Below, piece by piece: positions 1-64,000 of a stretch of 64,000 nucleotides of DNA (position 1 is its first letter; every line of letters begins with the position of its first letter). The position numbers and the translations under genes are program-made. The notes beneath the pieces were generated by a model. The model ran no database searches, had not been told where the DNA came from, and saw only the letters and a program-made list of their open reading frames with translations. The DNA is from Winogradskyella aurantiaca (GTDB lineage: Bacteria; Bacteroidota; Bacteroidia; Flavobacteriales; Flavobacteriaceae): NCBI RefSeq assembly GCF_003362725.1, contig NZ_QKTV01000001.1, forward strand, positions 558,001 to 622,000. Direction: 5' to 3'.

Positions 1-19
1 ATTCAAAATCCACTAAGGC

Positions 20-652
20 TTGAATATTACATTCATCTTTTTTCTGGGCTTATTTATAGCCTTGATTGGCGTTATTCCACCAGGATTATTAAATATGACT
101 GCTGCCAAAATTAGCTTAAAAGAAGGGCCGGGCAGGGGAATTATGTTTTCTACAGGTGTTTGTATTACTGTTTTTATTCAAACCTATTTGGCCGCCATTT
201 TTGCTAGGTATTTATCAACCCGGCCAGATGTTATTGCTATTCTTCAAAAGGTGGCATTTGTGCTTTTCATTCTAATATCGGTTTATTTTCTGGCCATTGC
301 CACCAAAAAGAAGGAAGAGACCATTGTTGAAGAGGAGGTTAAAAGTAAGCGTGGTCGATTGGCACATGGCATGATGCTGGCTTCATTAAATCTGTTTCCA
401 ATTCCATATCAGGCTTATATGACTATTACATTGGCTTCTTTTGGGTGGTTGGACTTTGAAAAAACCAGTATTATTACCTATGTAACAGGGGCTACCATGG
501 GGACCTTTGTAATGCTTTATGTGTATATTTTCTTTTTTGATAAGATTAAAACAAATCCCCTCACTTCTCAAAAAAACATGAATTATGTTATTGGGAGTAT
601 CACTGGATTGGTAGCATTAATCACTTTTATAAATATTCTAAAAGACCTCTAA
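20..652 (+). CDS. LysE family amino-acid exporter
   Basis: Inner-membrane protein of 210 residues, the usual size for LysE/RhtB exporters. About six hydrophobic segments are visible: the first at residues 3-25 with the motif GVIPPGLLN near residue 17, typical of the LysE N-terminus, and the last at 190-208. A charged loop (KKKEETIVEEEVKSKRGR) separates segments 3 and 4, as in the family. The likely role is export of amino acids or similar small metabolites; the substrate cannot be read from sequence. The start is a TTG at the very edge of the window, so an upstream start is possible. Its stop codon overlaps the ATG of the next gene, suggesting cotranscription. Confidence 0.8.
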   Translation: MNITFIFFLGLFIALIGVIPPGLLNMTAAKISLKEGPGRGIMFSTGVCITVFIQTYLAAIFARYLSTRPDVIAILQKVAFVLFILISVYFLAIATKKKEETIVEEEVKSKRGRLAHGMMLASLNLFPIPYQAYMTITLASFGWLDFEKTSIITYVTGATMGTFVMLYVYIFFFDKIKTNPLTSQKNMNYVIGSITGLVALITFINILKDL

Positions 653-987
653 TGAAGCCGGAAACACTTAGTTTTTTTGAACGGGTTTATGATGTGGTAA
701 GGATGATCCCGGAGGGGAGGGTTACCAGTTATGGTGCTATTGCAAAGTATCTTGGTGCGGCAAGAAGCTCAAGATTGGTAGGCTATGCCATGAATGCCTC
801 GCATGGAAAAGACGTACCTGCGCATCGGGTGGTGAACAGAAATGGTTTATTAACAGGGAAGCATCATTTTGAGGGAACAAACCTCATGCAGCAATTATTA
901 GAAAATGAAGGGGCGGTTGTTGTAGATAATCAAATTAAGAACTTTAAAGCGCTCTTCTGGGATCCTCTTAAAGAGTTAAAAAATTAG
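652..987 (+). CDS. Alkyltransferase-like protein (ATL), MGMT family without the acceptor Cys
   Basis: 111-residue protein formed only of the O6-alkylguanine DNA-alkyltransferase DNA-binding domain. The helix-turn-helix region (VTSYGAIAKYLG, residues 25-35) and the Arg-finger region are present. The active-site motif PCHRV reads PAHRV at residues 56-60, so the methyl-accepting cysteine is Ala57 and the protein cannot act as a suicide methyltransferase. Proteins of this kind bind O6-alkylguanine and are known to channel the lesion into nucleotide excision repair. ATG overlaps the stop of the LysE gene. Length and lack of an N-terminal domain agree with the ATL subfamily. Confidence 0.9.
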   Translation: MKPETLSFFERVYDVVRMIPEGRVTSYGAIAKYLGAARSSRLVGYAMNASHGKDVPAHRVVNRNGLLTGKHHFEGTNLMQQLLENEGAVVVDNQIKNFKALFWDPLKELKN

Positions 988-1066
988 GATAAAGTTGCTA
1001 TAACTAAAGCAAATTTTAGCATAGATACATTTCATCTCAAGCTAAGGAAATCCAAACAATTCGAAG

Positions 1067-1074
1067 TATCTTTG
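1067..1074 (+). promoter_or_regulatory. Possible -7 box (TATCTTTG) before mrp
   Basis: TATCTTTG matches the Bacteroidota -7 consensus TAnnTTTG and lies 25 bases before the TTG start of the Mrp gene. No clear TTTG -33 box is present at the right distance, so confidence is low. Confidence 0.4.
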
Positions 1075-1099
1075 CATTTGGAATTAATCTGAATAAGCT

Positions 1100-2239
1100 T
1101 TGAAAATAAATAAGCAAGATATATACAATGCTCTACGTACCATAACGGTACCTGGTGAAGGGGAAAATATGGTTGATAGTGGTGCGGTAACTAATATCAT
1201 GACATTTGCTGATGAGGTAGTTGTTGATATTACAATTAAAAACCCTACACTTCAAGCGCGCAAGAAAACGGAAGTGGCTATTCTTAAAACCATTCACGAT
1301 CAAGTCTATGCTAAGGCTAAGATTTCGGTTAACGTGAAACAGGAGGTGCCACCTAAGCAGGAGAAGAACGAAATAAAGGGCAAACCAATTCCAGGGATTA
1401 GTAATATAGTTGCTGTGGCTTCTGGAAAGGGTGGTGTTGGAAAATCGACGGTTACTGCAAATCTGGCTGTGACTTTAGCAAAAATGGGCTTTAAGGTAGG
1501 AGTCTTAGATGCAGATATTTATGGTCCGTCAATTCCCATCATGTTTGCCGTAGCTTCAGAGCGTCCACTGTCAGTTACTATCGATGGAAAGTCCAAGATG
1601 AAACCTATTGAGAATTATGGTGTAAAGGTTTTATCTATTGGGTTTTTTACAAAACCAGATCAAGCTGTGATTTGGAGAGGACCTATGGCCTCCAAAGCCT
1701 TAAATCAAATGATTTTTGATGCAGCCTGGGGGGAACTGGATTTTCTTCTCATCGATTTGCCACCGGGAACTGGGGATATTCATTTGAGTATTATGCAAGC
1801 CTTACCAATCACGGGCTCAGTGGTAGTAAGTACCCCTCAAAATGTGGCCCTGGCAGATGCTAAAAAAGGTGTGGCAATGTTTCAGCAAGATAATATTAAT
1901 GTGCCTGTTCTTGGCATCATTGAAAATATGGCTTATTTCACACCGGCTGAACTCCCTGATAATAAATACTATATCTTTGGACAAGAAGGTGCTAAATACC
2001 TGGCTATGGATTTAAATGTACCTTTCTTAGGTGAGGTGCCTTTGGTGCAAAGTATAAGAGAGGCTGGGGATGTTGGGCGGCCGGCCGCATTGCAGGAAGG
2101 AAGTCCTGTGGCACTTGCCTTTGACCTCATTACAAAAGAGGTGGTTCAAGAAGTAGTAGATAGAAATGAAAATTTACCTGCTACAGAAGCTATAAAAATT
2201 ACAACCATGGCAGGGTGTTCTGCTGTAAAAAAGAATTAA
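1100..2239 (+). CDS. mrp: Mrp/ApbC-type Fe-S cluster carrier P-loop ATPase
   Basis: 379-residue protein. Residues 1-85 form a MIP18/DUF59-like domain, followed by a linker and an Mrp/NBP35 ATPase domain with the deviant Walker A motif GKGGVGKS (109-116), ADIYGPSIP, and the switch region LPPGTGDIHLS. Known family members deliver Fe-S clusters to apoproteins. The C-terminus carries one cysteine (GCSAV) rather than a full CxxC pair; a missing partner cysteine is seen here and its effect is uncertain. It starts at TTG, 112 bases after the previous gene, and overlaps the start of the NifU-like gene, its natural functional partner. Confidence 0.9.
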   Translation: MKINKQDIYNALRTITVPGEGENMVDSGAVTNIMTFADEVVVDITIKNPTLQARKKTEVAILKTIHDQVYAKAKISVNVKQEVPPKQEKNEIKGKPIPGISNIVAVASGKGGVGKSTVTANLAVTLAKMGFKVGVLDADIYGPSIPIMFAVASERPLSVTIDGKSKMKPIENYGVKVLSIGFFTKPDQAVIWRGPMASKALNQMIFDAAWGELDFLLIDLPPGTGDIHLSIMQALPITGSVVVSTPQNVALADAKKGVAMFQQDNINVPVLGIIENMAYFTPAELPDNKYYIFGQEGAKYLAMDLNVPFLGEVPLVQSIREAGDVGRPAALQEGSPVALAFDLITKEVVQEVVDRNENLPATEAIKITTMAGCSAVKKN

Positions 2240-2481
2240 TGATGAATTCACAAGAGTTACGATTAAATGTCGAAAAAGCTTTAGAAGAGATACGTCCCTT
2301 CTTACAAAGCGATGGCGGTAATATTTCTCTTTTATCCATAGAAGATGATAAGCTTGTTAAGGTCCAATTGGAAGGCGCCTGTACCAATTGCAGCGTTAAC
2401 CAGATGACCCTAAAATCTGGTGTAGAAATGACTATTAAAAAGTATGCTCCTCAAATAGAACAGGTGATAAACGTTGAATAG
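2239..2481 (+). CDS. NifU C-terminal domain (Nfu-type) Fe-S scaffold
   Basis: 80-residue stand-alone Nfu domain with the cluster-binding motif CTNC and the sequence SDGGNISLL typical of NifU C-terminal proteins. Two ATG codons in a row (2239 and 2242) overlap the stop of the Mrp gene; an in-frame ATG at 2215 would add eight residues lying inside mrp and is less likely. Role: binds a 4Fe-4S or 2Fe-2S cluster and hands it on, probably with the Mrp ATPase encoded just before it. Confidence 0.9.
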   Translation: MMNSQELRLNVEKALEEIRPFLQSDGGNISLLSIEDDKLVKVQLEGACTNCSVNQMTLKSGVEMTIKKYAPQIEQVINVE

Positions 2482-2494
2482 TGACATTTGTCAC
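2481..2494 (+). promoter_or_regulatory. Crp/Fnr-like operator GTGAC-N4-GTCAC
   Basis: Perfect 14-bp palindrome GTGACATTTGTCAC whose centre lies 29.5 bases before a TAGATTTG -7 box (2517-2524), equal to about -42 from the expected transcript start. This is the class II activator position of Crp/Fnr regulators. A matching dyad at the same spacing precedes the flavoprotein gene at 50.1 kb. Confidence 0.6.
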
Positions 2495-2516
2495 AAACTC
2501 ATCAATTTCACATTTA

Positions 2517-2524
2517 TAGATTTG
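2517..2524 (+). promoter_or_regulatory. -7 box (TAGATTTG) of the ferredoxin reductase operon
   Basis: Matches TAnnTTTG. It lies 18 bases before the ATG at 2543 and has no TTTG -33 box; the Crp/Fnr-like dyad occupies the upstream position instead, as expected for an activator-dependent promoter. Confidence 0.6.
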
Positions 2525-2542
2525 CAGCAAGTTTAGTCCAAT

Positions 2543-3598
2543 ATGATCACAACAGATATAATTATTATCGGAGCTGGCCCTACCGGCCTATTCGCAGTAT
2601 TTGAGGCTGGTCTTCTTAAGTTAAAATGCCACCTCATTGATGCCTTGCCACAGCCTGGCGGGCAATGCTCAGAGCTTTATCCAAAGAAACCTATTTACGA
2701 TATTCCCGGTTACCCTGAAATTCTTGCAGGTGATCTTACTGACAAATTGCTCGAGCAGTGCAAGCAGTTTGAACCTGGGTTTACACTTGGCGAACGTGCA
2801 GATCATATAGAAAAGCAGGACGATGGTACTTTTATTGTAACTACTAATAAAGGCACGCAACATCAAGCACCCGTTGTAGCAATTGCCAGTGGCCTAGGAA
2901 GTTTTGAACCAAGAAAACCCGATCTTCCTAACATTACCGATTTTGAAGATAAGGGAGTCGAGTACATGATCAAGGAGCCAGAAATGTATCGTGATAAAAA
3001 GGTGATTATTGCAGGTGGGGGCGATTCTGCACTGGATTGGAGTATCTTTTTGTCTGATGTGGCGGCTTCGGTAACATTGGTGCACCGACGCAATGAGTTT
3101 AGAGGGCATTTAGATTCTGTTGAGAAAGTTCAGGAATTAAAAAATCAAGGAAAGATCAACCTGATTACTCCTGCTGAGGTCACTGCTATTAAGGGTGCAG
3201 ATAAGGTTGAAGCTCTGGAGATAACTAAAAAAGATGCTGATCCGGTACTGATTGAAACCGATCACTTTATTCCTTTATTTGGCCTTTCTCCTAAATTAGG
3301 TCCTATTGCTAACTGGGGCTTAGAGATTGAGAAGAATGCCATAAAGGTTAATAATGCCTTGGATTACCAAACCAACATTCCAGGGATTTTTGCCATAGGT
3401 GATGGCAATTATTACCCTGGTAAATTAAAACTAATCCTTTGTGGGTTCCACGAGGCGACTTTAATGTGCCAGGCAGCCTATAAAATTATCAATCCGGGCA
3501 AACGCTACGTACTTAAATATACAACTGTGAGTGGAGTTGATGGGTTTGATGGCACCAGAAAAGAAGCACCTAAAGCCGTAGTAAAAGCTATTGAATAA
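2543..3598 (+). CDS. Ferredoxin--NADP reductase, thioredoxin-reductase-like type
   Basis: 351-residue flavoprotein. FAD-binding GxGxxG at residues 8-15 (GAGPTGLF), an NADP-binding site near residue 157 (IIAGGGDSALDW) and the C-terminal FAD motif IFAIGD. It lacks the CxxC pair of true thioredoxin reductases, which fits the TrxR-like ferredoxin-NADP reductases of Bacillus YumC type. It transfers electrons between NADPH and ferredoxin in the cytoplasm. The ferredoxin gene follows with overlapping stop and start codons, so the pair is very likely a redox couple. The promoter shows a Crp/Fnr-like site, suggesting control by oxygen, redox state or nitric oxide. Confidence 0.88.
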   Translation: MITTDIIIIGAGPTGLFAVFEAGLLKLKCHLIDALPQPGGQCSELYPKKPIYDIPGYPEILAGDLTDKLLEQCKQFEPGFTLGERADHIEKQDDGTFIVTTNKGTQHQAPVVAIASGLGSFEPRKPDLPNITDFEDKGVEYMIKEPEMYRDKKVIIAGGGDSALDWSIFLSDVAASVTLVHRRNEFRGHLDSVEKVQELKNQGKINLITPAEVTAIKGADKVEALEITKKDADPVLIETDHFIPLFGLSPKLGPIANWGLEIEKNAIKVNNALDYQTNIPGIFAIGDGNYYPGKLKLILCGFHEATLMCQAAYKIINPGKRYVLKYTTVSGVDGFDGTRKEAPKAVVKAIE

Positions 3599-3930
3599 TG
3601 GAACAAGACGTAGCCATAACTATAATCGATAGAGAGGGAGTTAGTCATAGCATTGAGGCTCCAACTGATATGGCTATGAACCTTATGGAGGTGGTTAGAT
3701 CTTTTGAATTAGCTCCTGAAGGTACCATTGGAGTCTGTGGAGGAATGGCCATGTGTGCTTCTTGTCAATGCTATGTATTATCTGACCATGAGTTGCCTGA
3801 GATGCAAGATGACGAAGAGGCCATGTTATCTGAGGCATTTTATGTTAAGGATAACAGTCGTTTGGGATGCCAAATTCAAATGACTCCTGAAATGGAAGGA
3901 CTTAAAGTAGAACTGGCACCAGAAAGTTAG
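3598..3930 (+). CDS. 2Fe-2S ferredoxin, adrenodoxin type
   Basis: 110-residue ferredoxin with the 2Fe-2S ligand pattern C-x5-C-x2-C (GVCGGMAMCASC, from about residue 44) and a distal cysteine in LGCQIQM. Acidic surface patches (MQDDEEAML) fit a docking site for a reductase. Its ATG overlaps the stop of the ferredoxin reductase gene, making the two a probable electron-transfer pair. The gene ends four bases into the convergent lipoprotein gene on the other strand. Confidence 0.9.
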   Translation: MEQDVAITIIDREGVSHSIEAPTDMAMNLMEVVRSFELAPEGTIGVCGGMAMCASCQCYVLSDHELPEMQDDEEAMLSEAFYVKDNSRLGCQIQMTPEMEGLKVELAPES

Positions 3931-4676
3931 TCCTCTATTAGTTTTAATCTCACTAATGGCAGTATCAGCTTAACAATTTCGCTATAGGCAATCGCTGATA
4001 AATGCAAACCATCAGCGGCAATTAATTCTGTTCTGCTTAGTCCTTCTCTGCTGATGTCAGTAATATTGATAAAGTTAACTCCTTTGTCATCACAGACAGT
4101 TTCTGCAAACCCATTATACAGGTCTATGTTAGAACTTGTTTCCACAGGATTACCCCAATTCTGCCCAAAAGGCGTAAACGCATAATCGGGTATGGAAAGC
4201 ACTAAGACATTATCTGGATCGTTGCCAGCTAGAGCAATACTCTCCTCCAGTAACTGTCTAAATTCAGAATCATAAATGGCAAATGGTTGCCCCTGAAATT
4301 GATTATTAACTCCAATTAACAAGGTTACCAGATCATAAGGTTCGTTAAGATCCGTGCTGTTAATGGCGCCAAGCAAATTGGAGGTGGTCCATCCAGAGGT
4401 AGCAAGAATGTCAACAGAAGGGTCGAAAACAGGATCCGAACTAATTAGGAGGCTGTCCTTTAACTGAATTGGGAAACCACAAGACTCACAAACACTGGTG
4501 CCCACAGTATAGCTGTCACCAAGTGACAAAATATGAACTGCAATGGTATCGGCCATTTCTGGAGACCCTTCAGGCGGCGAATAGTCATTGCTGGAGCAGG
4601 AGGGAACAATTGTTACCAATAACAAGAACCAAACTCCCCAATAAAAAAAGGTTTTATGTAGCTTATTTAAACGCAT
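3927..4676 (-). CDS. SGNH/GDSL-family esterase lipoprotein
   Basis: 249 residues. An N-terminal hydrophobic segment ends in a lipobox-like VPSC with Cys at residue 27, followed by a SSND stretch, so the protein is probably an envelope lipoprotein. The SGNH blocks are visible: block I SLGDSYTVG (nucleophile Ser), block III LIGVNNQFQG and block V DGLHLSA (catalytic Asp and His). Such enzymes hydrolyse esters such as acetylated glycans or lipids; the substrate is unknown. The start overlaps the end of the upstream acyl-CoA dehydrogenase gene by 14 bases, so the two are probably cotranscribed. Confidence 0.8.
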   Translation of the reverse strand: MRLNKLHKTFFYWGVWFLLLVTIVPSCSSNDYSPPEGSPEMADTIAVHILSLGDSYTVGTSVCESCGFPIQLKDSLLISSDPVFDPSVDILATSGWTTSNLLGAINSTDLNEPYDLVTLLIGVNNQFQGQPFAIYDSEFRQLLEESIALAGNDPDNVLVLSIPDYAFTPFGQNWGNPVETSSNIDLYNGFAETVCDDKGVNFINITDISREGLSRTELIAADGLHLSAIAYSEIVKLILPLVRLKLIED

Positions 4677-5841
4677 TATGACCAGTAATATCCAGTCCTG
4701 TTATTAACAGATGGATATCATGGGTGCCTTCGTAGGTAATAACACTTTCAAGATTCATCATATGACGCATGATGCTGTATTCACCCGTTATACCCATACC
4801 ACCTAAAATTTGTCGTGCTTCGCGAGCTATAGTAATCGCCATTTCTACATTATTACGCTTGGCCATTGAAATTTGAGCCGATGAAGCACGATTTTCGTTT
4901 TTAAGCTGACCGAGCCTAAAGGCTAGGAGTTGCGCTTTAGTAATTTCGGTAATCATCTCCGCCAACTTCTTTTGTTGCAATTGAAACGCTGCAATGGGCT
5001 TACCAAATTGAACACGCTCTTTGGCGTAACGTAAGGCTGTATCATAACAATCCATGGCTGCACCTATAGCACCCCATGCAATTCCATAACGTGCTGAATC
5101 CAGACAACCTAATGGTGCTCCAAGACCACTTTTGTTAGGTAATAAATTCTCTTTTGGCACTTTGACATCCTGGAAAATTAGTTCGCCAGTTGCAGAGGCG
5201 CGCAAGGACCACTTGTTGTGCGTTTCTGGGGTCGAGAAGCCTTCCATCTCACGCTCTACTATTAATCCGTGGATGCGTCCTTCTTCATTCTTAGCCCAAA
5301 CCACGGCAACATCACAAAACGGAGAATTGCTAATCCATAATTTAGCTCCATTTAATAAGTAATGATCACCCATATCCTTATAATTGGTAACCATACCACC
5401 AGGGTTGGAACCATGATCGGGTTCGGTTAATCCAAAAGACCCCATCCATTCGCCAGAGGCTAGTTTTGGCAAGTACTTCTGACGTTGTTCTTCATTACCA
5501 TATTTCCAAATAGGATACATCACTAAAGAGGACTGAACCGATGCCGTACTGCGCACACCAGAATCTCCCCGTTCAATTTCCTGCATAATGAGTCCATAAG
5601 ATATCTGATCAAGACCTGCACCTCCATATTCTTCAGGGATATAAGGTCCAAAGGCACCAATCTCTGCTAGGCCCTTTATAATTTGTGTTGGAAATTCAGC
5701 TTTCTGAGCATAGGATTCGATGATTGGGGAGATGTCACGTTTTACCCATTCACGTGCTGCATCTCTAACCAATTTGTGCTCATCAGTTAGTAAATCATCA
5801 AGGTTGTAATAATCGGGAGCTTCAAATAGATCTGGCTTCAT
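4663..5841 (-). CDS. Acyl-CoA dehydrogenase, glutaryl-CoA dehydrogenase type
   Basis: 392 residues with the full acyl-CoA dehydrogenase fold: FAD-binding SFGLTEPDHGSNPGG, ALRYAKERVQFGKPIAAFQ, and the C-terminal catalytic region YEGTHDIHLLITG, in which the Glu is the expected catalytic base. The EGTHDIH-xxxx-G-x-x-ITG ending resembles glutaryl-CoA dehydrogenases, which convert glutaryl-CoA to crotonyl-CoA in lysine and tryptophan breakdown. A specific substrate is inferred only from this likeness. A LacI-type palindrome and a TAnnTTTG box lie just upstream (5866-5887). Confidence 0.85.
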   Translation of the reverse strand: MKPDLFEAPDYYNLDDLLTDEHKLVRDAAREWVKRDISPIIESYAQKAEFPTQIIKGLAEIGAFGPYIPEEYGGAGLDQISYGLIMQEIERGDSGVRSTASVQSSLVMYPIWKYGNEEQRQKYLPKLASGEWMGSFGLTEPDHGSNPGGMVTNYKDMGDHYLLNGAKLWISNSPFCDVAVVWAKNEEGRIHGLIVEREMEGFSTPETHNKWSLRASATGELIFQDVKVPKENLLPNKSGLGAPLGCLDSARYGIAWGAIGAAMDCYDTALRYAKERVQFGKPIAAFQLQQKKLAEMITEITKAQLLAFRLGQLKNENRASSAQISMAKRNNVEMAITIAREARQILGGMGITGEYSIMRHMMNLESVITYEGTHDIHLLITGLDITGHNAFK

Positions 5842-5865
5842 TTTTTGCTAAAATTAAAAGATTAG

Positions 5866-5887
5866 CAAATGTAACGAAAACGTTTTC
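5866..5887 (-). promoter_or_regulatory. Promoter with GAAAACGTTTTC palindrome before the acyl-CoA dehydrogenase gene
   Basis: On the minus strand a -7 box TACATTTG (5873 to 5866) is directly preceded by a perfect 12-bp palindrome GAAAACGTTTTC (5876-5887). The central CG and AT-rich arms are like LacI-family operators; its position between -33 and -7 would fit repression. No such regulator is encoded next to it. Confidence 0.45.
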
Positions 5888-5904
5888 ATTGCCATAGAAT
5901 GCCT

Positions 5905-6621
5905 CTACATTTTCAAGTAAAACTCTTTGGTTAGAGCAATGTATTGGTCAGTGTAGTTATGGCGCTCAGTTTCAATAATGAGTGTCTCTGCTTTAGTATC
6001 GCTGCCATTGAATGAAAACTCTAGGAGTTGACGTTTGGGATTGGACTCTGGGGTTCCTTTAATAACGCAACATCTGTTTAATTGTAATCCTGCAGAGTGA
6101 GCAAGTTGTGTAAAAACTTCTGCCGATTCATAAGGAATAATGGTTGCAAAACGACCGCCCTGGGATAATAAGTGCCTAACAGCATATATGAGATGCTCAA
6201 AAGGCATGGCGTCTTGAAATCGGGCCAGATCTCGTGAACTATCACCAGATTTATGACTAGGATTATAAAACGGCGGGTTGCAAATGATAAGATCAAATAC
6301 ATCCTCTACTTCTTCTACAAATTCCAACAATGCTGCATGATAGCAGAATAGGCGATCGGCCCAGGGTGACCCTTCAAAATTCTCACTGCATTGCTCATAA
6401 GCATCCGGGTCAATTTCTATAGCTTCAATAAAAGCATGCGATGTTCTTTGGGCCAGCATTAATGACAATAAGCCAGTGCCTGAACCGATGTCTAAAACCG
6501 TTTCAGGGAAATGTTCGACTGGAACCCAGGACCCGAGTAATACCCCATCGGTACCAATCTTCATAGCGCAGCGATCCTGCTTAATTTGAAATTGTTTAAA
6601 CTGAAATACTTGTTGTGACAT
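5905..6621 (-). CDS. trmN6: tRNA1(Val) A37 N6-methyltransferase
   Basis: 238-residue SAM-dependent methyltransferase. The SAM-binding motif VLDIGSGTGLLSLM starts near residue 43 and the amino-methyltransferase motif NPPF is in DLIICNPPFYNPS. The N-terminus FQFKQFQIKQDRCAMKIGTD matches the TrmN6/YfiC family, which methylates the exocyclic amine of A37 in tRNA1(Val). It starts directly after the stop of rimM on the same strand (no gap), so both may share a transcript. Confidence 0.85.
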   Translation of the reverse strand: MSQQVFQFKQFQIKQDRCAMKIGTDGVLLGSWVPVEHFPETVLDIGSGTGLLSLMLAQRTSHAFIEAIEIDPDAYEQCSENFEGSPWADRLFCYHAALLEFVEEVEDVFDLIICNPPFYNPSHKSGDSSRDLARFQDAMPFEHLIYAVRHLLSQGGRFATIIPYESAEVFTQLAHSAGLQLNRCCVIKGTPESNPKRQLLEFSFNGSDTKAETLIIETERHNYTDQYIALTKEFYLKM

Positions 6622-7149
6622 TTACTCTAAATAAAGGTCTATTAATCCCTCTGGTGCTTCAACGCTAATGGTTTTAGTGTCTCGATTGACCTCCTTTATA
6701 AACTGGTCGTTCATAGGAATCAGGATTTCCTGACCATCGCGATCTAATACAAATAAGGCTTGAGCCGTACTGTCATTAATTGCGATAATGGTGCCTACCT
6801 CTCCAAAATTGACATCGACAATTTGAAACCCAATAACCTCATGAAAGTAGAATTTATTCCCTTCTAATTTGGGTAAAATACTTAAGGGTAAATACAATTC
6901 CGACTTTAATAGTGCGTCGGCATCCTCCTCGGTATCTACATCTTCAAATTTTAAGCGCAGTAAATCCGATTTATGGAGTTGTGAATGTTCTATAAAGTAA
7001 GGAATAAGTCGACCACGAATATCAATAAAAATAGCATCCAGATTATCGTAAAGATCAGGATCGTCGGTATCTAGCTTAGCCAGAAGCTCACCTTTGTAAC
7101 TGTATTTCTTTACAATGCGTCCTAAATAAAAACAGTCTGTCTTTTTCAT
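6622..7149 (-). CDS. rimM: Ribosome maturation factor RimM
   Basis: 175 residues with the RimM N-terminal beta-barrel (FYLGRIVKKYSYKGELLAKL) and a C-terminal PRC-barrel (FHEVIGFQIVDVNFGEVG). RimM helps fold the 30S head during assembly. The ATG at 7149 is chosen because the family starts with the short KKTDCFYLG segment; an in-frame start at 7179 lies inside a terminator hairpin and is rejected. It follows rpsP, the classical neighbour, but a hairpin separates the two. Confidence 0.92.
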   Translation of the reverse strand: MKKTDCFYLGRIVKKYSYKGELLAKLDTDDPDLYDNLDAIFIDIRGRLIPYFIEHSQLHKSDLLRLKFEDVDTEEDADALLKSELYLPLSILPKLEGNKFYFHEVIGFQIVDVNFGEVGTIIAINDSTAQALFVLDRDGQEILIPMNDQFIKEVNRDTKTISVEAPEGLIDLYLE

Positions 7150-7161
7150 GGTTGAATCAAA

Positions 7162-7189
7162 TAAAAAACCCAGACACAAGGTCTGGGTT
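7162..7189 (-). terminator. Terminator/attenuator between rpsP and rimM
   Basis: On the minus strand AACCCAGAC and GTCTGGGTT form a 9-bp stem with a 5-base loop, followed by a T-tract. It lies after rpsP and before rimM and may lower rimM expression relative to rpsP. Confidence 0.75.
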
Positions 7190-7211
7190 AAAAATATGAC
7201 ATTTTAAAGTC

Positions 7212-7712
7212 TTATTCTTCTTCGTTAGAAGCTTCAGTTTCTTCAGCAACTTCTTCCTCAACTACTGGTGCAGCAGCTGTAATTCTTGCTTCATTAACCG
7301 CTTTTTCAGCTTCAAGAGCTTTGGCCTTAGCATCAGCAGCAGCTTTAGAAATACCTTCTGCTTTTGCTTGAACTTTAGCAGCTTTTTCTTCGATCCAGGC
7401 GTTGAATTTTGCTTCAGCCTGCTCTTCAGTTAAAGCTCCTTTCTTCACTCCACCATTAAGGTGTTTCTTAAGTAAAGCTCCTTTGTAAGATAAAATTGCT
7501 CTCGCAGTATCCGTTGGTTGCGCACCATTCTCTAACCACTTTACAGCGTCATCAACATTTAAGTCAATATGAGCAGGGTTAGTGTTTGGGTTGTAAGTTC
7601 CTATTTTTTCTAGGTACCTACCATCGCGCTTTGATCTTGAATCTGCAGCAACAATCCAGTAAAAAGGTTTTCCCTTTCTACCGTGTCTTTGTAATCTTAT
7701 TTTAACTGGCAT
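7212..7712 (-). CDS. rpsP: 30S ribosomal protein S16 with long C-terminal extension
   Basis: 166 residues; the S16 core fills the first ~80 ([20 protein letters not shown], then [12 protein letters not shown]). The remaining half is rich in Ala, Lys and Glu and ends in an acidic tail ([17 protein letters not shown]). Long S16 tails of this kind are usual in Bacteroidota. A TAACTTTG -7 box is seen upstream on the minus strand (7766 to 7759). Confidence 0.95.
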
Positions 7713-7758
7713 AAAAATTAATTTGTGAGGTTCTCGACCTCTGTTATTAATGAGGGCG

Positions 7759-7766
7759 CAAAGTTA
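7759..7766 (-). promoter_or_regulatory. -7 box (TAACTTTG) of rpsP
   Basis: Matches TAnnTTTG on the minus strand, 47 bases before the rpsP ATG. No clear -33 TTTG. Confidence 0.5.
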
Positions 7767-7858
7767 TGACATTTTTTTAATTTACAGCGCTTTAGGGGTA
7801 TTTATTTGGAAGTACTAAAAAAGTGTATTTTTACGTTTCAATTTTTGAAAACGAAGCA

Positions 7859-8353
7859 ATGAAGATGTTGAAATTAAAGCGTGTATTTGGAGTGCTAATT
7901 ATGATTGGTTTGCTAGTCAGTAATTGCTCAGACGTGCAGTTTAACAATCCTGCCTTTCAGGCTGATGTGAATTATGAATTGTGGCGCGCGACCTCCTTCA
8001 GTGCTAAGTATGATCCAACAGGAAATCTAGTGATCACTGGTACTAATAATTTTGAAACAGTGATACTTACATTAACATCGGCTAGTGTTGGAGTCAGGCC
8101 TCTGGGTCCAGAAAATAGTTCAAGAGCTGAGTATATCGATGGTTTTGGAACCACCTTTTCAACGGCTGTTGAACCCGATGAATCTGTCTCCGTCTATCGC
8201 GATTTGGGACAGGTGGAAATCACTTCCAGAAATGAATCCAATAATTCCTTTACGGGTACTTTTTTCTTTGAGGCGTTTGATCCGGACGGTCAAAATCCTC
8301 AGGCACTATCTAATGGTATTTTCTTTGAGGTTCAACTCAAAGAAGACCAATAA
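7859..8353 (+). CDS. Lipoprotein resembling the DUF6252 family
   Basis: 164 residues. The N-terminus has Lys/Arg, a hydrophobic stretch and the lipobox LVSNC with Cys at about residue 22. The mature part shows the pattern W-x-A-x-x-F-S-A, N-LVITGTN, and near the end GTFFFEAFDPDG and SNGIFFEVQL, as in flavobacterial DUF6252 lipoproteins of unknown role. The ATG at 7859 is preferred over an in-frame GTG at 7823 because the signal peptide starts here and a TATTTTTA sequence just upstream looks like the promoter. Monocistronic, between divergent rpsP and dnaE. Confidence 0.65.
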   Translation: MKMLKLKRVFGVLIMIGLLVSNCSDVQFNNPAFQADVNYELWRATSFSAKYDPTGNLVITGTNNFETVILTLTSASVGVRPLGPENSSRAEYIDGFGTTFSTAVEPDESVSVYRDLGQVEITSRNESNNSFTGTFFFEAFDPDGQNPQALSNGIFFEVQLKEDQ

Positions 8354-8443
8354 GCTTGTTCACATCTTGTGATAACTTTTAGGGCTCTAACGGCCCTTAA
8401 TTGTTATATTTAAAGTTATCTTTTTTGACTTCAATAGTACTTT

Positions 8444-11400
8444 ATGTATTTAATATTTGATACGGAAACTACGGGTCTTCCTAAACGTTGGGATGCGCCC
8501 ATTACAGATACAGATAATTGGCCAAGAGCCGTTCAAATTGCATGGCAACTGCACGATGCCATGGGTAATTGTATAGAACATGAGGACTATCTTATTACCC
8601 CAGAAGGATTTAATGTACCATACGATGCCGAAAAAGTGCATGGTATTTCAACGGAATTAGCACAGGAACAAGGAATCCCTCTAAATGAGGTTCTGGATAA
8701 GTTCAACAAAGCCTTGGCTAAGACCAAGTTCGTGGTTGGACAGAATGTCAAGTTCGACATCAACGTTATGGGTGCAGAGTTTGTACGAGGTGATGTTGTT
8801 AACCCATTACAGGAATTGCCTGTTTTGGATACTTGTACAGAGCATACGGCAGTCTTATGTCAAATACCTGGTGGCCGTGGTGGTAAATTTAAGTTACCAA
8901 CCTTAACAGAGTTACATCAGTTTTTATTTAATATTCCATTTGCCGAGGCGCACAACGCGACGGCCGATGTGGAAGCCACTACACGTTGTTTTCTGGAGCT
9001 CATCAGAAGACGCGAATACACCAAGGAGCAACTGGATGTGCAGCCAGATTATTTTGAGCAGTTTACAAAGCAGAACCCTAAGCAAATCCAGTTTATTGGT
9101 TTAAAGCATATCAATCTCAAGCGCGAAAGTGCTAAGATTAATCAGCGTCTTCAGAAAGCACTGGACGATTCCGCCACCACAGAGATAAGTAGCGATCTTA
9201 AAGAGCAGTTAGCAGCAGTCGAGTTTGTACACCTGCACAACCACTCTCAATTCTCCATCCTTCAGTCCACCATAAGTATCAAGGATTTGGTTTCTGCGGC
9301 TGCCATAGAAGAGATGCCAGCGGTGGCCTTGACCGATCATGGGAATATGATGGGTGCCTTTCATTTTGTACAAGCAATTTCCAACCACAACAAAAGTGTT
9401 AAGGCGCAACATAAAGCTGCCGAAGAATCAGGTGAAACTCCCAAGGGCAAATTAATTACCCCAATTGTGGGATGTGAGTTTTTTGTCTGTGAGAATCATG
9501 AAGATAAAACTAGAAAGGACAACGGCTATCAAATTGTACTTCTAGCTAAGAATAAGAAGGGCTATCACAACTTAGCTAAACTTTCCTCCAAAGCCTTTAC
9601 CGATGGTTTTTATTATGTACCAAGAATTGATAAAAACTTAATCGAGCAATACAAAGAAGACCTCATTTGTCTTACTGGAAACCTATACGGTGAAGTGCCA
9701 AGTAAGGTGCTTAATGTTGGTGAGGCCCAGGCCGAAGCTGCCTTAATCTGGTGGAAGGAACAATTTGGTGATGATTTGTACGTGGAGCTAATGCGTCATA
9801 ATCAGGAAGATGAAAACCGTGTGAACCAGGTGTTGATCCAGTTGGCTAGAAAACATGAGGTGAAGCTAGTGGCCACAAACAATGCCTATTATGTAGATCA
9901 GGAAAGTGCCAATGCCCATGATATTTTGCTTTGCGTTAAGGATGGTGAGAAACAATCGACCCCTATAGGTCGTGGTCGCGGTTACCGTTACGGTTTGCCT
10001 AATCAGGAATACTACTTCAAGTCGTCTGAAGAAATGAAGGCTCTATTCAGGGATGTCCCTGAGGCCATCATCAACATTGAGGAGGTAGTAGAGAAGATTG
10101 AGCCCTTTGAGTTGGCTCGCGATGTCCTGCTACCCAAATTTGATATTCCTGAGGAATTCAAGCATGCTGAAGATGAAGAAGATGGAGGCAAGCGCGGTGA
10201 GAATGCTTATTTAAAACACCTAACTTACGAAGGAGCTAAGAAGCGTTATGGTGAGATAACAGAGGCCATCAAGGAGCGACTGGATTTTGAGTTGGATGTT
10301 ATTCAGAATACAGGATACCCTGGGTACTTTCTAATCGTTGAAGATTTTATTCGCGAGGCACGTAATATGGACGTATCAGTGGGACCAGGGCGAGGGTCTG
10401 CCGCAGGATCCGTTGTAGCCTACTGCCTCTGGATTACCAATATAGATCCTATTAAGTACGATTTGCTATTTGAGCGTTTCCTCAATCCAGATCGTGTAAG
10501 TATGCCTGATATTGATATCGACTTTGATGACGAGGGGCGAGGTCGCGTTATGGATTATGTAATCAATAAGTACGGAGCCAATCAGGTAGCACAAATCATC
10601 ACCTATGGGACTATGGCGGCCAAGTCGTCTATTAGAGATACGGCAAGGGTATTGGACTTACCCTTGGGAGATGCCGACCGTATTGCAAAGTTGATACCCA
10701 ACATGTCCAAACTCGGGAAGATCTTTGGGGTCCCAGAGAAGGAATTGGCTAAGAAGTTCCGTTCTGAGGAACTGGATAAGGTCAATGAACTGCTCAATAT
10801 TTCCGAAGGTCAGGATCTGGAAGCCGAAACGGTGAATCAAGCCAGAGTATTGGAAGGGTCTGTTAGAAATACAGGGATTCATGCTTGTGGTGTGATTATC
10901 ACACCTGACGATATTACCAATTTTGTTCCCGTAGCCACAGCTAAGGATTCCGATTTGTACGTTACACAGTTCGACAACTCTGTGGTGGAGAGTGCTGGAT
11001 TGCTCAAGATGGATTTCTTGGGGTTAAAGACCTTGACCTTAATTAAGGATACGGTCAAAATCGTGAAGGCGAAGCATGGAGTGCAATTGAATCCTGAGAA
11101 TTTCCCTCTGGATGATGAAAAGACCTTTGAGCTCTTCCAGCGTGGTGAAACGGTTGGGATATTCCAATACGAATCACCGGGGATGCAAAAGCATATGAAG
11201 GATCTCAAGCCCACCGTTTTTGATGATCTTATTGCTATGAATGCCCTCTATCGTCCCGGTCCCATGGAATACATACCAAGCTTTATCGCTCGTAAACATG
11301 GGCGGGAAGACATTGATTACGATTTGCCAGAGATGGAAGAATATCTCAAGGAGACTTATGGGATTACGGTCTATCAGGAGCAGGTCATGTTATTGTCGCA

Positions 11401-12829
11401 AAAACTAGCCGATTTTACCAAGGGTGAAGCAGATGTCCTGCGAAAGGCCATGGGTAAAAAGCAGAAGGCGGTACTGGACAAGATGAAGCCCAAGTTCATT
11501 GACCAGGCAGCTTCTAAGGGCATGGACAAGGACAAACTGGAAAAAATATGGAAAGACTGGGAAGCCTTTGCGAGTTATGCTTTTAACAAATCGCACTCAA
11601 CATGCTATGCTTGGATTGCTTACCAAACGGCTTACCTAAAAGCCCATTACCCGGCCGAATATATGGCAGCCGTACTGTCTAATAATATGAATGATATTAA
11701 ATCGGTGACCTTCTTTATGGAAGAGTGTAAGCGTATGCGTTTGCCAGTTCTTGGGCCTGATGTGAATGAGAGTTATTATAAGTTCTCGGTAAATCAGGAC
11801 AATGCTGTGCGCTTTGGAATGGGTGCTATTAAAGGAGTCGGTCATGGGGCGGTGCGCACCATAGTGGATGACCGAAAAGAGAATGGTCATTACAAATCCA
11901 TTTTTGATTTGGCCAAACGTATCGATTTAAGGGCGGCCAATAAAAAGTCTTTTGAAGGGCTTGCCAATGCCGGAGGATTCGATTGTTTTTCTGAAACCCA
12001 CAGAGCTCAGTATTTTGCAAAGGATGGAGATGGTATTACCTTTTTGGAGAAGGCTATAAAATATGGAGCCAAGCATCAGGAAAATGAGAACTCGGCTCAG
12101 GTAAGCTTATTTGGAGCGGCTAGCGAGGTGCAAATAGCAGAACCACAAGTACCACCTTGCGAAACCTGGGGAACCATGGAAAAACTGGCTCGTGAGAAAG
12201 AAGTGGTTGGTATTTATATCTCCGGGCACCCTCTGGATGATTTTAAAATTGAAATGCGCAATTTCTGCAATGGGACGGTCTCCCTATTTAATGATCTGCA
12301 GCAGATTGTCAATAAGGAGGTGACCTTTGGAGGAGTGGTGGCCGACGTGCAGCACCGCACCAGCAAGCAAGGTAAGGGTTGGGCAGCATTTACCATAGAA
12401 GATTATAACGATAGTTTTGAGTTTCGAATTTTTGGAGAAGACTATCTAAAGTTCCGTCATTTTCTGGTTATCAATTCCTTTGTTTATGTTCGGGTTCTGG
12501 TGCGTGAAGGATGGGTCAATCGTGACACTGGGAAACAAGGGGACCCGAGAATTCAATTCAATAACTTCCAGCTATTGCACGATGTTATGGATACCTATGC
12601 TAAAAAATTATCCATAAAACTAAGCATTCACGATTTAGAAAAAGAGCATGTGACACAGCTTAATGAACTGTTGCGCATGCATACCGGTAAACAGGCCTTA
12701 AACTTTGTGATTTATGATGATGCCGATAAGATCAAGTTGCAAATGCCTAGTAGAAAACAAAAGGTTAGCATCTCTCAGGAATTGCTGAATGAACTTGAAG
12801 AAATTGAAGTGCGGTACGGCATTAATTAG
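8444..12829 (+). CDS. dnaE: DNA polymerase III alpha subunit with N-terminal exonuclease domain
   Basis: 1461 residues. Residues 1-195 are a DnaQ-like 3'-5' exonuclease (FDTETTG with Asp6 and Glu8; ADVEATTRC near the end of the domain). A PHP domain starts near residue 260 (FVHLHNHSQFS). The polymerase active site has PDIDIDFDD at residues 688-696, with catalytic Asp689 and Asp691. The tail contains the helix-hairpin-helix and OB-fold (FGGVVADVQHRTSKQGKGW). The chain is about 300 residues longer than E. coli DnaE because of the fused proofreading domain. It is the replicative polymerase. It stands alone, followed by trxA. Confidence 0.96.
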   Translation: MYLIFDTETTGLPKRWDAPITDTDNWPRAVQIAWQLHDAMGNCIEHEDYLITPEGFNVPYDAEKVHGISTELAQEQGIPLNEVLDKFNKALAKTKFVVGQNVKFDINVMGAEFVRGDVVNPLQELPVLDTCTEHTAVLCQIPGGRGGKFKLPTLTELHQFLFNIPFAEAHNATADVEATTRCFLELIRRREYTKEQLDVQPDYFEQFTKQNPKQIQFIGLKHINLKRESAKINQRLQKALDDSATTEISSDLKEQLAAVEFVHLHNHSQFSILQSTISIKDLVSAAAIEEMPAVALTDHGNMMGAFHFVQAISNHNKSVKAQHKAAEESGETPKGKLITPIVGCEFFVCENHEDKTRKDNGYQIVLLAKNKKGYHNLAKLSSKAFTDGFYYVPRIDKNLIEQYKEDLICLTGNLYGEVPSKVLNVGEAQAEAALIWWKEQFGDDLYVELMRHNQEDENRVNQVLIQLARKHEVKLVATNNAYYVDQESANAHDILLCVKDGEKQSTPIGRGRGYRYGLPNQEYYFKSSEEMKALFRDVPEAIINIEEVVEKIEPFELARDVLLPKFDIPEEFKHAEDEEDGGKRGENAYLKHLTYEGAKKRYGEITEAIKERLDFELDVIQNTGYPGYFLIVEDFIREARNMDVSVGPGRGSAAGSVVAYCLWITNIDPIKYDLLFERFLNPDRVSMPDIDIDFDDEGRGRVMDYVINKYGANQVAQIITYGTMAAKSSIRDTARVLDLPLGDADRIAKLIPNMSKLGKIFGVPEKELAKKFRSEELDKVNELLNISEGQDLEAETVNQARVLEGSVRNTGIHACGVIITPDDITNFVPVATAKDSDLYVTQFDNSVVESAGLLKMDFLGLKTLTLIKDTVKIVKAKHGVQLNPENFPLDDEKTFELFQRGETVGIFQYESPGMQKHMKDLKPTVFDDLIAMNALYRPGPMEYIPSFIARKHGREDIDYDLPEMEEYLKETYGITVYQEQVMLLSQKLADFTKGEADVLRKAMGKKQKAVLDKMKPKFIDQAASKGMDKDKLEKIWKDWEAFASYAFNKSHSTCYAWIAYQTAYLKAHYPAEYMAAVLSNNMNDIKSVTFFMEECKRMRLPVLGPDVNESYYKFSVNQDNAVRFGMGAIKGVGHGAVRTIVDDRKENGHYKSIFDLAKRIDLRAANKKSFEGLANAGGFDCFSETHRAQYFAKDGDGITFLEKAIKYGAKHQENENSAQVSLFGAASEVQIAEPQVPPCETWGTMEKLAREKEVVGIYISGHPLDDFKIEMRNFCNGTVSLFNDLQQIVNKEVTFGGVVADVQHRTSKQGKGWAAFTIEDYNDSFEFRIFGEDYLKFRHFLVINSFVYVRVLVREGWVNRDTGKQGDPRIQFNNFQLLHDVMDTYAKKLSIKLSIHDLEKEHVTQLNELLRMHTGKQALNFVIYDDADKIKLQMPSRKQKVSISQELLNELEEIEVRYGIN

Positions 12830-12967
12830 GGATCTGTCTAGGCTGCTGATAGAGATTTGGTTTAACAATGCACATATAAGCAAAACAAATGTTAGGGGTG
12901 TAAGGAATGGGTGATTTTTTGACTAATATTGCACATTAATTGAAGTAGAATATATACACATAATAAT

Positions 12968-13285
12968 ATGGCATTAGAAATAACAGACGCTACGTTTGAA
13001 GAAACAGTTTTAAACAGCGACAAACCAGTAATGGTAGATTTTTGGGCTGCATGGTGTGGTCCATGTAGAATGGTTGGTCCTATCATCGATGAGATCAGCT
13101 CAGAGTATGATGGTAAGGCAGTAGTAGGAAAGGTAGATGTTGATGCTAACCAGGAATTTGCTGCTAAATACGGAGTAAGAAACATTCCAACCGTTTTAGT
13201 GTTTCAAAACGGAGAGGTTGTAGGTCGTCAAGTAGGTGTAGCACCTAAAAATGCGTATGCTGAAGCTTTAGACGCCCTGTTATAA
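12968..13285 (+). CDS. trxA: Thioredoxin
   Basis: 105-residue cytoplasmic thioredoxin without a signal peptide. Active site WCGPC at residues 29-33 and the cis-proline region RNIPTVLVF. It reduces protein disulfides with electrons from thioredoxin reductase, which is not encoded in this window. A strong terminator follows at once, so the gene is probably monocistronic. Confidence 0.97.
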   Translation: MALEITDATFEETVLNSDKPVMVDFWAAWCGPCRMVGPIIDEISSEYDGKAVVGKVDVDANQEFAAKYGVRNIPTVLVFQNGEVVGRQVGVAPKNAYAEALDALL

Positions 13286-13309
13286 TACAGACTTCTAAAA
13301 GAAATGATA

Positions 13310-13339
13310 AAAGGTTTGCCGTAATGGCAAACCTTTTTT
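13310..13339 (+). terminator. Terminator after trxA
   Basis: AAAGGTTTGCC and GGCAAACCTTT form an 11-bp stem with the loop GTAAT, then a T-run. Confidence 0.9.
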
Positions 13340-13357
13340 AGTTTGGACATTTAGCAA

Positions 13358-14287
13358 ATGGATTTACAATTAGAGTTAAATAAGGCAGGAGGGTTTAAAA
13401 ACCTGGATTTGTTGGCCAAGCGGGTTGTTGAAGGCTTTATTGCAGGTATGCATAAGAGTCCTTTCCACGGCTTTTCGGCCGAATTTGCCGAGCACAAAAT
13501 CTATAACCAGGGAGAAAGCACCAGGCATATCGACTGGAAACTCTTTGCTAAGACAGACCGTCTGTATACCAAACGCTATGATGAGGAAACCAATTTAAGG
13601 TGCCACTTGATTTTGGATGGCAGTCCTTCTATGTTCTATCCGGAAAAAAAGTCAACGGATATTAGCAATCTGAATAAAATTGGTTTTTCGGCTTTAGCCT
13701 GTGCTTCGTTGATGCATATACTTAAAAAGCAGCGTGATGCCGTAGGCTTAAGTATTTACAGTGATACCTATAAATTCTATGCCCCCGAAAAGGGGAGTGA
13801 ACGACATCATCAAATGCTATTGGCCCAATTGGCCAATGCCATTATTAAAGAGGATGAAGCCCAACAAACCGCTACCTATACCTATTTGCATCAAATAGCC
13901 GAAAAGATTCATCGTCGGTCGTTGATCTTCTTATTTACCGATATGTTTCAAACAGCACAGAGCGACCAAAAACTGTTTGAAGCGCTTCGCCATTTAAAGT
14001 ACAATAAACACGAGGTAGTATTATTCCATGTGTTTGACAAGGCCACCGAATATATCTTTGATTTTGATAACAACCCCAAGCAATTTATTGATGTGGAGAC
14101 CGGTGATCATATAGATCTGTATCCAGACAATATCAAACAAGATTACGAAACTGCAGTTGCTACCTATTTCAAGGACTTAAAGCTTAAATGCGGACAGTAC
14201 GGTATTAAATACGTGGAGGCGGATATCAAGCAGGGCTTTAATCCCATTTTAACAACCTATATGGTAGAGCGGCAAAAATTTGTTTAG
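13358..14287 (+). CDS. DUF58 domain protein (vWA-like)
   Basis: 309 residues. It shows the DUF58 signature STRHIDWKLFAKTDRLYTK at about residues 49-67 followed by a von Willebrand A-like metal site DGSPSM near residue 90. There is no membrane segment. DUF58 proteins usually accompany MoxR AAA+ ATPases and act in chaperone-like assembly systems, but no moxR gene is next to it here. Function unresolved. Confidence 0.8.
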   Translation: MDLQLELNKAGGFKNLDLLAKRVVEGFIAGMHKSPFHGFSAEFAEHKIYNQGESTRHIDWKLFAKTDRLYTKRYDEETNLRCHLILDGSPSMFYPEKKSTDISNLNKIGFSALACASLMHILKKQRDAVGLSIYSDTYKFYAPEKGSERHHQMLLAQLANAIIKEDEAQQTATYTYLHQIAEKIHRRSLIFLFTDMFQTAQSDQKLFEALRHLKYNKHEVVLFHVFDKATEYIFDFDNNPKQFIDVETGDHIDLYPDNIKQDYETAVATYFKDLKLKCGQYGIKYVEADIKQGFNPILTTYMVERQKFV

Positions 14288-14311
14288 GCGAGCGAATTTT
14301 GAATAAAAATG

Positions 14312-14342
14312 TTTGTTGGGTCAAAAAAGCAATGTATATTTG
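14312..14342 (+). promoter_or_regulatory. Promoter of tRNA-Asp
   Basis: TTTG at 14312-14315, exactly 19 bases, then TATATTTG at 14335-14342: a perfect Bacteroidota sigma-ABfr promoter, 18 bases before the tRNA. Confidence 0.9.
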
Positions 14343-14360
14343 CCCTCGCATTTACGCAAC

Positions 14361-14434
14361 GGTCTGGTAGTTCAGCTGGTTAGAATATCTGCCTGTCACG
14401 CAGGGGGTCGCGGGTTCGAGTCCCGTCCAGACCG
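14361..14434 (+). tRNA. tRNA-Asp (GTC)
   Basis: 74-base cloverleaf: acceptor GGTCTGG paired with CCAGACC, anticodon stem TCTGC/GCAGG around loop CTGTCAC with anticodon GTC, and T-arm GGGTTCGAGTCCC. The 3' CCA is not encoded. A perfect promoter precedes it and a terminator hairpin follows at 14441. Confidence 0.97.
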
Positions 14435-14440
14435 CAAAAA

Positions 14441-14464
14441 GCTTCTTGACAGAGAAGCTTTTTT
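14441..14464 (+). terminator. Terminator after tRNA-Asp
   Basis: GCTTCT/AGAAGC stem with loop TGACAG, then TTTTTT. It is also the first stem-loop of the repeat described next. Confidence 0.85.
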
Positions 14465-14606
14465 AGTATTAAGACGTTGTGTTGTCCAGAGTAAGATCTG
14501 GATAAGTAGTGAGATTCTTATCCTGACAGAATCGTCAGGAAAGAGTTGAACAATGAAAGGCTTTCCTTTTTTCACTTAGTGAAAATCGGGATGCTTTTTT
14601 GTTTTA
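14442..14606 (+). repeat. Structured ~160-base direct repeat, copy 1 (just after tRNA-Asp)
   Basis: 165 bases nearly identical to 16618-16770 except for one internal segment. Four stem-loops in a row are visible: cttct/agaag, TCCAGA/TCTGGA, a variable third one, and TTTTCAC/GTGAAAA, ending in T-rich stretches. In copy 1 the third stem is CCTGAC/GTCAGG. In copy 2 the same place holds an unrelated sequence that again pairs with itself. Confidence 0.85.
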
Positions 14607-14744
14607 GGAGGGTGTCTAAATTGCTTAAAAGGTGTCCAAGAAGGTGTGCACAATAATCTGAAGTTTGCTTCTATAATTTAAAGTAAAATCAGCTGTCCTG
14701 GTAAAATTATTTATCTAAAACCAGATAAAATTTCATGAAATAAG

Positions 14745-14772
14745 AAAAGGTTGTCTTAAAGACAACCTTTTT
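14745..14772 (-). terminator. Terminator of the cold-shock gene
   Basis: AAAAGGTTGTCT/AGACAACCTTTT stem with loop TAA; T-tract on the minus strand after the stop of the cold-shock gene. Confidence 0.85.
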
Positions 14773-14796
14773 ACAAAAATGAACTAAAATAAGTTA

Positions 14797-14988
14797 TTAA
14801 ATAACTTCTACTTGAATAGCGTTTAATCCTTTTTTTCCTTTTTCAGTCATGAAACGAACTTTGTCGTCTTCTCTAATGTCAGAAATTAAACCAGAAGAAT
14901 GAACGAAAATATCTTCCCCGGTTTCATTTGATTTGATAAAGCCAAAACCTTTGGCGTTGTTAAAAAACTTTACGGTGCCTTCTTGCAT
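14797..14988 (-). CDS. Cold-shock domain protein
   Basis: 63 residues, one cold-shock domain. RNP1 KGFGFIK and RNP2 DIFVHSSGL are both intact, so it should bind single-stranded RNA and DNA as an RNA chaperone. A second ATG just upstream (14991) would add one Met. The 260-base stretch before it, after the sigma gene, is AT-rich and may be a long leader of the kind cspA genes have. It lies last in a minus-strand set with the sigma-like and S21-like genes, all inside the direct repeats. Confidence 0.9.
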   Translation of the reverse strand: MQEGTVKFFNNAKGFGFIKSNETGEDIFVHSSGLISDIREDDKVRFMTEKGKKGLNAIQVEVI

Positions 14989-15251
14989 CACATTAAATTT
15001 TAAGTTAATAATTAATCTTGTTTAATTAGAGGTAAATAAGCATAAGACGAAAGCTCTTTTTTATTAAGCCTAGGTTCTATCTAGTTTAAGACCTAAAAAA
15101 ATAAAGTGATGTAAAATAAAATAGGAAGGAGAGTAAAACTCTTTTAACTAATTACTTGAAATACCCTATAATTAAAAAGGTGTTCTAATTTAAACGAGCG
15201 CAAAGTTAAGTCTTTTTTATCTGATAATGAATTCATTGAGTAGTTATTAAC

Positions 15252-16124
15252 TTATCTAGTTACGTTTAAGTAATTAGCTAGAACCTGTATGCTTGATTTT
15301 AGGCGTAATTTTTTAATAGCCAAATCCTTCAATTGTCTTACACGTTCACGAGAAATGCTGAAAGTATGGCCGATTTCCAGTAAGCTCATAGCTTCATCCC
15401 CATTCAATCCAAAATACAATTTAAGCACATCGGCCTCACGTTCGGAAAGTCCGCTCAATGCTGTATTAATGTCTGAGCACATCGACTCATGTAGCAAATT
15501 AGCATCTGGTTTTGGGCTACTTAAATTTTCAATAAGGTTATACCGAGTGGATTCCGAATCTTCCTTTACCGGAGCATCCATGGAAATATGTTTTTTAGAA
15601 TGCTCGTGGCATTGTAGGATTTGTTCTTTAGAAGTTCCTATATGTTGTGCTATTTCGTCTATTGTAGGTTGGCGTTGATATTCCTGCTCAAAAAACGATT
15701 GAAAATTATACATCTTTTGCATCATTGACACCTTATTTAAAGGAAGTCGGATTGTTTTTGAGTTTTCAGAGATGGATTGAATTATTGATTGTCTTATCCA
15801 CCAAACAGCATATGAAATAAACTTAAAGCCTCTTGTTTCGTCAAAGCGCTGGGCAGCCTTAATCAAGCCCATATTACCTTCGTTTATAAGATCAGGCAAA
15901 TTTAAACCACGATTCTGATATTGTTTAGCAACAGAAATCACAAAACGTAAATTTGCTGAGACTAGAGTATTTAATGCTTTATTATCACCCTCTCTAATGA
16001 GCTTAGCTAGTTCCACCTCTTTTTCACCATTAATCAATGGGAGTTTATTTACCTCTAGTAAATACCGGTCAAGAGAAACAGTATCCCTTGAGGTGATTTT
16101 CTCAGTAATTTTTAGCTGTCTCAT
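15252..16124 (-). CDS. RpoD-like group-2-type sigma factor, divergent paralogue
   Basis: 290 residues. Starts MRQLKITEKITSRDTVSLDR, like the short housekeeping RpoD of Bacteroidota. Region 2 is well kept (LPDLINEGNMGLIKAAQRFDETRG, split here by 2.2 and 2.3; then KFISYAVWWIRQSI). Region 3 is far more divergent (NVSMMQKMYNFQSFFEQEYQRQP-like stretch), and region 4.2 reads LLEIGHTFSISRERVRQLKD. The changes suggest a specialised sigma factor recognising promoters related to, but not the same as, those of the main sigma. It sits between a variant S21 gene (82 bases upstream) and a cold-shock gene, inside a pair of direct repeats. The genome's main rpoD is expected elsewhere. Confidence 0.85.
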   Translation of the reverse strand: MRQLKITEKITSRDTVSLDRYLLEVNKLPLINGEKEVELAKLIREGDNKALNTLVSANLRFVISVAKQYQNRGLNLPDLINEGNMGLIKAAQRFDETRGFKFISYAVWWIRQSIIQSISENSKTIRLPLNKVSMMQKMYNFQSFFEQEYQRQPTIDEIAQHIGTSKEQILQCHEHSKKHISMDAPVKEDSESTRYNLIENLSSPKPDANLLHESMCSDINTALSGLSEREADVLKLYFGLNGDEAMSLLEIGHTFSISRERVRQLKDLAIKKLRLKSSIQVLANYLNVTR

Positions 16125-16206
16125 ACCAAAATTTTTAAAGGTGAAGGTTAAACATTTGATCTATTTGAAACCAACTCATTCTCCTTAATCAAATTTCTTG
16201 AATTGA

Positions 16207-16410
16207 TTAAATATCCTCATGGCCTTGTGATCTAAGATAAGCAGCCTTGTGCTGGGCTTTCTGTAATTGAAGTCGTTTTTTCTTTGAAGGTTTTGTGAAG
16301 TGTTTGCGTTCTCTTAGTTCTTCCTTCTGTTTAACATTTTTTACTTTTCGTCTATATCGTTTAATGGCACGATCGATATTTTCACCTTCTTTAATAAGGA
16401 TTTTTAACAT
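16207..16410 (-). CDS. Ribosomal protein bS21, divergent copy
   Basis: 67 residues: MLKILIKEGENIDRAIKRYR, the S21 start, followed by a very basic chain ending in AAYLRSQGHEDI. It is slightly longer than the ~64-residue bS21 usual in flavobacteria. In Bacteroidota bS21 helps hide the anti-Shine-Dalgarno end of 16S rRNA, so a variant could alter mRNA choice. No strong Shine-Dalgarno is seen before this ATG (AAGAGAAT only). First gene of the S21-sigma-cold-shock set. Whether it is the only S21 gene in the genome cannot be seen here. Confidence 0.85.
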   Translation of the reverse strand: MLKILIKEGENIDRAIKRYRRKVKNVKQKEELRERKHFTKPSKKKRLQLQKAQHKAAYLRSQGHEDI

Positions 16411-17038
16411 ATTCTCTTGAGTTTTGAAATTAGTAATTAACTAAATTCTAAAAAGCAACCGTATCAGAATTGATAAGTATCACAGAAGTAGGACCAGATG
16501 CTAAAAAGATACTGCTGAAGTGCGCTTAAAAAAAGGAAAAGGACTTTAAAGAACTTGAGTTGGTAAGTTACATTCGTTTATTGGGTAATGCAATTAATAG
16601 TCAACTTAATATTAGAACTTCTTGACAGAGAAGCTTTTTTAGTATTAAGACGTTGTGTTGTCCAGAGTAAGATCTGGATATGTAGTGAGATTCTCAAGGA
16701 AATTGAGAGTTGAACAATGAAAGGCTTTCCTTTTTTCACTTAGTGAAAATCGGGATGCTTTTTTGTTTTAAGGAAATTCTTTCAGGGTTGTAACCCGATC
16801 CTATCATCTTCAAGATAGTCACGTTTAGAAACAGGATATGATCCTTGTGACATGTATTAAAAAGCAAATGGGATTAAAAATAATCCAATCATCTTCGGAT
16901 ACTGCATTTTAGTCTATAGTTATATGTAATTGAGCGAATCAAGTACTTAAAATTCTTAGGTCTTCTTTACCTTTTTGTATTCTTTCAATAGACGAGTACA
17001 AGATCATTGAATAGTCATAACATTTAAACCAGTGAATC
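16411..17038. other. Gap between S21-like gene and sulfatase: repeat copy 2
   Basis: No credible gene. 16455-16530 has a short open stretch without a start codon, perhaps the end of a lost gene (reads ELISITEVGPDAKKILLKCA). Repeat copy 2 fills 16618-16770. The rest, AT-rich, must hold the sulfatase promoter and the S21 promoter on the other strand, but no convincing boxes were found. Confidence 0.5.
16618..16770 (+). repeat. Structured direct repeat, copy 2
   Basis: 153 bases, nearly identical to 14442-14606. The internal variable stem is TCTCAA/TTGAGA with loop GGAAA, where copy 1 has CCTGAC/GTCAGG. Here no tRNA precedes the repeat, so it looks like a duplicated tRNA-flanking segment that closes the far end of the cassette. 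Confidence 0.85.
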
Positions 17039-18517
17039 ATGAAGCTTATCTTTCAAAACAAGTTTAATTGCCATGTATTATTGGCCTTATTTATGTTTAT
17101 AACAGGCAATCTCTGTGCACAAGGTGAGAGGCCAAATGTAGTGATTATGTTAGCTGATAATATGGGTTATGGTGATTTGGGGGTGTATGGTGGTGGAGAA
17201 ATACGGGGAATGCCAACCCCAAACATTGATCAAATTGCCAAAGAAGGCCTTCAATTAACACAGTTTTTTGTAGAACCAGGGTGTACTCCAAGTCGTGCGG
17301 CGCTCATGACAGGGCGGTATTCAACCAGATCTGGTCTAAACAGTATTATCGTAGCCGGTACCCCAAGTACCCTTCAGGATGGTGAATTAACCATGGCTGA
17401 GATGTTCAAATCTAAGGGATATGATACTGGTATGGTAGGTAAATGGCATTTGGGTCAAGAGCAACAAAGCCTGCCTACTAATCAAGGGTTTGATGAGTAC
17501 CATGTTGGAATACTCGAAACAACAGATGGCACACTTTATCCGGATACCATGAGACGCTCCGGACTTCCCGAGGAGTTTATACAAAACGCACAGCCATATA
17601 TATGGGAGTCTCAAGACGGAACAGATGAATTAGTTAAGGTACGGGCTTACGATTTAGAATACCGTCGACAAATTGAAAAGGACATTGCCGATGCTTCTGT
17701 AAAGTATATAGAAAAACAAGCCAAATCAAAAACACCATTTTTCTTATATGTGGGGTGGTCTCATGTACATTATCCTGGACTTTCGCACTTGGATTTTGTC
17801 GGTAAATCAAGCTCAGGTCCATACGGTGATATGGTAATGGAGCTAGACTACAGGACCGGTCAAATTATGAATGCCATTAAAGATGCAGGGATTGAAAACA
17901 ATACAATTGTTATATGGATTTCTGATAATGGACCAGTTCAATCGCAAGGAACTAATGGGGACTTTATGGGTAGCTCTGCCGGGCCTTGGAGAGGTGAAAT
18001 TGGGGACGCGCTTGAAGGATCTCTCAGGGTTCCTGGGATAATAAAATGGCCAAATAGAATTAAACCATCTGTTAGTAATGGTATGGTGTCTATTCATGAT
18101 TTGATGCCTTCACTTGCAGCAGTTATCGGGGCAGACATACCTGAAGATAGGGTCATAGATGGGGTAAATCAGATGGGTTTGTTTACGGGTGAAAATAAAT
18201 CGGCTAGAGAAAGTTTAATCACTTTCATTGATGGTGAAGTGGCTGCGGTACGATGGAAACACTGGCGAATCTACCCAAGACAATTCACAAACTCTGATGG
18301 TACACCAAGCCAATATGGAATTGGAGGTTATAGAGTGGACGGTATGGGCTACCCTGCAATTTATAACATCAAGCAAGATCCGAGAGAGCAATGGAATCAA
18401 GTGGGTTTTGTGGCATGGGTTATTGCTCCATATTTAAAAACAGTAACCGAATATTACAAAACACTTCAAGAGTACCCAAACCCAAAACCATTATCCATGA
18501 CCAAATTTGGTAATTAA
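17039..18517 (+). CDS. Secreted S1-family sulfatase
   Basis: 492 residues with a signal peptide (about 1-27, ending LCAQ). The formylglycine motif CTPSR is at residues 82-86, followed by ALMTGRYSTRSG, so the cysteine type that needs a formylglycine-generating enzyme. The usual DD metal pair at the N-terminus reads LADNMGYGDLG, with Asn41 for the second Asp, a feature of a sulfatase subgroup having VYGGGEIRGMPTP after it. Other metal and active-site residues (GKWHLG, SHVHYPG, WISDNGP) are present. It removes sulfate esters, probably from algal or other sulfated compounds. First gene of a set with three outer-membrane barrels. Confidence 0.92.
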   Translation: MKLIFQNKFNCHVLLALFMFITGNLCAQGERPNVVIMLADNMGYGDLGVYGGGEIRGMPTPNIDQIAKEGLQLTQFFVEPGCTPSRAALMTGRYSTRSGLNSIIVAGTPSTLQDGELTMAEMFKSKGYDTGMVGKWHLGQEQQSLPTNQGFDEYHVGILETTDGTLYPDTMRRSGLPEEFIQNAQPYIWESQDGTDELVKVRAYDLEYRRQIEKDIADASVKYIEKQAKSKTPFFLYVGWSHVHYPGLSHLDFVGKSSSGPYGDMVMELDYRTGQIMNAIKDAGIENNTIVIWISDNGPVQSQGTNGDFMGSSAGPWRGEIGDALEGSLRVPGIIKWPNRIKPSVSNGMVSIHDLMPSLAAVIGADIPEDRVIDGVNQMGLFTGENKSARESLITFIDGEVAAVRWKHWRIYPRQFTNSDGTPSQYGIGGYRVDGMGYPAIYNIKQDPREQWNQVGFVAWVIAPYLKTVTEYYKTLQEYPNPKPLSMTKFGN

Positions 18518-18581
18518 AGATGAATAGGAGTTGATTGAGTGCAAGGCAAAGGTGATGCCCAGATTTAATTGAATATTTCAG

Positions 18582-19634
18582 GTGATGAACACATACATTA
18601 GTAATATCGGGCTACTGATTAGAAGACGCTTAGTAATACTAGGGTTGCTTTTAAGTCCTTTAAGTGCGTTGCCACAGCAAGCCTCTGCTTTTCAGGCTGG
18701 TCATTATTATCCGGGCCTTATAAATACCAGAGACATGGCCCAACCGCCTTCTTCGGGCTTGTTCGTTTTATGGTATAACTTTTATGCTTCCAGTTCGGCA
18801 TACTTTGACCAAAATGGTAACAAATTTGACGGTCTTAGTTTAAGTGATATCAATCCTGCCTTACCTGATATAAGTGCAACAACTAAATTAAATGGATTTG
18901 GTAGTGCACCCGTAATAGCCTGGGCCTCTGCTAAACTAAAATTCCTTGGAGATGCCCGCTATGTTGTTGGCATAGCTCCTAATTATGTCAGTGCAGATGT
19001 ATCTGTTTTAACAGAAGGACCAGGTAACGTCTTAGATGTGCCTTTGAGTAATACAAGTACGGTGAAAGTTACGGGATTTGGGGATTTTATTTTTATTCCT
19101 TTTGGATTGAGTTGGGGCGGTCAAAAAACGGATGTCACAACAGCATATACCATTTATGCTCCAACAGGAAGATATACTACCGGAGCACCTGATAATATAG
19201 GATTAGGGTATTGGACACATCAATTTCAAGGCTTTGGATATTATTACCCAATTGAAGACAAGTCTAGTGCCATAATGTTAGGGTTAACCTATGAGACCAA
19301 TTCAAAAATTAAGGATATCAATGTGCGTCCCGGATCCCGTTTTACTTTGGAGTACGGATTAAGTCAATTTTTATCTGAAAAATTAGAAGTTGGTATTGCA
19401 GGGGCTCACAATTGGCAAGTAACCCGAGACTCAGGTGACGACGTGTTTTGGAATACCGCTAATTTTGACCGTAAAAGTTCATTGTTTTTTAATGTAGGAT
19501 ATTGGCCAATTATACAGCGGTTAATGGTGAATTTTAAATACGGTTTTGATTATGGATTACGTCAGCGATTTAAGAATAATATGTTTGTAATAAACCTTCT
19601 TTTTAACCCTAACCTTTTGGTGTCTAAGGACTAA
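18582..19634 (+). CDS. Outer-membrane transporter-like barrel (Phenol_MetA_deg type)
   Basis: 350 residues with a signal peptide after an N-terminal charged segment (cleavage probably after QQASA). The opening FQAGHYYPGLINTRDMAQPP and many alternating beta strands fit the barrel family annotated as MetA pathway of phenol degradation, putative channel proteins of the outer membrane. Two ATG codons (18582, 18585) are possible starts. It follows the sulfatase and overlaps the next barrel frame, so it may pass substrate or product of the sulfatase reaction through the outer membrane; this is inference. Confidence 0.7.
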   Translation: MMNTYISNIGLLIRRRLVILGLLLSPLSALPQQASAFQAGHYYPGLINTRDMAQPPSSGLFVLWYNFYASSSAYFDQNGNKFDGLSLSDINPALPDISATTKLNGFGSAPVIAWASAKLKFLGDARYVVGIAPNYVSADVSVLTEGPGNVLDVPLSNTSTVKVTGFGDFIFIPFGLSWGGQKTDVTTAYTIYAPTGRYTTGAPDNIGLGYWTHQFQGFGYYYPIEDKSSAIMLGLTYETNSKIKDINVRPGSRFTLEYGLSQFLSEKLEVGIAGAHNWQVTRDSGDDVFWNTANFDRKSSLFFNVGYWPIIQRLMVNFKYGFDYGLRQRFKNNMFVINLLFNPNLLVSKD

Positions 19635-19675
19635 TGAGAGGGGTGATTTTTTTTCTGAAAATTATTGAAACTAAA

Positions 19676-20824
19676 ATGCGTTTGACTTTAGTTCTTATTG
19701 TAACCCCGTTTATGATCTGTTTTGGTCAAAACAATAAAACGATGGATAGTTTAAGTACTTCCATTATTCAGAACGTGTATATGGAAAGTCCTGAAGGAGT
19801 GAGTTCAGATAGTTCCCAGGGGAAAAAGAAGTCGTCATTAAAGGCATACCCTTATGTGTTTTATACCCCGGAGTCTAAATTGGCTTTTGGCGCTGGTGGG
19901 ATTTATATTTTTTACACAGGGCAATCTCAAAACTTAAAACCTTCAAAAATAGGTTTTGGCGGTTACTATTCTACCAATAATCAATACAAGATTAGTATGA
20001 ATAATGTCTACTATTTCCTTGAGAACAAGCTGTATTTTGAATTGCCATTAAGTTATGGCTACTTTATAAATAAATTTTGGGGTATTGGAAATGATGTTCC
20101 GGATAGTGACACTACTAATTACGCCCAACAAACTTTTTCAGCTACCCTTACAATTCAGTTGCCACCCGAATTATTTTCTGCCGATAGAACAGGTATTATT
20201 GTGGATTATGATAACACCACTATAAAAGATAGGATGGGGAATCCACGGTTAGAAGATCCTTCAGTAATTGGTGCCAACGGTGGGCAATTGATTGGTCTAG
20301 GAACAGATTTATTATGGGATAAGAGAGACCATCTCTTCTACCCCACAGAAGGCAACTATCAATATTTTAGAGCTATCATTTATCCCGAGTGGAGTGATTT
20401 TGTTTTTGCTCAGTTTCAACTGGACGCACGTGTCTATTATAAAACCAATAAGAGAGGTGTTTTGGCAGGAAATTTTTATTTAGAATCTGTCGTTGGTGAT
20501 GCCCCATTTTACAAGTTGCCCTCAATTGGAGGTGTACAAATGCGAGGCTATTTTTATGGTCGCTACCGGGATAATTTCTTTTCTATGATTCAGCTAGAGC
20601 ATAGGCAGTTCTTTGCCGAGCGATGGGGGTTTGTAGTTTTTGGAACATTAGGGAACGTGGCAGAAGATATTTTAAAGTTTGATTTTTCTAACTTGAAATA
20701 CAGCCTTGGCACGGGGCTTAGGTTTAAATTTAATAAGGAGGAGAATGTTAACCTAAGAGCTGATTTGGGTATTGGTATTGATGGTAGTACCGGCATTTAT
20801 TTTGGTATTGAAGAAGCTTTCTAA
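19676..20824 (+). CDS. BamA/TamA-like surface-antigen barrel
   Basis: 382 residues. The signal peptide MRLTLVLIVTPFMICFG begins at the ATG chosen here; an in-frame ATG at 19634 overlapping the previous stop would add 14 residues. The chain lacks POTRA domains and ends with a barrel of the bacterial surface antigen family (WDKRDHLFYPTEGNYQYF, GGVQMRGYFYGRYRDN; C-terminal Phe). The RGY motif resembles the VRGY/F lid-lock loop motif of Omp85 proteins. Without POTRA domains it is unlikely to be the core BamA; a passive or specialised export role is possible. Part of the sulfatase cluster. Confidence 0.75.
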   Translation: MRLTLVLIVTPFMICFGQNNKTMDSLSTSIIQNVYMESPEGVSSDSSQGKKKSSLKAYPYVFYTPESKLAFGAGGIYIFYTGQSQNLKPSKIGFGGYYSTNNQYKISMNNVYYFLENKLYFELPLSYGYFINKFWGIGNDVPDSDTTNYAQQTFSATLTIQLPPELFSADRTGIIVDYDNTTIKDRMGNPRLEDPSVIGANGGQLIGLGTDLLWDKRDHLFYPTEGNYQYFRAIIYPEWSDFVFAQFQLDARVYYKTNKRGVLAGNFYLESVVGDAPFYKLPSIGGVQMRGYFYGRYRDNFFSMIQLEHRQFFAERWGFVVFGTLGNVAEDILKFDFSNLKYSLGTGLRFKFNKEENVNLRADLGIGIDGSTGIYFGIEEAF

Positions 20825-20948
20825 ATGGTTGAAAGAAATGACTTTTGTCTACAGTTAGGTGAATATGGACTACAATTTGTGGGTAATCAACTATTTAAAA
20901 TATGTAACTTAACTTTATTAATGATTTTTAACTTTAAAAGGTAATGAA

Positions 20949-21758
20949 ATGAAAAAACTAAGTATTTATTTAGCGTTAGTACTTTGGGCTGTTTGTATAT
21001 CAGGGCTACTGGCTCAAGCTGATTCTACTAAATCAGCTTCTAGTGATTTGGCTAACAAAATTCAAAACCCCATAGCTAGTCTCATCAGTGTTCCTTTTCA
21101 AAATAACCTAGACTTTAATGTAGGCCCTTTTGATCGAAACCGTAACACACTTAATATTCAACCAGTAATACCTTTTTCGCTCGGTGATAAATTCAATCTT
21201 ATTACCAGAACTATTATTCCAATTATATCACGACCTGTTGGTCTTGATAATCGATCTTCTGGTATTGGGGATATCAGTTTAAGTCTATTTCTAACCTCAG
21301 CCAAGCCTAAAAAATTAATAACAGGCTATGGTGTGGCTTTAGGAATACCAACAGGAAAGACGGGTATTGGGTTAGATAAGTGGACCGCTGGACCATCATT
21401 CATTGCTCTTACCCAACAAAATGGCTGGACTATTGGTGCTCTATTACAAAATACCTGGGATTTTGCAGGCTCAGATGATGTGGTATCTGATGTTAACTTT
21501 TTCTATTCTCAAGTGTTTGTGGTTAAGAATTTACAGAAAGGATGGTATGTTAATTCAGCACCCATCATAACCTCAGATTGGGAGGCTCCAAGCGACAACA
21601 GATGGACAGTGCCTTTAGGTGGAGGCTTTGGTAGATTATTTAAATTAGGGAAGTTACCAATTAATGCTCAGATAGGGTATTATTTCAATGTAATAAAACC
21701 CGTTTTGGGTCCATCATCTCAATTTCGATTCCAAGTAGTGTTTCTATTTCCTAAATAA
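20949..21758 (+). CDS. Outer-membrane barrel of the 'neuromedin U' type
   Basis: 269 residues with signal peptide (cleavage near LLAQ). Recognisable features are KIQNPIASLISVPFQNNLDF and NIQPVIPFSLGDKFNLITRT, followed by strands ending in FQVVFLFPK with a basic C-terminus. Many database entries of this family are called neuromedin U or transporter, a name with no functional meaning in bacteria. It lies 125 bases after the surface-antigen gene, on the same strand, and is the third barrel after the sulfatase. Confidence 0.7.
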   Translation: MKKLSIYLALVLWAVCISGLLAQADSTKSASSDLANKIQNPIASLISVPFQNNLDFNVGPFDRNRNTLNIQPVIPFSLGDKFNLITRTIIPIISRPVGLDNRSSGIGDISLSLFLTSAKPKKLITGYGVALGIPTGKTGIGLDKWTAGPSFIALTQQNGWTIGALLQNTWDFAGSDDVVSDVNFFYSQVFVVKNLQKGWYVNSAPIITSDWEAPSDNRWTVPLGGGFGRLFKLGKLPINAQIGYYFNVIKPVLGPSSQFRFQVVFLFPK

Positions 21759-21810
21759 GTAATTATAGAATTAGTTGGATTGAGGTTCTTGTAATAATTA
21801 TATAAACCGG

Positions 21811-22590
21811 CTATTCAATAGACTTGGCTAGAGCAATGTTCATACATGCTTCAATTTCAGCTAGGGATAACTGCCAATATTCATCTTTTGATACATCCTT
21901 TGCAGGAATATCGCCTTCCTTTTCTTTTAAACCATTGGATAAGACGGGGGCTCGATATAATTCAAACCATTTTTCAGAGGAACTGAAAGGCATGTCAGTA
22001 GGGTCAAAAGCTTCAGAAAAATCGGTAATTGTTTTTGTCTTTTCCCAGATTTCTTTGCGTTTAGCGTTATACGCTGTTACTTTAACTTTGGCACTAAATT
22101 TTATGGAAGAAACACTAGAAACTTTGTTCATGGCAATTCCCCGGCTTTTTCCGCCACCATATTTGAAGTCGAAGTCAATTTCGTAATAAATATCTGCTTT
22201 GGTTTTAATTTTTTTGAGCTTGTTTTTTGGGAAATATCGCATTTTACTTTTACCAAGGGCATTACTGCCAAAATTACCAAACATATTATTTAAAGATTCT
22301 TTAGCTGGTTCATGAGTAACTTCTGATGTTTCTGAATGCTCTGCCAGAATTGCTGCAAACTCTTTTACTATTGATTCTACCTCGTCGAGCGAATAAAGTT
22401 CAAAATCAGTTTCACCCTTATAGACGGGCTTTCCATTTCTTGAATAATGATCTATTTGACGGCGTTGAAGGTCTTCGGCAATTTCTAGATCTACTTTATA
22501 GATGTGTCCAATTTGTTGAGAATGAGCCGTAAAAACAACAATTAATAAACTTGCAAGTGTTAAGAGAGTAATTCTTAAATTGCTGTGCAT
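21811..22590 (-). CDS. Hypothetical secreted protein
   Basis: 259 residues with a signal peptide (about 1-24, ending AHSQ). I do not recognise the family. Visible features: a Lys-rich middle (FPKNKLKKIKTKADIYYEID), Gly-rich FKYGGGKSRG, and a hydrophobic C-terminal helix LAEIEACMNIALAKSIE. No catalytic motif is evident. Convergent with the barrel gene at 21758, with 52 bases between. Confidence 0.6.
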   Translation of the reverse strand: MHSNLRITLLTLASLLIVVFTAHSQQIGHIYKVDLEIAEDLQRRQIDHYSRNGKPVYKGETDFELYSLDEVESIVKEFAAILAEHSETSEVTHEPAKESLNNMFGNFGSNALGKSKMRYFPKNKLKKIKTKADIYYEIDFDFKYGGGKSRGIAMNKVSSVSSIKFSAKVKVTAYNAKRKEIWEKTKTITDFSEAFDPTDMPFSSSEKWFELYRAPVLSNGLKEKEGDIPAKDVSKDEYWQLSLAEIEACMNIALAKSIE

Positions 22591-23087
22591 AGGATTATTT
22601 TAAAAGCACAGAGTATAAAATAAAATGCTGTGCGTTAGACAATATTTGTTAGAAACAATAACACAGCTAAAAAAAACCATGAATGAGTTTCAAGTAAAAC
22701 TAACATATTATAGTTGCCTGACCAAATGCACTATAGTTGAATAACAATAAGTTGTTCTAAATGCATCTGCTGAGGCAAATCGTACAAAGAGTTTTGTAAA
22801 TTGGTTTGCTCTTTGAAAAAATTAAAAAGTGTAATATCAATTTAATTCTATGAATGATTTAAAACTTTTAATTTGATTACTACTCCTCTGGCCACGTTGA
22901 CGACCACCGGAATTTAAGATAGGGTTATGTTAACTTGATTCTTAGATAGTCCGTTTAACGCATTCTTTTACGGGCAGTCTACAAATATTCCATTTTTCAA
23001 AAAATTTGGGATTAATAGAAGCATACCTTTTTAACAGGTCAATTTGTAAAGAGAATTACAAGGGTTCATAAATTCTATTAATCTGAC
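22591..23087. other. Gap without clear gene
   Basis: About 500 AT-rich bases. Seen: a GCACAG/CTGTGC stem near 22607-22637 in the leader of the secreted protein, and the inverted repeat CAAAGAG/CTCTTTG near 22786-22816. A 21-codon open frame from 22679 (starts MNEFQV) is too short to support. Nothing else stands out. Confidence 0.4.
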
Positions 23088-23237
23088 TTATTCCGAAAAC
23101 ATCTTAACCACCCAAAGAACCAGATAGAGCCCCAGCCCGGCACCAAATATCAGGACTCCAATAACAAAGGCCACACGTATCATTGATACGTCCCATCCAA
23201 GTTTAAGACTTAGCCATTCACAAACTCCTAAAATCAT
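23088..23237 (-). CDS. Minimal PspC-domain membrane protein
   Basis: 49 residues: MILGVCEWLSLKLGWDVSMI then a single hydrophobic helix (VAFVIGVLIFGAGLGLYLVLW) and a short basic-acidic tail. The order GVCEWL-xx-x-LGWD-xxxIRV is that of the PspC domain (phage-shock protein C). The protein consists of nothing else. Small PspC proteins of this sort are common in flavobacteria; they may sense or buffer membrane stress. No other psp gene is near. Confidence 0.75.
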   Translation of the reverse strand: MILGVCEWLSLKLGWDVSMIRVAFVIGVLIFGAGLGLYLVLWVVKMFSE

Positions 23238-23308
23238 AATATATCGTGTTTTTGTTCTTTTTTAGAGATAGCCAATAATAAAAGAGAAGCTAAAATTAAA
23301 TGTGCACT

Positions 23309-24091
23309 CTAATTTAAACGCTGTAAGAACAACAAGCTTTCCTGATTAAAGATGGCTGGTTTTTGAACATTAACTACATGACCACAGTCTTCAATAACAT
23401 GTAATGACGATAGTGCGTGATTATCAACCACTTTTTTAACGTTGGGCAGGAACAAATGGTCCTGATCTCCCATGATGTAGATGGTGGGGATTCCAATATC
23501 ATTCAACCTGAAGAATCGTAAGAGTGGATTAATCTCTGAGGCCAATTTAAACCAGCGCATAAACTCTTTTTGGTAGAGTTTCTTGGCTTCGTTAATAAAC
23601 AAAACGCGTGACTCTTTATGGGCCTTACGAGGCATGATAATGAATGCAAATAATTTATACAGATACATGTATGGAATCACCGATTTACAAATGACTCCAA
23701 AACGCATCAGCACTTGCGATCTAAAATTCAGCTTTAATATAGCACCACCCATAATCATACTCTGTACACGCTCTGGGTGCAATTCTGCTAGATTCCGTAT
23801 TAAAATGGTGCCTAAGGAGATGCCAACAAAATGAGATTTTTGAATCTTTAGATGATCCAGCACCTCCAATATATCGGTTGTAATGGCATCAAACGTATAG
23901 GTGCTCTTAAGGGCATCGCTCAGTTTGGGTTTGCTGCGCCCATGACCACGAAGGTCCAAAACCAAAACATTGTAATGTTCTTTAAACGAACGAACCTGTT
24001 TGTACCAGATACTGGAACTGCCACCGGCCCCATGCACGAAGGTGACCCACTCGGCATGCAATTCGTTTTTGTATGTGTAGAAGTTAAGCAT
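23309..24091 (-). CDS. Alpha/beta hydrolase
   Basis: 260 residues, no signal peptide. Oxyanion region FVHGAGGSSSIW, then LDLRGHGRS, nucleophile elbow GISLG (Ser92), acid in MGDQDHLF and catalytic His in EDCGHVVN. These form a complete Ser-Asp-His triad. Substrate not predictable; candidates include esters or lactones. Stands alone. Confidence 0.85.
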   Translation of the reverse strand: MLNFYTYKNELHAEWVTFVHGAGGSSSIWYKQVRSFKEHYNVLVLDLRGHGRSKPKLSDALKSTYTFDAITTDILEVLDHLKIQKSHFVGISLGTILIRNLAELHPERVQSMIMGGAILKLNFRSQVLMRFGVICKSVIPYMYLYKLFAFIIMPRKAHKESRVLFINEAKKLYQKEFMRWFKLASEINPLLRFFRLNDIGIPTIYIMGDQDHLFLPNVKKVVDNHALSSLHVIEDCGHVVNVQKPAIFNQESLLFLQRLN

Positions 24092-24239
24092 TAAGTGGCC
24101 AAAGATACACTTTTGTAGTTGGATTAATTAAACAGAATAGGTCTCATAAATGGAGTTCAAATTCGGTGAAATAATTTCTTTGTTAAATTACCAAAATGAA
24201 TAGATACATTAACCTGAGGAAGACTTGATAGAGGTTGCA

Positions 24240-24971
24240 TTATTCCTTCTTATTTTCAAGTTCTTCTTTAGCCTTCGCCTCGCGGCGTTCTTTGGCTTTG
24301 GTGGCACCAATAGGGACACTAACCTTTAAAAATAATGCTCGATTATTGGTGCCTGATCGTGCTTTATACACATTAGTAAATCCGTGGTACAAACGAAGCC
24401 CAAAACTCCATCCTTTTCCTTTAAGTCGGTAACCCGCACCAAACGCCGCTCCGGCATCCATACGATTTAATTGATCCGAATTGGTCTGTTTAATAATGGA
24501 TTCAATGCCGGCATTGTCAGATCTAAATTCGATCCAGGCCTTGCGCCTCCAGCCAATTTGAGCACCTCCCTCTATGTAAATATGATTATTAAATTCGTAC
24601 TTCATTAGAATGGGGATAATAAAATGACGACTACGTTGACTATAGGTGCCCGGCTCTTCATACAGGCGGGCATTTAAAAATTCCAGATCGTTTTCGGTGA
24701 GTTTGTCGACACCTAATTCAGACTTTACCAGTACTCCTGTATAGAGACTCCATTGGTTTTTTAGGCGAATATCAAAGTAAAACCCAATGTTAAAGGGAGC
24801 TATGTTAGATGAAGTCTCCATATTAGAAATGTTGGAGAAATTCACTCCGCCTTCAAGTCCAAACTCAAGCCCTTCGGAATTAAGCTTGTCACCAAAAATT
24901 AAAGATAATAGGACTTGAGAGTGGCTTAGTCCAGTTACAAAAAGCAAAACTATAAGTAGAAGTTGTTTCAT
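24240..24971 (-). CDS. PorT-like outer-membrane beta-barrel protein
   Basis: 243 residues with a signal peptide (cleavage near GLSHS). Aromatic alternating strands (FYFDIRLKNQWSLYTGVLVK, YIEGGAQIGWRRK, GWSFGLRLYHG) fit an eight-stranded barrel of the PorT/OMP_b-brl_2 group. The tail is charged (EERREAKAKEELENKKE-like). Two tandem pairs of LytTR-like boxes lie 59-151 bases upstream, so expression is probably set by a LytTR response regulator. Confidence 0.7.
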   Translation of the reverse strand: MKQLLLIVLLFVTGLSHSQVLLSLIFGDKLNSEGLEFGLEGGVNFSNISNMETSSNIAPFNIGFYFDIRLKNQWSLYTGVLVKSELGVDKLTENDLEFLNARLYEEPGTYSQRSRHFIIPILMKYEFNNHIYIEGGAQIGWRRKAWIEFRSDNAGIESIIKQTNSDQLNRMDAGAAFGAGYRLKGKGWSFGLRLYHGFTNVYKARSGTNNRALFLKVSVPIGATKAKERREAKAKEELENKKE

Positions 24972-25029
24972 TATTTACTAAATATGGTGAGTTTTCGAGT
25001 AAAGTTACAGTATTATTTCTTATCAAAAT

Positions 25030-25059
25030 ATCGACGAACTGCACTATTAAATCGATGAA
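25030..25059 (-). promoter_or_regulatory. LytTR-like tandem boxes, pair B (TTCATCGAT-N12-TTCGTCGAT)
   Basis: Minus strand: TTCATCGAT (25059-25051) and TTCGTCGAT (25038-25030), 21 bp from start to start. The proximal box ends 58 bases before the ATG of the barrel gene. Two 9-bp direct repeats two helix turns apart is the known arrangement of LytTR sites. Confidence 0.6.
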
Positions 25060-25092
25060 ATAACACAATAATTTCTGACAAATATGTTTTTT

Positions 25093-25122
25093 ATCGATAA
25101 AAAATAACATTTAAACGATGAA
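25093..25122 (-). promoter_or_regulatory. LytTR-like tandem boxes, pair A (TTCATCGTT-N12-TTTATCGAT)
   Basis: Minus strand: TTCATCGTT (25122-25114) and TTTATCGAT (25101-25093), again 21 bp apart, 63 bp upstream of pair B (six helix turns), so both pairs lie on the same DNA face. Confidence 0.55.
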
Positions 25123-25355
25123 TTTACGAAAATATGGTTTATGAATTCTATATTTACAAATCTTCTTTATGCCCTATTCACGTAAGAAGATAACATTTTA
25201 ATCCATTGAGCTGCTAAGTTTAAAACTTGGTCAGCTTTTTTTGTACCCTGTAGGTCCCTCCCTAAACCAATTAATTATCCATTCTTCCCTCAGAACAATC
25301 GCTGTTGCGATTCATGTTTATTAAAACTATTGGTGTAACCCTAAAATATGAACTT

Positions 25356-25523
25356 ATGAAAGCCCTAAAAATTACATTAGCTTTGGTAGCTATTCTAGTA
25401 CTAACTGTTTCTGGAGTAAAATCTCAAGATGTCACTCCTGAGCAACCAACTTATAAGGAGTATAGTCCTAAAGACCTTATTGCTGCAGAAAAGAAGAAAT
25501 TGAAGGTAGGTTCTAACGGATAG
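25356..25523 (+). CDS. Small secreted peptide of unknown function
   Basis: 55 residues: signal peptide of 24 (MKALKITLALVAILVL then TVSGVKSQ) and a mature part of only ~31 residues, DVTPEQPTYKEYSPKDLIAA plus EKKKLKVGSNG. The ATG at 25356 is chosen because the signal peptide starts there; an in-frame ATG at 25305 would add 17 residues. It has its own terminator (25548) and lies just before a histidine kinase gene, so it could be a signal, a stress protein or unrelated. Family not recognised. Confidence 0.6.
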   Translation: MKALKITLALVAILVLTVSGVKSQDVTPEQPTYKEYSPKDLIAAEKKKLKVGSNG

Positions 25524-25547
25524 TTAGAATCACAACCTCTATAATCT

Positions 25548-25577
25548 AGTCCAAATAGTCTGCTGTTTGGACTTTTG
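25548..25577 (+). terminator. Terminator after the small peptide gene
   Basis: AGTCCAAA/TTTGGACT, 8-bp stem with 10-base loop, followed by TTTTGTT. Confidence 0.8.
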
Positions 25578-25641
25578 TTGCTCCATAAATTTCATGTTTT
25601 AAAAATTAGTCTATTTTTGAGTTAAGACTAATTATCCCACA

Positions 25642-27675
25642 TTGAATCGAATAAGGCAATTCATATTTTTAGGTCTGATACTTATTTCATGCTCTGGTTT
25701 TTCTCAAGACATATTGCAGGCTAATAAAACTATTGATAGTCTGATATTTATTTGTAGGAACAGTAATCGATCTCCTGAAGAACGGTTGAAACTTGCATTT
25801 AAAGCGGAAAAAATTGCTACCCAATTAGATGTAGACTCCATAAAGGTTAAGGTGTGGAGAACTCTGGCTTTGATGCATCAGGCTAATAATGATCTGGACA
25901 ATTATGTAAAAGTCAATGCGGATTATTTAGAGTTAGCCTCTAAAATAAAAGACACTTTTTCAATTTCAGCGGCCTCAGCGAATTTAGGATCCTATTATCG
26001 ATATGTTGCGCAAAACGATACAGCCTATTATTATTTGAACAATGCCTTAAAATACTATGGCGAAAACGAGTTTTCAATAGGAAAAGCTGAGACCCTTTAT
26101 ATTCTGGCAGATATACAACATGTTGCAAAAATTTATGATGGGGCAGAATCTGATGCCGTAAAAGCATTAAAAGTCTTAGAAGGTATAGAGACTTCTGAGC
26201 AGTCATTAGATGCGTACTCAAACGTTTATAATTTATTGGCAATCATCTCACAGGACTTAGGAGAAAATGAGAGGGCAATCTCGTATTATAATCAATCTAT
26301 CGACTATGCCAATAAAATGGAGGATGGTTATATAAATGTAGTTTATGCCCAAAATAATATAGCAAGTTCTCTAAGAGATTTAAAAAGGTACCAGGACGCT
26401 CTTGAAATATTGGAAGATATTGAAAGTCAACTAGAGCGATATGAGTCTATAGATCCTTCATTTTATGGGACCATTATCAATAATATAGCATTAACTGAAG
26501 TGGAGTCAGGTCAGTTTAACTTCGAAGATGCTGAACAAAAATATAAGCTGGCAAGTCATATTTGTCTACAGAATGATTATCCAAATGGGTACTTAAATGC
26601 ACTTTTAGACTTATCAGAGCTCTATTTGATAGGTTCTTATCAAGATTCTGTCAGAAAATATGGTAAAATTTCGTTAGAAATGGCTGATGATTTGATCTCT
26701 AATCAAGCCAAACAACGGGCCTTATATTTACTCTCAGAAGTTACACAAGGTGAAGCTGGAAAAAACTATTTAAGGGAGCATATAAGACTTGAGGATAGTT
26801 TAGAAGCGGAAGAACGTTTGGTCCGTAATAAGATTGCTCGAATTAAGTTTGATACCGACCAGCTTCAGGCTAAGAATGAGCAAATCTCAAAAGAGAATTT
26901 TTACTTGCTAATTCTTTCAGGAGCTTTGTTGCTTACTGGGTTATTGGTGTATGTCATTATAAGCCAACGGGCCCGTAACAAAGAGCTGCGTTTACGACAA
27001 GCGCAGCAAGAGGCTAATGAGGAAATCTACAACCTGATGCTGAATCAGCAGGATAAAATTGAAGAGGCCCGAAGTGCCGAAAAGATTCGTGTTTCCAAGG
27101 AGCTACATGATGGGGTGTTGGGACGTTTATTTGGGGTGCGTCTAAGCCTGGACAGTCTCAATTTTTCGGAAGGGAAAGAAGCAATGACCAATAGGGGTAA
27201 TTATATCAATCAATTAAAAGGCATTGAAGAGGACATCAGAAAAATTTCCCATGAAATGAATACCGACTTTGTAGGTGGAGCTGGATTTACAGACATATTA
27301 AGCGATTTGGTAGAGACTCAGGCAACAGCTTATGACCTTAAATTCGAATTCAATTGTTCCGACGATATTAACTGGGAAGTCCTGTCTAATAAGTTGAAGA
27401 TTAACTTGTACCGTATTGTTCAGGAATCCATGCAAAATATTTACAAACATGCCCAGGCTACGACAATTCGCATTGCAATTTCGTTAATTAATAACGACCT
27501 TTGTTTAGAGGTGACAGATGATGGACAAGGATTCGATGTCAATAAACAGCGACGTGGAATCGGATTAAAGAATATGTCTTCTCGCGTAAATGAAGTCAAT
27601 GGAACTGTGAAGTTTCAATCAAAAATTGGGGACGGAACCACTGTAAGCGTTCTTATCCCAGGGGATCAATTATGA
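25642..27675 (+). CDS. TPR sensor histidine kinase (NarX/HisKA_3 type)
   Basis: 677 residues. Signal peptide (1-22), periplasmic TPR repeats (about 60-370), a coiled coil, one membrane helix (around 421-441, FYLLILSGALLLTGLLVYVI), then a HisKA_3 domain with KELHDGVLGRLFG (His near residue 490) and HATPase motifs (DDGQGFDV, GIGLKNMSSRV). The start is TTG. Kinases of this build in Bacteroidota pair with LuxR/NarL-type regulators, here encoded next with a 4-base ATGA overlap. Signal unknown; TPRs suggest protein or peptide binding in the periplasm. Confidence 0.9.
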   Translation: MNRIRQFIFLGLILISCSGFSQDILQANKTIDSLIFICRNSNRSPEERLKLAFKAEKIATQLDVDSIKVKVWRTLALMHQANNDLDNYVKVNADYLELASKIKDTFSISAASANLGSYYRYVAQNDTAYYYLNNALKYYGENEFSIGKAETLYILADIQHVAKIYDGAESDAVKALKVLEGIETSEQSLDAYSNVYNLLAIISQDLGENERAISYYNQSIDYANKMEDGYINVVYAQNNIASSLRDLKRYQDALEILEDIESQLERYESIDPSFYGTIINNIALTEVESGQFNFEDAEQKYKLASHICLQNDYPNGYLNALLDLSELYLIGSYQDSVRKYGKISLEMADDLISNQAKQRALYLLSEVTQGEAGKNYLREHIRLEDSLEAEERLVRNKIARIKFDTDQLQAKNEQISKENFYLLILSGALLLTGLLVYVIISQRARNKELRLRQAQQEANEEIYNLMLNQQDKIEEARSAEKIRVSKELHDGVLGRLFGVRLSLDSLNFSEGKEAMTNRGNYINQLKGIEEDIRKISHEMNTDFVGGAGFTDILSDLVETQATAYDLKFEFNCSDDINWEVLSNKLKINLYRIVQESMQNIYKHAQATTIRIAISLINNDLCLEVTDDGQGFDVNKQRRGIGLKNMSSRVNEVNGTVKFQSKIGDGTTVSVLIPGDQL

Positions 27676-28340
27676 ATCACATCAACATCCTAATGGTGGA
27701 CGACCATCCCATCATTATTGAAGGCTATCAGAATGTGCTGATGGCTTCCAAAAAAGAAGACCAAACTCTTTTAATCGATACAGCAAATAATTGTGACATG
27801 GCAGTTACCATGATTCAGCGTGCTGCCAAAAGTCAGCCTTATGATGTTTGCTTTTTTGATATATCGCTTCCCGGTTCCAGTGATGGTAAGTATACCTCTG
27901 GTCAAGATTTAGCCTTATTGGCACGCCAGGTGCTGCCCCATGCCAAGATTGTGATTCTGACCATGTTTAATGAGAGTTTTAGAATTCATAATATTATCAA
28001 GGAAATTAATCCAGATGGATTTTTGATAAAAAGTGATCTAACCTCTATTGAGCTCACGGATGCCTTCCAGCAGATTCTTAGGTTTCCTCCTTACTACAGT
28101 AGTACGGTTACCAATTATTTGAAAAAGGTAGTAGTGAGCCAGATCAACATCGACGATATTAATCGCAAGATTCTACACTTCCTTAGCCAAGGCGTCAAGA
28201 CCAGGAGTCTTGGGGAGTATGTTGGATTGTCCACTAGTGCGATCGAAAAACGAAAAAAGCAGCTCAAATTATTGTTTTCCGTCACGGATGGTAAAGACGA
28301 AACCTTGTTAAAGGAGGCTAGAGATAAAGGGTTTCTGTAA
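27672..28340 (+). CDS. Response regulator, NarL-like
   Basis: 222 residues. Receiver domain with MVDDHPIIIEGY (acidic pair Asp11-Asp12), phosphoacceptor in CFFDISLPG and switch Thr in VILTMFN. The C-terminus (from about 160) is a helix-turn-helix like region, SQGVKTRSLGEYVGLSTSAI then EKRKKQLK, shorter and less regular than classical LuxR domains. The start overlaps the kinase gene (ATGA), so they form a two-component pair. Confidence 0.88.
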   Translation: MNHINILMVDDHPIIIEGYQNVLMASKKEDQTLLIDTANNCDMAVTMIQRAAKSQPYDVCFFDISLPGSSDGKYTSGQDLALLARQVLPHAKIVILTMFNESFRIHNIIKEINPDGFLIKSDLTSIELTDAFQQILRFPPYYSSTVTNYLKKVVVSQINIDDINRKILHFLSQGVKTRSLGEYVGLSTSAIEKRKKQLKLLFSVTDGKDETLLKEARDKGFL

Positions 28341-28486
28341 TTAGCACCCTTCGAATTACGGTTTTTCCGCATCAAGTTTACGGTTTTCCCACAACAAAAA
28401 GTCAGTTCGTCAAATTACCTTTACCAAGTCAACAAGAACGAGATTGATCCCTCTTTAGTTTATTGTTGAATTAATAGCAAGTTGTA

Positions 28487-28529
28487 AACCTAATAGAAGA
28501 GCGACCGATGTGATTCTATTAGGTTTTTT
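28487..28529 (+). terminator. Terminator after the response regulator gene
   Basis: Perfect 12-bp stem AACCTAATAGAA/TTCTATTAGGTT with a 15-base loop, then TTTTTTG; 146 bases after the stop. Confidence 0.8.
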
Positions 28530-28532
28530 GTG

Positions 28533-29009
28533 TTATATAATGATCCAGATAAACAGCCCCAGGTAGACCACCGCTACACTAAACTTTATAAATGTTGAAG
28601 CTAAAAACCCCATTAAAGATCCATAAGCAGCTCTCAGTGCATGTTGACTGTCTTGTTGATATAACAGTTCTCCAATTAAGGCTCCTACAAATGGCCCAAT
28701 GATAATACCAAAGGGTATTGGGGCTAAAATTCCTATTATTAATCCCAGAGTGGTGCCCATCATACCATAGCGTGATCCGCCATATTTTCGAGTTCCTAGA
28801 GCAGGAATAATGTAATCCAAAATATAAATAACTAAGGCAATAATAAAGGTAAGTACCAGCGTACTAGTTGAAATTGATACGTTGTCCGAGAAACTCAAAA
28901 CTAAGAGTCCAATCCAGCTAGTAAGGGGGCCTGGAAGAATAGGGACAAAACTACCTAAGACCCCTAAGAGCATCAACAAGGAGGCTACTATGATTAAAAA
29001 GATATCCAT
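28533..29009 (-). CDS. DUF456 membrane protein
   Basis: 158 residues with about four to five hydrophobic segments and Gly/Pro-rich turns (GSFVPILPGPLTSWIGLLVL, then IPFGIIIGPFVGALIGELLY), the DUF456 pattern. No known function. It lies alone between a terminator and the divergent BlaI operon. Confidence 0.8.
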   Translation of the reverse strand: MDIFLIIVASLLMLLGVLGSFVPILPGPLTSWIGLLVLSFSDNVSISTSTLVLTFIIALVIYILDYIIPALGTRKYGGSRYGMMGTTLGLIIGILAPIPFGIIIGPFVGALIGELLYQQDSQHALRAAYGSLMGFLASTFIKFSVAVVYLGLFIWIII

Positions 29010-29052
29010 GTAACTAACAAGTCGACCTAAATGTTAAAAAGTTACAATTTTA

Positions 29053-29084
29053 ACTAAGCAGTTAGTTTAAACTAAAAACTTAGT
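29053..29084 (+). promoter_or_regulatory. Double BlaI-type operator
   Basis: Two dyads of one form, ACTAA-N4-TTAGT, at 29053-29066 and 29071-29084, 18 bp apart, directly before the BlaI gene. BlaI/MecI repressors bind such short dyads as dimers, so autoregulation is likely. Confidence 0.65.
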
Positions 29085-29111
29085 TATATTTATAATCTAA
29101 ATTACACACCT

Positions 29112-29471
29112 ATGAAACAATTGACCAAGGCAGAGGAGGAAATTATGCAGGTGCTCTGGGAGTTACAGAAGACTAATGTTAAGGGGATTATCGAACATTT
29201 ACCAGAATCCAAACCAGCATATAATACAGTATCTACCATTGTTAGAATTTTAGAGAGTAAGGGATTTGTTAGTTATGAAAAGCAGGGGAAAGGTCATGTG
29301 TATTTTCCACTGGTGCCTAAGAGTGATTACAGTAATCAAAGTCTCCATAAGTTGGTAGATAATTATTTTCAAGGATCCTTTAAGAGTATGGTGTCCTTTT
29401 TTGTAAAGAAAAACGATGTAGATCTTCAGGACATCGAGACCTTATTAAAAGAAATCAATAAAAACGAATAG
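29112..29471 (+). CDS. BlaI/MecI/CopY-family repressor
   Basis: 119 residues. The winged-helix part (LTKAEEEIMQVLWELQKTNV, YNTVSTIVRILESKGFVSYE) and the C-terminal dimerisation helix (DLQDIETLLKEINKNE) are complete. In the classical system the repressor is removed when the M56 protein of the next gene is activated. Two dyads lie in its own promoter. First gene of a four-gene operon. Confidence 0.92.
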   Translation: MKQLTKAEEEIMQVLWELQKTNVKGIIEHLPESKPAYNTVSTIVRILESKGFVSYEKQGKGHVYFPLVPKSDYSNQSLHKLVDNYFQGSFKSMVSFFVKKNDVDLQDIETLLKEINKNE

Positions 29472-29473
29472 CT

Positions 29474-31018
29474 ATGTTACATTACATTATACAAGTGGTG
29501 GCCTTTCAGGTTTTATTTCTTGTTGTCTATGATTTGTTTTTAAGGCGTCAGACCTTCTTTATTTGGAACCGAATCTATCTATTGGTCACTAGTTGTTTAT
29601 CACTAGCACTTCCTTTTATTAAGATTGGTTTTATATCCGACTTTGGATCAGAGATTGGGGTCATCACCTTGCCAGAGGTGGTATTGGGTAGTACAGAAGA
29701 ACTATCACCTATGAGCCAGGCTGCCATGAATGTAGCGGGTATTAGTACAGAGCCAGCAACAACCCCTGTATGGCAATGGGTATTGCTCAGCGGATCAATT
29801 GTGTTTTTAGTCATCTTACTAATCAAAGGACTTCAATTAGCAATGATCGTTTCAAAAAGTCCGAAGCGTTGGCAAAATAATATATTGGTGGTTAGACTTC
29901 TGAACAGTCATCAGGCCTATTCCTTCTTTAATAGTATTTTTCTGGGTTCTAACATCGCAAAAGAGGACCAAGAGGTCATATTGGAACATGAAATGGTGCA
30001 TGTCCGTCACGGGCATAGTCTGGATATTATGTGGTTCCAAATACTTAAAATTGCCATGTGGTTTAATCCTGCTGTTTACTGGTATCATAACCGCATTGTA
30101 GAACTACATGAATACACAGCTGACCATAAGGTCATCTCATCAGATCAAAAACAGTCTTATTATGAAAATTTGTTAAAACAAGCCTTTGGTGTCCAGACCT
30201 TGTCTCTAACCAATGCCTTCTTTTCAAAATCCCTACTTAAGAAGCGCTTACATATGATGCAGCAAGGGCCTACTGGAAGAAGAAATTACTGGAGGTACGC
30301 ACTCGCTATACCATTAATTATGGGCATGTTGACTTATGTGGCTTGTGAAAAAGAGGTATTAGAATCCAATGATTTTACTCAAGAAATTGAAGTAGAGCAA
30401 CTGTCCTTTATTATTGATAAAGATCAGTTCCCAAAAATAAGTGATCACCCGGGATATCTAAGGATTGAAAAGTTCATTGCTCAACATCCTGAATATGTCA
30501 TTAAGTTAGAACTCGCTCAAAATGAGTCAAAACTATCTGTTATTCATAAAAATAATCTGCCAGAGGATTCTTTTAAGATTACCACTGACGATGAGTTAAG
30601 TATGTATCTGGTCACTGATAAACAAACCCTAATTAACAAGATACAGAACTATTCAAATGAAGCTGAGGTTCCCTACTCAGTAATAGATCAGGCACCCACC
30701 TTTGAATCTTGTGACGGATTAGTTGGTGATGAACGAAAAAAATGTACCTCTATGGAAGTGGCTAAATTTGTTAATCAGAACTTTAACACCAACCTGGCTT
30801 TAGACCTAGGATTGACTGGGAGACAACGTATCTCTGTCTTTTTTAAGATTGATAAAAACGGTGACGTAACTGATGTTGGTGCCAGAGCACCTCATGAAGC
30901 CCTTGAAGAAGAGGCCAAGAGGGTAATTAACGCACTTCCAAAGTTTATTCCAGGCGTTCATCATGATGAAACTGTAGTAGTCCCTTATTCCTTACCTATA
31001 TTATTTCAAGTGCAATAA
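29474..31018 (+). CDS. BlaR1-like M56 metallopeptidase with TonB-C-like tail
   Basis: 514 residues. Three or four N-terminal membrane helices, the zinc motif HEMVH (LEHEMVHVRHGH, about residue 174), a further membrane helix near 275-293 (YALAIPLIMGMLTYVAC), and an extracytoplasmic part. The last ~110 residues (QRISVFFKIDKNGDVTDVGA, PKFIPGVHHD) resemble a TonB C-terminal domain. The expected role is to sense an envelope signal and cleave BlaI in the cytoplasm. It follows the repressor by two bases and overlaps the next start. Confidence 0.88.
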   Translation: MLHYIIQVVAFQVLFLVVYDLFLRRQTFFIWNRIYLLVTSCLSLALPFIKIGFISDFGSEIGVITLPEVVLGSTEELSPMSQAAMNVAGISTEPATTPVWQWVLLSGSIVFLVILLIKGLQLAMIVSKSPKRWQNNILVVRLLNSHQAYSFFNSIFLGSNIAKEDQEVILEHEMVHVRHGHSLDIMWFQILKIAMWFNPAVYWYHNRIVELHEYTADHKVISSDQKQSYYENLLKQAFGVQTLSLTNAFFSKSLLKKRLHMMQQGPTGRRNYWRYALAIPLIMGMLTYVACEKEVLESNDFTQEIEVEQLSFIIDKDQFPKISDHPGYLRIEKFIAQHPEYVIKLELAQNESKLSVIHKNNLPEDSFKITTDDELSMYLVTDKQTLINKIQNYSNEAEVPYSVIDQAPTFESCDGLVGDERKKCTSMEVAKFVNQNFNTNLALDLGLTGRQRISVFFKIDKNGDVTDVGARAPHEALEEEAKRVINALPKFIPGVHHDETVVVPYSLPILFQVQ

Positions 31019-32145
31019 TGAAACGAATTGTCCTACTCTATATATTGGCGTCTATCGGGGCCTGGGCGCAATCTGGTATTCAGGAGGCCGATAGTCTTTT
31101 TAAATTAGGTAATTACTCCAAGGCGATAGCGATTTATAAGCAAAACAGCCAACATCATGAGGCATCTCAAAAACTAGCTTTATCCTATCAGGCACTTGGT
31201 AATTATCAACAGGGGTTGCAGTATTATGACAAAGCAGTTCTAGCTCATCCAGAAAATCTATTCTTGCGCTACGAGCAGGCTAAACTATTGCGAGCATTAA
31301 AGAAGTACGATGTGGCTAAAGAGGGCTTTCAGACACTTATTCAGAAAGACTCGCTCAATCCTAATTTTTATTTCGAAATGGGAAAACTGGCCGAGCAAAC
31401 AGGTGATTCTTTGGCTATCAACTACTTCAACAAGACCTATAATTTAGATCCACAACACCAAAAAACCATTTATAAGATTGCCCGATATAAAATGGTAAAG
31501 CGAAAGCATATAGAGTCTAATGAATATGTAGACAGAGGACTTAAGTTGTATTCAGAGAATGTAGAACTCATTAGCTTAAAAGCTCAGAATTTCTATTGGA
31601 TGCAGGATTATGAAAAGGCTATTTTCTGGTTTGAGAAACTCATTGCCCTTGGTGAAAAATCGGAGTTGATCTATGAAAAACTAAGCATCAGTCAGGCTGA
31701 GAATTACGATTATGAGAAGGCGATTGCTTATCGAAAAAAGGCTTTGGCATATAATCCTGAAAATGCCGATGCCCATTACGCTATTGGTATTTACTATGAG
31801 TATCTTCACAAATTTGCAGAGGCGGAAGAGCATGTGGCGTTAGCTATCAGTCTGAAAGATGAAAAACTATCCGATGAATATCAAAAGTTAGGGGTTTTGC
31901 TCAATAGGCAAAAAAAGTACCCTCAGGCTATTGAGGCCTTTAAAAAGTCATTGAAGGAGGATCCTACTAATATGAGCTCAGACTTTTTTATGGCCATGTC
32001 CAAAGATCAGTATTATGAGGACATTGATGCCCGTATAAAAGTGTTTAAGGATCTGGAAAGCAAATACAGCGATTCTCCATTTGCCACATTTGCAAGTAGG
32101 CGCTTAGAAGAACTCCGCGAGGAAAAATTTAACACGCAGGACTAA
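31018..32145 (+). CDS. Secreted TPR protein
   Basis: 375 residues with a signal peptide (about 1-18, ending GAWAQ). At least eight TPR-like repeats follow from residue 20 to 330, with typical blocks such as SYQALGNYQQGLQYYDKAVL and KYPQAIEAFKKSLKEDPTN. It should act as a periplasmic scaffold. Its ATG overlaps the stop of the M56 gene, so it belongs to the BlaI/M56 operon and may be part of its sensing complex. Confidence 0.82.
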   Translation: MKRIVLLYILASIGAWAQSGIQEADSLFKLGNYSKAIAIYKQNSQHHEASQKLALSYQALGNYQQGLQYYDKAVLAHPENLFLRYEQAKLLRALKKYDVAKEGFQTLIQKDSLNPNFYFEMGKLAEQTGDSLAINYFNKTYNLDPQHQKTIYKIARYKMVKRKHIESNEYVDRGLKLYSENVELISLKAQNFYWMQDYEKAIFWFEKLIALGEKSELIYEKLSISQAENYDYEKAIAYRKKALAYNPENADAHYAIGIYYEYLHKFAEAEEHVALAISLKDEKLSDEYQKLGVLLNRQKKYPQAIEAFKKSLKEDPTNMSSDFFMAMSKDQYYEDIDARIKVFKDLESKYSDSPFATFASRRLEELREEKFNTQD

Positions 32146-32187
32146 ACTCTAAAAAAATTGTACTTTTCAGTTTCAGAAGTATTCTTC

Positions 32188-32658
32188 ATGAAACGACGCT
32201 TACTAATAGTTTTAATTCTCCTTGTTTCCTGTAAAGAAATGGACCTTAAGAAGGTGGATGAAACTACCTTGGTTCAGGAAGAATTAGAAAATATTAACTG
32301 GAATTCTGTTGACCAATACCCGAGTTTTATAGACTGTAACGATGTGCCTGAAACATCGAAAGAGCAATGTTTTAAAGCAACATTGATCAATCATATTAAT
32401 ACCAGTTTAGCCTCAGCAAATTTGGTAGTAACAGAAGATGTTAGTGATACCTTAATGCTAAGAATTCAGATTTCAAATAAGGGACTGGTATCTGTTACAG
32501 AAGTAAAGGCCAAAGCCACGACTCGCGAGATTATTCCTGAAATAGACAGTCTCGTCCACCAAAGTATGCGCACTCTTCCAAAGGTGCTCCCAGCTATTAA
32601 GCGCAGTCAGGAAGTCACAACTGAATTCCAGTTGCCTCTTGTAATAAGTATTAAGTAA
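32188..32658 (+). CDS. Lipoprotein related to the C-terminal domain of the M56 protein
   Basis: 156 residues. Signal peptide with lipobox ILLVSC (Cys near residue 15). The mature part repeats the layout of the C-terminal domain of the M56 protein in this operon: P-x-F-x-x-C near the start (YPSFIDCNDVP versus APTFESCDGLV), a second Cys ~12 residues on (KEQC versus KKC), an INTSLA/FNTNLA block, and a TLPKVLPA/ALPKFIPG block. It is thus a free-standing copy of that domain. The ATG at 32188 begins the signal peptide; TGTACTTTTC upstream may be its own -7 region. Confidence 0.7.
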   Translation: MKRRLLIVLILLVSCKEMDLKKVDETTLVQEELENINWNSVDQYPSFIDCNDVPETSKEQCFKATLINHINTSLASANLVVTEDVSDTLMLRIQISNKGLVSVTEVKAKATTREIIPEIDSLVHQSMRTLPKVLPAIKRSQEVTTEFQLPLVISIK

Positions 32659-32660
32659 GA

Positions 32661-33518
32661 TTACAGTCTAAATTTATATCCAATTACAAAGTCGATAGGG
32701 AAGTTTCCCTGATAGTCAAAAAACAAGGCTACAATTTCACTATACATAAACGTTACATAGCTATCCTTGCCAACTTTAACGTCTCCTCCCAGGCCAATAA
32801 TGAATGGTGAGTTAATAGCGTTATTACTAATTTTGATAGGCGCCCCTGTTTCTTCATCTTCAAGGACCACTTCATTAATATTTAAGGTGGCTACCTTCAC
32901 TTGAGCAAATAGCTTTAAGCGTTCTCTTCTTAAGAATCGAAACCGATAGCCAATATTGAATTCAGTGGTTTGGTAATCAAATTTATTGGACCTAAAAGCA
33001 TGTCTTACCTGAAGAAAACCAGCATGTTTGTGGTCTGGAACATTTCCTGAAAACTCTATATCAAGACCTAACTGTGGGTTGCTAATATTATCAGGGTTAC
33101 TTACAAATGGATTATTGGTAATTCCGGCAAAGGGCATAGCGTACCATTTTACTCTTGATGGAACTTTGTATGAGCTGTAATTAGGGTCCTGAGATGCGTT
33201 ATACTCATCTATATATTTTTGAAGTGATTTTAAGTCAAAAAAGAGCTCGTTGGTATTGCCAAAACCTCCAGTTAATGCACTTAGTTTTGCTTTGTAAAAG
33301 TTGACTTCTTCTACTGTTTCATGCAGCTGAACAAGATCACCCGAAGCTGTTTCAACAAAATAATAGTAGTTGCGTTGAACAAAGCACCAGTACAAATCAA
33401 TAGTGCCTTCTGAAACCTTCTTAAGGGTCACATCAAAACCTTCAATTTGTGTCTGTTTTTGAGCAGATAAAGTAATGAAATTTAGGAGCAGGAACAGGGC
33501 AATTAGTAGTTTCTTCAT
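32661..33518 (-). CDS. Hypothetical outer-membrane protein
   Basis: 285 residues with a signal peptide (about 1-19, ending TLSAQ). The first half is mixed alpha/beta without a recognised motif; the second half has barrel-like strands (AGFLQVRHAFRSNKFDYQT, FNIGYRFRFLRRERLKLFAQ) and ends in FVIGYKFRL. Probable surface or outer-membrane protein, function unknown. Two bases separate it from the convergent lipoprotein gene. Confidence 0.6.
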   Translation of the reverse strand: MKKLLIALFLLLNFITLSAQKQTQIEGFDVTLKKVSEGTIDLYWCFVQRNYYYFVETASGDLVQLHETVEEVNFYKAKLSALTGGFGNTNELFFDLKSLQKYIDEYNASQDPNYSSYKVPSRVKWYAMPFAGITNNPFVSNPDNISNPQLGLDIEFSGNVPDHKHAGFLQVRHAFRSNKFDYQTTEFNIGYRFRFLRRERLKLFAQVKVATLNINEVVLEDEETGAPIKISNNAINSPFIIGLGGDVKVGKDSYVTFMYSEIVALFFDYQGNFPIDFVIGYKFRL

Positions 33519-33558
33519 AACGCAGTAGTCTAGCCTAAAGCTACTAAAAAAGTTTTTT

Positions 33559-34689
33559 CTATGATTTAAATGAACGTTGTTTCCAAGTATATGGCCTAAG
33601 TAAACTTAACAGAACCACATATACACTTACAAAAGGGTAAATAATGCTGGAAGGCACAAAGGAGAATAAGACTTCTGTTTCGTCTAAGTAACGGGCAGTT
33701 TTAAAGACTAAAAGGAAATCAATTGAAAACTTAACCAGGAAAAATAAAAGTGCTGATTTGACATTAAGTTGTCCTATTAGCACCAAAAGTGGTAATGTAA
33801 GAATCCATAAATTGGTCAATAGGACTAATACTCCAGTGATTTTTCCAATCAGCAGGTTTGTTGATTTGGCTTTTGAAGCCCAGCGCTGGCGCTGATGAAA
33901 GAGCTGGTTCCAACTTGAGACAGGACTGGTACTAACGACGGCTTGGGGAGATTTTATATAGCCTAATTGATTAGGATTGTGTTTGACCAGGGCTTCAAGT
34001 AAAAAAACATCATCACCACTGGCAATATGCTGATTCTGCTTATATGGGTCAAGACTTAGAAAAGCTTCCTTGTCATAGCACATATTTGCGGCATTACACA
34101 TAAAGGGGTGACCCCACCCAAAGGCACCAATAGTTGACCCCTGAAGACTTAATACATCGATAGCTTGATAGCGATCTAAAAATGATTGGAGCTTATGTAA
34201 TTTCACAGGACCTGCTATTAAGGTACTCGGTTGGGCCTGCAGAAACGCATCAAAACAAGCCAGCCAGTACTTGGGGAGAATTACATCTGCGTCGGTGGTG
34301 GCGATGTACCTAAAGTGGGCATTCTGGATACCCAATCGAACAGCATCTTTCTTAGGCGAACCACTGAATCTCTCATTATTCAGGATTTTCCAGGTACTTT
34401 TTGGTCGCTGTTGTCTGATAAAAGACTCAATGAGCTTAACGGATTTATCACTGGAGTCGTCATTGATAAATAGCACTTCAACCAGTTTTGATGGATACTC
34501 GAGTTGATACAAGGACTCTAAAAGGGCTGGTAAAGTATCCTCTTCATTCCTAAATGTAATAATCACAGAGAAACCCATTTTTGGAGAATAATCTTGTAAA
34601 TAGAAGTCATCTACCTTATCAAAACCCTTGTAGAAAGCGATAATCAATAGGATGTAAAGTAAGATAAGAACGAGTCCGGTAATTAGCAT
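33559..34689 (-). CDS. Membrane glycosyltransferase, family 2
   Basis: 376 residues. N-terminal membrane helix, a GT-A domain with FSVIITFRNEEDTLPALL, INDDSSDKS, a metal-binding ATTDADVIL, and QRQRWASK, then C-terminal helices. It makes a polyprenyl- or lipid-linked glycan by processive or single transfer; the product is unknown. Four bases after the flippase-like gene on the same strand, so the two likely work together at the inner membrane. Confidence 0.88.
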   Translation of the reverse strand: MLITGLVLILLYILLIIAFYKGFDKVDDFYLQDYSPKMGFSVIITFRNEEDTLPALLESLYQLEYPSKLVEVLFINDDSSDKSVKLIESFIRQQRPKSTWKILNNERFSGSPKKDAVRLGIQNAHFRYIATTDADVILPKYWLACFDAFLQAQPSTLIAGPVKLHKLQSFLDRYQAIDVLSLQGSTIGAFGWGHPFMCNAANMCYDKEAFLSLDPYKQNQHIASGDDVFLLEALVKHNPNQLGYIKSPQAVVSTSPVSSWNQLFHQRQRWASKAKSTNLLIGKITGVLVLLTNLWILTLPLLVLIGQLNVKSALLFFLVKFSIDFLLVFKTARYLDETEVLFSFVPSSIIYPFVSVYVVLLSLLRPYTWKQRSFKS

Positions 34690-34693
34690 ATTT

Positions 34694-35656
34694 CTATTCT
34701 TTGATACCGGGTTTGAGCTGCATCATGACAATACTCCCAATGACAGCTGGAAGCACATGATTTCCTAACCACATTAGTAATGTGGCAATCAGAACAATCC
34801 ATGGATTTACACCAAAAAGCCCAAAGAGGAATACACCTAGGCTTCCTTTTATGATGCTATCAGAGGCAGCGGGTGTTGGAAGCATGGAATTAATGATGTA
34901 AATGCTAGAACTGATAATAAAAGTCCAGTAAACGCCAAGTGGATTACCTAATAGTTGGAGGAGTAAAATAAACTGCAATGAAAAAATCAAATACCTTGTA
35001 ATTGATAAACTCATCAGAGAGACACAAAGCTGTCTGTTGGTAACTGATAGAAGCTCCAAAAGATTTAAATAGGTCTTCTTCATTTTTAGCTTTATAACAG
35101 GCACTATGACTAAGAATAAAATAAGTAGACTAGTTATAACCATTAAAGCCGTTTGTGAATCAATCAAGTGTAATATCCGGGGTTGATGTTTTGCTAAAAC
35201 AACTAAGGACACAGTACCAAAAATGCCTGTAGTAAGCATTTGAAAAAAATGACTTAGGCCATTAAGAAGTACAATTGTTGGTCTTTGATGAGCTGCATAA
35301 AATGCAGGTTTCGAGGCATAATCACCCAGTTTAGCTGGGGTTAGAATAGAGGATGTGGCACCAACTAAACACTGTCTGGCGGCCTCACTGAGGGACAGTC
35401 TTTTTACTGGTCCCACGGCAAGTTGCCATTTGTAGGCCTCCAGCATCCAATTGATTGTAGTTAGAACTATAAGGGTCAAACAGATTTTTATTATAACAAA
35501 GGATGAGCTTGACCAGAAACTCTCCAAGGCATGAACGTTTGTTATATGAAATTGCTGAATTTGAAGATAGATAGAGCCAATAGCAAGGGCTGGCACTAAA
35601 TAGGTAATTCCATAAAAAAAGAAATGTTTAGATTTGTGTAAGCCCCTAATCTGCAT
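34694..35656 (-). CDS. Flippase-like membrane protein (LPG synthase TM / UPF0104 type)
   Basis: 320 residues with seven to eight hydrophobic helices and the family pattern GPVKRLSLSEAARQCLVGAT, ILTPAKLGDYASKPAFY and PTPAASDSIIKGS. Related to the membrane part of lysylphosphatidylglycerol synthases, which moves lipids between leaflets, but without the aminoacyl-transferase domain. Encoded ahead of a GT2 gene, so it may flip the lipid-linked product. Confidence 0.78.
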   Translation of the reverse strand: MQIRGLHKSKHFFFYGITYLVPALAIGSIYLQIQQFHITNVHALESFWSSSSFVIIKICLTLIVLTTINWMLEAYKWQLAVGPVKRLSLSEAARQCLVGATSSILTPAKLGDYASKPAFYAAHQRPTIVLLNGLSHFFQMLTTGIFGTVSLVVLAKHQPRILHLIDSQTALMVITSLLILFLVIVPVIKLKMKKTYLNLLELLSVTNRQLCVSLMSLSITRYLIFSLQFILLLQLLGNPLGVYWTFIISSSIYIINSMLPTPAASDSIIKGSLGVFLFGLFGVNPWIVLIATLLMWLGNHVLPAVIGSIVMMQLKPGIKE

Positions 35657-35683
35657 AACACAAATTAAATCAATTCTGTATAG

Positions 35684-36322
35684 ATGCAGAAAGCTTTTTT
35701 GAAATTCATACTGTTGTTTTCAGTCTTAATGATGACGAGCTCAACAAAAGCCCAATGGAAACAAACAATGAAATGGAAAGCGATCGTTTCGCTCGGAATT
35801 AGTTACCCCTTCACAGATGGCTTTGTTAAAGGGTCCTTTGCGCAGCCCGTCAATTTCCCCTCGGTAAATTTAGGAATACAGCGCATGTTTAAACAAGAAT
35901 ATGGGTTGCGGTTGGATTATGGATTCAACCGGTTTGCCAATGATAAAGAATCTGCAGAGTTTAAGATTAATTATACCAGGTTTAATCTTCAGTTTGTGTA
36001 TGATCCGACCAAGTTTTTAAACTTTTTACCTGAACGTATTGCCATTCCTCTTCATGCAGGTCCTGGGGTTTCGTTTTCTAAACCCTTAGGGGGTATCACG
36101 GGAAGAAATCAAACGTATGCTAATTTACTAGGTGGCATTGAGCTACATTATGCGCTTAATCAGCGTTTAAGTGTGTTTGGGGATTTTTCATACATCTGGG
36201 GCTTAACGAGTTTGGACGATTACAACCCGCCTTTATCTGGTCTAGGTGCATTTAATGGAAGTCTCTTTACTATAACTGTTGGGCTTTCCATATCTTTGAG
36301 TGGTTGCCAATTCTGCGATTAA
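35684..36322 (+). CDS. Outer-membrane beta-barrel protein
   Basis: 212 residues with a signal peptide (about 1-24, ending TKAQ). Eight-strand barrel pattern (VNLGIQRMFKQEYGLRLDYG, NYTRFNLQFVYDPTKFLNF, LSVFGDFSYIWG) of the OmpA-like/OMP_b-brl type. Function unknown. Its stop overlaps the ruvC start, which may only reflect compact packing. Confidence 0.75.
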   Translation: MQKAFLKFILLFSVLMMTSSTKAQWKQTMKWKAIVSLGISYPFTDGFVKGSFAQPVNFPSVNLGIQRMFKQEYGLRLDYGFNRFANDKESAEFKINYTRFNLQFVYDPTKFLNFLPERIAIPLHAGPGVSFSKPLGGITGRNQTYANLLGGIELHYALNQRLSVFGDFSYIWGLTSLDDYNPPLSGLGAFNGSLFTITVGLSISLSGCQFCD

Positions 36323-36873
36323 TGCAAACAGAAAAAATTATTTTAGGGATTGACCCTGGAACCACCATCATGGGGTTTGGGATTATTAAGGTTGTTGGGA
36401 AACAAATGCAATTTGGACAGTTAAATGAACTTCAGCTCAAAAAGTATGACGATCATTATTTGAAGCTCAAGCATATTTTTGAGCGTACCTTAGAACTTAT
36501 TGATACCTATCACCCTGATGAAATTGCCATTGAAGCACCCTTCTTTGGTAAGAACGTACAGAGTATGTTAAAATTAGGTAGAGCTCAAGGAGTTGCTATG
36601 GCTGCAGGATTGTCGCGACAAATACCAATTACAGAGTACTCCCCAAAGAAGATTAAGATGGCCATTACCGGTAATGGTAACGCCAGTAAAGAGCAAGTGG
36701 CAAAAATGCTTCAGAGTATGCTGCAATTAAAAACACTTCCTAAGAATTTGGATTCAACAGATGGATTGGCAGCCGCAGTATGTCACTTTTATAATATGGG
36801 GCGGCCGACTCAGCAAAAAAGTTATACGGGTTGGACAGCGTTTGTCAAACAAAATCAAGACAAAATTTCATAG
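36322..36873 (+). CDS. ruvC: Crossover junction endodeoxyribonuclease RuvC
   Basis: 183 residues. Catalytic acidic residues lie in GIDPGTTIMGFG (first Asp), EIAIEAPFFGKN (Glu), and the C-terminal DSTDGLAAAVCHF region (two Asp). It cuts Holliday junctions during recombination, together with RuvAB. The ATG at 36322 overlaps the preceding stop (TAATG); an in-frame ATG at 36304 lies inside the previous gene and is less likely. Confidence 0.95.
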   Translation: MQTEKIILGIDPGTTIMGFGIIKVVGKQMQFGQLNELQLKKYDDHYLKLKHIFERTLELIDTYHPDEIAIEAPFFGKNVQSMLKLGRAQGVAMAAGLSRQIPITEYSPKKIKMAITGNGNASKEQVAKMLQSMLQLKTLPKNLDSTDGLAAAVCHFYNMGRPTQQKSYTGWTAFVKQNQDKIS

Positions 36874-36940
36874 TCTTATTAATTCATGATTCTGGGAGAT
36901 TCTGCCTAATATCAAATTCTGAACTTGTATTTTTACCTAT

Positions 36941-37810
36941 ATGATAGAGGTTAGCAATCTAACATTGACCTACGGGGTGGCCACCATCCTTAGCGATCTA
37001 AACTTTACGATTCCAAAAGGGTGCATTATGGGACTCATTGGTCCTAACGGGGCCGGAAAGAGCAGTCTTATTAAAGTTTTAGCAGGTCTTGTATTTCCTG
37101 ATAATGGTGACATACAATTAAAAGGCGAATGTATTGAGTTCAGGGATCTAAGAAGAATCACAGGTTATATGATTGATTCTCCGTCATTCTACAACCAATT
37201 ATCAGGACCTCAAAATCTAAAGTTGATTCAACAGATTAATTCTAAGGCGGGGAGCACTGAATCGCTTCTGGAATTGGTAGGCTTATCGGATGTAGGATCA
37301 AAGAAGGTGAAGAATTATTCTACCGGCATGAAACAGCGCTTAGCTATTGCTGCGGCCTTAATAAGAACACCTGAGTTGTTAATTCTAGACGAGCCTTTCA
37401 ATGGCCTGGATCCTGGGGGCTATAAAGACCTTTGGGATATAATAACAAAGTTAAATAAGGAAGGAGTAACGCTTATCATTTCATCCCATCTGCTGGCAGA
37501 TCTGGAGAGTCATGCTACAGACTTTATGCTCATAAACAATGGGGTCCTGACCATGACCTTATCAAAATCTGAACTCGATGCCACTGAGCGATTGATAAGT
37601 TTTTACTTTGATTCGGTATTAAATCCAGAACAAAGACAACAATTTGATGAGGTATCAGTGAAAGAGTGGGGAGAACAGCATGTGGTGGTATTAATGAAAC
37701 CTGAATCTATCGCGGTTTTTACAAAGCAATTAGTGGATAAAGATTTAGTGCCAATCAACATAAAGACCCAGACCATCTTACAACAAACATATTTCAAGAT
37801 GTCCAGATGA
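36941..37810 (+). CDS. ABC transporter ATP-binding protein
   Basis: 289 residues. Walker A GPNGAGKSS, signature YSTGMKQRLAIA, Walker B LLILDEPFNGLDPGG, and switch His in ISSHLL. The ~75-residue extension after the ATPase core is usual in the DrrA/CcmA group. The permease gene overlaps by four bases (ATGA), so the pair forms an ABC-2 type exporter of unknown substrate. Confidence 0.93.
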   Translation: MIEVSNLTLTYGVATILSDLNFTIPKGCIMGLIGPNGAGKSSLIKVLAGLVFPDNGDIQLKGECIEFRDLRRITGYMIDSPSFYNQLSGPQNLKLIQQINSKAGSTESLLELVGLSDVGSKKVKNYSTGMKQRLAIAAALIRTPELLILDEPFNGLDPGGYKDLWDIITKLNKEGVTLIISSHLLADLESHATDFMLINNGVLTMTLSKSELDATERLISFYFDSVLNPEQRQQFDEVSVKEWGEQHVVVLMKPESIAVFTKQLVDKDLVPINIKTQTILQQTYFKMSR

Positions 37811-38640
37811 AAGCCTTAGTTAAAACAGAATTTTTTAAACTTTTCACATCTCTAAGGACCTATCTGACCTTTGCCATTGCTATTGTGCTAATGGTCATTA
37901 TCAATTTTGGTCTCTACATAGAAGGAGAGTCCATCCTTGCCTTTTTATTACAACCCTTAAAGGAGTATTTTTTGGTTCAGGGTAACATTTTAAATGGTTA
38001 TTTAATAGCTTATTTTTCCCTAAATACCTTGTGGGTGCATATTCCTGTACTCATTATTATTGTAACGGCCTACATCTATTCAGGTGAATTTGAAAATGGG
38101 ACTATTAAGCTATTGCTATCGCAACCAATAAGTAGAGGACGGATTATGTGGGCCAAGTTTATGACGATGGTGTCGTATAATTTGCTCTTTATGGTGGTTC
38201 TAGCCTTATTTGCCCTGATTCCGGCAGTAATGATTTTTGGAAGAGGTGATATTATGGTTTTGAATAATGGGGTCCAGTTTTTATTGGAATCAAGTTTCTT
38301 CTGGCGCTATGGGTTGGCAGTCTTATTTGCCATGATTGCCATGACGGCGTTTTCATCTTTATCCATGTATGCAGCCCTTTACTTCAAGGATACGTTAACA
38401 GCGATTCTTGTAAGTTTTGGTGTTCTAATTTTACACACTTTATTTCAGTCCTTTACCTTTGAAGTTACAAGTACATGGCAAAACCTGTTGTTTTCCTATC
38501 ATATGTCTAATTGGCAACTATTGTTTATGACCGAAGTTCCTTGGCGTCAATTTGGACTATCGGCCCTATTTTTAACGGGTTTCACGGCCATCTTTACTGT
38601 ATTGAGTTATAACCGATTTAAAAGAATGAATATTGCCTGA
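37807..38640 (+). CDS. ABC-2 type permease
   Basis: 277 residues with six hydrophobic segments. YSGEFENGTIKLLLSQPISR is the typical cytoplasmic loop of ABC-2 permeases. It forms an exporter with the preceding ATPase. The stop overlaps the next ATG (TGATG), so a third gene belongs to the operon. Confidence 0.9.
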   Translation: MKALVKTEFFKLFTSLRTYLTFAIAIVLMVIINFGLYIEGESILAFLLQPLKEYFLVQGNILNGYLIAYFSLNTLWVHIPVLIIIVTAYIYSGEFENGTIKLLLSQPISRGRIMWAKFMTMVSYNLLFMVVLALFALIPAVMIFGRGDIMVLNNGVQFLLESSFFWRYGLAVLFAMIAMTAFSSLSMYAALYFKDTLTAILVSFGVLILHTLFQSFTFEVTSTWQNLLFSYHMSNWQLLFMTEVPWRQFGLSALFLTGFTAIFTVLSYNRFKRMNIA

Positions 38641-39257
38641 TGAAAAAGACCTTATTGCCGTTCATTCTGTTGTTAAGTTTCCTGAGTTTTTCTCAAACAA
38701 ATGACCCTTATATTCAAGCACTAATTGAACAATATTCAGATTCTCTGGAGTTAAATTGTGATGTATATATAGAATTAGACGTCGAGGGTATTATTATTCC
38801 ACCAAAGACCGTGAATTTGAGATTTGAAAATGGCGAACCACAAATTTCTGGTCAGGGTATTGCCATGCTTCCTAAGAAAGGCATCGTAAACCAGTTTAAT
38901 GATCTCTTACAGGAAGAATTTCAGGCTATTTATCTGTCAAAACGTGGTACAAACAGAGTTTATAAATTGGTCAGCCTGGACGATACTTCCGATTGGATCA
39001 CCGCCGATGTGGAATTTGATGAAAACCTTCTTTTGGTGACAGAGGCGACCATTAATACTCGAAAATTTGGATCGTTTAATGTTAAAAACTCATATGCCAA
39101 TGGTAAATATCCAGACAAGACTGAAATCAACTTTAATCTAAAAAAGTTTAAATTACCTCTTAAGTTTCTCGGTCGTTCAGATCCGAGCTTTTCTAAAATA
39201 GAAGGACAGGAGATTACTGAGGGGAAGGTATATTTGTCCTACACCTATTTGGACTAA
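38640..39257 (+). CDS. Hypothetical secreted protein, possibly LolA-like
   Basis: 205 residues with a signal peptide (about 1-19, ending FSQ). The chain is rich in beta strands (LNCDVYIELDVEGIIIPPKT, WITADVEFDENLLLVTEA), a layout seen in LolA/LolB-fold proteins that bind lipid. The similarity is only structural impression. It overlaps the permease gene and is followed by hemW with no gap, so it may serve the ABC exporter as a periplasmic partner. Confidence 0.5.
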   Translation: MKKTLLPFILLLSFLSFSQTNDPYIQALIEQYSDSLELNCDVYIELDVEGIIIPPKTVNLRFENGEPQISGQGIAMLPKKGIVNQFNDLLQEEFQAIYLSKRGTNRVYKLVSLDDTSDWITADVEFDENLLLVTEATINTRKFGSFNVKNSYANGKYPDKTEINFNLKKFKLPLKFLGRSDPSFSKIEGQEITEGKVYLSYTYLD

Positions 39258-40388
39258 ATGGCTGGGATTTACATACATATTCCCTTTTGTAAGCAGGCTT
39301 GTCACTACTGCGATTTTCATTTTTCTACATCTCTAAAGAAAAAGGAAGCCATGCTCATAGCGCTTAAAAAAGAACTAGAATTACGAGCTATGGAATTAAA
39401 AGATGAGACTATAGAGACTATTTATTTCGGTGGTGGTACCCCTTCCATTCTTGAAACAGAGGAAATCGAAAGCCTTATTGATTTAGTTTACGAGAATTTT
39501 GAGGTCAGATCTACACCAGAAATTACTGTAGAGGCCAATCCCGATGATTTGTCATCCGAGGTTCTAAAAGCACTGGCGAGTTCAAAGGTGAACCGCTTGT
39601 CCATTGGTATCCAGTCTTTTTTTGAAAACGATCTCAAACTCATGAACAGGGCTCATAATGCTCTGGAAGCAAAGGAGTGTATCGAAGAGTCGAAACGCTT
39701 TTTTAATAACATTTCCATTGATTTGATCTATGGCATTCCTGGAGCTTCCAATGAACAATGGCAGGAGAATATTCAAATTGCTTTGGATTATGAAGTGCCA
39801 CACATTTCATGTTATGCATTAACGGTAGAACCTAAAACAGCTCTGGAAAGTTTTATTAAAAAGGGACTGGTAGAACCAGTCAATGATGATGGCGCGCATG
39901 AGCAATTCTTGTTGCTTAAAGACATTTTGGAAGAACGTGGTTTTGTGCATTACGAACTCTCAAATTTTGGAATGGAAGGTTATTTTAGTAAGAACAATAC
40001 CGCCTATTGGCAAGGAAAGTCCTATTTGGGTATAGGGCCTTCGGCACATTCTTTTAATGGGCAACAGCGGAGCTGGAATGTGAGAAACAATAGCAAGTAC
40101 ATTAAGGCCTTAGAACAAGATCAGCTACCTTCAGAAATTGAAACCTTAACCAAGGTGGACCGCTATAACGAGTATGTTATGACACGCCTTCGTACTAAAT
40201 GGGGAATTTCTTTAAACTATATAAAGAAGGAGTTCGGGGAGTTATATTTGCAATATCTTATGGATCAGGCACATAGCTTTATAGAGGGCCATCTATTATT
40301 TCATGATAAGGATCAGTTGTATGTTTCTAAAAAGGGCTTATTTTTAAGTGACGGTATTGCATCACAATTGTTCAAATTAAACCTGTAA
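39258..40388 (+). CDS. hemW: HemW-type radical SAM heme chaperone
   Basis: 376 residues. The radical SAM cluster motif CKQACHYCDF (C-x3-C-x2-C) lies at residues 11-20; it lacks the extra cysteine (CxC) found in true coproporphyrinogen dehydrogenase HemN, and the following Asp-Phe is the HemW form. SAM-binding YFGGGTPS and the HemW tail are present. HemW inserts heme into proteins. The start follows the previous stop at once, and the end overlaps the cyclase gene. An H-NOX heme protein is encoded 2 kb downstream. Confidence 0.88.
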   Translation: MAGIYIHIPFCKQACHYCDFHFSTSLKKKEAMLIALKKELELRAMELKDETIETIYFGGGTPSILETEEIESLIDLVYENFEVRSTPEITVEANPDDLSSEVLKALASSKVNRLSIGIQSFFENDLKLMNRAHNALEAKECIEESKRFFNNISIDLIYGIPGASNEQWQENIQIALDYEVPHISCYALTVEPKTALESFIKKGLVEPVNDDGAHEQFLLLKDILEERGFVHYELSNFGMEGYFSKNNTAYWQGKSYLGIGPSAHSFNGQQRSWNVRNNSKYIKALEQDQLPSEIETLTKVDRYNEYVMTRLRTKWGISLNYIKKEFGELYLQYLMDQAHSFIEGHLLFHDKDQLYVSKKGLFLSDGIASQLFKLNL

Positions 40389-41137
40389 TGATAGCCAGCA
40401 TTCAATATAATTCCAGAAAACTAATTATTGATTTAAGTCAACCCTTGGATATTTCCATGCCCCTTAAGGCTAAAGCGTCTAATGTCAATGCCTGGTATAT
40501 TGGGCCACCGAAAATAACTCCTGTGGTTATGGACGGTCATACCATTAGTGTGTTAGAAGGAGCATCGGTAAATTTTAATCAGATTTCCTTTAACCCCCAT
40601 GCTCATGGAACGCATACAGAAACAGCTGGTCATATTACTAAAAAGGTTCATTCCATTAATAAGAATTTAAAGCAGTTCTTTTTTCTGGCTGAGGTGATCA
40701 CTGTTGTTCCAGAGAAACAAGAGGAAGACTATGTGATTTCCAAAAAACAACTGCAGTTTGCTTTAGGTAATAAAAAAAGAGATGCATTAGTCGTACGGAC
40801 GCTACCCAATACGAGAAAAGATAAACATTCCAGGCAGTACTCCAGTACCAATTGGCCATATTTCACAGAAGAGGCTGCTGTCTATTTAAAAGAGAAGGGA
40901 ATTAAGCATTGGTTGGTAGATATGCCAAGTGTGGACAAAGAACGTGATGACGGAGAATTATTATGTCACCATGCATTCTGGGATACCTCTGGGAAGCTGC
41001 GATTGGATGCTACCATCACGGAAATGATTTATGTATCCAATAAGATTGATGACGGAACCTATTTTCTGAATCTGCAAATAGCACCTTTTGAAAATGATGC
41101 CAGCCCTAGCAAACCAATTTTATACAAGGTGATGTAA
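40388..41137 (+). CDS. Cyclase family protein (kynurenine formamidase-like)
   Basis: 249 residues. The metal-binding signature HAHGTHTETAGHI fits the HxGTHxDxPxH pattern of the cyclase/KynB family, with some positions changed (Glu for Asp, Gly for Pro). LDISMPLKAK near the start is also typical. Hydrolase of amide bonds in known cases; real substrate unknown. It overlaps hemW (TAATG). Confidence 0.75.
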   Translation: MIASIQYNSRKLIIDLSQPLDISMPLKAKASNVNAWYIGPPKITPVVMDGHTISVLEGASVNFNQISFNPHAHGTHTETAGHITKKVHSINKNLKQFFFLAEVITVVPEKQEEDYVISKKQLQFALGNKKRDALVVRTLPNTRKDKHSRQYSSTNWPYFTEEAAVYLKEKGIKHWLVDMPSVDKERDDGELLCHHAFWDTSGKLRLDATITEMIYVSNKIDDGTYFLNLQIAPFENDASPSKPILYKVM

Positions 41138-41138
41138 T

Positions 41139-41510
41139 ATGGCTTTACACATTGATCAAATTCGCGATTATTGTCTTGCTAAGCAGCAGGTGACCGAGTC
41201 GTTTCCATTTGATGAAGACACGCTGGTCTTTAAGGTGGCCAATAAAATGTTCTTATTGATTTCTTTAAAACGCTGGGAGCAGGGCGATGGCTTTATCAAT
41301 TTAAAATGTGACCCGGATTGGGCCCAGGAATTACGGGCTGAATATGAGAGTATCCAGCCTGGTTATCACATGCACAAGTGTTTATGGAATAGTGTCTATG
41401 CCCAAACAGGGAAGTTAAGTCCACAGTTTGTTAATGAATTAATAGACCATTCGTACGAGCAAGTAGTCAAGAGTCTTCCAAAAAAGTTGAGAGCGACTAT
41501 CAACCTTTAA
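41139..41510 (+). CDS. MmcQ/YjbR-family protein
   Basis: 123 residues. FPFDEDTLVFKVANKMFLLI, INLKCDPDWAQELRAEYESI, and YHMHKCLWNSVY are the standard blocks of the YjbR/CyaY-like fold. A DNA-binding role is proposed for the family, with no known target. One base after the cyclase gene. Confidence 0.88.
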   Translation: MALHIDQIRDYCLAKQQVTESFPFDEDTLVFKVANKMFLLISLKRWEQGDGFINLKCDPDWAQELRAEYESIQPGYHMHKCLWNSVYAQTGKLSPQFVNELIDHSYEQVVKSLPKKLRATINL

Positions 41511-41620
41511 AACCATTGGCCGATATATACATGCATTCTAACTACGTTTAAAGTAGATCAAACGAAATTTTTTAGCAATTGGTTCTGTAACAATTATTTT
41601 TTCAAGTTAAGCGAAATACT

Positions 41621-42031
41621 ATGAGATCTTTAAAGATTCTTTTAATTGAAGACGACACTATTGAGGTCATGAAATTTAATCGGGTTGTTGATTCTTTGAG
41701 TCTTAGGCATGAAGTTCAAATATCTCAAAATGCCGAAGAAGCCTTAAAATATTTAAATGAGAACGATACACTTCCGGATCTAATACTTTTGGACCTAAAC
41801 ATGCCAAAAATCAATGGCTTAGAATTTTTAAAACTTTTAAAAAATGATGCCAGATTAAGATACATGCCAACGGTTATTTTAACAACTTCCAATAATCAAA
41901 GGGATCTAAAACAATGCTATAAGTTAGGTATAGGGGGTTATTTATTGAAACCTCTTAAATATGAGGACTATATTTCTAAAATTGAAAAATTATTGGCATA
42001 TTGGAGTATCAATGAATTGATTAAGGTATGA
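41621..42031 (+). CDS. Single-domain response regulator (CheY-like)
   Basis: 136 residues, receiver only. Acidic pair in LLIEDDTIEV (Asp11, Asp12), phosphoacceptor Asp58 in LILLDLNMPKINGLEF, switch Thr in VILTTSN, and Lys in LKP. Without an output domain it should pass phosphate on or act by binding. First gene of the H-NOX operon; the ATG of the H-NOX gene overlaps its stop (ATGA). Together with the HPt protein encoded two genes later it may act as an intermediate of the relay. Confidence 0.93.
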   Translation: MRSLKILLIEDDTIEVMKFNRVVDSLSLRHEVQISQNAEEALKYLNENDTLPDLILLDLNMPKINGLEFLKLLKNDARLRYMPTVILTTSNNQRDLKQCYKLGIGGYLLKPLKYEDYISKIEKLLAYWSINELIKV

Positions 42032-42567
42032 AAGGAATAATATTTACAGAATTTCTTGATTTGGTTGAAGACAAATTTGGTCTGCCAATGGTGGATCAGA
42101 TTATCCAACAATCGGAATTAGCATCGGGTGGTATATATACTTCTGTTGGAACTTACGAGTTTTCAGAAATGTTACAACTCTTAACACATTTAAGTAATAA
42201 TACCTCCATGTCTATCGACGATCTTCTGATGGTTTATGCTGAACACCTTTTTGCTGTTTTGATTAATTCTTACCCTCACCTCGTAGAACGCTATAAAGAT
42301 CCCATGGAACTCTTAGCATCCATCGAAAATCATATTCATGTAGAAGTTCAAAAGATATATCCAGAAGCCCAATTACCAACTTTTGATTTAGTTGAACGAC
42401 AGGAAGATAAGATGATAATGATTTACAAGTCTGAGCGCGCATTGTACATGCTTGGTAAAGGTCTAATGCTGGAAACCTTCAAGTTATTTGATACTCCTGT
42501 AAAAATAGAATATGAAAAATTGAATGAGAAAGGAACAGAAGTAAAGTTTTCAATAAATAAAATTTAA
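42028..42567 (+). CDS. H-NOX heme-based gas sensor
   Basis: 179 residues, the length of a stand-alone H-NOX domain. MKGIIFTEFLDLVEDKFG is the common start. The proximal heme ligand is His104 in HIHVEVQKIYPEAQLP, seven residues before Tyr111 as in soluble guanylate cyclase and Shewanella/Vibrio H-NOX. The heme-propionate motif Y-x-S-x-R is intact (Tyr133, Ser135, Arg137). H-NOX proteins bind nitric oxide (some also O2) and control a partner kinase. No distal-pocket tyrosine typical of O2 binders was recognised, so NO sensing is favoured. The kinase gene starts four bases later. Confidence 0.92.
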   Translation: MKGIIFTEFLDLVEDKFGLPMVDQIIQQSELASGGIYTSVGTYEFSEMLQLLTHLSNNTSMSIDDLLMVYAEHLFAVLINSYPHLVERYKDPMELLASIENHIHVEVQKIYPEAQLPTFDLVERQEDKMIMIYKSERALYMLGKGLMLETFKLFDTPVKIEYEKLNEKGTEVKFSINKI

Positions 42568-42570
42568 TGA

Positions 42571-44157
42571 TTGGTTGACGAAATACAAATATTAAAACGA
42601 GCATTAGAGAGGGAAAGATTTTCAAGAAAGGCGGCTGAAGAAATTTTAGAAGAAAAGTCTGCAGAACTTTATGAGGCAAAACGGAAATTAGAGGAAAGTC
42701 ATAATGAATTATTAAAGCTTTATGGTAATGCCAGTTCACAATTACAAGGTGTTTTTGAGAATATTGTGGATCCCTATGTGATTATGGATTTATGGGGTAA
42801 TCCACTAAAGATGAATGATGCAGCTATCGACTTATTAGACTACGAAGAAGCCAACAAAAAAGACAGTTTATTGCAGTTTGTAAATCCAGAGGATCTTGAG
42901 ATAGTCACAGCAGCATTTAAAACGTTAATTACAAAAGGGTCTTTGACTGGTTTTAAGCTTCAACTAGTAACAGCTAAAAGACTAAAAAAGTATGTTCATA
43001 TCAATTGTAGTATCATCTACGAAGACGGCGTCGCTGTGGCAGCTCAAGGTGTTTTGAGGGATATTACTGAGGAAATAAATTATCAGAAACGAATTGAAGG
43101 TGAACGGGAGAAATATATGAATATCATTAATAATATGAACCTTGGTCTTCTTGAGGTTAATATTAAGGATGAAGTTCTATTTGTCAACCAACGATTCTGT
43201 AAGATTTCAGGATATTCTAAGGAAGAATTACTTGGTAAACAGGCTGGAGAACTAATCCCATTATCAAATGACAAGGAAACTATCAAACAAGAGAATGCTA
43301 ATAGATTATTAGGGGAATCCAATTCATATGAAATTAAAGTCTTAACCAAATCTGGAGAACTAAGAAACTGGTTGATTAGTGGAGCGCCAAATTATAATTT
43401 AAAAGGCGAGGTGATAGGCTCAATTGGTATTCATTTAGATATTACAGATTTTAGATTGTTACAAAGCGAAAAAGAAAAGTTGCTAATTGAATTGGAAAAG
43501 AGTAATGAAGAATTAAACGAATATGCTCATATTGTTTCTCACGATCTCAAATCACCGTTGAGAAGTATTAATGCCCTTATTAGTTGGATTAAGGAGGATA
43601 ATAAGGATTCTTTTGATCACTCTACTATTAAAAATTTTGATCTCATTGAAGCGACCTTAGAAAAAATGGAGCAATTGATTTCAAATTTATTAGACTATTC
43701 CAGCATTGGGGAGAATAATATAGAGCGTGAAATGGTAGATACCAATCAGCTTATAAAAGACTTAAAAAAGGTGCTTTATGTTCCTAAACACATAACAGTC
43801 CACATTAAAGATACACTTCCCACAGTATATGCAGATAGGATTAAACTGCAACAGCTTTTTCAAAACTTAATAAGTAATGCGGTTAAATTCAATAATAAAA
43901 ATAAGGGCGTAATCGAAATTGGTTGTGAAGAACAGAAAGAGAGATATCAATTTTCAGTTTCAGATAATGGAATTGGGATTGATCCTAAATACCATGAAAA
44001 GATTTTTAAAATATTTCAGTCCTTATCAGATGATAAGGAATCGAGTGGTATTGGTTTGTCTATTGTTAAAAAAGTAGTTGACTTACATAGTGGAAAAATA
44101 TGGTTGGAATCTGAGCTAGATAAAGGTTCTACATTTTACTTTACAATGAAAAAATGA
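42571..44157 (+). CDS. PAS-domain histidine kinase, partner of H-NOX
   Basis: 528 residues, no membrane helix, so cytoplasmic. Order: coiled coil (1-55, ILKRALERERFSRKAAEEIL), two PAS domains (about 58-170 and 182-295), HisKA with SHDLKSPLRS (His324), and HATPase_c (LFQNLISNAVKF, SDNGIGIDPK, SSGIGLSIVKKVV). Start TTG at 42571; no ATG fits the frame. The coiled-coil segment is the kind found in soluble kinases that work with H-NOX. The start is three bases after the H-NOX stop and the end overlaps the HPt gene, so it should be the H-NOX-controlled kinase. No receiver domain is fused to it. Confidence 0.9.
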   Translation: MVDEIQILKRALERERFSRKAAEEILEEKSAELYEAKRKLEESHNELLKLYGNASSQLQGVFENIVDPYVIMDLWGNPLKMNDAAIDLLDYEEANKKDSLLQFVNPEDLEIVTAAFKTLITKGSLTGFKLQLVTAKRLKKYVHINCSIIYEDGVAVAAQGVLRDITEEINYQKRIEGEREKYMNIINNMNLGLLEVNIKDEVLFVNQRFCKISGYSKEELLGKQAGELIPLSNDKETIKQENANRLLGESNSYEIKVLTKSGELRNWLISGAPNYNLKGEVIGSIGIHLDITDFRLLQSEKEKLLIELEKSNEELNEYAHIVSHDLKSPLRSINALISWIKEDNKDSFDHSTIKNFDLIEATLEKMEQLISNLLDYSSIGENNIEREMVDTNQLIKDLKKVLYVPKHITVHIKDTLPTVYADRIKLQQLFQNLISNAVKFNNKNKGVIEIGCEEQKERYQFSVSDNGIGIDPKYHEKIFKIFQSLSDDKESSGIGLSIVKKVVDLHSGKIWLESELDKGSTFYFTMKK

Positions 44158-44477
44158 ACATGGAGCAGCCCAATTTAATCTACATTAAATCTATGTCTGG
44201 AGGGAATCAAGCCTTTGAACAAAAACTTATAGGCATCATCAAGCAGGAGTTTCCGAAAGAAGTTGAGATATATCTTACGAACATGTCATTGAAGGAATAC
44301 AGAAAAGCAGCTGACAATGTTCATAAACTTAAGCATAAAATTAGTATTTTAGGATTGCAAAAGAGCTATGCAATAGCTCAGGATTATGAAAAGAATCTTT
44401 TGGAAGGAAGTACAATTCTAGAAGCTGACTTTTCAGATATTATTCGCCTTATTGCAGACTTTTTAGAAACTCAATAA
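44154..44477 (+). CDS. HPt phosphotransfer protein
   Basis: 107 residues, all helical. The phosphorylatable His57 lies in NVHKLKHKISILGL, matching the HPt pattern A-H-x-L-K-x-x-x-x-x-x-G. It links a receiver to a second receiver in a multistep relay, here presumably the CheY-like protein and the LytTR regulator of the same operon. Overlaps the kinase gene by four bases. Confidence 0.88.
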   Translation: MNMEQPNLIYIKSMSGGNQAFEQKLIGIIKQEFPKEVEIYLTNMSLKEYRKAADNVHKLKHKISILGLQKSYAIAQDYEKNLLEGSTILEADFSDIIRLIADFLETQ

Positions 44478-44483
44478 ATTAAT

Positions 44484-45191
44484 ATGAACTGTATAATCAT
44501 TGACGATGAAGCGGCTGCAAGAGCAATCATAAGTCAGCTATGTGGCCAAGCTCCACAAGTGAATGTCATTGAAGAATTTCCTAACGCTATTCAAGCCATC
44601 AAATTCTTAAACCAGAATGAAGTAGATCTTATTTTTCTAGATATTCATATGCCTGATTTTACAGGGTTTGATTTTATTGAAACGATAAAAAACCCTCCTA
44701 AAATTATACTTACAACATCGGATACTAACTTTGCTATCCAGGCATTTGAGTATGATTGTATAGTTGACTATTTAGTCAAGCCTATTTCGCTCGAGCGCTT
44801 TCAAAAGGCCATAAATAAAGCTGAGGCTTCTTCCGTAAATGCCTCCTCAAATTCCTCGGATAAGGTAGAGACGACCTCAGGTAATGATTTGTATGTGAAT
44901 ATAGACCGTAGGCTTATTAAAATAAATATTCCAAGTATTTACTTAGTGGAAGCACAAGGAGACTACATAAGGGTGAAAACTGAAAATAAGAACTACACCG
45001 TTCACTCAACTTTGAAGAAAATTAAAGAGAAATTGCCTGACTCCATCTTTCTTAAGGTTCACAGGTCATATATAATAAATATCAATAAAATAGTTGATAT
45101 CGAGGATAATAGCGTTTTAATTAAGAAGGATATTATTCCTGTTTCTCGTTCCAATCGACCTGAACTTATGAGGCGCCTCAATATGCTTTAA
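44484..45191 (+). CDS. LytTR-family response regulator
   Basis: 235 residues. Receiver with IIDDEAAARAI and phosphoacceptor Asp53 in IFLDIHMPDFTGFDFI; LytTR DNA-binding domain from about residue 135 (YLVEAQGDYIRVKTENKNYT, FLKVHRSYIININKI, VPVSRS-like end). It is the output of the H-NOX relay. LytTR proteins bind pairs of ~9-bp direct repeats 21-22 bp apart. Boxes of that kind occur three times in the 2.3 kb just downstream and twice before the barrel gene at 25.0 kb. Confidence 0.93.
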   Translation: MNCIIIDDEAAARAIISQLCGQAPQVNVIEEFPNAIQAIKFLNQNEVDLIFLDIHMPDFTGFDFIETIKNPPKIILTTSDTNFAIQAFEYDCIVDYLVKPISLERFQKAINKAEASSVNASSNSSDKVETTSGNDLYVNIDRRLIKINIPSIYLVEAQGDYIRVKTENKNYTVHSTLKKIKEKLPDSIFLKVHRSYIININKIVDIEDNSVLIKKDIIPVSRSNRPELMRRLNML

Positions 45192-45555
45192 GATTTAGTT
45201 TTCGGTTTTTCCTTTAGTTCCTGCTAGCTGTTGTTTAACTGCATTGTTATTCTTCATGTTCCAATTCGTTTTGCAAACAATAGGCTAAGTATTCATTATC
45301 TGTAAATAGACTACCACATTTATTTCGAGATACTAGGTTTAATAAAAACTAATCAACACAAAACCTTCTAATATCGTATCCCTTTTTATTCTAATCAGAG
45401 CGTAGCCGATTAACTGTATATAATATTCTTTAAAAGACACTAAAATGCTATTCGTCGAAATATAAATGTTTTCCAGTACTAGAGATTTACTTTAGTATTC
45501 AAAATAATCTTAACTGTTAATAGAATTTGAACAAAAGTAATTTAACATAAAAACG
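45192..45555. other. Intergenic region after the H-NOX operon
   Basis: No gene in 364 AT-rich bases. Toward its end it holds the LytTR-like box (45451) and start region (45505) of the 65-residue gene. No clear terminator for the operon was seen. Confidence 0.5.
45451..45459 (+). promoter_or_regulatory. LytTR-like box TTCGTCGAA before the 65-residue gene
   Basis: TTCGTCGAA, 45 bases before TAATC at 45505. The partner box expected 22 bp upstream is poor (TTTAAAAGAC), so this is the weakest of the three downstream sites. Confidence 0.5.
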
Positions 45556-45753
45556 ATGGAAACAAAAACAAACTATATAACAGAAATAATTGAAGAGCTA
45601 AAAGGCCTTCCTGATTATAATGATTTAGACAATGATGATAAACAAGTTGGATACTTAGAAGGGGTTTGCGATTGTATAAATGTAATTGTGAAACATTCAG
45701 ATAGAATTTTGGAAAGGTGTGGAAAAATTTATCAGAAAATTGAGAATATTTAA
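45556..45753 (+). CDS. Small acidic protein of unknown function
   Basis: 65 residues: METKTNYITEIIEELKGLPD, an acidic linker (YNDLDNDDKQVG), then a Cys-containing helix (LEGVCDCINVIVKHSDRIL). No signal peptide or known motif. It looks coding because of its balanced amino acid use and because a LytTR-like promoter precedes it; a longer frame on the opposite strand (45542-45958) has a less protein-like composition. An 8-bp stem GCTTAATA/TATTAAGC follows at 45766-45785 but lacks a T-run. Confidence 0.5.
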   Translation: METKTNYITEIIEELKGLPDYNDLDNDDKQVGYLEGVCDCINVIVKHSDRILERCGKIYQKIENI

Positions 45754-46113
45754 AGCTTTTACCATGCTTAATAATTATATTAAGCAAACTTTGGTACAAA
45801 GCCTTCTTTTGCTCACTAATAAGGGCAGTTCCGCTCATCATATTGATACTTTCATTACTAAATGTCATATAATCAATATGATTATCTTGTGGCTTTTTAG
45901 GCCTCATTATTACAATTATCAAACCGTGCCAATTACATCTTTTAAAAGTAGAATTCAAACTTGAAGAAAGCAGAACGCTTATCTGATATTATTTCACTTT
46001 ATTATCTTAGAATACGATAGTAATTCATGCGATAAGTATAAAAATGATAAATCGGCACAGCGTGTTCTTGAATCATAGGGAGTTATAGACAAACCATATA
46101 TGGATTATATCCC
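45754..46113. other. Gap with inverted repeats
   Basis: No supported gene. Two clean inverted repeats: GCTTAATA/TATTAAGC (45766-45785) flanked by ACCA and TGGT, and CATATTGAT/ATCAATATG (about 45839-45881). A weak LytTR-like box TTCATGCGA lies at 46024-46032, 82 bases before the next gene. Confidence 0.4.
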
Positions 46114-46572
46114 ATGAAGATTGGAATAATTATGATTTTTCAGAATAATGAGAAGAACATTGATTGGAAGTTTTTTTTACAACACCTTGAAAAGTCAAAA
46201 CCTATTAAATTTTGTCTGGTAAACAACGGTAGCACGGATGACACTGGTTTGCTACTAGTAGAGATTACAGAGGGCTGCACAAACGTATCTAGCGTACATA
46301 TAAAGAGATTGAAAAAAGAAAAACTTGCCATAAGGGCTGGGGTGCGGTATTTATGGAATGAGTATGGTATCGAATGTATAGGCTTCGTTAATACTAACGA
46401 TTTTAGAAACAGCCGAGATTTTGAAAGTCTAATGAAAGACCTGGTCTCAAAAGCAAATCATCTCTTATCCTACAAATCTAATACGCATGAAAATTACCAA
46501 TATAAACGGCCCATTTTACAGAGTCTCTTCCCACTTAAAGCTTATTTAGACAGTTCCAGTTTGGACATCTAA
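46114..46572 (+). CDS. Short glycosyltransferase-2-like protein
   Basis: 152 residues. The first half follows the GT2 pattern: MKIGIIMIFQNNEKNIDWKF, then FCLVNNGSTDDTGLLLVEI, as in the nucleotide-sugar binding part of GT-A enzymes. The DxD region expected next reads VNTNDFRNSRDF, so a normal metal site is missing, and the acceptor half of the fold is absent. It could be a truncated gene or a short GT-like protein with another role. No signal peptide. It stands alone in the protein-poor region after the H-NOX operon. Confidence 0.55.
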   Translation: MKIGIIMIFQNNEKNIDWKFFLQHLEKSKPIKFCLVNNGSTDDTGLLLVEITEGCTNVSSVHIKRLKKEKLAIRAGVRYLWNEYGIECIGFVNTNDFRNSRDFESLMKDLVSKANHLLSYKSNTHENYQYKRPILQSLFPLKAYLDSSSLDI

Positions 46573-46819
46573 TCAAGATTAAATTTTATCGCACTTAATC
46601 AGAAATATCTTGTATTACCTTTTAAAGTTTCAGATATATCAGGAAAACTCTCTTGAGCAATTTTAACACGTTTTGAATAAATATCGGCGGTCTATTTAAC
46701 ATCATAGAATTAATTCGTTTAGATTCGTTTTTAGGGATGTTGTTGCTATCATAAATAACTTTAATACGCCTTATTTAGTGTTTGACGCGTAAATGAATTA
46801 GTCTATATAAACAATGTTG

Positions 46820-46850
46820 TTCATCTAAACATCATCTGCTACTCATCGAA
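46820..46850 (+). promoter_or_regulatory. LytTR-like tandem boxes before RNA gene A
   Basis: TTCATCTAA (46820-46828) and CTCATCGAA (46842-46850), 22 bp from start to start; 47 bases then lead to TAATCATTGCTA, the presumed start region of the RNA. Confidence 0.6.
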
Positions 46851-46897
46851 ATAAGTAATAATTCATGAAAATAAAATGGATATTTAAAAGTAATTAG

Positions 46898-47068
46898 TAA
46901 TCATTGCTAATCTTAATTAATTTAATTTTTGTTCCCTAGAGCCGCAAGGCTCTTTAATAAGATTCTTGCGGTTTTATAAAAAAATGTAGATTGATTTATG
47001 GAGTAATTTTAAATAATTTGTTTGGTTGGTTTGGGGAATGTTCTTTTAGCATTCCCTTTCTTTTTTTT
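46898..47068 (+). ncRNA. Structured small RNA A, LytTR-linked
   Basis: About 170 bases. In order: TAATCATTGCTA at the presumed start; hairpin with CCGCAAG/CTTGCGG (46942-46971) followed by TTTT; AAAAATGTAGATT; GGTTGGTT (47024-47031); and a terminator GGGAATG/CATTCCC (47034-47056) with a long T-run. A rival hairpin AGAGCC-GCAA-GGCTCT (46938-46953) shares bases with the first and excludes it. All blocks recur in the same order and spacing in RNA B. No open frame fits. The family was not recognised; the flavobacterial Rfam families such as Flavo-1 should be tested. Confidence 0.55.
47033..47068 (+). terminator. Terminator of RNA A
   Basis: GGGAATG/CATTCCC stem, 9-base loop, followed by TTTCTTTTTTTT. 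Confidence 0.85.
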
Positions 47069-47448
47069 GCACATCGGTATAGAGCAATAAAGTGTCTTTA
47101 AAAACACAGATACATACCGATAATCTACTCAAGAATGTTCAAGACAATAAATATAGCTCGAAGCCATTATTATGTTATAACAGATAAAAATAAAGAAACA
47201 TTTAAAGTATTAAATTAAGGATACATTGATTGGAAATTTTCCTTTGATAATGTCATTAGGTTTATTCATAGTATTAAATCATGCTTTTTTTTGATATTTC
47301 AATATACGTTTTGATAATTTATTGATGTTTTGTTAGTACAAGTTTATCTTAATTATGGTAGCGTATGTTAGAGGGCCAGTTACATAAAGAACTTTTTTAT
47401 AAAGGTATATGGGTCACATAATTCAGGTGGCCGATATAAGTAATACAA

Positions 47449-47479
47449 TTCACCTACACTAAATGTATTATTCATCGAA
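47449..47479 (+). promoter_or_regulatory. LytTR-like tandem boxes before RNA gene B
   Basis: TTCACCTAC (47449-47457) and TTCATCGAA (47471-47479), 22 bp apart; 44 bases then lead to TAATCATTGCTA. Between them CAATTTG (47514-47520) resembles a weak -7 box. Confidence 0.65.
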
Positions 47480-47523
47480 AGGATTGCAAAAATTTTGAAA
47501 TATTTACGACTTTCAATTTGTAT

Positions 47524-47714
47524 TAATCATTGCTAGGAAAATGTGATTAATAAGTGTTCAATAAAACCGCAGGGATTTTTTTTCACTTTCAAAGTTCATG
47601 CGGTTTTTATTCTTAAAAATGTAAATTAATTTCATAAAAAGTTAGGTTGATTGTTTATGAAATGATTTAGTTGGTTGGTTAAAGGAAACGGACTGGGCTC
47701 CGTTTCCTTTTTTA
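47524..47714 (+). ncRNA. Structured small RNA B, LytTR-linked
   Basis: About 190 bases, same plan as RNA A: TAATCATTGCTA; hairpin AAAACCGCA/TGCGGTTTT (about 47563-47607); AAAAATGTAAATT; an extra perfect 10-bp stem ATTTCATAAA/TTTATGAAAT (47629-47663); GGTTGGTT (47673-47680); terminator AGGAAACGGA/TCCGTTTCCT. The terminator stem has a wholly different sequence from that of RNA A but the same place, two bases after GGTTGGTT. Structure is thus kept while sequence has changed. Confidence 0.55.
47683..47714. terminator. Terminator of RNA B, probably bidirectional
   Basis: Perfect 10-bp stem AGGAAACGGA/TCCGTTTCCT, loop CTGGGC, then TTTTTT. It also closes the minus-strand 44-residue gene whose stop lies at 47712. 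Confidence 0.85.
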
Positions 47715-47846
47715 GTTTTTGATATTGCGGTAAAGTGAGCTAATGGGCAGTATGAATACAAGAAACAGATACTTTCCTGTGACTAATCCAAATATGGTAA
47801 TGGCAGCAAGGCCTACCATGATCCAGTTTTTTGTGCTTTGCTTCAT
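47712..47846 (-). CDS. Small membrane protein, 44 residues, leaderless mRNA
   Basis: Starts MKQSTKNWIMVGLAAITIFG, continues into a hydrophobic stretch (LVTGKYLFLVFILPISSLY) and ends RNIKN. Two short membrane helices or one long one. A perfect promoter on the minus strand (TTTG at 47881-47878, 19 bases, TATTTTTG at 47858-47851) ends only four bases before the ATG, so the transcript should begin at or next to the start codon. The frame and promoter together make it a real gene, although no family was recognised. Confidence 0.65.
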   Translation of the reverse strand: MKQSTKNWIMVGLAAITIFGLVTGKYLFLVFILPISSLYRNIKN

Positions 47847-47850
47847 AGGG

Positions 47851-47881
47851 CAAAAATAAATGAGTACCTTAAAGCAGCAAA
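47851..47881 (-). promoter_or_regulatory. Promoter of the 44-residue membrane protein gene
   Basis: Minus strand TTTG-N19-TATTTTTG, a perfect match to the Bacteroidota consensus, ending four bases before the ATG. Confidence 0.8.
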
Positions 47882-47891
47882 AAAAGATCTT

Positions 47892-48161
47892 GTGTTAGAG
47901 ATAAGACCCACTTGTGAAAATTGCAATAAGGCATTACCATTCAACTCAGAGGAAGCCATGATCTGTACCTTCGAATGCACATTTTGTAAAGATTGTGTGG
48001 AGTTACTGGCACATGTTTGTCCTAATTGCGGGGGTGGCTTTGAGAAACGTCCTAAACGTCCAGAATCTTTACTAGAGAAATATCCTGTTTCTGAAAAAAT
48101 AGTATACAAACCTGTAGATTTGGATGTGCATTTTGCCAAACTTGGTAAAAGACATAACTAA
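47892..48161 (+). CDS. DUF1272 zinc-ribbon-like protein
   Basis: 89 residues from a GTG start: LEIRPTCENCNKALPFNSEE, then CTFECTFCKDCVELLAHVCPNCGGGF. The four C-x2-C pairs are the DUF1272 pattern and probably bind one or two zinc ions. The GTG is chosen since family members begin just before LELRPTCE; an in-frame TTG at 47838 would overlap the divergent gene. An ATG at 47860 opens a 12-codon frame ending inside the gene. Converges with the DUF4440 gene, ends overlap by four bases. Confidence 0.8.
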   Translation: MLEIRPTCENCNKALPFNSEEAMICTFECTFCKDCVELLAHVCPNCGGGFEKRPKRPESLLEKYPVSEKIVYKPVDLDVHFAKLGKRHN

Positions 48162-48646
48162 GCTGTCATATCGGCAATGATCTTCCATTCGCCATTGATC
48201 TTTCTAAAGATGATTATAAAGAAACCGCTTGCATGACCTATGTCCCGTGTTAAATAAAATTCACCCATTACATAGTAACTGTTGTCCTCAACTCTAGAAA
48301 TATCATTGATGGTGAACTTTAAAATCCCACTTTCTGCTTTGGTAGGATAGTTTTTCTTGTAATTGGCTAAAGTCTGGTCCCAGCCCTTGGTGAGTCCACT
48401 GGCACTATAAAATTTAAGGTCTTCAGAGTTCCAATAGCCCTGCATAAAGCCTTCGAGGTCGTGATTGTTCCAGGCTGTTTCTTGTTCTTTCATGACCAAC
48501 CTAATACCTGCCTCTGCCTCGTTAGCATCAGTTTGGCTGTAGACTTCCGTATTGGTGTCTGATGATTCTGTAGCCTGAACATCAGCCTTTATACTGATAC
48601 AACTTACTGTAATAATAGCTAGAATAAAATATAATAAGTACCTCAT
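48158..48646 (-). CDS. DUF4440/SnoaL-like lipoprotein
   Basis: 162 residues. Lipobox ITVSC with Cys at about residue 16, an acidic linker, then an NTF2-like fold with QETAWNNHDLEGFMQGYWN and DLKFYSASGLTKGWDQTLA, ending WKIIADMTA. This fold is common in small-molecule binding or isomerase-type proteins. No catalytic pair is certain. A periplasmic or surface lipoprotein; 39 bases after the DUF4407 gene on the same strand. Confidence 0.8.
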   Translation of the reverse strand: MRYLLYFILAIITVSCISIKADVQATESSDTNTEVYSQTDANEAEAGIRLVMKEQETAWNNHDLEGFMQGYWNSEDLKFYSASGLTKGWDQTLANYKKNYPTKAESGILKFTINDISRVEDNSYYVMGEFYLTRDIGHASGFFIIIFRKINGEWKIIADMTA

Positions 48647-48685
48647 TTGTGTAACCTTGTGAGGACTAAATGTACTAACTAATTC

Positions 48686-49786
48686 CTAAAGAATAGACTT
48701 CTGATTTTTGAAAAAGGCATCTGCCTGAAGTTGCATTAACTCTTTGGCTTTTTTATGCTTGTAGGCATAGACTTCCTCCTGATCAGCAATGTCTTCATAA
48801 ACCTTATTATTAAGGCTGTTATCGGCGGTTAAAAGCAATTGGCGTTGGCTCAGTTTTTGCTCGGTCCAGGTTCTAATAGTCGACTCCTGATCTTCAAGTA
48901 AAAAGTCATACTGACCTCTTGGAGATAACAGCTTGGCAAAAATAGGTGAGGTCTCAATGGCTAGAAACAACAGAAATATAAAAAATGAAGGTAGCCAGGG
49001 CAATTGGCTTAAGGCGTTGACTCTAGCCATGAGTCCGTCAAAATTATCGATGATAGGTTGTGTATTAGCTTCGCTTTCTTTTTGAAGTCCTTGAAGGTTG
49101 ACAATCTCAGCTTCAATAGCTGTGATCTTATCTTGAGAACTCTGCTTAAGCTGATTAAGTTCTGCTAAAGCCGCATCGTGTTTGTCCCGTTTCTCTTGAT
49201 AAACGGGACCTTTTCCCAACAATTTGGTCCCCGCGGTGCCTTCTGCTTCAGAAATATAGGTGTCATATAAAGCATCCACTTCACCCTGTTTAGAAGCAAC
49301 GGTATCATTGATTGCAAGAATTTCTGAGCGTAGCTGGGCGATTTGGGGTGTATATTGTTCGGCAATTTGGGATTTGTTGGCGAGCGTTAATTCGTTCTTT
49401 TGCTCTAAAAGCACCTGGTCAATTTCTTTTTGAAAAATCTTTAATTCCAGAGGTTTTGATATCACAATAGCGATAATGACTGCTAACAAGATTCTGGGTG
49501 TGGCTTGTAACAACTCATCTAGCACGTTGTTTCGTTTTTTAATAGTGGACACGATATAGCGGTCCAAATTAAAGATGAGTAACCCCCAAATGAGACCAAA
49601 TCCAATGGCGGTATAGTAGTTGTCAAATACAGTGTACAGTGCATAACTGGCAGCAATGCAAGCCATCAAGGCGGTAAAGAAAACAGTGGCGCCAATTCCG
49701 GCGTATTTGTTTTGTTCCCCTTCCGAACATTCTTTGAGAAGGGCAGTATCAGCTCCGGAGCAGATAATAAAAAATTGCTTAAGCAT
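48686..49786 (-). CDS. DUF4407 membrane protein
   Basis: 366 residues. Opens with FFIICSGADTALLKECSEGE, the DUF4407 signature, then two close membrane helices (about 30-75), a third at ~94-112, a long coiled-coil part (115-250), and a fourth helix near 262-280 before a cytoplasmic tail. Function unknown in the family. Starts 299 bases from the divergent flavoprotein gene. Confidence 0.85.
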   Translation of the reverse strand: MLKQFFIICSGADTALLKECSEGEQNKYAGIGATVFFTALMACIAASYALYTVFDNYYTAIGFGLIWGLLIFNLDRYIVSTIKKRNNVLDELLQATPRILLAVIIAIVISKPLELKIFQKEIDQVLLEQKNELTLANKSQIAEQYTPQIAQLRSEILAINDTVASKQGEVDALYDTYISEAEGTAGTKLLGKGPVYQEKRDKHDAALAELNQLKQSSQDKITAIEAEIVNLQGLQKESEANTQPIIDNFDGLMARVNALSQLPWLPSFFIFLLFLAIETSPIFAKLLSPRGQYDFLLEDQESTIRTWTEQKLSQRQLLLTADNSLNNKVYEDIADQEEVYAYKHKKAKELMQLQADAFFKNQKSIL

Positions 49787-49941
49787 AAGGCTGTTGTTTT
49801 TTGATTGATTGAAGATTAACGCGTTACGATTGGTTATTAGAACGTCATTATTAGTGATTTGTTACAATACTAAAGGCTTATTTCTACTCACGACTTCGTG
49901 TTTTTGACTGTCATATCCATAAAAATCTAGAGTTTGGCTTT

Positions 49942-49955
49942 GTAACAATTGTTAC
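49942..49955. promoter_or_regulatory. Palindrome GTAACAATTGTTAC
   Basis: Perfect 14-bp palindrome in the divergent intergenic region, 131 bases before the flavoprotein ATG. Could bind a dimeric regulator; not assigned. Confidence 0.4.
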
Positions 49956-49990
49956 TTAACTCAGTAAATACAGGGGTTTTGAGCGTTTTT

Positions 49991-50004
49991 ATGATTTTCG
50001 TCAT
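49991..50004 (+). promoter_or_regulatory. Crp/Fnr-like operator ATGATTTTCGTCAT
   Basis: TGA-N6-TCA dyad whose centre is 29.5 bases before the -7 box TAATTTTG (50027-50034). The spacing and the half-sites equal those before the ferredoxin reductase gene at 2.5 kb. Confidence 0.55.
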
Positions 50005-50026
50005 GTTTATCAGGGGCCTTGGCTAG

Positions 50027-50034
50027 TAATTTTG
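50027..50034 (+). promoter_or_regulatory. -7 box (TAATTTTG) of the flavoprotein gene
   Basis: Matches TAnnTTTG; no TTTG -33 box. Leader of about 47 bases before the ATG at 50086. Confidence 0.6.
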
Positions 50035-50085
50035 TAATAGATAATGAAAAGGACATTATCTCATGGAATTTAAAATCTAAGTATT

Positions 50086-51282
50086 ATGAAAACAGCAGTA
50101 ATAATTGGTGGAAATTTTGCAGGAATGACCGCCGCTTTAGAGCTTAAAAGGAAAGACCCTTCATATAAAGTCATAATGATTGATAAATCACCTTTGTTCT
50201 TGTTTATCCCTTCTTTGATATGGGTACCCTTTGGGAGAAGAGATATCAAGGATATTTCATTCAGAAAAGATAAAATATTAGAAAAAAAGGGAGTGGATTT
50301 TGTTCATGCAGAAGCACTTAAAGTCGACCCTGAAAAGCAAATCGTGGCCACAACTAAAGGCGATTATAGTTATGACCATCTGGTCATAGCTACCGGTCCT
50401 AAAGTAAAATATGATGTTGCACCTGGTGTTAAAGACCATTCGTATTACATAGGAACCCCAGATGGTGCTATGAAAACTCGAAAAGCGCTTGAAGCGTTTA
50501 AGAAGAACCCTGGACCCATCGTTATTGGTGCTACACAAAATGCGGGATGTATGGGTGCCGCCTATGAGTTTTTATTTAATATCGAGAAGTGGTTGCGCGA
50601 ACAAAATATTAGAAAGAAAGTAGACCTGTTCTGGATTACCCCAGAGACCTATTTAGGGCACTTTGGAATAGATGGTATGCCAATGGGCGAAACCATGTTG
50701 AAGTCTTTTATGAAGATGTTCAATATTCATTACAGAACGGAAGTAGGTGTAGAGGAAGTAACTGAGAATACCGTGGTACTGACAAACGGTGAAGTTTTAG
50801 AAAGTCGTTTCTCAATGTTAATGCCACCATTTGTTGGGGTGGATTTTGTTACCAATTCTGAAGGATTGGAAGTTAATGCAGCTGGTTATATCCCAGTTAA
50901 TGATACTTATCAACATGTGAAATATAAGAACATTTGGGCGGCAGGAATTGCTGTAGATGTCAAGTTGCCATTTAAACCTGGTAAGGTGCCATTCTCTGGT
51001 CCAAAAACAGGATATCCATCCGATGAAACTGGTAAGGTGGTTGCTGGTAATATTTTAAGGTTTGAAAAGGGTAAAGAACTTAAGGAAAAACCATGGGGTA
51101 AAATACCAGGCTTATGTATCATGGACGCTGGTAAAAAGGAGGTGTGGATTGTGAGCAATCACTTGTTTAAACCAAGAACATTTGCCATTATGATTCCTAA
51201 TGTGTTGTATGACTTCGGTAAAGTACTATTTGAAAAATACTTCCTTTGGAAAACCAGAAACGGACTGTCCTATTTACCATAG
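50086..51282 (+). CDS. Sulfide:quinone oxidoreductase-like flavoprotein
   Basis: 398 residues. FAD motif IIGGNFAGMTAALELKRKDP at the start, a second nucleotide site near residue 142 (IVIGATQNAGCMGAAYEF), and a C-terminal stretch of hydrophobic and basic residues (MIPNVLYDFGKVLFEKYFLW) that may attach to the membrane. The fold is that of SQR/NDH-2/FCSD proteins. One Cys lies in NAGCMG; the full redox-cysteine set of true SQR is not evident, so the sulfide substrate is doubtful. A Crp/Fnr-like site controls the promoter. A terminator follows. Confidence 0.75.
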   Translation: MKTAVIIGGNFAGMTAALELKRKDPSYKVIMIDKSPLFLFIPSLIWVPFGRRDIKDISFRKDKILEKKGVDFVHAEALKVDPEKQIVATTKGDYSYDHLVIATGPKVKYDVAPGVKDHSYYIGTPDGAMKTRKALEAFKKNPGPIVIGATQNAGCMGAAYEFLFNIEKWLREQNIRKKVDLFWITPETYLGHFGIDGMPMGETMLKSFMKMFNIHYRTEVGVEEVTENTVVLTNGEVLESRFSMLMPPFVGVDFVTNSEGLEVNAAGYIPVNDTYQHVKYKNIWAAGIAVDVKLPFKPGKVPFSGPKTGYPSDETGKVVAGNILRFEKGKELKEKPWGKIPGLCIMDAGKKEVWIVSNHLFKPRTFAIMIPNVLYDFGKVLFEKYFLWKTRNGLSYLP

Positions 51283-51307
51283 CCAAGTATAATAATTAGA
51301 CTAAAAT

Positions 51308-51336
51308 AAAAAAGGCCTCGTTCGAGGCCTTTTTTA
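51308..51336. terminator. Bidirectional terminator
   Basis: AAAAAAGGCCTCG/CGAGGCCTTTTTT near-perfect stem with flanking A and T runs; serves the flavoprotein gene and the convergent M56 gene. Confidence 0.92.
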
Positions 51337-51352
51337 TGACGTTAATCTAGGT

Positions 51353-53722
51353 TTAATCCTGTTTTTTTTTCTCATGCACTATGGGTGCCTTGGTGATATA
51401 GACTTCCGGTTTTTCCCGATTCTTCTCTTTAACTCTAAAGTTAAGACCTTCATTTTCCGATACAATATTGATGGCCTTCTTAGCGCTAATTTTTTTACCC
51501 TCATAGTAAAAGTCTGCGTCTTTTGCAGCCAATTCTTTCACGTGCTCCAAAGGTCTTGGTGGCGGGGGTGGTGGGGGTACTTCTTTAATCTCAATGACTG
51601 TTGGTTCTTCCACGACCTCAATGACCACTGGGGTTGGTGGCGGAGGTGGAGGTGGCGGTACCTCTTTGATCTCAATCACCTTTGGTTCCTCTACAACTTC
51701 TATAACCACTGGGGCTGGTGGTGGCGGTGGAGGCGGTGGCAAAGCTGGAAAGGGTTCTGCATTGGCTCTTTGTGCCTCAGACATGTTATTGTAAATAGCA
51801 AAGTAGTTCTCGTAATCCTTCTGTTTAACAATGCGATCACCAATATCCTTAGCATTTAAACCTTTAGCCCAGGCGTTATAGGCTGCCAGTTGCTTTTTAC
51901 TTACACCGTCCTGATAGTAAACGGTATTATCTACAGAGCCATCAACCCTAGCGAACTCAACGACGACCTTATCGTCCTTGTATACTTTAGTCACATAAGC
52001 ATCCGGTAATACCTCATTGGCCTTAGTACGCTCTTTTGAGAGTATTCTCCCCGTTTTGTCGGTCTCATAGCCTTTGCTGTTATAATAGCTGGTCTGGCCA
52101 TTTATAACCGTATAATAAAGGGTTTGGTTATTGGTTTTGAGAAATCCTGTTTTTACTTCTTTAACTTGTTTGTTGGACTTAGCTGGCGGTGGGGGTGGCA
52201 TTTTTATGATGTGCTTAGCCTTCTCCTCTGAACTAAATGTTTCGTACAATTTGTAAGCTTGTTCATATTGGATTAAGAGTTCAGAATTATCATCTCTCGG
52301 TCCTTTCAAATAGGTTCCTAATGCATCTGTATAGCGCTTGCTTATTTCATTATATTTTCTAAGCTGTGAATCCTGATAGGTTGTTTTAAAGCCTTTTTGG
52401 GTATAAAGATGGTATTGGAAAGGTTGAGGAAAGCGTTCGCTTCTAGCATTCTTATATACCTTTGATCCCGCAAAGTGAACAATGTCATTGGAAGAATAGT
52501 TGTTAAGTTCTAAATTTTGAATCGGCTTACCATCCAGCCAAATGGCGTACTTTTCTCCATTTTTAAAATCTTCAAATTGTGCATCTGTAGGTTTTACAGC
52601 CTTGGTTTTTGATAGATCTATTGGGGGAATTAATCGAGCCGGATATTTCTTTACAGAATTTCTTTGGTCTTCTGACATAAGTTTGTCGTAAATAATTATA
52701 GCACGCTCATAGGAAGAAGCAATAATTATCTTTGTTTCCTCATAGGCTTTAAGGAAGTCCTTGTATTCTGTCATCTGAGATTTAGAAGCTCTATTTTCAA
52801 TTGTTTGAGCTGTTTGAACTTGAGCAGTTTCTGTTTCGGAGACTCTTGGGTTTTCGACAATTTCTCTGGAACTTAGACTGAAAAATAATAAGGAAGTTAT
52901 AGGAATGAGTAATAAGCTACTAATCCAAATTCTCTTTTTTGATGTTTGTGTTTTCATAACGGTAATTCGTTTTTTGATGGATGAATAATTGATGCTACTG
53001 GATAACTGCGGGCTTTGTTGATGAGACAAATAATCCAGTAGAATGTTTTGGTATCTGTTGGAACTTACGCCATTGGTTAAAACAGCATGGTCCGCTAAAA
53101 ATTCGTGGTTGAGTTTAATGTGGTGCTTCAATACGTAAATTAATGGATTAAACCACATGATAATTTGAAGCAATTCAATAAAAAGTATGTCCAGACTATG
53201 TAATTGTTTGGCGTGGGCCTCTTCATGGATCAATACCTCTTGAGGAATACGATCGGCTGCATAGTCACTTTTATTAAAGAATAAGTAATTAAAAAATGAA
53301 TGTGGAGCCACGGCTTGATTCAGTAAAACATATATAAAAGGGGTAGAAGCCACCCTCTCATGCTTTCTTATTTTTTTTAAAAGCCTTGAGAGGTTAATAC
53401 TAAACCTAAGTAAAAATAAAAGTACTCCCATGGCGTAAACAGTCCATAAAATAGTGGCTAGGGAAAGTGTGGTTTCAGTCTCTCCAGCTGCAAGATTTGA
53501 ATTTGTAACTGGCTCAATAATAATTTGCTGTGGCACTTCTAACAGTGGAAGCGGTTCAATGTAGGTGGTAATGGTCACCAATGGAATAATGGCTGATATA
53601 ACTAAAGATCCTAGTAAATAAAAGCGCTTAAATTGATGGGTACTTTGTTTTTCAATGAGCAATACATAGACTCCCCAAAAAACAAGTAACCCCACAGATA
53701 ACTTAAGAATGTACAATGCCAT
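51353..53722 (-). CDS. Large BlaR1-like M56 metallopeptidase with Pro-rich repeat tail
   Basis: 789 residues. N-terminal membrane helices, zinc motif HEEAH (IHEEAHAKQLHSLD, about residue 168), a further helix near 269-287 (WISSLLLIPITSLLFFSL), then a long extracytoplasmic part. Near the C-terminus two units of about 28 residues repeat: a run of prolines followed by VVIEVVEEPxVIEIKEVPPP. The end (YEGKKISAKKAINIV) resembles domains found beside TonB. It is much longer than typical BlaR1. Partner of the BlaI gene three bases upstream. Confidence 0.85.
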   Translation of the reverse strand: MALYILKLSVGLLVFWGVYVLLIEKQSTHQFKRFYLLGSLVISAIIPLVTITTYIEPLPLLEVPQQIIIEPVTNSNLAAGETETTLSLATILWTVYAMGVLLFLLRFSINLSRLLKKIRKHERVASTPFIYVLLNQAVAPHSFFNYLFFNKSDYAADRIPQEVLIHEEAHAKQLHSLDILFIELLQIIMWFNPLIYVLKHHIKLNHEFLADHAVLTNGVSSNRYQNILLDYLSHQQSPQLSSSINYSSIKKRITVMKTQTSKKRIWISSLLLIPITSLLFFSLSSREIVENPRVSETETAQVQTAQTIENRASKSQMTEYKDFLKAYEETKIIIASSYERAIIIYDKLMSEDQRNSVKKYPARLIPPIDLSKTKAVKPTDAQFEDFKNGEKYAIWLDGKPIQNLELNNYSSNDIVHFAGSKVYKNARSERFPQPFQYHLYTQKGFKTTYQDSQLRKYNEISKRYTDALGTYLKGPRDDNSELLIQYEQAYKLYETFSSEEKAKHIIKMPPPPPAKSNKQVKEVKTGFLKTNNQTLYYTVINGQTSYYNSKGYETDKTGRILSKERTKANEVLPDAYVTKVYKDDKVVVEFARVDGSVDNTVYYQDGVSKKQLAAYNAWAKGLNAKDIGDRIVKQKDYENYFAIYNNMSEAQRANAEPFPALPPPPPPPPAPVVIEVVEEPKVIEIKEVPPPPPPPPTPVVIEVVEEPTVIEIKEVPPPPPPPRPLEHVKELAAKDADFYYEGKKISAKKAINIVSENEGLNFRVKEKNREKPEVYITKAPIVHEKKKQD
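51560..51742 (-). repeat. Internal tandem repeat in the M56 gene
   Basis: Two tandem units of about 84 bases, each coding for VVIEVVEEP-x-VIEIKEVPPP and a run of prolines. Sequence differs at several third positions, so the duplication is not recent. Confidence 0.8.
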
Positions 53723-53724
53723 GT

Positions 53725-54090
53725 CTATTTCTTTTTAAGTTCCTGATCAATTAAACTCTTAAGATCTTCCAATTCTGTTTTACTTAAATTGGAATTCGCC
53801 GTAAAAAAGGAGGCAAACTGCGAGGCACTGTCATTAAAGAAATTCTTGATGAGCCCGTTGACCTGCTTAGAAAAATAGGCATCCTTTTTTACCAAAGGGT
53901 AATACTCTCTTGACTTACCGTAGGTAACATAAGCCACATAACCTTTTCCAATCATACGCTTCAACAAGGTGGCAATAGTGGTGGTAGCCGGCTTGGGTTC
54001 CGGATAGGCCTCTAAGAGATCTTTCATAAAGGCCTTCTCCAATTGCCAGAGGTATTGCATCAGTTGTTCTTCAGTTTTTGACAAGGCCAT
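53725..54090 (-). CDS. BlaI/MecI/CopY-family repressor, second copy
   Basis: 121 residues. Winged helix (LSKTEEQLMQYLWQLEKAFM, TTTIATLLKRMIGKGYVAYV) and dimerisation helix (SKTELEDLKSLIDQELKKK). Works with the M56 protein encoded directly after it. Two dyads precede it with a sequence different from those of the first BlaI gene at 29.1 kb, so the two systems should be insulated from each other. Confidence 0.92.
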   Translation of the reverse strand: MALSKTEEQLMQYLWQLEKAFMKDLLEAYPEPKPATTTIATLLKRMIGKGYVAYVTYGKSREYYPLVKKDAYFSKQVNGLIKNFFNDSASQFASFFTANSNLSKTELEDLKSLIDQELKKK

Positions 54091-54091
54091 G

Positions 54092-54127
54092 TTCTACGTT
54101 TTTAGAATACACTCTACAAATGTAGAA
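54092..54127 (-). promoter_or_regulatory. Double BlaI-type operator, second system
   Basis: TTCTA-N6-TAGAA (54092-54107) and TCTACA-AA-TGTAGA (54113-54126), 20 bp apart, just before the BlaI start. Confidence 0.65.
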
Positions 54128-54167
54128 TAAAAATCTAATTGAACAAATGTTTTGTGAAATAAAACTA

Positions 54168-54194
54168 TAAAAAGCCTCATTATGAGGCTTTTTT
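54168..54194 (-). terminator. Terminator of the dipeptidase gene
   Basis: AAAAGCCTCA/TGAGGCTTTT stem with loop TTA; T-tract on the minus strand after the dipeptidase stop (54245). Confidence 0.85.
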
Positions 54195-54208
54195 AATATG
54201 GAAATAAG

Positions 54209-54233
54209 ATTCTGAATCAAGTTCAGAATGACA
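54209..54233. repeat. REP-like palindromic element
   Basis: ATTCTGAA/TTCAGAAT stem around TCAAG followed by GACA. It resembles the short CTGAA-x-AAGTTCAG-x-ATGACA elements scattered in intergenic regions of many Bacteroidota genomes. Only this one clear copy is in the window. Confidence 0.5.
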
Positions 54234-54244
54234 GTAGTTTCAGA

Positions 54245-55636
54245 TTATTGCTGATAAAGCTCAGTGAAATATTTATAAAACCAGGGAATGGTTTCAATGC
54301 CTTTTAAATAATTCCAGACACCAAAATGTTCGTTTGGCGAGTGAATGGCGTCACTATCCAGACCAAAGCCCATAAGAATGGTTTTGCTTCCTAGTTCTTC
54401 CTCAAAGAGCGAAACAATGGGGATACTTCCTCCACTGCGCTGAGGTATTGGAGTAGTTCCAAAGGTTTGTTCATAGGCCTTAGAGGCGGCTTGATAGCCT
54501 ATATTATTGATAGGAGTCACATAGCCCTGACCTCCATGATGTGGAGTCACCTTCACTGTAACCCCTGCCGGAGCAATCGACTCAAAATGGGATTTAAACA
54601 AATCGGTAATCTCATTCCAATCCTGATGCGGCACCAAGCGCATTGAGATCTTAGCATATGCCTTACTGGCAATTACGGTTTTGGCTCCCTCTCCTGTATA
54701 GCCTCCCCAAATGCCATTGACATCCAGAGTAGGTCTTATGGAATTGCGCTCATTCGTGGTATAGCCCTCTTCCCCATAAACAGCATCGATGTCCAATGCC
54801 TTTTGGTAAGCTTCTAAAGAAAAAGGTGCTTTGGCCATTTCTGCGCGTTCTTCTGCGCCTAACTCTTCTACCTTATCGTAAAATCCTGGAATGGTAATAT
54901 GCTTATTCTCATCGTGTAAAGAGGCAATCATTTTGGTCAGTACATTAATAGGGTTGGCAACCGCACCGCCGTACAAGCCTGAATGCAAATCGCGATTGGG
55001 TCCGGTTACTTCTACTTCCACATAGCTCAATCCGCGTAAACCTGTAGTAATGGAAGGCACATCTCTGGCAATCATCCCCGTATCGGATATAAGAATCACA
55101 TCGTTTTTTAGTTTCTCCTGATTGGCTTTTACAAAAACCCCTAGATTTTCACTACCCACTTCTTCTTCCCCTTCAATCATGAATTTCACATTGCAAGGCA
55201 GCTCCTGATTAGCGGTCATAAATTCCATAGCCTTCACATGCATGTACATTTGACCTTTATCATCACAAGCCCCTCGGGCAAAAATAGCCCCGTCGGGATG
55301 AAGCTCAGTAGCTTTAATCACGGGTTCAAATGGGGGTGAATGCCAAAGATCCAAAGGATCAGGTGGCTGCACATCATAGTGCCCATAGACCAGGACGGTA
55401 GGTAAATTGGGATCGATCATCTTTTCACCATACACGATGGGATAGCCTGCCGTTTCGCAGACTTCCACATGCTCGCAACCCGCTTTTAGCAGACTGTCTT
55501 TAACCGCCTCGGCAGTGTTAAGCACATCCTTTTTATAAGCCGAATCCGCACTGATGGATGGTATTTTTAGAAGTTCAATCAGCTCGTTTATAAAACGCTC
55601 TTTATGGGTTTGAACATAAGATGAAATGTCGTTCAT
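54245..55636 (-). CDS. M20 family dipeptidase
   Basis: 463 residues, no signal peptide. Metal ligands in VYGHYDVQPP (His, Asp), ARGACDDKGQ (Asp) and IEGEEEVGSE (catalytic Glu and ligand Glu); C-terminal His in AIHSPNEHFG. The order and length match the CNDP/PepV-like dipeptidases, which split short peptides in the cytoplasm. Terminator follows. Confidence 0.9.
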   Translation of the reverse strand: MNDISSYVQTHKERFINELIELLKIPSISADSAYKKDVLNTAEAVKDSLLKAGCEHVEVCETAGYPIVYGEKMIDPNLPTVLVYGHYDVQPPDPLDLWHSPPFEPVIKATELHPDGAIFARGACDDKGQMYMHVKAMEFMTANQELPCNVKFMIEGEEEVGSENLGVFVKANQEKLKNDVILISDTGMIARDVPSITTGLRGLSYVEVEVTGPNRDLHSGLYGGAVANPINVLTKMIASLHDENKHITIPGFYDKVEELGAEERAEMAKAPFSLEAYQKALDIDAVYGEEGYTTNERNSIRPTLDVNGIWGGYTGEGAKTVIASKAYAKISMRLVPHQDWNEITDLFKSHFESIAPAGVTVKVTPHHGGQGYVTPINNIGYQAASKAYEQTFGTTPIPQRSGGSIPIVSLFEEELGSKTILMGFGLDSDAIHSPNEHFGVWNYLKGIETIPWFYKYFTELYQQ

Positions 55637-55699
55637 AAGGTGTGAATTTTGACTACCAAAAATACGAATCCTAGTCTACAAAACTTAGTGAAAATTCAA

Positions 55700-55729
55700 T
55701 TTGAATATTCAAACTATTATGTATATTTG
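55700..55729 (+). promoter_or_regulatory. Promoter of tRNA-Leu
   Basis: TTTG (55700-55703), 18 bases, TATATTTG (55722-55729), 11 bases before the tRNA. Confidence 0.85.
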
Positions 55730-55740
55730 CACTCCTTTCC

Positions 55741-55822
55741 GCGGATGTGGTGGAATTGGTAGACACGCTAGACTTAGGATCTAGTGCTTCACGGCGTGGG
55801 GGTTCGAGTCCCTTCATCCGCA
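55741..55822 (+). tRNA. tRNA-Leu (TAG)
   Basis: 82 bases with a variable arm, as class II tRNAs have. Acceptor GCGGATG/CATCCGC, anticodon stem CTAGA/TCTAG around CTTAGGA with anticodon TAG, T-arm GGGTTCGAGTCCC. CCA not encoded. Confidence 0.96.
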
Positions 55823-55831
55823 CTTTAAAAG

Positions 55832-55858
55832 CCTTCAACTCATGTTGAAGGTTTTTTT
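55832..55858. terminator. Bidirectional terminator after tRNA-Leu
   Basis: CCTTCAAC/GTTGAAGG stem, loop TCAT, T-run on the plus strand and AAAA on the other side; also ends the convergent M20 gene. Confidence 0.88.
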
Positions 55859-55860
55859 AT

Positions 55861-57366
55861 TTAAATTTTTATACTAAAAAGTGTGGTCGCATTAGCTCTG
55901 AGTCTGGAAACCAGTTCTACAGATTCTCGAGGAGTTTGAATGGTGATGCAACGTTCTAAGAAACTCACATAGGTGTTTTTGCCTTGTTCTAAGATGGCTA
56001 CTGGAACGCGTTCATTAAAGGTATGAATGGTTTCCAGGTACTTACGGTCAATCTTCACTGGAACTACCGAATAGGCGAGTACATCCTTTTCTCTAAAAGC
56101 AGCTACATCATTGGAGTTGGGCAGCATGACGGCACCAGATTTACTTTCGGGGTAATGCTGTTGAATGGCAGCGGCCATATTTTTGTAGAAATTTGTGTTG
56201 GAACTGGTTACAACCTTAGTGTTCATCTGCTTAAGGACTTCAATTGAAATGGCATCATTGTCTAAAGTCTCTTTAAGATCAGCTATAAATTCATCGGTTG
56301 AGGTTTCGGGTAAGAGTCTGCAGTCTAAAGTTGCCGTGATTTTGGTTGGAATCGCATTTAATTCATCATTGTCATCCTTTATACTAGTTAAGGTGATGGT
56401 ATTAGAAAAAAGTGCCAATAACAGCTCGTCTTCTCTCAGTTTCTTTGAAATAACAGACTTGAACAATCTAGGGTGTTTAAGCACAAATCCATTAACTCCA
56501 CCACTTAAGATACCCAGTTGTTTTAAGATACCTACATTAACATCATTATAAATGATCTCGTTCTTCTCATTTAAAAGTTCATTTAAGGCAGTGATCATTT
56601 CTTTGTTGGCATAAGACTTAGGAGTCACAGAACTATGGCCACTGGTTTTAATATCTAGGGATAATTGTAACCAAAGTGATCGTTTTTGTGTCACCGAAAT
56701 ACCAAATAAGGCTTGGTCAGGGTGATTGTCAATAAGGCCTTTAATGCCTGGGGGACCCTCACCAATAACGACTTCAGGATTTAAGAGGTCAAAATAGTTA
56801 TCAATAACGTAACTAATACCTCCATCGCATTGCGTTTCTTCACAAGATACGCTGAGCATGGTAACGTTATAATCAAGGATTTTGCCTTCGTAACGTTGTG
56901 CCATTTCAATCAAACTGAACAAATGCATAACGGCGGTACCCTTATTATCAAAGGCGCCACGGCCCCATATTTCGGAGTCTACTATTTTACCGGAGTAAGG
57001 AGGGACCTCCCAATGATTTTCGTTACCTGGGGGCACCACATCAATGTGATTTAGGAAAATGATATTGGGTAATCCCGCTTCAAGTGGTCGTAAGGAAGCG
57101 GAAAAATTATAATTACCATCTGAAGAGCCCATTTGCGTTATGTGCAATCCGTTTTCTTCACATAGCTGTTTTAAAAACTCACCAGCCTCTAGTTCGTGGC
57201 CACTTTCGGAGGGAATCTGTAAGTATTTGCTTAGAATTTGTTCAATTCCAAAGCGTTTATTGTTATGCGTGATGACTTGTCTTTTAACGGGGTCGCCGCT
57301 GGCGAAAGAATCGATAAATTGGAGATTGAATGCAAAAATCAGAATCCAAAGGATGAGTCGGGGCAT
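55861..57366 (-). CDS. Secreted M20 family peptidase
   Basis: 501 residues with a signal peptide (about 1-22). Metal site FLNHIDVVPPG, RGAFDNKGTAV, catalytic Glu in VSCEETQCDGG, and C-terminal HTFNERVP. Larger than the cytoplasmic dipeptidase next door and with a different C-terminal half, so not a recent copy. It probably cuts peptides or amino-acylated compounds in the periplasm. Confidence 0.85.
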   Translation of the reverse strand: MPRLILWILIFAFNLQFIDSFASGDPVKRQVITHNNKRFGIEQILSKYLQIPSESGHELEAGEFLKQLCEENGLHITQMGSSDGNYNFSASLRPLEAGLPNIIFLNHIDVVPPGNENHWEVPPYSGKIVDSEIWGRGAFDNKGTAVMHLFSLIEMAQRYEGKILDYNVTMLSVSCEETQCDGGISYVIDNYFDLLNPEVVIGEGPPGIKGLIDNHPDQALFGISVTQKRSLWLQLSLDIKTSGHSSVTPKSYANKEMITALNELLNEKNEIIYNDVNVGILKQLGILSGGVNGFVLKHPRLFKSVISKKLREDELLLALFSNTITLTSIKDDNDELNAIPTKITATLDCRLLPETSTDEFIADLKETLDNDAISIEVLKQMNTKVVTSSNTNFYKNMAAAIQQHYPESKSGAVMLPNSNDVAAFREKDVLAYSVVPVKIDRKYLETIHTFNERVPVAILEQGKNTYVSFLERCITIQTPRESVELVSRLRANATTLFSIKI

Positions 57367-57433
57367 AAAGTAAATGTCAAGTGCTTGTTAGTTGCACGTA
57401 AAATAAGAAAAAGTGAATTGTAAAATGAAATTG

Positions 57434-59866
57434 CTATTCAGTTTTTATTACAATCTTGTTAGTAATGAGTTGTTGTCCTGTTACTTCCAACTCTAATTTC
57501 CCAGGTGTTTCTGTCGATTGTACAATCACTACTAGTTTTCCGCTAAAGAGTTCCATTTGAGGATGCTGAAAGGCTTCTAATGAAGTAGCATCACCATTAC
57601 AAGCTGCTCTAAAGGTGCCTTCTCCAGTAACCTTGAACATTAACGTATTGGTCGCTGTAGGGCAGGGGTTGCCATCTTTATCCTGCACCAATACAGTAAC
57701 GAAAGACAGGTCTTCTCCATTGGCAGAAATGACTGATCTATCTGGTTCAAGAACTATTTGATAGGGCTCTCCAGAAGTTTGTACCTCCCTTTCAGCAACT
57801 GGCTTATCAGTGGCGTCATAGGCCATTACCTTTAAGGTGCCAGGTTGGTACGTCACGTCCATCCACATTAAACGATAGCGTTCCATTAGGCTACCCTTGT
57901 TTTTTTCTCTCACGCCCAAGCTTTTTCCATTTAAAAATAATTCGGCCTTCGGATAATTGGTGTAAATAAAGACTGGAGTGGTTTCTCCCTCGCGGCCTTG
58001 CCAGTTCCAATGGGGCAAAATATGAAGCGTTTCTTCATCTGGATTCCATTTACTACGATATAAGTAGTAGCGGTCTTTGGGTAGCCCAGCTAAATCGTTG
58101 ATGCCAAAATAAGAGCTTCTAGAAGGCCAATACTCGTCATAAGGAGTGGGTTCCCCTAGATAATCAAACCCCGTCCATACAAATTCACCTATAACCCAGG
58201 GATAATCATCCTGTAGTCTAAAATCATCTTCAGGAAGGTTGGACCAACTGCAGTGTTCCATATCGTAAGAAGAAGACTGTAAATCCTCATAGGTCTTCAT
58301 ACTAACACGCTCAACTGGAAATTTATAGACACCTCTGGAACTAACGGTTGAGGCAGTTTCGGACCCTAACAGGAGCCCTTGAGGGAAACGTTCATAGGCT
58401 TCCTCATATAAATGGGTTCGATAGTTAAGCCCTGGAATATCTAGCAGCGCTCCAAAACCTGAGGCCATGGTGGCTTCTACTTGGTCCATACCCACCGTTA
58501 CTGGTCTAGTGGGGTCTTCTCTGTGAAAAATATCCTGTAGCCATTGGGCGCGTTTTACTCCTTCGGCACCCCATTGATCGGGAACCTCGTTCCCAGCACT
58601 CCACATGACAATACTAGGGTGGTTTCTTGTTGCACCTACTAAATTGACTACATCTTTTTCGGCATACTCATCAAAAAATCTGTGATAACCGTTAGCTACT
58701 TTTGGCTTGGCCCATTCGTCAAAGCTCTCGGCGATAAACATAAATCCCATTTCGTCGCAAAGCTCCAATTGTTCCATAGATGGCATGTTATGGGCTGATC
58801 TTATTGCGTTACAGCCCATGTCCTTTAGAATACGAAGTTGACGTTTTATGGCAGCACGATTAACAGCGGTACCAAGTGGTCCAAGATCATGGTGTAAACA
58901 AACCCCTTTAAATTTGGTTACTTCACCATTGAGTTTGAAACCTATTTCTGGTTCGTACGAAAGGGTTCTAATACCAAAAGTTTCTGTGAGTTCATCTACA
59001 AGAATATCATTTTTATAGAGAAACAGCTTTGCTTTATAGAGTTCTGGTGTTTCAGGGCTCCATAGCCGTGGAGATGCAATATCCAGATTTAGAGTTATGG
59101 TGCCATTAGATGTTTTTGATGAGCCTCCAGATTTAACAAGTTTATCCCTGGAATCAAATACCTGAGCCTCCAGCCTTAAATTAGTTCCAATTAGTTCACT
59201 TCTAATAGATATTTGAGCCGATTGAGCAGTAACCCTTGGAGTTGTAATAAAGGTACCCCATTGTTTAAAGTGATCTTTATTAGTAATTAGCAGCTGCACT
59301 TTTCTGTACAATCCAGCTCCTGGGTACCAGCGTGATGATTGTTCCACGTTATTAAGCCTAACGGCAAGAGTATTAGCACCAGTTTGCACATAATTACTAA
59401 TGTCAAAATAAAAATAACTGTACCCATATTTCCATTCACCTACCTTTTTACCGTTAATAAAAACTTCGGGTTCGCTCATGGCACCCTCAAATACAATAAA
59501 GGTTTTATTTTCTGAAAGATCTTCAAGTGAAAAGCTGTTGCGGTACCAGGCAGTGCCTGTGTAAGGAAGAGCACCAGTTCGGCCTGTTTTTTCCGTGGCT
59601 ACCGTTTCGCCATTTTGTTCAATAGCAACCACCTGCTTGTCAATGTCCTTGTCAAATGGGCCATAAATAGCCCAATCATGAGGCACTCTTACAGTCTGCC
59701 ATTGACTATCGTCAAAATCATGTAGAAAAGCCTTTTCAGGATCGTCTTTTAAGAATTTCCAGCCTGTTTTAAGGGTTATTGTCTGTCTCACTTTGGTTGG
59801 ATTGTTATTGGAAAGCGTGCAAGAACTAATAAATATAGACAGGATAAGATAAGAAGTATATCGCAT
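57434..59866 (-). CDS. GH2 beta-galactosidase, lipoprotein
   Basis: 810 residues. Lipobox ISSC (Cys16). Sugar-binding domain (about 30-190), immunoglobulin-like domain, and TIM barrel (from ~305). Acid/base Glu427 in WSAGNEVPDQW and nucleophile Glu503 in LLGSETASTVSSRG, the spacing seen in GH2 enzymes of the BgaA kind. The tail holds DUF4982-like and Ig-like domains. It should split terminal beta-galactose from galactan oligosaccharides. It follows the GH53 gene by nine bases, so the two work together outside the cytoplasmic membrane. Confidence 0.92.
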   Translation of the reverse strand: MRYTSYLILSIFISSCTLSNNNPTKVRQTITLKTGWKFLKDDPEKAFLHDFDDSQWQTVRVPHDWAIYGPFDKDIDKQVVAIEQNGETVATEKTGRTGALPYTGTAWYRNSFSLEDLSENKTFIVFEGAMSEPEVFINGKKVGEWKYGYSYFYFDISNYVQTGANTLAVRLNNVEQSSRWYPGAGLYRKVQLLITNKDHFKQWGTFITTPRVTAQSAQISIRSELIGTNLRLEAQVFDSRDKLVKSGGSSKTSNGTITLNLDIASPRLWSPETPELYKAKLFLYKNDILVDELTETFGIRTLSYEPEIGFKLNGEVTKFKGVCLHHDLGPLGTAVNRAAIKRQLRILKDMGCNAIRSAHNMPSMEQLELCDEMGFMFIAESFDEWAKPKVANGYHRFFDEYAEKDVVNLVGATRNHPSIVMWSAGNEVPDQWGAEGVKRAQWLQDIFHREDPTRPVTVGMDQVEATMASGFGALLDIPGLNYRTHLYEEAYERFPQGLLLGSETASTVSSRGVYKFPVERVSMKTYEDLQSSSYDMEHCSWSNLPEDDFRLQDDYPWVIGEFVWTGFDYLGEPTPYDEYWPSRSSYFGINDLAGLPKDRYYLYRSKWNPDEETLHILPHWNWQGREGETTPVFIYTNYPKAELFLNGKSLGVREKNKGSLMERYRLMWMDVTYQPGTLKVMAYDATDKPVAEREVQTSGEPYQIVLEPDRSVISANGEDLSFVTVLVQDKDGNPCPTATNTLMFKVTGEGTFRAACNGDATSLEAFQHPQMELFSGKLVVIVQSTETPGKLELEVTGQQLITNKIVIKTE

Positions 59867-59875
59867 CCCTTAATT

Positions 59876-61033
59876 TTAATTATTGAAACTCAGATTATAA
59901 AACGAAATACCATCATGGGCATGGGTGTTTTCATCAAACATAGTGGCATTTTCCCAATGAGATCCTTGTCCCCACTGTGTGCTGCAACTGGTAGAAACCC
60001 AGGCAGGTTCCCAGTATATAAGACCTTCTCCTCCTGCAGATTCGATAGTATTTTGAAGGTCCAACATGTATTGTAATTGACCTTGAATGCTCGCGTCATA
60101 ACCGTCAATAAGGGAATCACTCCCTAAGATGTTACCAGCATTATCCCATGAACTAAGTGTGAACGGGTAAGCCGTTTCCACAATCATGAGTCGCTTGTTG
60201 TAGGTGGTCATTAGGTCTGATAAGACAGGCCCAACATTGTCTAGAGTGTAATCGGACCATTTTGGGTAGTAGGAGAGTCCAATCCAATCAAAATTGGTAA
60301 CACCATTTGCAGTAGCCTGCTCAAACCACCATATGCCATTTTCTGGCTGGGCAATATGCAGCATGGTTTCAATTTGGGTGTTGTTTTCGGTATTTATGGC
60401 GTCCACAGCTTCCAAGCCTTTATTTAAAAGGTAAGCATTCCGATTCCAATTGATAGGCCATTGCAAATCACCATCTTGTAGAATCATGGGGTTAATCTCA
60501 TTACCAATTTGAACTATCGCAGGATCCAAGTCCAGGGTGTGAAGTTCTTTAAGTGTGCTATAGGTGTATTGGTACATAAGATCGCCAAGAGTTTCACGGT
60601 CATCAATATGGTTGATCCAGGCAGCTGGAATTTGTTGGTGCTCAGGGTCAGCCCAAGTGTCAGAATAATGAAAATCCAACAAAACAGCCATACCTTTTGC
60701 CTTAGCACGGGCCATAGATTTTTTAACATCTTCTATATTGGAATAGTTGGTCCAACTTGGAGAATGCCATAAACGAAGACGAACGAGATTGGCTCCTTCT
60801 GATTTAAATATCTGATAGGCATCCTCGGTATTGCCACTTCTATTTTTATAAATAGCGCCACAATCCTCCATCTCATTCACATAAGATAAGTCCGCTCCGA
60901 AAAAGAATTCAATCTGAGGGTCATTTTGTCCTTGGTCCGGATCACTTGCAGGGTCATTAGACGAGCTGCAATTCACAACACTAAATAGCATGCTAAACGA
61001 CGCAAATAATAAAAAAAACGAACTGCGCTTCAT
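59876..61033 (-). CDS. GH53 endo-beta-1,4-galactanase, lipoprotein
   Basis: 385 residues. Lipobox VVNC (Cys22) followed by an acidic stretch (DPASDPDQGQNDP), compatible with surface export in Bacteroidota. FFGADLSYVNEMEDCGAIYK, LVRLRLWHSPSW and LLDFHYSDTWADPEHQQIP are GH53 signatures. Acid/base Glu179 in QIGNEINP and nucleophile Glu286 in MIVETAYP. It cuts beta-1,4-galactan of type I arabinogalactan inside the chain. Divergent from the regulator gene, with a tandem operator between. Confidence 0.93.
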   Translation of the reverse strand: MKRSSFFLLFASFSMLFSVVNCSSSNDPASDPDQGQNDPQIEFFFGADLSYVNEMEDCGAIYKNRSGNTEDAYQIFKSEGANLVRLRLWHSPSWTNYSNIEDVKKSMARAKAKGMAVLLDFHYSDTWADPEHQQIPAAWINHIDDRETLGDLMYQYTYSTLKELHTLDLDPAIVQIGNEINPMILQDGDLQWPINWNRNAYLLNKGLEAVDAINTENNTQIETMLHIAQPENGIWWFEQATANGVTNFDWIGLSYYPKWSDYTLDNVGPVLSDLMTTYNKRLMIVETAYPFTLSSWDNAGNILGSDSLIDGYDASIQGQLQYMLDLQNTIESAGGEGLIYWEPAWVSTSCSTQWGQGSHWENATMFDENTHAHDGISFYNLSFNN

Positions 61034-61074
61034 GAGGATGAATTTTCGCTAAAGTATGAAATAATTAAAAAATA

Positions 61075-61094
61075 ACCTACCAGTACCTACCAGT
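61075..61094. promoter_or_regulatory. Tandem 10-bp operator (2 x ACCTACCAGT)
   Basis: Two exact, adjacent copies of ACCTACCAGT lie between the divergent galactanase and regulator genes, immediately before the TATATTTG box of the regulator. One repeat per helix turn fits side-by-side binding of a dimeric GntR-type regulator. Confidence 0.65.
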
Positions 61095-61098
61095 TTGT

Positions 61099-61106
61099 TA
61101 TATTTG
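61099..61106 (+). promoter_or_regulatory. -7 box (TATATTTG) of the regulator gene
   Basis: Matches TAnnTTTG; ends four bases before the GTG start, so the transcript would be leaderless. The -33 region is filled by the tandem operator. Confidence 0.6.
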
Positions 61107-61110
61107 TAAA

Positions 61111-62106
61111 GTGACTGCCAAAAAACTAATAGATTCTTCTGCTCAACCTAAGTATAAACAACTTATTCAAGGCATTGAGGACGCCATTCAAAATGGCGAT
61201 TTAAAGCAAGGAGATAAACTCCCCTCCTTAAATGCTGTTAAGATGCGTTACCAATTATCTCGCGACACGGTGCTCATGGCTTTTAACCAATTAAAAAGCC
61301 GAGGAATAATAGAATCCATTGTGGGAAAAGGATATTATGTGAAGTCAGAGAATATTGATGTGAAAAAGCGCGTCTTTGTATTGTTTGATGAGTTAAATGC
61401 CTTTAAGGAGGATTTGTATAACGCATTAAAGGGGAGTCTAGGAGCAGATACTCAGGTGGATATCTTTTTCCATCACTTTAATTATCAGGTTTTTAAGGAT
61501 TTGATATTGGACAATCAGAACTCTTATAATTATTATGTTATCATGCCTGCTAATCTTGATAATACCGCAGTAGTTATGGATCGATTACCTTCTGAAAAGG
61601 TATTTATCTTGGACCAATGTCATGAGGAACATCAGCATTTTGCGGCTGTGTATCAAAACTTTAAAAAAGATGTTGAGACAGGGCTACAGCAAGCAGAAAT
61701 TCATACCAGTAAGTACAAAGAATGGATCCTATTATTTGATGATACGCGACAACCAAAAGGGATTAAAGAAGGATTTGAAAGTTACTGTTCTCAAAGGAAA
61801 CTTAATTATTCCATTCAAGCCAAATTTGAAGGTATACTGCAGATCAGTGAATTATACATTGTATTGGATGATAGAGATCTAATTGCTATTTTAAAGTCTG
61901 GTATCGAACAGCAAATTGTAATAGGGGAAGATGTTGGTGTTATTTCTTATAACGACACCCCATTAAAGGAAATAGTTAATAGAGGTATTACAACTATATC
62001 CACTGACTTTTCTGTTATGGGTGAGCGCTTGGCTCATATGATTTTAACAAAAAAAAGAGAGCAAGTAGAAAACCCGAGTCGATTAATTTTAAGGCAATCT
62101 TTGTGA
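61111..62106 (+). CDS. GntR-type regulator with LacI-like sugar-binding domain
   Basis: 331 residues. N-terminal GntR winged helix (PKYKQLIQGIEDAIQNGDLK, LSRDTVLMAFNQLKSRGII, GKGYYV), then a periplasmic-binding-protein-like domain (from ~87: KKRVFVLFDELNAFKEDLY; IVIGEDVGVISYNDTPLKEI near the end). The build is that of AraR. It should sense galactose or an oligosaccharide and control the galactan genes on both sides. Start GTG at 61111; no ATG is available before residue 45. Confidence 0.88.
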   Translation: MTAKKLIDSSAQPKYKQLIQGIEDAIQNGDLKQGDKLPSLNAVKMRYQLSRDTVLMAFNQLKSRGIIESIVGKGYYVKSENIDVKKRVFVLFDELNAFKEDLYNALKGSLGADTQVDIFFHHFNYQVFKDLILDNQNSYNYYVIMPANLDNTAVVMDRLPSEKVFILDQCHEEHQHFAAVYQNFKKDVETGLQQAEIHTSKYKEWILLFDDTRQPKGIKEGFESYCSQRKLNYSIQAKFEGILQISELYIVLDDRDLIAILKSGIEQQIVIGEDVGVISYNDTPLKEIVNRGITTISTDFSVMGERLAHMILTKKREQVENPSRLILRQSL

Positions 62107-62154
62107 CAGTATATATGACATCTAAATCTGACTAACTAATAAATCAATAATTAC

Positions 62155-63804
62155 ATGAATTCTGGATTTCAATTTTTAGACTACGCCATTTTTATCGGTT
62201 ATGCTATTATGATTCTTGGAATCGGATTGTGGGTATCCCGTGATAAAAAAGGCCAGCAAAAAAATGCTGAAGACTATTTTTTAGCAAGTAAGTCGTTACC
62301 CTGGTGGGCCATTGGAGCCTCTCTCATAGCGGCCAATATATCTGCTGAACAATTTATTGGTATGTCGGGTTCAGGTTTTGCCTCTGGACTTGCTATAGCA
62401 TCTTATGAATGGATGGCAGCTCTCACCCTAATCATAGTTGGGAAATATTTCCTTCCTATTTTCATTGAGAAAGGGCTTTATACAATTCCTGAGTTTGTAG
62501 AACAGCGCTATTCTACCAACCTCAAAACCATTTTGGCAGTTTTTTGGATTGGTTTGTATGTTTTTGTTAACCTCGCTTCAGTCCTTTATCTAGGGGCCCT
62601 GGCACTAGAGACTATTATGGGAATCCCACTTGTTTATGGAGTGATTGGATTGTCCTTATTCTCTGCAGCTTATTCGCTCTATGGTGGCTTGTCTGCAGTG
62701 GCATGGACCGATGTTATCCAGGTTATATTTCTGGTTTTAGGAGGATTTTTAACTACGTATTTAGCTTTAGATTATGTGTCTAATGGAGAAGGCTTTATTG
62801 CAGGATTGACTGCGGTGTATGATGCGGTACCAGAGCGGTTTGAAATGATTCTTGACGAGTCTAATCCGGAATATAAAAATCTTCCCGGAATAGCCGTACT
62901 TGTTGGTGGTATGTGGGTTGCCAATTTGTACTACTGGGGATTCAATCAATACATTATTCAGCGCACATTGGCCGCCAAATCCCTGGCCGAAGCGCAAAAG
63001 GGGATCATCTTTGCAGCCTTCTTAAAGTTATTGATTCCATTAATTGTAGTCATTCCCGGTATTGCGGCCTATGTTATGATTAACGATCCTGAGATTATGA
63101 ATCGTCTGGGTGCTATGGGGCAAATGAATGTACCATCATTAGAATCGGCCGATAAAACCTATCCGTGGTTATTACAATTTTTACCTGTTGGATTAAAAGG
63201 GATAGCTTTTGCCGCCTTAGCGGCTGCTGTCGTAAGTTCCTTGGCATCCATGCTTAATTCTACATCAACGATTTTTACAATGGATATTTATAAGCAGTAC
63301 ATTAATAAAAATGCCGATGATAGAACTACCGTTAATACGGGTAGAATATCGGCGGCAGTTGCCTTGGTGATTGCTTGTATTATGGCCCCATTGCTGGGTG
63401 GGATTGATCAGGCATTCCAATTTATTCAGGAATACACCGGGTTGGTAAGCCCTGGAATCCTGGCGGTTTTCTTGTTAGGGCTCTTTTGGAAAAAGACAAC
63501 TAATAAGGCTGCGATTATTGGTGCCATAACCTCTGTGCCTATTGCCCTGTATTTTAAAGTAGCTCCAAAGGGGTGGTCAACATCTCCTGTTTTTATTGAT
63601 GTGCCATTTATGGATCAAATGGGATATACCTTATTGAGTACAATGGGGGTAATAATAGTGGCCAGTTATGTTCAACGCAAAGGACGAGATGATGCAAACG
63701 GTATTGAAATAACTAAGGAACTCTTTAAGACATCCCCAAAATTTAATATAGGCGCCTTCGCTATTATGCTGATTTTAGCAGCACTTTATGCCTTATTTTG
63801 GTAA
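62155..63804 (+). CDS. Sodium/sugar symporter (SSS/SGLT family)
   Basis: 549 residues with about 14 membrane helices. SGLT-like landmarks: IGASLIAANISAEQFIGMSG, YSLYGGLSAVAWTDVIQ, YWGFNQYIIQRTLAAKSLAE, and AALAAAVVSSLASMLNSTST. These correspond to sodium- and sugar-binding regions of vSGLT. It takes up galactose (or glucose) into the cytoplasm. The galactokinase gene follows after three bases, so galactose is the likely substrate. Confidence 0.92.
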   Translation: MNSGFQFLDYAIFIGYAIMILGIGLWVSRDKKGQQKNAEDYFLASKSLPWWAIGASLIAANISAEQFIGMSGSGFASGLAIASYEWMAALTLIIVGKYFLPIFIEKGLYTIPEFVEQRYSTNLKTILAVFWIGLYVFVNLASVLYLGALALETIMGIPLVYGVIGLSLFSAAYSLYGGLSAVAWTDVIQVIFLVLGGFLTTYLALDYVSNGEGFIAGLTAVYDAVPERFEMILDESNPEYKNLPGIAVLVGGMWVANLYYWGFNQYIIQRTLAAKSLAEAQKGIIFAAFLKLLIPLIVVIPGIAAYVMINDPEIMNRLGAMGQMNVPSLESADKTYPWLLQFLPVGLKGIAFAALAAAVVSSLASMLNSTSTIFTMDIYKQYINKNADDRTTVNTGRISAAVALVIACIMAPLLGGIDQAFQFIQEYTGLVSPGILAVFLLGLFWKKTTNKAAIIGAITSVPIALYFKVAPKGWSTSPVFIDVPFMDQMGYTLLSTMGVIIVASYVQRKGRDDANGIEITKELFKTSPKFNIGAFAIMLILAALYALFW

Positions 63805-63807
63805 TCA

Positions 63808-64000
63808 ATGATAACGATGACGTCGACAATGGTGAATGATTTAGAACAGGCTTTTTTTGAAAGGTTTCTAGTAAAACCTATCGTTGTTTTTTCTCCCGGA
63901 AGAATCAATTTTATTGGTGAACATACAGATTATAATAATGGCTTTGTTTTTCCCGCCGCAATTGATAAAGGGATTTATATGGCGTTAAGCCGTTCCACAG
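63808..64000 (+). CDS. galK: Galactokinase, N-terminal part (cut by window end)
   Basis: 64 residues are visible. The galactokinase signature [19 protein letters not shown] is complete and is the galactose-binding motif of GalK. Start chosen at the first ATG (63808), three bases after the symporter stop; later ATGs at 63817 and 63829 are possible. It phosphorylates galactose to galactose 1-phosphate, the first step of the Leloir pathway. galT and galE may follow outside the window. Confidence 0.93.

Follow-up and report, generated by a model that had tools for sequence, protein, structure and literature searches.

Paired direct repeats around a flavobacterial H-NOX gene cluster as likely operators of its LytTR response regulator

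Introduction

Which protein, if any, reads the short direct repeats that recur in front of several transcription units in a 64,000-nucleotide stretch of the Winogradskyella aurantiaca genome (hereafter the window; NZ_QKTV01000001.1, positions 558,001 to 622,000), and which genes would it control? A first-pass annotation had described these repeats as a 9-mer, TTCRTCGAW, arranged in LytTR-like tandems at “five promoters”, and had proposed a regulon comprising an outer-membrane barrel protein, a small protein and two small RNAs. The present analysis addresses the nature of the boxes, the identity of their reader and the membership of the regulon.

Results

The boxes are genuine tandem repeats. 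Exact matches to the 9-mer lie at 25030 and 25051 on the minus strand and at 45451 and 47471 on the plus strand; the barrel gene is preceded by two minus-strand pairs with a 21-bp pitch (25059/25038 exact, 25122/25101 with one mismatch in each box), candidate sRNA1 by a tandem with a 22-bp pitch and one mismatch per box (46820/46842), candidate sRNA2 by the exact box at 47471 with a diverged partner 22 bp upstream at 47449, and the 65-aa gene by a single exact box. The distances of 44, 45 and 47 bases reported between the proximal box and TAATC at the three downstream sites were likewise correct. On the other hand, the text accompanying the “five promoters” covers only four, and the additional operator in the window is that at 41516–41570, preceding an operon that encodes an H-NOX protein. 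The first-pass annotation is silent on this operon, on this operator and on a wider conserved regulon.

Yet the 9-mer alone barely exceeds chance. Its four sites in the window compare with 1.64 expected and at least four are found in 6 of 100 shuffles, which is not significant, while with one mismatch allowed 48 matches are observed vs 45.9 expected; the 9-mer on its own was consequently dropped as evidence. The informative motif is longer and is defined by its pitch and by its distance to a −7 element.

Table 1. Predicted features of the window (positions counted from its first nucleotide)
Feature	Position	Strand	Details
Box pairs upstream of OMP_b-brl_2 barrel gene (24240–24971)	25030–25122	−	separate, less certain class
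Predicted operator/promoter of REC-H-NOX-HK-Hpt-LytTR operon	41516–41602	+	matrix score 21.6, 42-bp spacing
Parts of the 41516 operator		+	box 1 41516–41527; middle CTAAC box near 41537; last box 41558–41570
Stand-alone receiver (REC) protein	41621–42031	+	Pfam Response_reg 2.9e-21
H-NOX haem NO-binding sensor	42028–42567	+	Pfam HNOB 2.8e-36
PAS-HisKA-HATPase histidine kinase	42571–44157	+	
Hpt phosphotransfer protein	44154–44477	+	Pfam Hpt E 0.0079, 16.9 bits, below cut-off 24.6
REC-LytTR response regulator, proposed box reader	44484–45191	+	235 aa; LytTR 2e-21, Response_reg 2.1e-19
Predicted operator of 65-aa gene	45430–45495	+	degenerate box 45430–45441, box 45451–45463; score 6.4, spacing 21
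65-aa protein	45556–45753	+	no detected relatives
Predicted operator of candidate sRNA1	46798–46854	+	boxes 46798, 46820, 46842, 22-bp pitch; scores 3.1 and 6.1
Candidate small RNA 1	46895–47068	+	hairpin 46937–46976; second hairpin and T-run 47033–47068
Predicted operator of candidate sRNA2	47449–47483	+	box 1 47449–47460, box 2 47471–47483
Candidate small RNA 2	47522–47716	+	CCGC/GCGG hairpin 47563–47607; terminator 47681–47716

A histidine and a YxSxR motif define the haem site of H-NOX proteins, and both are present in the protein encoded here (His102; YKSER, residues 133–137). The gene content of an H-NOX phosphorelay is complete, with kinase, Hpt protein (below the Pfam cut-off) and response regulator adjoining H-NOX and the LytTR regulator being the final gene of the operon; a Pfam search detected no receiver domain in the kinase. 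In the comparison set, made up of the best 80 orthologous loci of the regulator (73–84% identity), H-NOX lies upstream of the regulator in 77 loci and the full five-gene set is present in 75, a relative of the Hpt protein being found by tblastn (E ≤ 1e-4) in all 80.

The longer operator consists of ACCATTCRTCKACACT-like boxes at a pitch of 21 or 42 bp. Its geometry was determined on 234 sites collected, like the lists of RNA-like units mentioned below, with a matrix whose training set comprised all 80 loci: the spacing is 21 or 42 in 197 of them and 22 or 43 in 32 more. The Bacteroidetes −7 element, TAnnTTT[GA], took no part in the training; it was not found at 87 of the 234 sites, and of the 147 elements that were found, 134 are located 37 or 38 bp from the point where the last box begins. 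The predicted operators comprise two or three direct repeats, with spacers matching the LytTR form (10–13 bp). In W. aurantiaca the fixed promoter distance holds for the operators at 41516 (TATTTTTT at 41595–41602, +37) and 45430 (TACTTTAG at 45488–45495, +37) and for a further site outside the window, preceding the gene of a secreted VWA-domain protein; it fails for both candidate RNAs, the sRNA1 promoter having no −7 element within one mismatch and that of sRNA2 having it at +42 instead of +37/38.

The four best sites found in the window by a matrix blind to this genome are 47449, 41516, 45430 and 46820, all at or just behind the operon. Four sites score above 6 and two above 20, and none of 200 shuffles, with all spacings allowed, yielded either four sites above 6 or any above 20; indeed, the sRNA2 operator (24.1) exceeds the best site of all 200 shuffles (19.4). 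The sites at 45430 and 46820 reach scores of no more than about 6, a level at which each shuffle yields 0.51 sites, and the score of the 41516 operator drops to 0.3 if only spacings of 20–24 bp are permitted. In the whole genome, the cross-genome consensus with at most two mismatches retrieves three sites, belonging to sRNA1 (two mismatches), sRNA2 and the VWA gene; with up to three mismatches the reversed control gives 23 matches vs 13 for the pattern, so that only the matches with at most two stand out.

Conservation was assessed with matrices trained on the other half of the loci and with a hold-out of distant genera. Within 600 bp past the regulator an operator scoring above 10 is present in 73 of 80 loci, with a median of 33.8 on the coding strand vs −8.7 on the opposite strand; the 99% background value of this test (26.8) was not taken as a cut-off because it is inflated by further true sites. 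An operator upstream of REC, about 94–148 bp before the gene, is present in all 67 assessable loci (scores 19.7–43.9). In all eight held-out loci of Aquimarina, Dokdonia and Spongiivirga the two best coding-strand sites are the one upstream of REC and the one downstream of the regulator. The intervening sequences have diverged, any blastn match over the 260 bp past the regulator being found in only 179 of 3160 locus pairs.

The downstream operators would control in part a protein gene and in part, presumably, RNA. The 65-aa protein has no Pfam family and no relative in 298 other genomes of the family. The stretches 46810–47080 and 47440–47720, containing the two candidate RNAs, can be aligned with 155 of 257 ungapped columns identical, and the hairpins have fold z values of −4.9 and −2.8 (sRNA1) and −2.2 and −3.3 (sRNA2). 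In the orthologous loci an operator precedes a terminator-ended unit lacking a 60-aa open frame in 22 of 80 cases, amounting to 24 distinct units (from 26 site calls, some triple arrays having been counted twice), with such units doubled in loci L014 and L046. These units might be nothing but the terminator of the regulator operon with its spacer. The operon should in any case end in a terminator, and the sequences of the units vary; blastn with sRNA2 in 60 genomes (its own and 59 relatives) retrieved its own copy and otherwise only fragments of 26–41 bases, A/T-rich by eye, in five relatives. However, the operators are located between the stop codon of the regulator and the terminators, the window RNAs lie 1.7–2.5 kb past the regulator, and two-sided changes preserving pairing affect 9 of 10 pairs of the terminator stem; a mere terminator and spacer thus seems the less probable origin, though it retains appreciable weight.

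Homology among the RNAs was less informative. The covariance model R1 matches sRNA2 with E values of 0.0022 (47627–47716) and 0.28 (47513–47611), and its best matches in the W. aurantiaca genome lie elsewhere than at the window RNAs; therefore R1 mainly detects a promoter-like start and a terminator and is no proof of homology to these RNAs. Similarly, in alignment A2 (27 units, i.e., 26 of 41 hand-picked plus one read by eye in L020) the −7 columns are conserved by construction, because units without a clear −7 element, and most second copies, were left out. blastn with sRNA1 gave no clear second copy in its own genome (best other match E 0.009 over 27 bases). Rfam, applied to the window and to selected loci, gave nothing that attained a gathering score at a candidate RNA, either in the window or in four orthologous loci. 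Matches far weaker than required were disregarded, among them one to mir-4436 (27 bits vs 74 needed) in the stretch downstream of the regulator in L040.

The regulon had been proposed to include the barrel gene, and here the evidence is divided. Its boxes form an exact 9-mer tandem and, together with the VWA site, represent the only two exact tandems in the 3.1-Mb genome, the control giving none. On the other hand, the matrix score is −6.8, the −7-like element lies at +31 and not at +37/38, and the 260 bp preceding barrel homologues were devoid of the 9-mer (up to one mismatch) in 10 other genomes, nine of which lie outside the set of genomes with HNOB. Furthermore, a pair that resembles these boxes, with 21-bp pitch and a single mismatch, precedes an unrelated small gene on C17, suggesting that another regulator serves barrel-type boxes. 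The barrel-gene boxes are a genuine repeat outside the class common to the other sites, and the gene probably falls outside the H-NOX/LytTR regulon; shared membership we regard as unlikely. The small gene and the two RNA-like units keep their place in it as predicted members.

As to the reader, the genome encodes seven LytTR proteins, including that of the operon, and therefore one of the other six, or an unrelated factor, could read the boxes with the H-NOX operon as a mere target; an operator upstream of the operon is what an outside regulator would also have. Against this stand the clustering of the sites near the operon, those with at most two mismatches lying within 25 kb of H-NOX and on the same strand in 25 of the 27 HNOB genomes having such a site, and the finding that all 12 genomes with a site of at most one mismatch carry HNOB, vs 104 of 299 family genomes overall, kinship being ignored in both counts. 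Moreover, the LytTR protein is alone among the five operon products in having a recognised DNA-binding domain. The strict string pattern, with its one fixed spacing, has no match in 77 of the 104 HNOB genomes and occurs in 10 genomes without HNOB, the reversed control also having matches in 10 genomes. A different reader is accordingly improbable, and the suggestion that the adjoining 235-aa LytTR protein reads a LytTR-type tandem is supported by the footprinting in the 80 orthologous loci. Finally, the explanation that a short A/T-rich motif recurs at random, compatible with the near-chance frequency of the bare 9-mer, is refuted for the extended motif by the shuffles and by its retention in loci whose spacers have diverged.

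Discussion

The paired boxes near the NO-sensing gene set are likely landing sites of its regulator; many marine bacteria have them next to this gene set too, ahead of the sensor genes, of genes for surface proteins and of short RNA-like units. More precisely, we assign a probability of roughly 0.8 to the reading that they are operators of the LytTR regulator encoded at 44484–45191, by which an H-NOX phosphorelay would control its own operon, surface or exopolysaccharide genes and RNA-like units. NO, the presumed signal, would bind the haem of H-NOX and alter the activity of the kinase, and phosphate would then pass from the kinase to REC, to Hpt and to the receiver of the LytTR protein, an order suggested by gene content. 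The regulator would bind short direct repeats, two or three in number and with a 21-bp pitch, the last just upstream of −33, and probably activate a TAnnTTTG promoter located 37–38 bp from the point at which the last box begins. Its targets in this genome would be the short gene, the two RNA-like units and, elsewhere, the secreted VWA-domain protein; in relatives they would include DUF6923 and DUF4114 proteins, CAP-domain lipoproteins, UDP-glucose dehydrogenase, a receiver-glycosyltransferase and RNA-like units about 60–100 nt long.

A broader proposal can be advanced only tentatively, being somewhat less probable than its negation, namely that a NO-responsive LytTR relay extends throughout the Flavobacteriaceae and switches surface adhesins and exopolysaccharide through fast-evolving small RNAs of its own, encoded right behind the regulator as a counterpart of LuxO/Qrr. 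In the Vibrio pathway H-NOX/HqsK–LuxU–LuxO–Qrr, as outlined in PMC6759604 and PMC8738867, an H-NOX-controlled kinase likewise passes its signal to an Hpt protein and to a response regulator placed over small RNAs, which here are candidates. The Vibrio system differs in employing LuxO and a hybrid kinase, whereas the window has a LytTR regulator, a separate REC and a kinase without a Pfam receiver; furthermore, the window regulator is encoded beside its proposed targets. The HnoC network of Shewanella oneidensis, in the account given in PMC8738867, is also an H-NOX kinase pathway with transcriptional feedback on the hno regulon, but HnoC is a repressor relieved by phosphorylation, whereas the position of the conserved LytTR-type feedback operator suggests activation.

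The canonical LytTR site is a pair of 9-bp repeats separated by 10–13 bp, with triplets in the case of RcoM1 and CoxC (PMC11347149), and autoregulated LytTR systems are known (PMC6193735). With such operators the window operators would share promoter-adjacent tandem direct repeats, 12–13-bp spacers, the occurrence of pairs and triplets, and autoregulation; they differ in box sequence, in the Bacteroidetes promoter and in the H-NOX phosphorelay input. FopS, a family of paralogous small RNAs of Bacteroides (PMC11697453; RF04319), likewise consists of short Bacteroidota RNAs present in several copies, each combining a single-stranded 5′ part with a terminator hairpin. The candidate window RNAs have no FopS match. 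A weak FopS match at 46428–46497 on the minus strand, off the candidate RNAs, was rejected (24 bits vs a gathering score of 56).

For a Bacteroidota H-NOX system, of which we found no report in the open-licence literature, the analysis yields a concrete predicted operator code and a list of targets. It makes control by NO of surface attachment in marine flavobacteria, with a possible biofilm or exopolysaccharide output, directly testable. In staphylococci the LytTR response regulator AgrA drives the operon that encodes it as well as a regulatory RNA, RNAIII. AgrA is also S-nitrosylated by NO, according to PMC6769237. The window regulator would resemble AgrA in having its own operon and RNAs as proposed targets and a link to NO; AgrA differs in responding to a peptide signal, in being affected by NO on its own cysteines and not via H-NOX, and in belonging to another phylum. 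The system described here is likely a further example, beyond the Firmicutes, of small RNAs under the control of a LytTR regulator.

The H-NOX operon and its relatives

The regulon appears, on its sequence, to belong to an H-NOX phosphorelay and to have the operon of this phosphorelay among its own predicted targets. 5′ of the LytTR regulator are found a Hpt-like protein, a PAS-HisKA kinase, an H-NOX haem NO-binding protein, in which both His102 and the YxSxR motif are present, and a stand-alone receiver (REC), the whole stretch constituting a candidate NO-sensing phosphorelay operon (see Table). The Vibrio H-NOX–HqsK–LuxU–LuxO–Qrr pathway, as outlined in part of PMC6759604, resembles in its mode of working what the sequence predicts for the present system, and the predicted feedback is reminiscent of Shewanella HnoC (part of PMC8738867); a description of an H-NOX–LytTR regulon of Bacteroidetes was not found among the papers listed by searches of an open-licence library.

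A regulator search of genome contigs, of whose at least 568 matches the best 80 were kept (73–84% identity), yielded loci from Winogradskyella, Psychroserpens, Lacinutrix, Algibacter, Aquimarina, Dokdonia and other genera. By tblastn over these 80 loci, relatives of the kinase, of Hpt and of the regulator are each present in 80 and H-NOX in 77, L036 being a locus for which tblastn found no H-NOX match; REC has a match in all 80, yet in L049, L080, L084 and L092 this match sits on the regulator or elsewhere. The complete five-gene set occurs in 75/80 loci, the incomplete ones including L049, L080 and L092, which are short upstream, and L084, whose fetched stretch stops at H-NOX. Across loci L014–L093 the spacing varies in the region between H-NOX and Hpt, H-NOX and the regulator being ~2 to 6 kb apart, so that extra or larger kinase genes seem to be present in the relatives' operons.

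A conserved, predicted operator

Beyond the regulator stop codon many loci display ACCATTCRTCKACACT, then TCGAAAAT and then the Bacteroidetes −7 element TAnnTTTG, the consensus being that of an excerpt of PMC7366714. In a two-way cross-validation, with a two-box matrix from each half of the loci scoring the other half, the coding strand of the 600 bp 3′ of the regulator gave a median of 33.8, with >10 in 73/80 loci, and the opposite strand of the same 600 bp a median of −8.7. Over the 260 bp 3′ of the regulator, blastn finds similarity of any kind in 179 of 3160 locus pairs, so that the boxes stand out against diverged spacers. Furthermore, 5′ of REC the scores are 19.7–43.9 in all 67 assessable loci, the best site being ~94–148 bp ahead of REC, and in a distant hold-out the REC-upstream and regulator-downstream sites are the top two coding-strand sites in 8/8 loci, the weakest being that of L088 (9.2 vs 6.0 on the opposite strand).

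Among 234 sites scoring >20 with a matrix from all loci, the spacing is 21 in 101, 42 in 96, 22 in 23 and 43 in 9; TAnnTTT[GA] was located for 147 and not found for 87, and lies 37 or 38 bp from the start of the last box in 134 of the 147. Known LytTR sites, as described in parts of PMC11347149 and PMC6193735, consist of short repeats that come in pairs or triplets and are separated by 10–13-bp spacers, a form that the pitch and the fixed −7 distance of the predicted operator fit.

Sites in the window and in the genome

Scanning the 64 kb on both strands with a matrix trained without the own genome returned the predicted operators listed in the Table. None of 200 dinucleotide shuffles of the window contained a site >20 (maximum 19.4) or four sites >6; as the shuffles average 0.51 sites >6, the predicted operators of the 65-aa gene and of candidate sRNA1 convince by position rather than by score.

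Predicted operators and other features of the window
Feature	Position	Strand	Remarks
Candidate phosphorelay operon	41621-45191		
Regulator	44484-45191		receiver + LytTR domain
Predicted operator, H-NOX operon	41516	+	matrix 21.6, triplet spacing
Predicted operator, 65-aa gene	45430	+	matrix 6.4
Predicted operator, sRNA1	46820	+	matrix 6.1; 46798 (3.1) part of this array
Predicted operator, sRNA2	47449	+	matrix 24.1
Model R1 match	47627-47716		E 0.0022
Model R1 match	47513-47611		E 0.28
152-aa protein	46114-46572		
Paired sites, barrel gene	25090-25101		
TPR histidine kinase, then response regulator	25642-28340		adjoining barrel gene
S16-Flavobacteria ribosomal leader	7717-7751		over Rfam gathering score

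A −7 element lies at +37 for the operators of the H-NOX operon, the 65-aa gene and a gene for a VWA-domain secreted protein; for sRNA2 the closest is at +42, and for sRNA1 none was found within one mismatch. In the own genome the consensus occurs with ≤2 mismatches in three places, namely sRNA1, sRNA2 and upstream of the VWA gene (matrix 23.9); the 10 further matches at 3 mismatches are noise, because the reversed control gives 23 at ≤3.

The first-pass annotation had started from the 9-mer TTCRTCGAW, whose four exact occurrences, box spacings and TAATC distances were all confirmed. The exact tandem pair occurs in only two places of the 3.1-Mb genome, the barrel gene and contig C3 (reversed-pattern control, 0), but the bare 9-mer barely surpasses the shuffles. 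Indeed, the exact count is 4 against 1.64 expected, 4 being reached in 6/100 shuffles, and the ≤1-mismatch count (48 vs 45.9 expected) is at chance level, which makes the bare 9-mer weak evidence.

Predicted targets and RNA-like units

Within 2.5 kb 3′ of the regulator, 133 sites score >10, in 78/80 loci; they precede an open frame of ≥60 aa (98 sites), a terminator-ended short unit (26 sites, corresponding to 24 distinct units in 22 loci) or neither (9). Pfam assigned sampled proteins of the predicted targets to DUF6923, DUF4114, CAP, UDP-glucose dehydrogenase, receiver and receiver-glycosyltransferase, no family being found for one of the seven. The short units have in common a terminator stem, with two-sided changes in 9/10 pairs, and, in hand-picked rows, GTAATCA and GATTAATAG. 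R1, a covariance model of these units, matches the window twice (Table) and has higher-scoring matches in the own genome outside the window RNAs; homology of the latter to the relatives' units is at most suggested. The 152-aa protein, which has a homologue at the same position in Psychroserpens burtonensis (L087), contains a stretch reminiscent, by eye, of glycosyltransferase family 2, without a Pfam match.

Co-occurrence with H-NOX

Of 299 Flavobacteriaceae genomes, 37 contain the strict pattern (≤2 mismatches), 104 contain HNOB and 10 match the reversed control. HNOB accompanies the pattern in 27 of the 37 and is missing from 10 (Fisher 5e-7, kinship ignored), the pattern not being found in 77 of the 104 HNOB genomes; with ≤1 mismatch, 12/12 genomes have HNOB (Fisher 2e-6, kinship of genomes ignored). 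In 25/27 genomes a site lies ≤25 kb from H-NOX on the same strand, at ~0.5 kb ahead (8 sites), 3–7.4 kb behind, 12.8–22.9 kb behind or, once, 4.8 kb ahead. Of the distant sites one, that of L123, lies 5′ of the gene for a receiver-glycosyltransferase.

The barrel gene and a family-wide element

The proposed set of LytTR-type operators, shared by RNA-like units and a small gene, stands as a prediction; its extension to the barrel gene is probably wrong. The barrel-gene boxes score −6.8 with the matrix, the −7-like element is at +31, and in the 10 of 119 other genomes having barrel homologues the box was not found in the upstream 260 bp. Since the own genome encodes 7 LytTR proteins, another regulator may read these boxes. 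TTTATCGATAAA-type and 21-bp paired TTCATCGAT sites stand 5′ of the barrel gene and, at C17:286865 of the own genome (L188), 5′ of a small cysteine-containing gene, and are possibly read by another regulator. The response regulator adjoining the barrel gene, which has a weak AsnC-type HTH match, is a candidate for its regulation.

An 85-nt element (ACCATAACATAAGTAGGTTAAGTTCATGGTAGATTTGGGG plus terminator) was seen in the own genome (L157 1501-1585 and ~1725-1795; contig C10:93776 on) and recurs in 240/299 Flavobacteriaceae genomes, often with 2–4 matches each; for the two loci tried, no Rfam match at gathering score was found. It looks like a family-wide small RNA, and in L040 (~7280-7560, a MAG) two such elements stand in tandem behind the H-NOX regulator.
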